A stretch of 35,081 nucleotides of DNA from Clostridia bacterium (GTDB lineage: Bacteria > Bacillota > Clostridia > Oscillospirales > CAG-272): the NCBI GenBank assembly GCA_024404505.1, contig JAKSPU010000014.1, positions 1 to 35,081 on the forward strand, given 5' to 3'. The notes beneath the pieces were generated by a model. It searched no databases and was not told where the DNA came from. It saw only the letters and a list, made by a program, of their open reading frames with translations. Position numbers and translations under genes: made by a program. Each line of letters opens with the position of its first letter. The stretch's first letter is position 1. Below are positions 1 through 35,081 of this stretch, piece by piece.

Positions 1-8184: not shown

Positions 8185-9693
8185 ATGGCACAACACGCTT
8201 CCCGGAAGGCGCTGCGTCACGGCAGCGTTTCGGTGGCGCTGACGATCCTCGTCGCGGCCTCGGTGATCCTGCTCAACGGCATCGTCACGAGACTCGCCAT
8301 GCGGTACGGCTGGTTCGTCAACATGAATCCCACCCTTCTGTACCCCGTGACCGATACCTGCTACGGGTATCTGGATGAATACGTCATGGACAAGGTGTCC
8401 GACGACACCCCGATCCGCCTGATCTTCTGCGACGAGCAGAGCGGGATCGAGTCCGACGCGACCCAGCGGTTTATCCTCAATACCGCCCGCGAACTGGAGG
8501 AGCATTACCCCGGCAAGGTAACGGTGGAGTTCCTCAACATCTGGGAACGCCCGTCCGTCGCACGGTCCTACGGCGTGACCGCCTCCACCTCGGTGGTCGT
8601 CGCCTGCGGCGAAGAGTCCCGGGTCTGCACCCTGCGCGACTTCTTCGTCTTCTCCATCGACGACAGCTCCACCCCCCTCGCCTACAACGGCGAGAAGCGC
8701 CTGACCGTGGCCATGAAGGCCGTGGTCACGCCCGACCTGCCCGTGGCGTACTTCACGCTCAATCACGGCGAGGCCATGACGGACTACTCCCTCATGTACG
8801 CCGCGACCGACGCGGGCTATATGGTCAACTACCTCGATTCGCTGAGCTTCGACATCCCGGACGACTGCGGTCTCCTGGTCTCCTGCAACCCCTCGCAGGA
8901 CTTCACCGACATCGACAGCGTGTCCGGCTACTCCGAGGTCGACAAGATCCGGAGCTATCTGGCTGACGGCGGCCGCTTCATGCTCTTCGTGTCCGCGGAC
9001 ACCTTCGCGGCAGGCTCCTTCCCCAATCTGGAGGGCCTCCTGACCGAATGGGGCGTCGGCATCGACCACAAGAAGGGCAGCGAGGGCGTGGAGGAGTGCT
9101 TCTCCATCCGCGATACCGCCCACTCGCTGACCGTTGACGGCTACACCCTGCTCGGCAAGCTGCCCGAGACGGGCCGCGCCGCCGAGATCACGGCGCCCGT
9201 GACCGGCTCGATCCGGCTGGGCAACGCGACCGGCATCTCCGTGGCCGAGGGCTTTGCCCGGCAGGCTGACGGCACCTCCTTTACCGGCGGCAGCCGCACG
9301 CTGTACACCCTGCTCCGCTCGCATCCCGGCGCGCAGGCATGGGCCGGCGGACGTGCCGTCGCCCGCACCGACGAGGGCTTCAACCTCATGACGCTGACGA
9401 TGGACGCGGATACGAACGGCAGCCTTCTGGTCTGCTCCTCTGTGGACTACGCCTCCGAGGAGGCCATGCAGTCCGGCGTCTACGACAACGAAACGCTGCT
9501 CCTGTCCGCGCTGGCGGCTATGGGCAAGGACGATACGCCCCTGAACCTGACGTCGCAGCCCTTCTCGGATGACAGCATCCGCATCCTCACCACCGCCGAG
9601 GCCCGCACGATCACGATCTGCCTGACCGTCATCCCCGCCGTGCTGGCCGCCGTGCTCGGTCTGGTCATTCTCATCAGGAGGAAAAACGCATGA
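8185..9693 (+). CDS. GldG-like ABC-associated membrane protein (first paralogue)
   Basis: A 502-residue protein with one membrane helix near the N-terminus (residues about 16-34), a large external domain, and a second helix at the C-terminus ending in LVILIRRKNA. The external part resembles the ABC_transp_aux family of GldG: IRLIFCDEQ, then RELEEHYPGKVTVEFLNIW, then VAYFTLNHGEAMTDYSL, then RSYLADGGRFMLFVS. It overlaps the next gene by 4 bases (ATGA at 9690-9693), which indicates translational coupling. GAAAGGA lies about 13 bases before the ATG. By comparison with gliding proteins it probably forms the outer partner of the ABC pair. Assignment to the family is good; the actual role is unknown. 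Confidence 0.75.
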   Translation: MAQHASRKALRHGSVSVALTILVAASVILLNGIVTRLAMRYGWFVNMNPTLLYPVTDTCYGYLDEYVMDKVSDDTPIRLIFCDEQSGIESDATQRFILNTARELEEHYPGKVTVEFLNIWERPSVARSYGVTASTSVVVACGEESRVCTLRDFFVFSIDDSSTPLAYNGEKRLTVAMKAVVTPDLPVAYFTLNHGEAMTDYSLMYAATDAGYMVNYLDSLSFDIPDDCGLLVSCNPSQDFTDIDSVSGYSEVDKIRSYLADGGRFMLFVSADTFAAGSFPNLEGLLTEWGVGIDHKKGSEGVEECFSIRDTAHSLTVDGYTLLGKLPETGRAAEITAPVTGSIRLGNATGISVAEGFARQADGTSFTGGSRTLYTLLRSHPGAQAWAGGRAVARTDEGFNLMTLTMDADTNGSLLVCSSVDYASEEAMQSGVYDNETLLLSALAAMGKDDTPLNLTSQPFSDDSIRILTTAEARTITICLTVIPAVLAAVLGLVILIRRKNA

Positions 9694-11414
9694 ACGAACA
9701 AAACATGAATACTCCTCTTGAAACCTCCGAGGCCGCTCCCGCCGGGGGCCGCCGCGGAAGAAAAGCCGTCTTCACCGCCGTGACCTGTCTCGTGCTGGTC
9801 GGCGTCATCCTCCTCAACCTGCTCGTGTCCGTTCTCGGCCTGAAATACATCTGGCAGATCGACGAGACGCAGCCCCGCTTCAAGGACAACGAGTTCACGC
9901 TCTACACGCTGACCGACGAGTTCCGCGACCTCATGGCAGACTACACCATCCCCGCCGTGGACGCCGTCAACGCCGACCGCGCCGCGGCCGGTCTGGAGCC
10001 CATCCCCGTCAAGATCATCTTCTGCTCCGAGCGCGACATCGTCTGGAACAACGACTATGCCCGCCACGTCCTGTACACCGCGCTGCACCTTGAGAAGGAG
10101 TTCCCCGGTTACTTCGAGGTGTCCTTCATCAACGTCAAGCAGAATCCCTCCGCCGTGCAGAAGTACAAGATCACCTCGTCCACCAACATCTACTCCTCGA
10201 ACGTCATCTTCGAGTTCGGCACGGAGTACCGCGTGTACGCGCTGGACCACTTCTTCCTCAAGTCCGATGCCACCAGCTCCGCGCCGTGGGCCTACAACGG
10301 CGAGCTGGACTTCTCCTCCGCGATCCTCGCGGTGACGAGAGCCGAATCCCCCGTGGCCGTGTTCACCGCCAACCACGGTGAGCAGCTCGATGACATCGCC
10401 TCCTTCCGCGAGCTGGTCCACAAGGCCGGCTACGTCGTCGAGGAGATCGACTTCGAGAAGGATCCGCTGCCCGAGAACACCCGTCTGATCATCACCTACG
10501 ACCCGCAGACCGACTTCTACGGCTACGGTCACATGGGCGAGACCGGCACCTCCGAGATCCAGAAGCTGGACGACTTCCTCGACACCGCCTGCTCCTTCCT
10601 GCTGTTCGTGGACGACGAAACGCCCGCCATGCCCGTGCTGGAGGAGTACATGGAGGAGTGGGGCACCGTCATCAGCCGCGTGGAGAACGAGGAGACCGGA
10701 AAGGCCGACAACTACACCGTCCGAGACATGAGCCAGAAGCTGGACAAGGACGGCTACACGCTGATCGGTCAGTACGCGACCGACGGCATGGGCGCGTCCG
10801 TGACGGCGGATATGAGAAGCGTCTCCTACCCCGCCAAGGTCGTCTTCCCCCACGCCACCGCGATCAAGCGGGCGGACGGTTACTCTACCGTGTACGTCTC
10901 CGCCGAGGAAACGTCCGACGGCGTCGCCTACTCCTACGAGAGCTACTACCGCAACGGCGTGTCCCGTATCTTCAGCAACGTCTTCACGTCCTACAACACC
11001 GCCTCCGCCGAGGTCTTCGGCGAGCAGTACGAGATCGCCACGGACCGCAATCTGTTCCGCCTCATGACCATCACCTCCGAGGAGCGCACGGTGCAGGAGA
11101 CCAACTATATCACCACCGACGACCGCTCCTTCGTGTGCGTCTGCGGCTCGACCGAGATGGCCTCCGACGCGCTGCTCGATTCCGCCACCTACGGCAACAC
11201 CGACGTGCTGGTCGCCTGCCTGCGGTACATGGGCCGCGCCGTCGTGCCTGCCCACCTCGACCTCAAGGGCTTCAAGGTCTACGAGATCGACGCGCAGTAC
11301 AGCGGCCTGACCGCGAAGAAGGCTGTGTCCACGACCGTGTGGCTGACCCTGATCCCGCTGCTCCTCTGCACCGCCGTCGGCACCGTGATCACCGTCAGAA
11401 GAAAGTATAAGTAA
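9690..11414 (+). CDS. GldG-like ABC-associated membrane protein (second paralogue)
   Basis: A 574-residue protein with the same design as the gene before it: cytoplasmic N-terminus of about 26 residues, a membrane helix at 27-49, a large external domain, and a C-terminal helix followed by RRKYK. The two align by eye: VKIIFCSE with IRLIFCDE, HLEKEFPGYFEVSFINV with ELEEHYPGKVTVEFLNI, VAVFTANHGEQLDD with VAYFTLNHGEAMTD, and DGYTLIGQ with DGYTLLGK. They are therefore tandem paralogues that have diverged widely. AGGAGGAAA inside the end of the previous gene serves as ribosome site. Single GldG-like genes are more usual, so this duplication may indicate a heterodimer. Confidence 0.75.
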   Translation: MNEQNMNTPLETSEAAPAGGRRGRKAVFTAVTCLVLVGVILLNLLVSVLGLKYIWQIDETQPRFKDNEFTLYTLTDEFRDLMADYTIPAVDAVNADRAAAGLEPIPVKIIFCSERDIVWNNDYARHVLYTALHLEKEFPGYFEVSFINVKQNPSAVQKYKITSSTNIYSSNVIFEFGTEYRVYALDHFFLKSDATSSAPWAYNGELDFSSAILAVTRAESPVAVFTANHGEQLDDIASFRELVHKAGYVVEEIDFEKDPLPENTRLIITYDPQTDFYGYGHMGETGTSEIQKLDDFLDTACSFLLFVDDETPAMPVLEEYMEEWGTVISRVENEETGKADNYTVRDMSQKLDKDGYTLIGQYATDGMGASVTADMRSVSYPAKVVFPHATAIKRADGYSTVYVSAEETSDGVAYSYESYYRNGVSRIFSNVFTSYNTASAEVFGEQYEIATDRNLFRLMTITSEERTVQETNYITTDDRSFVCVCGSTEMASDALLDSATYGNTDVLVACLRYMGRAVVPAHLDLKGFKVYEIDAQYSGLTAKKAVSTTVWLTLIPLLLCTAVGTVITVRRKYK

Positions 11415-11427
11415 GAGGGTACCGTCC

Positions 11428-13965
11428 ATGCAGGAAATCAAAGAAATCAAGCTGATATTCGATCCCGGCAAGGGCGCTGTGGACATAAAGTCCGTCACCG
11501 CCGTCTGCGGGGACCGCATAGGCGCCATGCCTGCCGCCTCACGCCGGGGATACGTCTTCGGCGGGTGGTACACGGCTCAGGACGGACAGGGCGAGCGGCT
11601 GACCGCCGAGTCGGTCACGCCCGACCTTTCCGGGGGCACGCTGACGCTGTACGCCTACTGGCAGAAGCCGGAGACCGGCAAGGCGAAGAAAAAGTCTTCG
11701 CTTGCCTCGCAGAAAAAGGCGATCTGGGCGCTTGTCATCGTCGCCGCCGTGCTGATCGCGGGCCTCGTTTTCACCAACTATATCATCGACATCTACCACT
11801 ACGAGGACTACGACGGTGTGACCTACACCATCAAGAAGAAGGACGGCGCCTACGGGCTTTACCACAAGAGCGGCCCCTTGTGCGACGTCAACGACGACGG
11901 CTACTACCTCACCACGCTGGGCACCCAGCTGGACGTCGACCCCGCCACGGGCGAGTATGAGATCTACGCCGTGGTGGACGTCGAGGGGACCGAGGTCGTG
12001 GGCGTGTCGCAGCGCGTGCTGGCCTTCAAGCAGCTGACCTACGACAAGTCCTCCACCACCGACATGACGCGCGTCATCAGCCGCTACGAGATCCACAACC
12101 AGAACGGTGACTTCGTGCTGATCCGTCAGGAGGGCACCAACCGCTTCACCATCGAGGGTCACGAGGGCACGCTGATGTCCGACGAGCTGTTCGCGCAGCT
12201 GTCGGTCGGATGCGGCTACACGATCTCGATGCAGCGGCTCGCCAACCCCGAGCGGCTCGCGGACGGGTCCATCGACTGGGCCGAATACGGGCTTGCGCCC
12301 GAGGTCCGCACGAAGAAGAACGACGACGGCACCGACGTCGCGGACGAGAACGGCGATCCCGTGACCTACGACTACGAGCCGACGTGGTACGTCGTTTCCA
12401 CGCTGCAGCCGGACGCCCGCACGGGACTCTCCGACTACAAGATGACGATCGGCGACGCCACGGTCTCCGGCGCGGGCTACTACGCACGCTACGAGGACCG
12501 CGAGACGATCTATATCCTGTCCTCGACCAACCTTGACGCAGCTGTGCTGCAGCCCGTGGAGACGCTGGTCACGCCGATGATCGTGTACCCGATGTCCATG
12601 AACTCCTACTTTGACGTGCACAACTTCATTCTGGAGCATATCGACACCGACTTCCGCAGCCTGTACCTCGGAGCCGCGGCAGCGGGGCTCGACGCCGACG
12701 CGCTGGACCTGCGCCATCCCGAAACGCTGACCGAGGAGCAGATCAACGCCATCGTGGCGGGCTTTGATAAGCTGTCCGACATGGACGAGGAGACGTTCTC
12801 CGCGCTCTACGAGCGGGCGGACGCGCTGGCCCGTCAGACCGTGACCGGCTTCAGCTTCGTATCCATTTCCAGCCGTGAGAACACGCTGTATTCCTCGATC
12901 CCCTACCGGATGTCGACGGACTACATGGCCGGCTACCAGCCGAACGCCAACAACATCAGCACGCTGATGCAGAAGCTGTACTCCATGGCCTTCCTCGGTG
13001 TGACCAAGCTGGGTCCGGACGAGGACGAGCTGGACGAGTACGGCATCCTCGACGCCGCGTGGCATCTGACCTTCACCTATCACGATACCGCGGGCATCGA
13101 CCACGACAACGAGATCTGGATCAGCGCGATGACAGAGGAGGGCACCTACTACGCCTACTCGGAGATGTTCGACATGATCGTCTGCTTTGACGAATCCGAG
13201 GCGCCCTACCTCGAGTGGGAAACGATGGATTGGTACGAGCGCGAGTATTACAGCTACAACATCGCGCACGTCGACACGCTGACGCTGGAGGGCGCGGGTG
13301 TGACGGCCCTCGGTCAGAAGTACCTGAACGGGGACGGCAAGATCGTCTACACGCTGGACAACACGGCGTCCGATCAGACGACCGCGATCAGCTCCGCCGA
13401 GCTGAAGGTCGCGCTGAACGGCAAGCCGCTCGACTACAAGCTGCAGGTGACCAAGCCCTCCGGCACCAAGACCGAGGAGGACGCCGTTTACAACTTCCGC
13501 CGCCTGATCCAGTCCCTGCTGACCGCCTCTCTCGAGGGTGTCGCGGACCTTTCGGAGCAGGAGATGGCCGAGCTGCGGACGACGCCCGACACCGACTGCC
13601 AGCTCAAGATCACGGTCATCCTGAACGACCACTACACCTCCGCCGCGAAGCAGAAGTACGTCAAGGCCGTGGCGACGGCACTTGACAACGGCGTCGATCC
13701 CTCCAAGGACGAGTCCGTGCTGGCCGCCAAGACGGCGATGGAGAACGCCGTCGACAGCAAGATGAATCTCGTCTACCGCTTCTACCGGATCACCGAGCGC
13801 CGGTCCTATATGACCATCGAGGTCCTCCCCACCCCCGATTCCCCCTCCGCTCCCGAAAACGGCCAGGGTATGTTCTACGTCCTCCGGTCCTTCTGCGACA
13901 AGATCGTCGCCGACGCTGCCCGCCTCAACGACCAAATCGAGATCGACCCCGATTCTAAAAACTGA
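11428..13965 (+). CDS. DUF4340-like membrane-anchored protein with N-terminal InlB-type repeat
   Basis: An 845-residue protein, last in the ABC operon, 13 bases after the second GldG paralogue. Residues 6-78 form one InlB B-type (Listeria-Bacteroides) repeat: IKLIFDPGKG, then RRGYVFGGWYTAQDG, then TLTLYAYW. A Lys/Ser-rich linker follows, then a single membrane helix at about 98-118, then some 725 residues of predicted extracellular domain. The external part has the features of DUF4340 proteins that accompany GldG (VLIRQEG..RFTIEGHEG and SDELFAQL at about 230-255, plus repeated acidic stretches). The final 40 residues are Pro/Ser/Asp-rich. With positive residues before the helix, the InlB-type repeat should lie in the cytoplasm, which is odd for a module usually found outside cells. 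The DUF4340 call is by gene context and resemblance. Confidence 0.65.
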   Translation: MQEIKEIKLIFDPGKGAVDIKSVTAVCGDRIGAMPAASRRGYVFGGWYTAQDGQGERLTAESVTPDLSGGTLTLYAYWQKPETGKAKKKSSLASQKKAIWALVIVAAVLIAGLVFTNYIIDIYHYEDYDGVTYTIKKKDGAYGLYHKSGPLCDVNDDGYYLTTLGTQLDVDPATGEYEIYAVVDVEGTEVVGVSQRVLAFKQLTYDKSSTTDMTRVISRYEIHNQNGDFVLIRQEGTNRFTIEGHEGTLMSDELFAQLSVGCGYTISMQRLANPERLADGSIDWAEYGLAPEVRTKKNDDGTDVADENGDPVTYDYEPTWYVVSTLQPDARTGLSDYKMTIGDATVSGAGYYARYEDRETIYILSSTNLDAAVLQPVETLVTPMIVYPMSMNSYFDVHNFILEHIDTDFRSLYLGAAAAGLDADALDLRHPETLTEEQINAIVAGFDKLSDMDEETFSALYERADALARQTVTGFSFVSISSRENTLYSSIPYRMSTDYMAGYQPNANNISTLMQKLYSMAFLGVTKLGPDEDELDEYGILDAAWHLTFTYHDTAGIDHDNEIWISAMTEEGTYYAYSEMFDMIVCFDESEAPYLEWETMDWYEREYYSYNIAHVDTLTLEGAGVTALGQKYLNGDGKIVYTLDNTASDQTTAISSAELKVALNGKPLDYKLQVTKPSGTKTEEDAVYNFRRLIQSLLTASLEGVADLSEQEMAELRTTPDTDCQLKITVILNDHYTSAAKQKYVKAVATALDNGVDPSKDESVLAAKTAMENAVDSKMNLVYRFYRITERRSYMTIEVLPTPDSPSAPENGQGMFYVLRSFCDKIVADAARLNDQIEIDPDSKN

Positions 13966-13971
13966 TATATC

Positions 13972-14060
13972 CGGGGCTCTGCCTCGGACCCCGCCTGAAG
14001 GACGAAGTCCTTCAGGATCTCAAGGACTTCTTGAAAGAAGTCCTTGAGAATCCCAAGAAC
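13972..14060 (+). repeat. Dispersed structured repeat, copy 1 (short variant)
   Basis: It begins 7 bases after the stop codon of the DUF4340-like gene, in the same orientation. Order: head CGGGGCTCTGCCTCGG (13972-13987); a hairpin with arms CCTGAAGGAC and GTCCTTCAGG (13994-14016) not present in other copies; the central hairpin with arms CTCAAGGACTTCTT and AAGAAGTCCTTGAG around GA (14019-14048, 14 perfect pairs); then AATCCCAAGAACTTT. The distal hairpins of the full-length copies are missing. The remaining 14061-14216 holds a small hairpin at about 14066-14080 and a GC-rich patch at about 14175-14210, but no gene. Confidence 0.85.
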
Positions 14061-14216
14061 TTTAATGAATCTTTGAGATTCTCCTGTCCCTTCCCAAGCA
14101 ACGGCTGCCGCAAGCCAAGGATTGGGGTGGGAGGGGCTTCCGACAACGAAAAACACGCAGTTAACTCACAAATCGGGGAGGCGGCAGCGGATCGGACTGC
14201 GGCCGCCCGCATAAAT

Positions 14217-14244
14217 TTGAACACAACCTCACACGATATATACG
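14217..14244 (+). promoter_or_regulatory. Possible promoter for the def operon
   Basis: TTGAAC (14217-14222) and TATACG (14239-14244) are 16 bases apart, in a short AT-rich patch directly before the def ribosome site AGAAGGA. The match is moderate. It is proposed mainly because the upstream repeat separates def from the ABC operon. Confidence 0.35.
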
Positions 14245-14265
14245 ATACAGAAAGAAGGAACTCTT

Positions 14266-14715
14266 ATGGCAAAGCTGCAAATCCGCAAAGTCGGCGACGA
14301 ATGCCTCCGCAAGGTCTGCCGTCCCATTGAAACCATCACTCCCCGCACGCTCACGCTGCTCGACGATATGCTGGAGACCATGCGTGCCGCCGACGGCTGC
14401 GGCCTCGCCGGACCGCAGGTCGGCATCCTGCGCCGCATCTGCGTCGTCGAGGTGGACGACAAGGTATACGAGCTGATCAACCCGAAGATCATCGCGTTCT
14501 GCGGCGAGCAGATTGCGGAGGAGGGCTGTCTGTCCGTTCCCGGCCGCTGGGGCAAGACCCACCGCCCGATGGACGTGACCGTGCAGTGCCTCGACCGGAA
14601 CGGTGAGACCGTCACCTACACCGGCCACGACCTGCTGGCCCGCGCCTTCTGCCACGAGATCGACCATCTTGACGGCAAGCTGTTCACCGACATCGCCGAG
14701 ATGGACGACGAATGA
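14266..14715 (+). CDS. def: Peptide deformylase
   Basis: A 149-residue metalloenzyme that removes the formyl group from the N-terminal methionine of new proteins. The three family motifs are present: GCGLAGPQVG at 44-53 (usual form GxGLAAPQ, so one Ala is Gly here), EEGCLSVP with metal-ligand Cys88, and CHEIDHLDG with ligands His130 and His134 and catalytic Glu131. The length fits the family. AGAAGGA precedes the ATG. It is first in an operon with fmt, which adds the formyl group to initiator tRNA, a standard pairing. A dispersed repeat lies where priA is commonly found upstream of def. Confidence 0.96.
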   Translation: MAKLQIRKVGDECLRKVCRPIETITPRTLTLLDDMLETMRAADGCGLAGPQVGILRRICVVEVDDKVYELINPKIIAFCGEQIAEEGCLSVPGRWGKTHRPMDVTVQCLDRNGETVTYTGHDLLARAFCHEIDHLDGKLFTDIAEMDDE

Positions 14716-14739
14716 TCGTCCCGAAAGGAAGCTGAAAGC

Positions 14740-15684
14740 ATGAAGATCCTGTTTATGGGTACGCCCGATTTCGCCGTATCCTCCCTCAAGGCTCTGGTCG
14801 ACGCCGGTCACGAGATCGTCGGCGTCGTCACGCAGGCCGACAAGCCCAAGGGGCGCGGCTACGTCCTGACCCCGCCGCCCGTCAAGGCGTACGCCCTCGA
14901 CGCGGGGCTGACCGTCTACCAGCCGGCCACGCTGCGGAACGGCGCCTTTGACGCCGAGATCGCCGCGATGGCGCCTGACCTGATCGTCGTCGTCGCCTTC
15001 GGCAAGATCCTGCCGCAGTCCGTGCTTGACGCGCCGCGCCTCGGCTGCATCAACGTCCACGGCTCCCTGCTGCCCGCCTACCGCGGTGCCGCGCCCATGC
15101 AGCGCGCCATCATCGAGGGACAGGACAAGACGGGCATCACCACGATGTGCATGGCCGCCGGTCTCGACACCGGCGATATGCTGCTCAAGACCGAGGTGGA
15201 CATTCTCGAGGACGACAACTTCGAGACGATCCACGACAAGCTGGCTGCCGCCGGTGCTGACACGCTGCTCCGCACGCTCGAGGCGCTGGAGGCGGGAACG
15301 CTGACCGCGGTCCCGCAGGACGACAGTCTTGCGACCTACGCCGCCAAGATCGAAAAGGAAGACTGCCTCATTGATTTCAACAAGCCCGTGAAGCAGGTCC
15401 ACGACCTGATCCGCGGTGTGTCCCCGATGCCCCTCGCGTTCACGCACACGCCGGACGGCAAGCTGCTGAAGGTCCCCGCTGCCCGCCGGGAAAAGCTCAC
15501 CGGGCATTACGGCACCCCGGGCATCATCCTGCGGCTGGACGCCTCCAAGGACGGCGGCATCGAGGTCGCCTGCGCCGAGGGCACGCTGCTGATCACGCGC
15601 GTGGTCCCCGAGGGCAAGGGGCAGATGTCCGCCGCGGACTACATCCGCGGGCGCAAGGTCCGGGAGGGCGATATACTCGCCTGA
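14740..15684 (+). CDS. fmt: Methionyl-tRNA formyltransferase
   Basis: A 314-residue cytoplasmic enzyme that formylates methionyl-initiator tRNA with 10-formyl-tetrahydrofolate. Visible features are the N-terminal MKILFMGTPDFAVSSL, the catalytic-domain stretch INVHGSLLPAYRGAAPMQ (about residues 104-121, with the SLLPxxRG signature), TGITTMCMAAGLDTGDML, and a C-terminal domain with FNKPVKQVHDLIRGVSPMP (about residues 207-225). Length is normal. It follows def by 24 bases with GAAAGGAAGC as ribosome site. Confidence 0.96.
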   Translation: MKILFMGTPDFAVSSLKALVDAGHEIVGVVTQADKPKGRGYVLTPPPVKAYALDAGLTVYQPATLRNGAFDAEIAAMAPDLIVVVAFGKILPQSVLDAPRLGCINVHGSLLPAYRGAAPMQRAIIEGQDKTGITTMCMAAGLDTGDMLLKTEVDILEDDNFETIHDKLAAAGADTLLRTLEALEAGTLTAVPQDDSLATYAAKIEKEDCLIDFNKPVKQVHDLIRGVSPMPLAFTHTPDGKLLKVPAARREKLTGHYGTPGIILRLDASKDGGIEVACAEGTLLITRVVPEGKGQMSAADYIRGRKVREGDILA

Positions 15685-15732
15685 CCGGGGCTTTTCCGTC
15701 CTCCCTCTGCCGCCCTTAATGAAAGGAAATCT

Positions 15733-16446
15733 ATGTACTACGATTGGACTTACCTCCTGCTGATCCCGTGTATGCTCTTTGCGCTGTGGGCGCAGCTGCG
15801 GGTCAAGAGCGCCTTCTCGAAATACAGCGCGGTGCTGAGCCGCAGCGGCCTGACGGGCGCGGAGGCGGCACGCCGCATCCTGCGCGCCAACGGCATATAC
15901 GACGTGCAGGTCACGCCCACGCCGGGTGAATTGACCGACCACTACGACCCTGCCGAACGCGTCATCAAGCTCTCCTCGTCCACCTACAGCGCGACGTCCG
16001 TCGCCGCGCTCGGCGTTGCCGCCCACGAGGCCGGACACGCCTGCCAGCACGCCGAAAGCTACGCGCCGCTCAAATGGCGCAACGCCATCATCCCCGTCAC
16101 CCGCATCGGGTCGGTGCTCGCCATGCCCCTCTTTCTGCTCGGCCTGCTCTTCTCGGGCGGCGCGTATATCGGCGGCAGCATCGGTGAGACGCTGATGGTC
16201 TCCGGCATCCTCCTTTTCTCCTTCTCCACCCTGTTCCAGCTGCTCACCCTCCCCACCGAGTTCAACGCCTCGCGCCGGGCCATGCAGGTGCTGGAATCGC
16301 AGGGGATGCTTTCGTCCGACGAGCTGTCCGGCGCCCGCAGCGTCCTGAACGCCGCCGCGCTCACCTACGTCGCCGCGCTTGCCTCGTCGCTCGTGTCCCT
16401 TCTGCGCCTTCTCCTCATCTTCAATAACAACTCCCGGCGGCGCTGA
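15733..16446 (+). CDS. YugP-like membrane zinc metallopeptidase
   Basis: A 237-residue integral membrane protein of the Zn_peptidase_2 (YugP) family. An N-terminal hydrophobic segment (residues 5-20) is followed by a conserved cytoplasmic part (GELTDHYDPAERVIKLS at about 65-81) and the zinc motif HEAGH at 98-102. Further hydrophobic segments lie at about 122-145, 150-175 and 205-230. FNASRRA near residue 180, preceded by PTE, likely supplies the third ligand. AATGAAAGGA is the ribosome site. A member of this family between fmt and rsmB is a frequent Clostridia arrangement. Physiological substrates are unknown. Confidence 0.88.
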   Translation: MYYDWTYLLLIPCMLFALWAQLRVKSAFSKYSAVLSRSGLTGAEAARRILRANGIYDVQVTPTPGELTDHYDPAERVIKLSSSTYSATSVAALGVAAHEAGHACQHAESYAPLKWRNAIIPVTRIGSVLAMPLFLLGLLFSGGAYIGGSIGETLMVSGILLFSFSTLFQLLTLPTEFNASRRAMQVLESQGMLSSDELSGARSVLNAAALTYVAALASSLVSLLRLLLIFNNNSRRR

Positions 16447-16478
16447 TCTTACGCGCCGCCGCTGTAAAGGAGCATCCC

Positions 16479-17906
16479 ATGTCCACCCCGACCGATCCGC
16501 GCGCCCTTGCCTTCAAAACGCTGCTCGCCGTTTCCGGCGGTCAGTACGGCAATCTCGCCGTTGATACCGTACTCTCCCGTCATCCCGGGCTGTCCCCTGC
16601 CGACAAGGGGCTCTGCACCACTCTCGTTTACGGTGCCATCGAGCGTCAGACCACCCTCGACTTTCTCATCAGCCGCCTGTCCAGCCGCCCGCTCGGCAGC
16701 CTCGACGGCGGCGTCCTGACCGCGCTGCGGCTCGGTCTGTTCCAGCTCATTTACCTCGACCGCGTGCCGGACCACGCCGCGATCAACGAGTCGGTCGGTC
16801 TCGTGCCGGCGAAGGTCAGCGGGTTTGTCAACGCCGTCCTGCGGTCCTACCTCCGTTTCGAGGCCTCTCTCGGCCCCGGCGCTCCCCGTGAAAACGCGCT
16901 GACCACGCCCGACGCGTGGTCAGCACGCTTCCCCGAACTGAAAGACGATCACAACCGTGCCGCCTCGGTCTGCTTCGGCATCCCCGAGCCGCTGTGCCGC
17001 CTGTATACGGACGCGTTCGGCCCCGGCAAGGCCGACGCCGTCATGGCCGGCTTCTGCCGCCGGCCCCCGCTCAGCCTCCGCGTCAACACCCTCCGCACGA
17101 CGCCGGACCGCCTGGCCGCCGCGCTTGCGTCCGCCGGTGCCGCCGTCCGGCCCGGCAGCTACCTGCCCACCGCGCTCTGCCTCGACGGCGGGTCCGTGAC
17201 CGACCTGCCCGGCTTTGCGTCCGGTGACTTTTTCGTGCAGGACGAGGCGTCGCAGCTGTGCGTCCGCGCGCTGGACGCACGCCCCGGCATGACCGTCGTC
17301 GACACCTGCGCCTGCCCCGGCTCCAAGTCCTTCGGGGCGGCGATCGACATGAACAATCAAGGCCGCGTCCTGTGCTTTGACCTCCACGAGAGCAAGCTGT
17401 CCCTGATCCGCAAGGGCGCCGCCCGGCTCGGCATCACCGCGGACGGTCCGTCGCCCGTGCTGACCGCCGCCGCGCGTGACGCGCGCAAGCCGGATCCCGC
17501 CCTCCTCGGCAAGGCGGACCGGGTGCTGTGCGACGTTCCCTGCTCCGGTCTCGGCGTCATCGCCAAGAAGCCGGAGATCCGGCACAAGGACCTGTCCGAG
17601 TCCGCCCGTCTGCCCGCGATCCAGCGGGAAATCCTCGAGGAGAGCGCCGGATACGTCCGGGACGGCGGCGTGCTGGTCTACTCCACCTGCACCCTGCTCC
17701 CCGCCGAGAATCAGGACGTAGTCACGGATTTCCTCGCTTCTCACCCCGAATTCGTCCCGTACGACTTTGCCTTCGATCCGCAGCCCGGCTGTCTTGTCCG
17801 GCCCATCCGTTCGCAAAACGGCATGGCGGCGCTGACGCCCGACGACTGCGGCACCGACGGCTTCTTCATTGCCCGTGTCAGAAAGGCTGGTACCGTCCAT
17901 GACTGA
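16479..17906 (+). CDS. rsmB: 16S rRNA (cytosine-967-C5)-methyltransferase RsmB
   Basis: A 475-residue RNA methyltransferase. Residues 1-140 form the NusB-like RNA-binding domain (RALAFKTLLAVSGGQYGNLAVD, then VYGAIERQTTLDFLI). The Rossmann methyltransferase domain follows: motif I DTCACPGSKSFGAA at about 273-286, motif IV DVPCSGLGVI at about 350-360, and motif VI YSTCTLLPAENQDVV near 400, containing the catalytic Cys. In motif I the usual second Gly of PGGK is Ser (PGSK). The stop codon overlaps the rlmN start by 8 bases (17899-17906). AAAGGAGC precedes the ATG. Confidence 0.93.
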   Translation: MSTPTDPRALAFKTLLAVSGGQYGNLAVDTVLSRHPGLSPADKGLCTTLVYGAIERQTTLDFLISRLSSRPLGSLDGGVLTALRLGLFQLIYLDRVPDHAAINESVGLVPAKVSGFVNAVLRSYLRFEASLGPGAPRENALTTPDAWSARFPELKDDHNRAASVCFGIPEPLCRLYTDAFGPGKADAVMAGFCRRPPLSLRVNTLRTTPDRLAAALASAGAAVRPGSYLPTALCLDGGSVTDLPGFASGDFFVQDEASQLCVRALDARPGMTVVDTCACPGSKSFGAAIDMNNQGRVLCFDLHESKLSLIRKGAARLGITADGPSPVLTAAARDARKPDPALLGKADRVLCDVPCSGLGVIAKKPEIRHKDLSESARLPAIQREILEESAGYVRDGGVLVYSTCTLLPAENQDVVTDFLASHPEFVPYDFAFDPQPGCLVRPIRSQNGMAALTPDDCGTDGFFIARVRKAGTVHD

Positions 17907-18969
17907 TCCCTCCCGCGACCTGCTCTCCCTGCTCCCCGATCAGCTGGAGGCGCTGCTCCTCTCGGTCGGCGAGCCGAAATACCGCGCGTCGCAGCTGTTC
18001 CCGCAGCTGCACCGGGGACTTTCGCCCGATGAGATGACCAACATCGGCAAGGCGACCCGCGAAAAGCTGGCGTCCGCCGCCGAATACCATCTGCCCGCGG
18101 TGCGGCGCAAGCTGATCTCCGCGCTCGACGGCACGGTCAAGTACTTATTCGAGCTGCGCGACGGCAACTGCGTCGAGTCCGTCGTGATGAAGTACAATCA
18201 CGGCAACACGATCTGCATCTCCTCGCAGGTCGGCTGCCGGATGGGCTGCAAGTTCTGCGCCTCGACCATCGGCGGCAAGGTGCGCGACCTGATCCCCGGC
18301 GAGCTGATCGGGCAGGTCATCGCCGCGCAGAAGGACACCGGCGAGCGCATCTCCAACATCGTCATGATGGGCATCGGCGAGCCGCTCGACAACTACGACA
18401 ACGTCATACAATTCTTGAAGCTGGTCGCTCACCCGGACGGGCTGAACATCGGCTACCGCCACATCTCGCTGTCGACCTGCGGTGTGGTCCCGAACATCCT
18501 GCGTCTGGCCGGGCAGGACTTTCCCATCACGCTGTCGATCTCGCTGCACGCGTCCGACGACGTGACGCGCTCCTCGATCATGCCCGTGAACAAGCGCTGG
18601 GGCGTGGACGAGCTGCTGAACGCCTGCAAGGCGTACTACGACAAGACAAACCGCCGCATCTCCTTTGAGTACACGCTGATCTCCGGCAAGAACGACACGG
18701 CCGCCGCCGCGACGCAGCTGGCCAACGTCCTGAACCGCCATCTGCGCTCCCGGACCTCGACGATGCCGATCCACGTGAACCTGATCCCCGTCAACGAGGT
18801 GACGGAGACCGGCTTCAAGCGCGCCTCCGACGAGAATATCGCCGCCTTTGCGCGTATCCTCGAGGCCCACGGCATCCGCGCCACCGTCCGCCGCCGGCTC
18901 GGCTCCGACATCAACGCCTCCTGCGGTCAGCTGCGCCGCGCCGAGGGGCTTAAAAATGAAGAAACGTAA
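17899..18969 (+). CDS. rlmN: Dual-specificity 23S rRNA/tRNA adenosine C2-methyltransferase RlmN
   Basis: A 356-residue radical-SAM enzyme that methylates 23S rRNA A2503 and tRNA A37. The iron-sulfur motif CxxxCxxC is GCRMGCKFC, with Cys113, Cys117 and Cys120. It is preceded by NTICISSQVGC and followed by ERISNIVMMGIGEPLDNYDNV. The C-terminal GSDINASCGQLR holds the second catalytic Cys. ATG 17899 is chosen since alignment with the family starts there; an upstream TTG at 17869 would only add ten non-conserved residues. AGAAAGG is the ribosome site, somewhat distant. The order rsmB-rlmN is conserved in Firmicutes, where stp and prkC often follow; here a dispersed repeat follows instead. Confidence 0.96.
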   Translation: MTDPSRDLLSLLPDQLEALLLSVGEPKYRASQLFPQLHRGLSPDEMTNIGKATREKLASAAEYHLPAVRRKLISALDGTVKYLFELRDGNCVESVVMKYNHGNTICISSQVGCRMGCKFCASTIGGKVRDLIPGELIGQVIAAQKDTGERISNIVMMGIGEPLDNYDNVIQFLKLVAHPDGLNIGYRHISLSTCGVVPNILRLAGQDFPITLSISLHASDDVTRSSIMPVNKRWGVDELLNACKAYYDKTNRRISFEYTLISGKNDTAAAATQLANVLNRHLRSRTSTMPIHVNLIPVNEVTETGFKRASDENIAAFARILEAHGIRATVRRRLGSDINASCGQLRRAEGLKNEET

Positions 18970-18971
18970 TG

Positions 18972-19078
18972 CGGGGCTCTGCCCCGCGCCCCGGAGACGC
19001 TTGCGGGGCTCTGCCCCGCACCCCGCTCAAGAAACTTCTTGAAAGAAGTTTCTTGAGAATCTTCAAGAACTTTCAAGG
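18972..19078 (+). repeat. Dispersed structured repeat, copy 2 (short variant, double head)
   Basis: It begins 2 bases after the rlmN stop codon, same orientation. Two head palindromes CGGGGCTCTGCCCCG lie at 18972-18986 and 19004-19018, 32 bases apart. The central hairpin has arms CTCAAGAAACTTCTT and AAGAAGTTTCTTGAG around GA (19026-19057, 15 perfect pairs). AATCTTCAAGAACTTT closes the copy. The distal hairpins are missing, and the next gene's ribosome site follows directly. Confidence 0.85.
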
Positions 19079-19094
19079 CAGGGATCAAGATAAA

Positions 19095-19643
19095 ATGTAC
19101 GCATATACTTCCAACGGGTCCCGGACGTCGCTGCACCTGATCGTCATCGCCGCGCTGTCGTGTGCGATCCTTTTGTTTTCCGCGTCCTCGGCGGAGGGTG
19201 TCCCGATGCCGTGGGTATTCCAGCTGGCCGGGATCTTTATCGGGGCGTTCGGCGTCTATATGCTGACCCGCTACTCGCTGCGGTCCTACCGCTACGAGAT
19301 CACCGACACCGATCTTGTTGCCGCGGACGGGCAGCGCGTGCTTGACCTGACGGTCACGCAGGCGACGGGCCGAAAGCTGACCGTGGTATGCCGCGTGAGT
19401 CTGCGGGACGTGACCGCCGTGAACGTCCTTGACCGTGCCTCGTTCCGCCGTCAGAAGGCGGCGCTGTGCGCGGGGCTGACGCTGTTCCGGTACGAGAACA
19501 CGCCGTTCGAGCCGCTGAGCTGCTATATATCCGTTCCCGAGGAACGGTCTCTGCTGGCGATCCCCGCCGACGAGGGCATGGCCCGGCTGCTGCGGGAGGC
19601 CGCCGAGGCAAACGCGGCCCCCGCCGGGGAAGCCGAGGAATAA
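19095..19643 (+). CDS. Small membrane protein with PH-like domain, function unknown
   Basis: A 182-residue protein with two hydrophobic segments (about 13-31 and 38-58) followed by a soluble domain. The domain resembles bacterial PH-like/YdbT-type folds: RSYRYEITDTDLVAADG, then VVCRVSLRDVTAVNVLD, then a C-terminal helix. The start is taken as ATG 19095. The frame is open back to 18969, but those residues are encoded by repeat copy 2 and have no ribosome site; AGGGA lies about 10 bases before 19095. The last residues are Ala/Glu-rich. No family is recognised with certainty. It may be read from the rlmN transcript through the repeat. Confidence 0.65.
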   Translation: MYAYTSNGSRTSLHLIVIAALSCAILLFSASSAEGVPMPWVFQLAGIFIGAFGVYMLTRYSLRSYRYEITDTDLVAADGQRVLDLTVTQATGRKLTVVCRVSLRDVTAVNVLDRASFRRQKAALCAGLTLFRYENTPFEPLSCYISVPEERSLLAIPADEGMARLLREAAEANAAPAGEAEE

Positions 19644-19736
19644 ACGCGGATTTCCGGGCCTTCATACCGGTCCCGCCCCTTTCCCCGCGTATAACGCTCT
19701 CAACAGTCTACATTCCCGCAAGGAGTCTTTTTCACT

Positions 19737-21773
19737 ATGATCACACTTTCCGCCACCAACCTTGCCCTGCGCTTCGGCACGACCACGATCCTCGAGAACG
19801 TGTCCTTCGCGCTGGACGAGAACGATAAATTAGGCGTCATCGGCGTGAACGGCTGCGGCAAGTCGTCGCTGTTCCGCATGATCGCGCACTGCGTCGGCAA
19901 AGAGCCGGACTACGAGCCGACCGAGGGCGAGGTCTTTCTCTCAAAGGGCAAGACCTTCGGCATCCTGACGCAGGAGGGCGCGTTCGCGGAGGTCAGCGAG
20001 GACGGTGACAGCAGCCAATGCGCGCTGGACCACATGGTCCACGCCTTCCCCGCCCTGCTCGCCGCCGAGGCCCGTCTTGACGAGCTGCAGAAGCAGCTGG
20101 ACGCCGGCATCGGCGCCGCGGGCGGTCCGGACGCCTACGACGTCCTCACGCGCGAGTATTCCGCGCTCCATGACCGCTTCATCCGTGACGGCGGGCTGGA
20201 GTTCCGGGGCCGCTGCGTGGGTCTTCTGCGCCGCCTCGGCTTTGACGACGAGCTGTCTCGGCTGCCGATCAAGTACCTGTCCGGCGGTCAGAAGACGCGT
20301 CTGGCGCTCGGCATCCAGCTTTCGCGTCAGCCGGACGTCCTGCTGCTCGACGAGCCGACCAACCATCTCGACATCGAGACACTCGGCTGGCTGGAAAAGT
20401 ACCTCTGCGATTACCCCGGCTGCGTGATGGTCATCTCCCACGACCGTTACTTCCTCGACCGCGTGACCAACAAGACGCTCTGCATCCAGAACCACCACGC
20501 GAAGCTGTACAACGGCAATTACACGGCCAGCATGGAGCAGCGCCGCATCGACCGTGCGCTGGAGGAGAAGCACTACAAGGACCAGCAGAAGGAGATCGCG
20601 CGTCAGGAGGCGTACATCGCCCAGCAGCGCGCGTGGAACCGCGAGCGCAACATCATCGCCGCGGAGTCCCGTCAGAAGATGCTGGACAAAATGGTCCGCC
20701 TCGAGAAGCCGGAGAACGCGCCGAAGCCGATCAGGCTGAAGTTCACCGCGTCCCGCGCCAGCGGCGGAGAGGTACTGTCGCTCCGCGACGTCACGATGGG
20801 CTTTGACGGCCGCATCCTGTTCTCGCACCTCGACTATCTCGTCAAGAAGGACGACCGCGTGCTGATCCTCGGTCAGAACGGCTGCGGCAAATCGACGCTG
20901 ATCAAGCTGCTGATCGGCAGGCTGGAGCCGCTCGACGGCATCATCGAGGCCGGCTACAACGTAGAGATCGGCTACTACGATCAGGAAAACCAGAATCTCG
21001 ACCCCGACAAGACGGTACTGAACGAGCTGTGGGACGCCTACCCGCAGATGAAGGAGACCGACATCCGGAACGCGCTCGGGCAGTTCCGCTTTGTCGGCGA
21101 GGACGTTTTCAAGCAGGTATCGGTGCTGTCCGGCGGCGAGCGGGCGCGGCTGACGCTGTGCAAGCTGATCCTGTCGCGCATGAACCTTCTGATCCTCGAC
21201 GAGCCTACGAACCACCTCGACATCGACAGCCGCGAGGCGCTGGAGGCGGCGCTTGAGCAGTTCGACGGCACGATCGTGACGGTCAGCCACGACCGTTACT
21301 TCATCGAGAAGCTGGCGACGCGGATCCTCGAGATCTGCCCCGGCGAGGGCATCACGGGCGTTGACGGTCACGGCGACTACACCGACTACCGCGTGGACAC
21401 CGTCGGCGGCGGCTACACGGAGTACCGGCGTTTTCTGGACGACCGCCGCGCGTCGCTCGGTCTGTCTGCCGGCGCGTCCGCGCCGACCGCGATGGGCGTC
21501 CGCGCCGACGCGTCCGCCGCTCCCTCCTCCTCCAAAGAGGAGTACCAGAAGGCCAAGCAGGCCGTTGCCGACGCACGCAAGCTGAAAAACCGCATCGAAC
21601 GTCTGCACAAGGAGGCCGACACGCTGGAGGCCGAGATCGACGCCATCGACACCGAAATGAACGGTGACGCCGCAACCGACTTCGTCCGCGTCGCCGAACT
21701 CGACACCCTCAAAACACAAAAAGAAGACCGCCTGCTGGAAGTATACGAGGAGCTTGAGGAATTAGAAGGATAA
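19737..21773 (+). CDS. ABC-F family ATPase (Uup/EttA type)
   Basis: A 678-residue soluble protein with two ABC domains and no membrane segment. Domain 1: Walker A GVNGCGKSS at 36-44, LSGGQKTRLALG, and LLLDEPTNHLD. The family linker with charged helices runs over about 260-330 (KHYKDQQKEIARQEAYIAQQ and RNIIAAESRQKMLDKM). Domain 2: Walker A GQNGCGKST near 380, LSGGERARLTLCK, and LILDEPTNHLD. A low-complexity Ala/Ser linker leads to a C-terminal coiled coil (about 605-678). ABC-F proteins act on the ribosome, in translation control or antibiotic protection; without alignment the subtype cannot be fixed. AAGGAG lies before the ATG. The 93 bases upstream hold no convincing promoter apart from a lone TATAAC near 19691. 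Confidence 0.92.
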   Translation: MITLSATNLALRFGTTTILENVSFALDENDKLGVIGVNGCGKSSLFRMIAHCVGKEPDYEPTEGEVFLSKGKTFGILTQEGAFAEVSEDGDSSQCALDHMVHAFPALLAAEARLDELQKQLDAGIGAAGGPDAYDVLTREYSALHDRFIRDGGLEFRGRCVGLLRRLGFDDELSRLPIKYLSGGQKTRLALGIQLSRQPDVLLLDEPTNHLDIETLGWLEKYLCDYPGCVMVISHDRYFLDRVTNKTLCIQNHHAKLYNGNYTASMEQRRIDRALEEKHYKDQQKEIARQEAYIAQQRAWNRERNIIAAESRQKMLDKMVRLEKPENAPKPIRLKFTASRASGGEVLSLRDVTMGFDGRILFSHLDYLVKKDDRVLILGQNGCGKSTLIKLLIGRLEPLDGIIEAGYNVEIGYYDQENQNLDPDKTVLNELWDAYPQMKETDIRNALGQFRFVGEDVFKQVSVLSGGERARLTLCKLILSRMNLLILDEPTNHLDIDSREALEAALEQFDGTIVTVSHDRYFIEKLATRILEICPGEGITGVDGHGDYTDYRVDTVGGGYTEYRRFLDDRRASLGLSAGASAPTAMGVRADASAAPSSSKEEYQKAKQAVADARKLKNRIERLHKEADTLEAEIDAIDTEMNGDAATDFVRVAELDTLKTQKEDRLLEVYEELEELEG

Positions 21774-21777
21774 CGTT

Positions 21778-21952
21778 CCGGGGCGCTGCCCCGGACCCCG
21801 CTTAAGCCCTTCTTGAAAGAAGGGCTTAAGGATCCCAAGAACTTTACGGGCAATGAATAAAAGAAGGTTCGGCTTACGCCGGACGGGATGGGTGGGTGCC
21901 GTCAAGGGCACCCGCCATTTTTAGACGCCCACGCGGGGGCCCCTTACCCCGC
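21778..21952 (+). repeat. Dispersed structured repeat, copy 3 (full length)
   Basis: It starts 4 bases after the ABC-F stop, same orientation. Order: head CCGGGGCGCTGCCCCGG (21778-21794); central hairpin, arms CTTAAGCCCTTCTT and AAGAAGGGCTTAAG (21801-21830); GATCCCAAGAACTTTACGGG; small hairpin GTTCGGC/GCCGGAC around TTAC (about 21868-21885); distal hairpin GGTGGGTGCC/GGCACCCGCC (21891-21916); an AT-rich step; and hairpin GCGGGG/CCCCGC (21933-21952). It is used here as the reference order for the family. Confidence 0.9.
21891..21922 (+). terminator. Possible terminator formed by the distal hairpin of repeat copy 3
   Basis: GGTGGGTGCC and GGCACCCGCC pair over 10 positions with one G-U around GTCAAG. 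ATTTTTA follows. It lies 118 bases after the ABC-F stop and would end that transcript. The U-tract is short. Confidence 0.45.
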
Positions 21953-22461
21953 TCTGAAGAGGAAACCGAGCGCCGGGGCGCGGAGAAACGCCTCACGCGT
22001 TCCGCGCTCGGGGACCTACCCCCTACCCCCTCCCGTGCGCGGGAGGGGGAGATATTTTTATCTTTCAGCAAGGGGAAGGGCTGCTGCTGCAGCCCTTCCC
22101 CTTGCATCCTCATCCCTGAGACACCGCGCCAGCGGGCGCGGGGATGATGTGCGTGCCACCCTCATCCTGCGGGGACGCAGGAGCCACGGCACGCTTCCCC
22201 GCGCCAGCAGGCGCGGCATCCCCGGGATGAGGAGACCGAGGAGAGGGGGTGCCGCAGCGCCCCCTCTCCTCGGCAAAAGGATTTTGATACTCCCCCTCCC
22301 GCGCACGGGAGGGGGTCGGGGGGTGGGGCCCCGAGCGCAGTTGAAAACGCGCGAGGCGTTCCCTGCACCCTCATCCTGCGCGGATGCGGGGGAACGCGTC
22401 TCCCGTAACCCCGTTCCCCGGGTCTGCACGGACGCGGCAGATGCCATCTGCCCGATCCCAA
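21953..22461. repeat. Mosaic of GC-rich hairpin modules between two facing repeat copies
   Basis: No gene is seen. The stretch is a chain of palindromes. 22026-22049: arms CCCCCTCCCG/CGGGAGGGGG. 22068-22105: a 17-pair hairpin with arms GCAAGGGGAAGGGCTGC and its complement around TGCT. 22123-22140 and about 22198-22215: CCGCGCC/GGCGCGG pairs. 22236-22273: a 17-pair hairpin starting CCGAGGAGAGGGGG, one G-U. 22292-22315: the exact reverse complement of the 22026 palindrome. 22436-22452: GGCAGATGCCATCTGCC. Similar modules recur at 30371-30618, 34257-34350 and 34880-35081. Confidence 0.85.
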
Positions 22462-22643
22462 GCGGGGTCAGGAGCCCCCGCGTAGACGTTTATAAGAATA
22501 GTGGGCGCCCATGACAGCACCCACCAATCTCGTTCAGCGTAAAAACTCAACCCCGGTCAATCTTTGACCCTGTATAAAAGTTCTTGGGATCCTTAAGCCC
22601 TTCTTTCAAGAAGGGCTTAAGCGGGGTCCGGGGCAGAGCCCCG
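22462..22643 (-). repeat. Dispersed structured repeat, copy 4 (full length, minus orientation)
   Basis: Read on the minus strand it starts 16 bases after the U32 peptidase stop, in that gene's orientation. Head at 22643-22629; central hairpin at 22621-22592 with the same arms as copy 3; then AGAACTTTTATACAGG; an extra hairpin (plus-strand GGTCAATCTTTGACC, 22555-22569) absent from copies 3, 5 and 7; a partly broken small hairpin (22532-22551 region); distal hairpin (about 22501-22525); and the GCGGGG/CCCCGC-type hairpin at 22481-22462. It faces copy 3. Confidence 0.88.
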
Positions 22644-22659
22644 CGTATCCGCCCCCCGC

Positions 22660-24927
22660 CTACTTTATGCGCCTGACCTCTCCCCCGACGGGCGTACCCT
22701 CCTGTGCGGCGCGGATGACGGCATCCACGGCGGCGGGGGACTCGACCGAGAAGATGAAGTGCTGCCGGTCGATCCCGGCGCGGAGCAGCTCATCCGCCCG
22801 ATCCGTCATGGACAGCGGCAGACTGTTGTATATCACATTGCGGTGATCGAACGTCCGCAGGACGGGGAACGCGACTCCCTTGCGGTCCCGCAGAACGGCC
22901 TCCCCGCGCGCACAGGCAGCGCACGCCGCACCCGAACGACCGTCCGGCTTCGCCGGATCGGCACTTCCGGGGTACAACTCGCGGATCACACACTTTTCCA
23001 GCAGCATCAGCGGGATGCGCCCGTAGGTAACGCTGCGGACCGCACCCGGCAGCGCCCGGTGCAAATCACGCAGACGCGGCAACGTCAGCTCCGGCGACAG
23101 CAGAACTTCGGCGTACCCCTGCCCCAGAACGGACAGCGCGATCCGCTGCTGCGCCGCCGCCGAGGCGCGGTTGGTCACGTTCAGGCGGAAATCTCCGTGC
23201 AGCACCGGCATCACGACACCCGCAGCCTCCGCCGCCCGGCGGATCAGCGACAAATGCCCGACGTTGCCGACCATCACGTCCCCGCAGCCGTCCCGCAGCG
23301 CGTCGGCCAGCAGGGCCGCCGCCCGCTCCGCCTCGCGGTCAAAGATCACACCCGGCAGCACGACGCCCCGCCGCGCGCCGGAAACACTCTTCTTCCAACG
23401 CTCAAGCGGCAGGAAGCAAAGCCCGAAACAGTCCTCCGCGGCCCGCGTGATCTGCTCCGGCTTGTCAAAACGCGCGGTCAGACGCGGACTCTCCCCGGCA
23501 CCCGCCGGCATCGGGGCAGCGTCATCCGCGGCACCCGCGTCATACCCCGCCGCGGGATCAGGCATCCCGGACAGCCGGGCCTTGTCAAGCGCGTCCAGCG
23601 CCTCCCGGCGCAGCGCGTTCAGACGCGAAGCGGGCATCAGAAGCCCGCTCTCCACGTCAGCCGCCACACCGCCGCCTCTGCTCACGTCGTAAGCAGTCCC
23701 GCCGACCTTGCCGAGCCGCTCGACCACGGACGCCTCCGTCAGCGCGGCCTCCGGGTTGCGCGCGGTGTCCGGAACGTCTCCGCTCACGGAAACGGTCACC
23801 AGCTCTTCCGCGTCCGGCTCGTTCTCCCACCGGAAACGCGGCGCGGACGCCGTGACTGTCACGGGCTGCCCCGCCTTCACCTCGGCCCGCAGGGATACCG
23901 GCACAAACCCGGCCGGGCGGTCGTTGGCCTTCTCGGCCCCGGCAGACTTTTCCTTGTCCTCGTCGGACCGCACGCCCATCATGGCGTGGTCGATATGCCC
24001 CGTGAAGTAACCGTCCGTAAACCCGCCGCGCGAGAACAGCGCGGACAGCCGCTCCACCTCGTCGGGGATCGCGGACCTTCTCTCGTCCAGAAGCCGCCGC
24101 CAGACGGCGGTCACGCCCGCGACGTAGCCGGGACTTTTCATGCGGCCCTCGATCTTGAGCGACGATACCCCGGCGTCGATCAGCGCCGGAACGTGGCTGC
24201 ACAGCGACAGGTCCTTGAGCGACAGGGGGTAGGCTTCCTTCTCCGAAGCCCTTCCCTGCCGTTTCCCGTCCGCTCCGCCCGCGTAGGGCAGCCGGCAGGG
24301 CTGGGCGCACTCGCCCCTGTTGCCTGACCGCCCGCCGACCAGCGACGAGAACAGGCACTGCCCGGACGTGCAGACGCACAGCGCCCCGTGGATGAACACC
24401 TCGACCTCCAGCGGGTTGTCGCGGACGGCGGCCTTCAGGTCGCAGAGCCGCGTCTCGCGGGCGATGACGAAGCGGGAGAAGCCCTGCGCCCGCAGGGCAG
24501 TCCCGATCGCGGCGTTGTGTCCCGACAGCTGGGTGCTGGCGTGCAGCGGCAGCGACGGCAGCGCACGGCGAATCAGCGCGGCAGCGCCGACGTCGGCGAT
24601 GATGAGTCCGTCCACACCGGCCACGGCGGCGGCGTAGGCCGCCCGCACGGCGTCGGTCAGCTCGCGGTCCCAGATCAGCGTGTTGAGCGTCAGGTAGATG
24701 CGGCCGCCCATCCGGTGCGCGGTCGAAACGGCATCCCGCAGCTCGCCGTCGTTGAAATTATGGGCGTTCATGCGCGCGTTGAACGCGCTGCCGCCCAGAT
24801 AGACAGCATCAGCCCCGGCGCCCAGCGCCGCTTCGAGCGCCTCCGGCGAACCGGCGGGCGCGAGCAGCTCGGGCAAACGGGGCAGATGGTCCGGATATGT
24901 AGGCTTTCCCGATCCGGTGCGTGTCAT
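22660..24927 (-). CDS. U32 family peptidase / RlhA-like rRNA hydroxylation protein
   Basis: A 755-residue cytoplasmic protein of the U32 group with the long C-terminal region seen in YdcP/RlhA-like members. The N-terminal barrel begins with ELLAPAGSPEALEAALGAGADAVYLGG. The U32 signature lies at about 174-211: EVEVFIHGALCVCTSGQCLF, then SGNRGECAQPCR, whose cysteines are expected to bind an iron-sulfur cluster. SLKDLSLCSHVPALIDAGVSSLKIEGRMKSP follows. E. coli RlhA hydroxylates 23S rRNA C2501; other U32 members were described as collagenases. The start lies 6 bases after the zapA stop with no separate strong ribosome site, so translation is likely coupled. zapA next to a U32 gene is a common Firmicutes pairing. 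TAG stop at 22662-22660. Confidence 0.88.
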   Translation of the reverse strand: MTRTGSGKPTYPDHLPRLPELLAPAGSPEALEAALGAGADAVYLGGSAFNARMNAHNFNDGELRDAVSTAHRMGGRIYLTLNTLIWDRELTDAVRAAYAAAVAGVDGLIIADVGAAALIRRALPSLPLHASTQLSGHNAAIGTALRAQGFSRFVIARETRLCDLKAAVRDNPLEVEVFIHGALCVCTSGQCLFSSLVGGRSGNRGECAQPCRLPYAGGADGKRQGRASEKEAYPLSLKDLSLCSHVPALIDAGVSSLKIEGRMKSPGYVAGVTAVWRRLLDERRSAIPDEVERLSALFSRGGFTDGYFTGHIDHAMMGVRSDEDKEKSAGAEKANDRPAGFVPVSLRAEVKAGQPVTVTASAPRFRWENEPDAEELVTVSVSGDVPDTARNPEAALTEASVVERLGKVGGTAYDVSRGGGVAADVESGLLMPASRLNALRREALDALDKARLSGMPDPAAGYDAGAADDAAPMPAGAGESPRLTARFDKPEQITRAAEDCFGLCFLPLERWKKSVSGARRGVVLPGVIFDREAERAAALLADALRDGCGDVMVGNVGHLSLIRRAAEAAGVVMPVLHGDFRLNVTNRASAAAQQRIALSVLGQGYAEVLLSPELTLPRLRDLHRALPGAVRSVTYGRIPLMLLEKCVIRELYPGSADPAKPDGRSGAACAACARGEAVLRDRKGVAFPVLRTFDHRNVIYNSLPLSMTDRADELLRAGIDRQHFIFSVESPAAVDAVIRAAQEGTPVGGEVRRIK

Positions 24928-24933
24928 ACCGGA

Positions 24934-25524
24934 TCAGACTTCATCAAAGGACAGAAGGTCGTACATGGCACCGACCTTGTTGTGGGGCTTCTCCGCGGTG
25001 TCAGCCGGTGCCGGGGCAGGCTCCTCGACCGGCTCGGCCTTGACGCGGCGCTTGCGGACCGCCTTGACCTGCACGGGCTGTGCGGGTTCCGGCTCGGTCT
25101 GGGCCACGGCGATCTCCTCCAGCAGCTCGGAGGGCGACACGGGCTTGGCGGGCGTCGGAGCGGGCTCCTCCTCTTCCTTCTTGGTCGTGATCAGGGAACG
25201 CAGCAGTTCGTTCTCCTTCTCGGCCTTTTCAAGCTCGGCGGTCAGCTCGTCGTTCCGTGTCTTGATCAGGCGCAGGACCTCGTCATACTTCTTGTTCAGC
25301 TCCTCCAGCTCGGTGACGCGGCTCTGCATCCCCATCCGCTCGGACAGGAACTCCATGGAACACAGGATCGCCGCCTCGTTGCGGGTGACGCTGCGGCTCT
25401 GCAGGAAGATCTCCCGCATTTTGCGGTCGATCATGCCCGAGATCTTCTCCACGGTCTCGGGAGCGGCCTCGGTGACGACGTTGAGCTGCATATCGGCAAT
25501 ATTGAGCGTGTACTTCTGTTTCAT
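24934..25524 (-). CDS. zapA: Cell division protein ZapA with long acidic/proline-rich tail
   Basis: A 196-residue protein. Residues 1-85 match ZapA, which cross-links FtsZ filaments at the division ring: KQKYTLNIADMQLNVVTEA, then VEKISGMIDRKMREIF, then NEAAILCSMEFLSE. A coiled coil follows (about 72-115: ELEELNKKYDEVLRLIKTRN and onward). The last 80 residues are Pro/Glu/Ala-rich with a basic patch (KAVRKRRVKAEP), ending YDLLSFDEV. Typical ZapA proteins are about 85-110 residues, so the tail is an extension; extended forms are known in Clostridia. GAAAGGAAG about 9 bases before the ATG is the ribosome site. Its promoter was not identified. Confidence 0.88.
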   Translation of the reverse strand: MKQKYTLNIADMQLNVVTEAAPETVEKISGMIDRKMREIFLQSRSVTRNEAAILCSMEFLSERMGMQSRVTELEELNKKYDEVLRLIKTRNDELTAELEKAEKENELLRSLITTKKEEEEPAPTPAKPVSPSELLEEIAVAQTEPEPAQPVQVKAVRKRRVKAEPVEEPAPAPADTAEKPHNKVGAMYDLLSFDEV

Positions 25525-25848
25525 GACTGCGCTTCCTTTCGTTTGCGGGCGCGGACAAGGCGCTGCCCGTTATTCGGTTATACCCGTCCCCGCGCACCCG
25601 CCGGCGGTCAGGGCAGACCGCGATCGGTATATGGCAGGCGGCATGGATGTTTTTTCCCTCTTTTCGGCCCGGAATACACAAAATAGACTTGAAATCCGCG
25701 CCGCGTGGGAGTATAATAAAAGGGTATAATGCTCCGTATTTATTATAATACAAAATAATCGATTTGAAAAGAGATTTTGCGAACTATTTTCCCCTGAAAA
25801 GTAAATTTTTTGCGACCGATCGCCCGTCCCCGGAAAGGAGGCAGCCCT
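25525..25848 (+). promoter_or_regulatory. Divergent intergenic region with promoter and AT-rich leader of the TIR-like/Sel1 gene
   Basis: TTGAAA (25689-25694) and TATAAT (25712-25717), 17 bases apart, form a near-consensus plus-strand promoter. A second TATAAT is at 25725-25730, 13 bases on. About 120 bases of AT-rich leader follow (25731-25825), with an imperfect GTATT/AATAC inverted repeat near 25736-25751 and two copies of TTTTGCGA (about 25774 and 25808). The leader ends in the strong ribosome site GGAAAGGAGG (25832-25841). The zapA side (25525-25680) shows no clear minus-strand promoter and no gene. Confidence 0.75.
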
Positions 25849-28800
25849 ATGAGACCTTACCTGTGCATCAGCAGCGCCCCCGCCGACGGCGCCGCCGCCG
25901 AACGTCTGACGCGTGACCTGACCCGCTGCGGGTTCCGATATGAGCTGATCGACGACAGCCTGCCCCGCGCCAAGCGGGAGGCTCTGCTCGCGGAGTGCAG
26001 CTGCGGGCTGATGCTGACCTCGCCTGCCGCCGAGCGCGGCGCGGTCGTCAGCGGCGTTGCCGCGGATATCCGCTTCCTGCTCTCGCAGGGGCGCCCCGTT
26101 GTGTGTCTGAGCCTTGAGGACAACGGACTCGACCACCGTATGTGCGTACCGGCAGGCCCCGCCGACGAGATGTCCGGCCGCGCTGCCGAGCTGATCCCGT
26201 ACTCCGGGATCGGCACCGGAGACCCGGCGCAGACCGCGATGTTCATCCATACGCTGTATATCCGCCGCCTGTGCAGGCTGACCGACTGCTTCTCGGTCAC
26301 CCATTGCGTGGACGACGTGTATGGCCGCGCGATCCGGCAGGCCGTGAACGCGTGGGCCGGCAGCGGAGACGCTGCCTACGCGCTTGCCGGGCTGTACGAA
26401 TCCGGCACCGGGGTGCCGGGACTCGAATCGGAAGCCGTCTTCTGGATCGAGACCGCCGCCTCCCGTGAACATATCGACGGTATGCTGCGTCTGGCCGCGT
26501 ACCGGCTGGACGGCATCGGCGGAGTCCGCGCCCCGGAGGAGGCGCTGGCGCTCTACCGCCGCGTGAGCGCGGCGGGCGACGCGCGCGGACTTTACGGTCA
26601 GGGTCTCTGCGCCCTCTGCGGCTTCGGGATGCTGCGCGATTCCGCCGAAGCGGCCCGTCTGTTCGCTCAGGCCGCCGAGGACAGGAACGCCGACGTCCGG
26701 GCCGCCGCCCGCTTCCGCCTCGGTCTTTTGCGGCAGGCCGGCAGCGGGACGCGGCAGGACTTCTGGGGCGCCGCGTGGGATCTGTACCGCGCCGCCGACG
26801 CGCTGACCGGGTACCGTCCTCCCGTCCGCGTGTTCAATGCGCCCGAAGCCGATCCCGAAGCCGTCTTCCCGCTCTTTACCCGCCGGCCCGTTTCCTTGTC
26901 CGACGGCAAAAAGCCCGTATACAGAGTCGTGTCGCTGCGGTCGATGACAGAGCAGAAGCTGCTGAGCCTGCTCGCCGCCAAGGGCGTATACCCGAAGCGC
27001 CCCCGCTCCGTCATGGCGGTCTGCCGCTACCGCCGGTCGTCCTGTCCCGAGGCCGCATGGCTTGCGCTGTCCCCGGATCCGGCCTCCGACGCCGCGGCCG
27101 TCTCTCTTGACAGCCGCTTTTCCCGCATGACATACGACGCCTCCATGGCCGCCTACGCGCTGGGCGTCCTGCTTGAGGAGCGCCACCGCCGGACCACAGC
27201 CGGCCCGTCCGCCGATCCCGCGTCCGCCGCGCTGTCCGACAGCCGCCTCGATTACCCGCCGATGCCCGCCGCCGGGCGCTGTCCGTCCGGCATCGACGCG
27301 CTGCGCTGGTACCGGCTGGCAGCCGCGCACGGACACAGCGGTGCCATGTACCGGCTGGGCAGCTGCTGCCGCAGCGGCTTCGGCGTACCGCGCGATCCCG
27401 CGCTGGCGATCCGCCTGTACGAGCGCGCCGCCGCGCTCGGCGACCGTGACGCCTGCTTCGCCCTCGGCGTTTGCTGCGAATGCGGCGACGGGATCCCGCA
27501 GGACGGCGCCGCTGCCGCCGCCTGGTACGAAAGATCCGCCAAAGCCGGCTGCGTGCCCGCCATGAACAACCTCGGCGGCTGCTATGAGCGCGGCTTCGGC
27601 GTCGAAAAGGACCTCTCTGCCGCCGTGGAGTGGTACGCGCGCGCCGCCAAGCTGGGGCAGCCGGAGGCTGTCTACCGTCTCGGCCTCTGCGCCGAAACAG
27701 GGCGCGGCATGAGCCGCGACGTCAGCCGGGCTGCCGAGCTGTATCGTCAGGCCGCCGATGCCGGGAACCCTTACGCCGCCTACCGGCTGGGCCTGTTCAA
27801 CGAGCTGGGCATTTCGGTCGAGCCGCATTTCTCGCTCAGCACCCGTCTGTATGAGAAGGCTGCCCGCGCGGGCGTGCCGGACGCCGCCTATGCGATGGGC
27901 CTTTGCGCCCGCAGCGGGCGCGGCTGCCTCCGTGACGACCATCGTGCCTTCCAATGGTTCCGCGCCGGAGCCGGACGTTTCGTTCAGGCGGCTTACGAGG
28001 CCGGCTGCTGCCTGTACGAGGGCATCGGGGTGATCCGCGACTATGACGAAGCCGTGATCTGCTTCCGTCAGGCTGCCGACCTGTGGGCCGGTCTGCCCTC
28101 GTCAAACGAGGCGGACGGTCCGGTCCCGCCGGACGGTCTGACCGCCGCGCAGGCGGGAGGCAACGCCCTGTATATGCTGGGGTACTGCGCCCTGTACGGC
28201 ATCGGGACGTCGTCCGGGCCGGATATCCGGCTTTGCGCCTCTTACCTGAAGCAGGCGTCCCAGCAGGGACACGCCGCCGCGGACACGCTGCTCGGCGATC
28301 TGTATGCGTGGGGGGAGCTCCACGCCGAGGCCGCCGAGGCCGCGCCGGAAGCGCCCGCCGAAAACAAACCCGCGGAAGTGAGTTCCGCGGGGGAGAATCC
28401 TGCGGGGGACGACCCCGTCGATGATAAACCCGCGGAAGACGCCCCCGCCGAGGGCGGTCCCGCGACCGACGCAGCCGCGCCGGACGCTCCCGCCGGCAAG
28501 CCGTGCTGCGCTTCGTTCGACCTGTATCCCAACCCGTGGAAGACCGCGGCGCCGTCCGACCATGCCGCCGCCGTGGAGTGCTATCTCCATGCTATCAGCA
28601 ATGCTATCGGCAATGCCGGCGGCCATGCCGCAGGCGCACCGGACACGAACGACCGGCTGTGCCGTCAGGGCCGGGCAGACGCTCTGTTCAGCCTTGCGCT
28701 GGAGCGCAGCGCCCGCGCGGACGAGTTATGGGCCGCCGGGGACGTCAAGGCGGCCAAGGAGGCCGACGCGTCCTGCCGGGAGTACCTGTGGGAAGCGTAC

Positions 28801-30138
28801 AAAGTCGGTGACGAGGCGCGCGATTCCGCGAGTCTTTTGCTGGCCGGCACCCTATACCGGCTCCGCGATCCGGAAGCGGAAGACTACGAGGAGAGGCTTT
28901 CGATCATTTCTGGCCTTCTGAGTCACATCCGGCCCGCGTCCCCCGCCTATGCCTGTGCCTCCCTGATCCGGGCCGAATTCCTGCTGAAGCAGCTGTACAC
29001 GGATGAATCCGGCGGTCAGCCCGCGCCCTCCTGCCAGCAGGCAGCCAATCTCTGCATCCGTGCGGTCTGCTGGCCGCGCCGGATCCTGCTCGGAGCCGAC
29101 GAGCTTGATCCCGATGCCGATACTTATACCGATCCCGTTCGTCCCACGGATCCCGGCAGCCGCACTGACTACGTCTGGGCCGTACCGGATTCCGACACCG
29201 AGATCGATTTCGAGCAGACGGCGCAGGTCGATTCCGTCGATCTGAGCGTGACCGCCGCCGCGCCTGCCGCGGTCGGTCCCGCGCTCTCCCTCTTCCGTCT
29301 GAAGCAGCGGGAGGACGGCGAAGCAGCCGTGATCGGGCAGGTGAAGGCTGACGCGCTGTACCGGCTGGCCGTTCTGTCCTCGACGCAGCGCTGGGCGCTG
29401 CAAACGCCCGCGCCGTCCGGCACACATGAAACGCAGGGCCGCACGGTATGCTTCGAGTATCTGGCCCGGGCCATTCTGGCGGGTCACGAGGCGGCGGCAG
29501 ACGATTTTGCCCGTATGCTGGCAGACAAGCCCGTCGAAGAGGAAAATCGACCGGCACGCCGGCAGACGTTATTCGGCAGCACGAAAGCGAGCAGTACGTC
29601 CGATCAGCGCGAGCCCGCCGACATGATGCGGCGCTTCTATTCCGCCGGATGTCCCGTACCGGTCCCGTTCGTTATCGGGGCCTCCGACGTCTCCGGCAGG
29701 GACGACCCTGTCGTGACGTCGTCCATGCGCGCGACGGCTATGAACTATCTGGGTGACTGTCTCTACTTCGGGCAGTACCTGACAGCCGACCGCGCCGCCG
29801 CCGTGACCTGTTTCCGCGCCGCGGCTGACGCCAAGCCGTCTTCGGACGATCCCGATTGTTCCGCCATCGTCTGGGCCCGATACAGCCTCGGCTGCTGTCT
29901 GATCCGTGGGATCGGCTGTCCCGCCAATCCCCGCGAGGGTGTCGCCCGGCTGACAGCCGCCGCCGGCACGCACGCCGTCGCCGCCTACACCCTCGCCGAA
30001 TGCTTCGAGAAGGGCATCGGCGTCGATCCCGGCGATTACCGCTTCCGCGAGGCCGTCAAATACTACCGCCATTCCATGGCCCTCGGCTTCCGCCCCGCCG
30101 AAGACAGGCTCAAGGCTATGGAGAAGCAGCTGACGTAA
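25849..30138 (+). CDS. TIR-like domain protein with about 17 Sel1 repeats
   Basis: A 1429-residue cytoplasmic protein without signal or membrane segments. ATG 25849 is set by GGAAAGGAGG 7 bases upstream; an earlier in-frame start at 25810 would include that site. Residues 1-140 resemble a bacterial TIR domain: RPYLCISSAPADGAAAERL, CGFRYELIDD, CSCGLMLTSPAA, VSGVAADIRFLL, RPVVCLSLEDNGLDHRM. The position of the catalytic Glu of NAD-cleaving TIRs appears to be Asp73. Residues about 175-330 and 440-830 hold some 14 Sel1 (alpha/alpha) repeats such as AMYRLGSCCRSGFGVPRDPALAIRLYERAA. An Ala/Pro/Glu/Asp-rich linker covers about 825-885. A less regular helical part follows, and three more Sel1 units end the protein. 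Sel1 arrays usually bind protein partners. Its own promoter and isolation suggest a stand-alone signalling or defence role, which is inference. Confidence 0.75.
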   Translation: MRPYLCISSAPADGAAAERLTRDLTRCGFRYELIDDSLPRAKREALLAECSCGLMLTSPAAERGAVVSGVAADIRFLLSQGRPVVCLSLEDNGLDHRMCVPAGPADEMSGRAAELIPYSGIGTGDPAQTAMFIHTLYIRRLCRLTDCFSVTHCVDDVYGRAIRQAVNAWAGSGDAAYALAGLYESGTGVPGLESEAVFWIETAASREHIDGMLRLAAYRLDGIGGVRAPEEALALYRRVSAAGDARGLYGQGLCALCGFGMLRDSAEAARLFAQAAEDRNADVRAAARFRLGLLRQAGSGTRQDFWGAAWDLYRAADALTGYRPPVRVFNAPEADPEAVFPLFTRRPVSLSDGKKPVYRVVSLRSMTEQKLLSLLAAKGVYPKRPRSVMAVCRYRRSSCPEAAWLALSPDPASDAAAVSLDSRFSRMTYDASMAAYALGVLLEERHRRTTAGPSADPASAALSDSRLDYPPMPAAGRCPSGIDALRWYRLAAAHGHSGAMYRLGSCCRSGFGVPRDPALAIRLYERAAALGDRDACFALGVCCECGDGIPQDGAAAAAWYERSAKAGCVPAMNNLGGCYERGFGVEKDLSAAVEWYARAAKLGQPEAVYRLGLCAETGRGMSRDVSRAAELYRQAADAGNPYAAYRLGLFNELGISVEPHFSLSTRLYEKAARAGVPDAAYAMGLCARSGRGCLRDDHRAFQWFRAGAGRFVQAAYEAGCCLYEGIGVIRDYDEAVICFRQAADLWAGLPSSNEADGPVPPDGLTAAQAGGNALYMLGYCALYGIGTSSGPDIRLCASYLKQASQQGHAAADTLLGDLYAWGELHAEAAEAAPEAPAENKPAEVSSAGENPAGDDPVDDKPAEDAPAEGGPATDAAAPDAPAGKPCCASFDLYPNPWKTAAPSDHAAAVECYLHAISNAIGNAGGHAAGAPDTNDRLCRQGRADALFSLALERSARADELWAAGDVKAAKEADASCREYLWEAYKVGDEARDSASLLLAGTLYRLRDPEAEDYEERLSIISGLLSHIRPASPAYACASLIRAEFLLKQLYTDESGGQPAPSCQQAANLCIRAVCWPRRILLGADELDPDADTYTDPVRPTDPGSRTDYVWAVPDSDTEIDFEQTAQVDSVDLSVTAAAPAAVGPALSLFRLKQREDGEAAVIGQVKADALYRLAVLSSTQRWALQTPAPSGTHETQGRTVCFEYLARAILAGHEAAADDFARMLADKPVEEENRPARRQTLFGSTKASSTSDQREPADMMRRFYSAGCPVPVPFVIGASDVSGRDDPVVTSSMRATAMNYLGDCLYFGQYLTADRAAAVTCFRAAADAKPSSDDPDCSAIVWARYSLGCCLIRGIGCPANPREGVARLTAAAGTHAVAAYTLAECFEKGIGVDPGDYRFREAVKYYRHSMALGFRPAEDRLKAMEKQLT

Positions 30139-30155
30139 AGAGAACGAAGGGTACG

Positions 30156-30370
30156 CGGGGCTCTGCCCCGGACCCCGAGGACGCGTGTGGGGCTCTGCCC
30201 CACGCCCCGCTTAAGCCCTTCTTGAAAGAAGGGTTTAAGGATCCCAAGAACTTTATGGGCAATGAATAAAAGAAAGTTCGGTTTACGCTGAACGGGATTG
30301 GTGGGTGCCGTCATGGGCACCCACTGTTCTTATAAACTATAAACGCCTACGCGGGGGCCCCTGACCCCGC
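30156..30370 (+). repeat. Dispersed structured repeat, copy 5 (full length, double head)
   Basis: It begins 17 bases after the TIR-like/Sel1 stop, same orientation. Heads CGGGGCTCTGCCCCG (30156-30170) and GTGGGGCTCTGCCCCAC (30187-30203; the outer C-G pair is T-A here). Central hairpin 30210-30239, arms CTTAAGCCCTTCTT and AAGAAGGGTTTAAG (one G-U). ATCCCAAGAACTTTATGGG, then small hairpin GTTCGGTTTACGCTGAAC (about 30276-30293). Distal hairpin GTGGGTGCC/GGCACCCAC (30301-30324). GCGGGG/CCCCGC hairpin at 30351-30370. Confidence 0.9.
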
Positions 30371-30618
30371 TCGGGACACGGCAGATGGCATCTGCCGTGT
30401 CCGTGCAAACCCGGGGGAACGGGGACGCGTCCCTCGCATCCCGCGGGATGAGGGTGCAGGGAAAAGGGAGCGGCACAGCCGCTCCCTTCTCCCTGCTATA
30501 AAAAAAGATATTCCCCCCGCCCGCCGGGCGGGGGTCAGGGGGGTGGGGGCTGAAGCTTTTTCAGAACTTCCGGCGATGCTGTACCGCCGGGTACACGGCG
30601 CTCGGTTTCCTCTTCATA
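30371..30618. repeat. Mosaic of hairpin modules, second array
   Basis: No gene is seen. 30375-30401: palindrome GACACGGCAGATG/CATCTGCCGTGTC around one G, a longer form of the 22436 module. 30456-30496: a 19-position hairpin (GCAGGGAAAAGGGAGCGGC against its near complement, one mismatch). An A-rich step follows at 30499-30510. 30514-30534: arms CCCCCGCCC/GGGCGGGGG. Then GGGGGGTGGGGGC and a stretch around 30552-30585 (TTCCGGCGATGCTGTA) that recurs near 34885-34920 on the other strand. Confidence 0.82.
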
Positions 30619-30827
30619 GCGGGGTAAGGGGTCCCCGCGTAGGCGTTTAAAAGAAGGTGGGCGCCCATGACGGCACCCACCTTTCTCGTTGAGCGTAAAC
30701 TCAACCTCGGTCAATCTTTGACCCTGTATAAAAGTTCTTGGGATCCTTAAGCCCTTCTTTCAAGAAGGGCTTAAGCGGGGTCCGGGGCAGAGCCTCGGCG
30801 CATCCTCGGGCCCGGGGCAGAGCCCCG
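30619..30827 (-). repeat. Dispersed structured repeat, copy 6 (full length, minus orientation)
   Basis: Read on the minus strand: heads at 30827-30813 and 30797-30783 (the second with one mismatch); central hairpin 30775-30746; the extra hairpin (plus-strand GGTCAATCTTTGACC, 30709-30723) as in copy 4; small hairpin GTTGAGCGTAAACTCAAC (30688-30705, 6 perfect pairs); distal hairpin GGTGGGCGCC/GGCACCCACC (30656-30681); GCGGGG/CCCCGC hairpin 30638-30619. This is the only copy whose head does not follow a stop codon; it abuts the zur operon control region. Confidence 0.88.
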
Positions 30828-30859
30828 CGTACCATACTTATAATAAACGCCATCCAATT

Positions 30860-30874
30860 TAAGAATCATTCTCA
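30860..30874 (+). promoter_or_regulatory. Fur-family (probable Zur) operator, 7-1-7 inverted repeat
   Basis: TAAGAATCATTCTCA reads as TAAGAAT, a central C, and ATTCTCA, whose complement is TGAGAAT: 6 of 7 positions are symmetric. The 7-1-7 design and the AAT-N-ATT core match Zur, Fur and PerR operators of Gram-positive bacteria. It ends 6 bases before the -35 of the zur-znu promoter, where a bound repressor would block polymerase. Confidence 0.8.
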
Positions 30875-30880
30875 AATCTA

Positions 30881-30909
30881 TTGACAAAACGAGAAAACCG
30901 TGATATACT
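30881..30909 (+). promoter_or_regulatory. Consensus sigma-A promoter of the zur-znu operon
   Basis: TTGACA (30881-30886) and TATACT (30904-30909) are separated by exactly 17 bases. The leader to the zur start codon is about 30 bases and contains AAAGGAGA. Confidence 0.92.
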
Positions 30910-30946
30910 ATGGAGACCACGATAGAGAAAAAGGAGACAGTTGCCC

Positions 30947-31381
30947 ATGAGCACGTACAAAACCGAAGGCCGGCAGCGGCTGCTGTCGTTCCTGCTGGAT
31001 CATCCGGACAGGCAGTACACGGTCGACCAGATCACAGAGGCGCTCGACGACGGCACGCGCCCGATCGGCAAAAGCTCGCTGTACCGGCAGTTGTCCGAGC
31101 TGTGCGAGGACGGCACGGTCCGCAAGTTCCGCACGGAGACGCAGTCCTCGTTCGTGTACCAGTTCGTCGGGCAGACGGACTGCTCACACCATTTCCACCT
31201 GAAATGTCTGGTCTGCGGCAGGCTGATCCATCTGGAGTGCAGCCTGAGCGACGAGCTGCTGGAGCATATCCGTGAGGATCACCATTTCCGCGTCGACAGC
31301 GGGCGGTCGCTCCTGTACGGCTGCTGCGAGGCGTGCGCGGCCAGACTTGAAAAGCAAACAAACGACGGAGAACAAGCATGA
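30947..31381 (+). CDS. zur: Fur-family metalloregulator, probably Zur
   Basis: A 144-residue repressor. A winged-helix DNA-binding domain covers residues 1-75 (VDQITEAL, then IGKSSLYRQLSELCEDG as recognition region). The dimerisation/metal domain holds CSHHFHLKCLVCGRLIHLEC (His81, His82, His84, Cys87 and Cys90) and CCEAC (Cys127, Cys130); the CxxC pairs form the structural zinc site of the family. ATG 30947 is preferred, with AGGAG 10 bases upstream; a TTG at 30941 lies too close to it. The stop overlaps the start of the binding-protein gene (ATGA at 31378). Co-transcription with a ZnuABC-type importer and the upstream 7-1-7 box point to zinc-dependent autorepression. Manganese or iron sensing is possible but less likely. 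Confidence 0.85.
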   Translation: MSTYKTEGRQRLLSFLLDHPDRQYTVDQITEALDDGTRPIGKSSLYRQLSELCEDGTVRKFRTETQSSFVYQFVGQTDCSHHFHLKCLVCGRLIHLECSLSDELLEHIREDHHFRVDSGRSLLYGCCEACAARLEKQTNDGEQA

Positions 31382-32385
31382 AAAAAAGCATCCTGATCCT
31401 AATATGTGTCGTCATGTGCGGGTGCCTGACGCTCCCGGCCCTGTCCGGCTGCGGGACCGACCGCTCCGGAACGCCCGCAGAGGACGGGCAGCTGATCGTC
31501 GTATGCACGTCGTACCCCGCGTCGGAGTTCGCCCGGGTGCTGCTGGACGGCGCGGCCGTCCCGCTGACGGACGAGGAGAAAGCGGCGACAGGAAACTACG
31601 GCGACGCGTATATCATCGAGCATCTGTACCGCCGGAGCGGCGATATGCACGGCTACGAGCCGACCGCCGCGGACATGAGCCGCCTTGCGCGGGCAGACGT
31701 GCTGATCTGCGTCGGCGGCGAGTCCGAGAGCTGGGTCGACCCGGCGGTCAGGGCGTGCGGCAACCCGGCGCTGAAGATCGTCCGCATGATGGACCTTGTC
31801 GACGTGCTGGAGGAGGAGGTCCCCGAGGGGGCCGAGACCGAGGCGGAGGACGAGCATGGGACCGAGGTGGAATATGACGAGCACGTCTGGACCTCGATCC
31901 GGAACGACCTGAAGATCGTGGACGCCGTCGCGTCCGCGCTGTCGGAGGCGTATCCGGCAGGAGCGGACAAGATCGCGGAGAACGCCGTGACGTACAAGGC
32001 GGAGCTTTCCGCGCTGGACGAGGCATACGCGGACATGGTGTCGCACGCCGCGCGGCGCGAGCTGCTGATCGCGGACCGGTACCCGTTCGTCTACCTCATG
32101 CGCGACTACGGTCTGACCTGCTGGGCGGCGTTCCCGGGCTGCTCGTCCGAGACGCAGGCGAGCTTTGCGACGCAGATATTTCTCATGGAGCAGGTGAAAA
32201 CGCACGGGCTGCCCGTCGTGTTCACGGTAGACAACGGCGCCGGGTCCGTGGCGGACACGATCGCCAAGGAGACGGGCGTACAGGTCCTGCGGCTGTGGTC
32301 CGGGCAGACGGTCCCGGACGGAGACATGACCTATACGGAGATGCTGCGGGCGAATCTGGAAGCGCTGAGGACGGCGCTGAATTGA
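31378..32385 (+). CDS. znuA: Metal ABC transporter substrate-binding lipoprotein (ZnuA/AdcA-like)
   Basis: A 335-residue lipoprotein; lipobox LSGC with Cys25. Cluster A-I metal-binding proteins show DPHxYEPTPSD, and here the text is DMHGYEPTAADMSRL (His91). The second ligand lies in DEHVWTSIRNDLKIVDAV (His169). An acidic loop (about 145-168, Glu/Asp-rich) stands where zinc binders often carry a His-rich loop. The third site, where many relatives have a His before AFGY, reads ADRYPFVYLMRDYGL, with Asp233 instead of His, followed by AAFPGCSSETQASF, where Glu258 is conserved. This variant is known to me from other gut Clostridia. It overlaps zur by 4 bases. It should deliver zinc (or manganese) to the permease outside the membrane. 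Confidence 0.88.
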   Translation: MKKSILILICVVMCGCLTLPALSGCGTDRSGTPAEDGQLIVVCTSYPASEFARVLLDGAAVPLTDEEKAATGNYGDAYIIEHLYRRSGDMHGYEPTAADMSRLARADVLICVGGESESWVDPAVRACGNPALKIVRMMDLVDVLEEEVPEGAETEAEDEHGTEVEYDEHVWTSIRNDLKIVDAVASALSEAYPAGADKIAENAVTYKAELSALDEAYADMVSHAARRELLIADRYPFVYLMRDYGLTCWAAFPGCSSETQASFATQIFLMEQVKTHGLPVVFTVDNGAGSVADTIAKETGVQVLRLWSGQTVPDGDMTYTEMLRANLEALRTALN

Positions 32386-32423
32386 TCTGAAAAAGGCCGC
32401 GCAGGCGGCAAAGGACGGCAAAC

Positions 32424-33215
32424 ATGAAGCACATCACAAACAGTACGCTTCCCGCGGGTGTTCTTCTGCGCGGGGTGGACGTGTCGCTCGGTTACGAGGG
32501 GCGCGATATCGTCAAGGGCCTGAATTTCACGGTTTCCGACGGGGACTATCTCTGCATCGTCGGGGAGAACGGCTCCGGCAAAAGCACGCTGATGAAGGCG
32601 ATCCTCGGTCTGCATCCGCTGTCCGGGGGAACGCTGGAAATGTCTCCGGAGCTTCGGAGGTACGGCATGGGGTATCTGCCGCAGCAGACGCCGGCGCAGA
32701 AGGATTTTCCCGCGTCGGTGCGCGAGGTGGTGCAGTCCGGCTGTCTGCGCAGGCTCGGCTGGAAGCCTTTCTTCGGACGGACGGAAAAGCAGCTGACGAA
32801 CGAGGCGATGGCGCGGCTGGACATCACGCATCTGGCGGACCGGTGCTACCGGGACCTGTCGGGCGGGCAGCAGCAGCGTGTCCTGCTGGCGCGGGCGTAC
32901 TGCGCGGCGGGCAAGATGATCCTGCTCGACGAGCCGATCGCGGGACTTGACCCGCTGGCCATGCAGGATATGTACGGCATGATCGCGGGCATGAACAAGC
33001 CCGTGGCGGACCGCCCGATGCCGGGGCGGCAGCATCTCGGCTCCGGCGTGACGGTGGTGATGGTATCCCACGACGTGCCGGCGGCGGTGAAGTACGCGAC
33101 GCACATCCTGCACATGGGCGGCGAGACGACGTTCTTCGGGACGGTTGGGGACTATCTGAAGACGCCGGAGGGCCGTCTGTTCGCGGGCTGCACGGAGGGA
33201 AAAGACGGTGACTGA
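32424..33215 (+). CDS. znuC: Metal ABC transporter ATP-binding protein (ZnuC-like)
   Basis: A 263-residue ATPase. Walker A GENGSGKST is at 47-55, Q-loop in YLPQQTP, signature LSGGQQQRVLLARA at 145-158, Walker B MILLDEPIAGLDP at about 165-177, and H-loop VMVSHD at about 212-217. Between the D-loop helix and the H-loop strand lies an insertion, NKPVADRPMPGRQHLGSG (residues 191-208), longer than in typical ZnuC, where only a few residues are found. AAAGGA lies before the ATG, 38 bases after znuA. It powers the import of zinc by the permease downstream. Confidence 0.92.
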   Translation: MKHITNSTLPAGVLLRGVDVSLGYEGRDIVKGLNFTVSDGDYLCIVGENGSGKSTLMKAILGLHPLSGGTLEMSPELRRYGMGYLPQQTPAQKDFPASVREVVQSGCLRRLGWKPFFGRTEKQLTNEAMARLDITHLADRCYRDLSGGQQQRVLLARAYCAAGKMILLDEPIAGLDPLAMQDMYGMIAGMNKPVADRPMPGRQHLGSGVTVVMVSHDVPAAVKYATHILHMGGETTFFGTVGDYLKTPEGRLFAGCTEGKDGD

Positions 33216-34047
33216 GCTGATCGCAACGCTGAAAACGTATTTTTCGTACGGATTCGTGCGGAATGCGCTGGTCGCCGGGGTTCTGATCTCGCTGTGCGCG
33301 GGTCTGCTCGGCGTGACGCTGGTGCTGAAGCGCTACTCGATGATAGGCGACGGCTTGTCGCACGTCGCGTTCGGCGCGATGGCGGTGGCGGCCGTGGTCG
33401 GCTGGGCGCCGATGGCGGTGGCTCTGCCGGTGACGGTCGGCTCGGCGGTGCTGCTGCTTCTGGCGTCGGAGCGGGGCAAGATCAAGGGAGACGCGGCGAT
33501 CGCGATGCTGTCGGCGGGCGCTTTGTCCGTCGGGTACCTGCTCCTGAATCTGTTCCCGTCGGCGAACACGGGCAAGTTCAGCGAGGAGACGCTGTTCGGA
33601 TCGACGTCGATGCTGACGCTGACGGGCGTGGACGTGCTGCTGTGCGTGCTGCTGGCGGCGGCGGTGCTGGTTTTCTTCATTTTCTTCTATCACCGCATCT
33701 TTGCGGTAACGTTCGACGAACGCTTTTCGACGGCGAACGGTCTGCGGTCGCAGGTTTACAACTTCCTGATCGCGGCAGTAAGCGGCGTTGTCATCGTGCT
33801 GGCGATGAAGCTGGTGGGTGCGCTCCTGATCTCCGCCCTTATCATCTTCCCTGCCCTCTCGGCAATGCGCCTGTTCCGCAGCTTCCGGTCCGTGATGATA
33901 TGCTCCGCGGCGATCTCCGTCGCCGGCTCCGTGCTGGGCCTCCTGCTCTCTGTCCTCTACGGCACCCCGACCGGCGCGACCGTCGTCGTCATCCACCTCG
34001 TCATCTTCGGAGTATTCTCTGCGCTGAAGGTCGTTATGAAGAGGTAA
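33208..34047 (+). CDS. znuB: Metal ABC transporter permease (ZnuB-like)
   Basis: A 279-residue inner-membrane protein of the ABC-3 family with about eight hydrophobic segments. Family features are FVRNALVAGVLISLCAGLLGVTLVLKRYSMIGDGLSHVAFG near the N-terminus (given here as two adjoining parts, FVRNALVAGVL and LKRYSMIGDGLSHVAFG) and the coupling region YHRIFAVTFDERFSTANGL. The start is GTG 33208, with GGAGGGA about 8 bases upstream; it overlaps znuC by 8 bases, so translation is coupled. It is the last gene of the zur-znu operon and is followed by repeat copy 7. Confidence 0.93.
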   Translation: MTELIATLKTYFSYGFVRNALVAGVLISLCAGLLGVTLVLKRYSMIGDGLSHVAFGAMAVAAVVGWAPMAVALPVTVGSAVLLLLASERGKIKGDAAIAMLSAGALSVGYLLLNLFPSANTGKFSEETLFGSTSMLTLTGVDVLLCVLLAAAVLVFFIFFYHRIFAVTFDERFSTANGLRSQVYNFLIAAVSGVVIVLAMKLVGALLISALIIFPALSAMRLFRSFRSVMICSAAISVAGSVLGLLLSVLYGTPTGATVVVIHLVIFGVFSALKVVMKR

Positions 34048-34055
34048 AAAGTACG

Positions 34056-34251
34056 CGGGGCTCTGCCCCGGACACCGAGGACGCGTTTGCGGGGCTCTGC
34101 CCCGGACACCGAGCGGGGCTCTGCCCCGGACCCCGCTTAAGCCCTTCTTGAAAGAAGGGCTTAAGAATCCCAAGAACTTTATGGGCAATAAATTAAACAA
34201 GGTTGGGTTTACGCTCAACAAGAATGGTGGGTGCCGTCATGGGCGCCCGCC
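34056..34251 (+). repeat. Dispersed structured repeat, copy 7 (full length, triple head)
   Basis: It starts 9 bases after the znuB stop, same orientation. Three head palindromes CGGGGCTCTGCCCCG are at 34056-34070, 34090-34104 and 34114-34128. Central hairpin 34136-34165 with the copy 3 arms; AATCCCAAGAACTTTATGGG; small hairpin GTTGGGTTTACGCTCAAC (34202-34219); distal hairpin GGTGGGTGCC/GGCGCCCGCC (34226-34251). Confidence 0.9.
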
Positions 34252-34257
34252 TTTTGT
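34226..34257 (+). terminator. Possible terminator of the zur-znu operon (distal hairpin of repeat copy 7)
   Basis: A 10-position hairpin, GGTGGGTGCC and GGCGCCCGCC around GTCATG, is followed directly by TTTTGTGATTT. It is the best terminator candidate after znuB, 179 bases after its stop. Confidence 0.5.
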
Positions 34258-34350
34258 GATTTCACCGCGTCTCCGCAGGATGAGGGTGCAGGGAGAAGGG
34301 AGCGGCGCAGCCGCTCCCTTCTCCCTGCGTAAATAGAGATTTTTCCCCCC
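34257..34350. repeat. Hairpin module pair, truncated copy
   Basis: After CTCCGCAGGATGAGGGT comes a perfect 19-pair hairpin (34288-34306 with 34310-34328, loop GCA). An AT-rich step and CCCCCC follow. The palindrome that normally comes next (arms CCCCCGCCC/GGGCGGGGG) stops after its first half, about ten bases before the stop codon of the lipoprotein gene. Confidence 0.8.
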
Positions 34351-34360
34351 GCCGGTCCTT

Positions 34361-34759
34361 TTACTTGGAAACCGGCTCAGTAACGCCGCCGCCCGGCAGG
34401 CTTGCGCCGCCGGTCATGGCCGACGTGCCGTTATCCGCGCCGGAGCCATCGGTGGAGCTGCCGGGTCCGCCGCCGGCGGAGCCGCCGGCAGAGCCGCTGT
34501 TTTCGGTAGCCGGCTCGGTGCCGAGGTATGATTCGCCGACCGTGCCGGGCGTCGTACCGGCACCCGTGCCGCTGCCATTGCCCGCGGTCGTACCCGCAGT
34601 CGTGCCGGCAGTCGTACCTGCGGTCGTGCCGTCCCCGCTGCCGCCGTCATTGCCGCAGGAGGGCATCACGAGCAGCACAGCAGAAAGCAGCAGGCAGCAT
34701 ACCGCCGTCAGGCAGACCGAACGCGTTATATGCCGTTTGGAAGTGATTTCGTTATTCAT
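34361..34759 (-). CDS. Small low-complexity lipoprotein, function unknown
   Basis: A 132-residue predicted lipoprotein. The start is placed at ATG 34759: the residues before the signal helix (NNEITSKRHITRS) are charged and a GGAAAGG lies about 13 bases upstream, whereas the longer open frame runs into the repeat module. The lipobox is MPSC (Cys about 35). The mature part is almost wholly Gly, Thr, Ser and Ala, including four tandem GTTA units and GGSAGGGPG-like text. No fold or family is recognisable, and a flexible surface stalk is possible. It lies between two inverted copies of the hairpin modules. It could be a remnant of a longer surface protein. Confidence 0.6.
   Translation of the reverse strand: MNNEITSKRHITRSVCLTAVCCLLLSAVLLVMPSCGNDGGSGDGTTAGTTAGTTAGTTAGNGSGTGAGTTPGTVGESYLGTEPATENSGSAGGSAGGGPGSSTDGSGADNGTSAMTGGASLPGGGVTEPVSK
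34584..34631 (-). repeat. Four 12-base tandem repeats within the lipoprotein gene
   Basis: Plus-strand units GCGGTCGTACCC, GCAGTCGTGCCG, GCAGTCGTACCT and GCGGTCGTGCCG run head to tail in frame and encode four GTTA units on the minus strand. Repeat number may vary by slippage. Confidence 0.85.
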
Positions 34760-34879
34760 GTGACAGACCGTACCTTTCCGGATAGGATGAGCCGACAGCC
34801 GGTCGGTGCGGCGCACCGTGTCCCTGCGGCTCTGTGGATAGTATGTACGGGCGTTTTCAAGATACACATGGGAAAAATT

Positions 34880-35081
34880 GATGAAAATTTGAAGCGGGTT
34901 TCGGAGATACTGCATCGCCAGAAACCTCATAAAAGTTTTCTGCCCCCACCCCCCTGACCCCCCGCCCGGCGGGCGGGGGGAATACTTATTTTGATAGCAG
35001 GGAGAAGGGAGCGGCACAGCCGCTCCCTTCTCCCTGCACCCTCATCCTGCGGGATGCGGGGAACGTATACGCCCTCTCCGC
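34880..35081 (-). repeat. Hairpin module array, inverted relative to 34257-34350, running off the window
   Basis: Plus-strand order: a segment matching the 30552-30585 stretch in reverse complement (about 34885-34945); palindrome with arms CCCCCCGCCC/GGGCGGGGGG (34958-34980); an AT-rich step; a perfect 19-pair hairpin (34997-35015 with 35019-35037, loop ACA); then CACCCTCATCCTGCGGGATG. It is the reverse of the order at 30440-30600. The lipoprotein leader region 34760-34880 holds no clear promoter. Confidence 0.82.

Follow-up and report, generated by a model that had tools for sequence, protein, structure and literature searches.

The 35,081-nt stretch of DNA analysed here (the window) carries seven copies of a structured repeat. 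These copies probably represent a new family of small, mobile, REP-like DNA palindromes, amplified in this species as a long form at the 3′ ends of mRNAs. As a REP-like family it is new, but it is not a categorically new system. All seven cores counted in the initial annotation are present, six with the exact box TCCCAAGAACTTT and one with the variant box TCTTCAAGAACTTT; the exact 13-mer is expected 0.23 times in the window, and six occurrences were reached in none of 100 shuffles. The core contains, in order, at least one head palindrome (xGGGGCTCTGCCCCx′, with NNACCCCGC after it), a perfectly paired central hairpin of ∼26–32 nt and a single-stranded conserved box ending in AAGAACTTT. In this species the long form comprises the core, a small hairpin (hairpin 3) and a terminator-like hairpin, usually with a U-run.

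Six of the seven copies lie behind a stop codon in the orientation of the gene, with distances from the stop codon to the CGGGGC of the head of 2 (rlmN), 5 (ABC-F), 6 (DUF4340 gene), 8 (znuB), 16 (U32, minus strand) and 17 nt (Sel1 gene), in agreement with the 2–17 nt reported earlier. Pfam assigns these neighbours to a DUF4340 protein, RlmN, an ABC-F-like ATPase, a U32 peptidase, a Sel1-repeat protein and an ABC-3 (znuB-like) permease; for the gene initially labelled TIR-like/Sel1, the Sel1 repeats are recovered and the TIR-like part has no Pfam match. The copy behind the DUF4340-gene stop (13963–13965) spans 13971–14063 on the plus strand, with a head palindrome (13971–13987), an extra CTGAAGGAC/GTCCTTCAG hairpin, the central hairpin (14019–14048) and the box (14051–14063), downstream of which the family terminator is not recognised. 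Behind the rlmN stop (18967–18969), the plus-strand copy at 18971–19073 has two heads (18971–18987 and 19003–19019), a central hairpin (19026–19057) and the variant box (19060–19073), and no terminator part is seen before the next gene, called at 19095. The plus-strand copy behind the ABC-F stop (21771–21773) is of the long form (21778–21921), with a head (21778–21794), central hairpin (21801–21830) and box (21833–21845) followed by hairpin 3 (21867–21884) and a terminator hairpin (21890–21916) with a T-run. On the minus strand, the copy at 22494–22644, behind the U32-gene stop (22660–22662), consists of a core (22577–22642), hairpin 3 (22532–22551) and a terminator-like hairpin (22494–22525) with a weak T-run. 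Two heads (30155–30171 and 30187–30203) open the plus-strand copy at 30155–30331, behind the Sel1-gene stop (30136–30138), and are followed by the central hairpin (30210–30239), the box (30242–30254), hairpin 3 (30276–30293) and a terminator-like hairpin (30300–30331) with a weak T-run. The plus-strand copy behind the znuB stop (34045–34047) spans 34055–34255 and has three heads (34055–34071, 34089–34105 and 34113–34129), a central hairpin (34136–34165), the box (34168–34180), hairpin 3 (34202–34219) and a terminator (34226–34255). The exception is a minus-strand copy at 30649–30828, whose core (30731–30796) is not behind any stop codon and whose head points towards the following gene on the plus strand, with its start called at 30947; it has an outer second head (30812–30828), hairpin 3 (30688–30705) and a terminator-like hairpin (30649–30681).

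The exact box occurs 160 times in the 2.95-Mb assembly that holds the window (G000; 229 contigs, 89% complete), and the reversed pattern used as a control does not occur. Position was analysed for the first 100 listed of these 160 exact-box copies, the window's six included, a selection that masks variation in the box. Genes were called by codon usage, with a script whose training set was 18 ORFs of the window; it recovered 17 of these, and the window therefore does not test the calls independently. No copy among the 100 examined lies inside a called gene. The left neighbour is called for 84 copies, 77 of which are co-oriented behind its stop codon and 7 of which are not; for 16 copies it is uncalled. 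Where both neighbours are called, 21 copies lie in tandem gaps (split 19:2 in favour of co-orientation), 24 in convergent gaps and 2 in divergent gaps, and the remaining copies have one neighbour uncalled, many at contig ends. For the 76 co-oriented copies whose head was located, the distance from head to stop has a median of 16 nt and is ≤20 nt in 52. When both neighbours are called, the head lies ≤20 nt behind a co-oriented stop in 27 of 47 copies, as against a mean of 2.2 and a maximum of 8 in 5000 trials of random placement and orientation within the same gaps. The initial annotation had argued that chance placement would not give such an orientation bias and had proposed a genome-wide tabulation of distance and orientation to stop codons; in the copies examined in this genome the preference is clearly present.

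The core helices of the element covary. We counted the four helices of the long form in 47 dereplicated full-length copies, picked by regular expression and interrelated, such that helix cells are not independent events. Paired cells amount to 98.9% in the head, 100% in the central hairpin, 86.2% in hairpin 3 and 95.6% in the terminator-like hairpin, values reached in 0 of 500 shuffles, and both sides have changed in 7 of the 13 pairs of the central hairpin. For the core helices, 117 model-aligned copies, an alignment that is biased towards the covariance model to which it was fitted, give two-sided changes in 17 of 18 pairs and 99.1% paired cells, and this pairing was likewise matched by none of 500 shuffles. 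G–U pairs occupy 16 of 2034 core cells in the 117 copies and, in the 47 copies, 1 of 282 cells in the head and 4 of 611 in the central hairpin, as against 21 of 276 in hairpin 3 and 73 of 454 in the terminator-like hairpin, the latter two counted on the strand of the gene. Because G–U pairs are rare in the former and many in the latter, the head and central hairpin appear to evolve like DNA palindromes, almost solely by Watson–Crick changes, whereas hairpin 3 and the terminator-like hairpin appear to evolve like RNA helices in the direction of the gene. In 70 of 93 copies a terminator-like hairpin with a U-run occurs no more than 137 nt past the box, as against 26 of 93 when the opposite strand is read and 5 in a single shuffle; the long form has the GC hairpin and usually the succeeding U-run of an intrinsic terminator.

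The core extends well beyond this species. A covariance model of the core (R1) was searched in 12 genomes of the genus, G000 included, with up to 150 candidates scored per genome, and gave matches in all 12, with the highest copy number in G000. A second model (R2), built from the 117 aligned core copies and applied with E up to 1e-4, gave matches in 72 of 146 genomes (41 of 71 genera) of a family sample and in 38 of 197 genomes of an order sample, 31 of them outside the family and spanning 11 other families. The head motif GGGGCTCTGCCCCNNACCCCGC alone has a far broader distribution, the matches listed being from Clostridia, Synergistaceae, Bacteroidales, termite-gut Bacillota, Streptomyces and others. 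At the loci with titles shown, a second perfect hairpin stands close behind it in 18 of 22 clostridial loci, 8 of 9 loci from Synergistaceae, Puniceicoccales, Adiutrix and Desulfovibrio taken together, 10 of 15 in termite-gut Bacillota, 0 of 9 in Bacteroidia and 8 of 25 in a remaining, chiefly actino- and proteobacterial group. We regard this cross-phylum combination of head motif and second hairpin as a lead only. With a crude ORF rule, the listed matches of the head motif have no preference for stop codons (left neighbours 31 co-oriented, 32 opposite), and the 39 matches called inside ORFs by this rule are a count that we do not trust.

Orientation differs among relatives. Copies were tabulated for four congeners (98 of 125 matches, leaving out overlapping duplicates as well as partial and the weakest matches) with genes called by the window's codon model, and for seven genomes of other genera (70 of 71 matches, leaving out L405 899–964) with models trained on the fetched stretches. 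Solo copies in tandem gaps split 16:5 (co-oriented:opposite) in G003, 7:4 in G009 and 6:6 in G006, and tandem-gap copies pooled over the seven genomes of other genera split 13:13. Given these splits, polarity is strong in the window's species and perhaps in G003, but it is not a defining trait of the family; the orientation bias described initially holds in G000 (19:2 in tandem gaps) and fails as a constant property (6:6 in G006, 13:13 in other genera), and we have rejected it as universal on the four congeners and the seven other genomes. The head end tends to lie near a gene whichever the orientation, with exceptions. In G006, 26 of 43 tabulated copies are in tail-to-tail dimers. Dimer-like forms were also seen in G000, at L016, L057 and L079.

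Occupancy of orthologous gene ends is patchy. The rlmN, ABC-F and U32 ends were looked up irrespective of the presence of the element and are mostly unoccupied in congeners. At the rlmN end, compared in 11 genomes of the genus, a clear element is present in G000, G001 and G003, a divergent form in G005, an apparent 5′ linker remnant in G010 and G011, and nothing in five. The rlmN translation in G001 and G003 enters the head and ends at its internal TGA, such that the head overlaps the end of the gene, unlike the 0 of 100 copies within called genes of G000; G008 and G009 have TAATG at this point, an overlap of the rlmN stop with the following start. The ABC-F end (12 genomes) has the canonical element only in G000 and divergent hairpin-box forms in G004 and G005. 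Of the 10 genomes compared at the U32 end, G000 alone has an element immediately after the stop; ordinary hairpins stand there in G005, G007 and G010, and reversed box-hairpin pieces further downstream in G003 and G004. Neither a target-site duplication nor an exact empty site was obtained.

Some copies are shared between species. In the shared-copy comparison (127 core matches chosen, four loci aligned), six species pairs share a copy with a core identity of 97–100%, which is never below that of the head-side flank; the next 100 nt are 54–93% identical, below the core in all five measurable pairs. As the six pairs were chosen for core identity, this contrast between core and flank is partly built in. 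Other orthologous comparisons give core identities of 0.14–0.85, reflecting absence or a different version. Five orthologous gene ends are occupied by versions that differ in sequence from species to species but are each self-complementary; as these loci were fetched for containing the element, this frequency is not unbiased.

The initial annotation recognised no named family, and the whole window indeed has no Rfam match at the gathering score. At E up to 1, the region 21770–22660 gives 18 Rfam matches, all far under their gathering scores and mostly to microRNA hairpins; the sub-threshold matches in a GC-rich inverted repeat were dismissed, including MIR839 (E 8e-15, with 74.6 bits where the gathering score is 200). 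The letter strings of the head, its complement, the box and the hairpin core have no relevant match in an open-access library, with one unrelated paper returned. The congener head was also considered by eye as a kink-turn, a reading that was dropped. The stop-proximal position is already described for REP elements, which mostly stand <20 bp away from a gene 3′ end, in gaps between unidirectional or convergent genes (PMC3733652); the position thus points to a known kind of element. The present repeat has the traits of REP-like elements in the broad sense, namely a high-copy extragenic palindrome, a location at gene 3′ ends, and inverted dimers or clusters. Like the GTAG- and CGTC-tagged REP, BIME and REPIN elements, its copies are short and abundant extragenic palindromes of unidirectional and convergent gaps, are close to gene 3′ ends, occur as singles and as inverted dimers, and sometimes supply the stop codon, as the termini of GTAG REPs often do (PMC3733652). 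Unlike those elements, the present family has a two-hairpin core with a conserved 3′ box and very few G–U pairs in the core; neither GTAG nor CGTC is conserved as a tag, a search of G000 gave no Y1 transposase and, in this species, polarity is strong and a terminator-like hairpin is built in. GTAG stands ≤15 nt 5′ of the head in 3 of 83 copies in G000 and 4 of 127 in congeners, and CGTC in 0 of 83 and 1 of 127; GACG, the reverse complement of CGTC, is found there in 26 of 83 and 6 of 127.

Two further systems are comparable in position. E. coli REPs that stand <16 nt away from a stop codon are reported, in the summary given by PMC12306157, to reduce translation; the present copies resemble them in distance from the stop and in strength of the hairpin and differ in sequence and architecture. 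In Clostridium cellulolyticum, stem-loops at the 3′ ends of operon genes are reported to set transcript ratios through selective RNA processing and stabilisation (SRPS; PMC4423207), and these are likewise clostridial and at gene 3′ ends, but the abstract says nothing of their being a dispersed family of repeats. A lowered translation or a setting of operon ratios are possible effects of the present family as well.

A somewhat unlikely alternative is a vertically kept family of cis-acting RNAs, in which the copies would be selected processing or stability signals that set operon expression ratios, much as in SRPS, and any spread would be secondary. The near-identity of shared copies and the different versions at the same site fit selected cis-elements equally well, and many congener copies lie between co-oriented genes, with the next gene called within ∼30–200 nt. 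However, the six pairs were picked for alike cores, the five same-site cases come from loci fetched for holding the element, and the rlmN, ABC-F and U32 ends are mostly empty in congeners; the near-lack of G–U pairs in the core helices and the solo copies in both orientations in G006 and in other genera also argue against this reading.

Mobility raises the question of the enzyme. A classical REP/REPIN system, moved by a RAYT (Y1) transposase that the incomplete assembly happens to lack, would account for palindromes close to gene ends, for their tandem and inverted groupings and for the high copy number, and Y1 matches do exist in 6 of 12 genomes of the genus, above the curated cut-off in five. 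In a profile search, however, Y1_Tnp has no match in G000, which has the most copies, an absence that is not final because the assembly is 89% complete, and none in G004, G005, G007, G009 and G010, all of which carry the element; a Y1 control search was positive in 5 of 14 genomes. The core model found no core at six Y1 loci (of ten matches), and GTAG is rare near the head. We rejected RAYT/REPIN membership, neither the Y1_Tnp search in G000 and the genus nor the core model at the six Y1 loci giving a link, and consider this route quite improbable. A MITE, i.e. a deletion derivative of an insertion sequence with terminal inverted repeats, would explain the tail-to-tail dimers with outward heads, which are MITE-like in shape, but solo polar units are common, and a non-exhaustive search revealed no insertion sequence with such ends and no target duplication; we consider this origin very unlikely. 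That the copies are ordinary intrinsic terminators merely looking alike is hardly credible: the long form does have a GC hairpin, often with a U-run, well placed behind genes, but this reading is already contradicted because the core is separable from the terminator. At L018, L042 and L053 the core precedes unrelated hairpins, in the rlmN copy it precedes the next gene, and in several congener copies no terminator hairpin is seen; near-identity between unrelated loci is, moreover, unexpected of terminators.

The REP-like reading, a mobile palindrome amplified at mRNA 3′ ends, accommodates both options that had been offered initially, a family acting at mRNA 3′ ends and a mobile repeat that targets such sites, each of which has support. 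Patchy orthologous occupancy, stop-supplying copies, dimers and high copy number argue for mobility, and the position, the terminator-like hairpin of the long form and the strong core conservation in some shared copies argue for a role at the 3′ end. Counting against the REP-like reading are the negative Y1 searches, the lack of a recovered target-site duplication or exact empty site, the fit of the shared copies and same-site versions to selected cis-elements, the missing orientation bias in several relatives and the terminator-like matches on the opposite strand in 26 of 93 copies. Copies would spread as DNA, mobilised by some enzyme, and would persist where the head end comes to lie a few nucleotides from a gene end, at times providing the stop codon. 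Transcribed as part of the 3′ UTR, their hairpins may cap the upstream message, and a co-directional copy of the long form, with its small hairpin and putative intrinsic terminator, would constitute a ready-made transcript end; the family may also affect mRNA stability or translation. A bolder version, which we consider rather unlikely, is that these are order-wide portable 3′-UTR/terminator cassettes, both mobile and functional, which would reach sites close to stop codons by a non-Y1 route, would then be kept by selection, with fresh versions renewing the supply at those gene ends, and would so rewire operon expression.

The REP literature compared here says little on Clostridia, the words Firmicutes and Clostridi(um) being absent from the main texts compared. 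Roughly half the genomes in the family sample carry the element, which, with a clear grammar and near-total Watson–Crick covariation, offers a test case for the spread of palindromic repeats without the known enzyme, a case that is founded on the finding of no Y1 transposase in G000, the richest genome of the genus. If the role at the 3′ end holds true, it would be a simple way for a repeat to add a transcript end or to shift the ratios within an operon.

The outer central hairpin of the repeat hosts a MITE-like insert of 69 or ~170 bp, with the termini GCATtACCGCACAATG and CATTGTGCgGTaATGC, at 1954-2022 and 6586-6755 of L076, 1001-1069 of L083 and 1833-2001 of L044 (fetched loci, each with its own local numbering). 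A 6-bp CTTAAG-type duplication is present on both sides of the insert, reading CTTGAG in L083 and being imperfect in L044, and several contigs terminate in the insert sequence beside a box. The insert seems to be an insertion element that targets the repeat's hairpin, in a manner similar to the targeting of REPs by ISs reported in PMC3733652.

Around position 1501 of L097 and L098, from the congener genomes G010 and G007, the core is identical and the downstream stretch nearly identical, whereas the upstream sequence is dissimilar, a pattern that looks as if gene exchange had reached up to the element. Several intercistronic congener copies (near 1501 in L100/L101, L113/L122 and L114/L115) lie in what we take to be microcompartment or glycyl-radical-enzyme operons. 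At the junction of the rlmN stop with its repeat copy, TAATG creates an ATG from which a 224-aa ORF (window 18969-19643) begins and crosses the repeat; the true start of the gene downstream of rlmN is probably near 19095.

Further repeat families are found in the window as GC-rich palindromic modules 3′ of the terminators (21922-22490, 30340-30620, 34260-34350 and 34944-35065; e.g. GCAGGGAGAAGGGAGCGG...CTCCCTTCTCCCTGC), and such modules also assemble into mosaics of 680-870 bp between inverted copies.

Among the matches listed, the head motif also occurs in unrelated phyla (L130-L240), where it often takes the form of a hairpin chain with GACCCC after it. The recurrence of the head motif, hairpin chains and GACCCC across phyla suggests a far broader class of extragenic palindromes.
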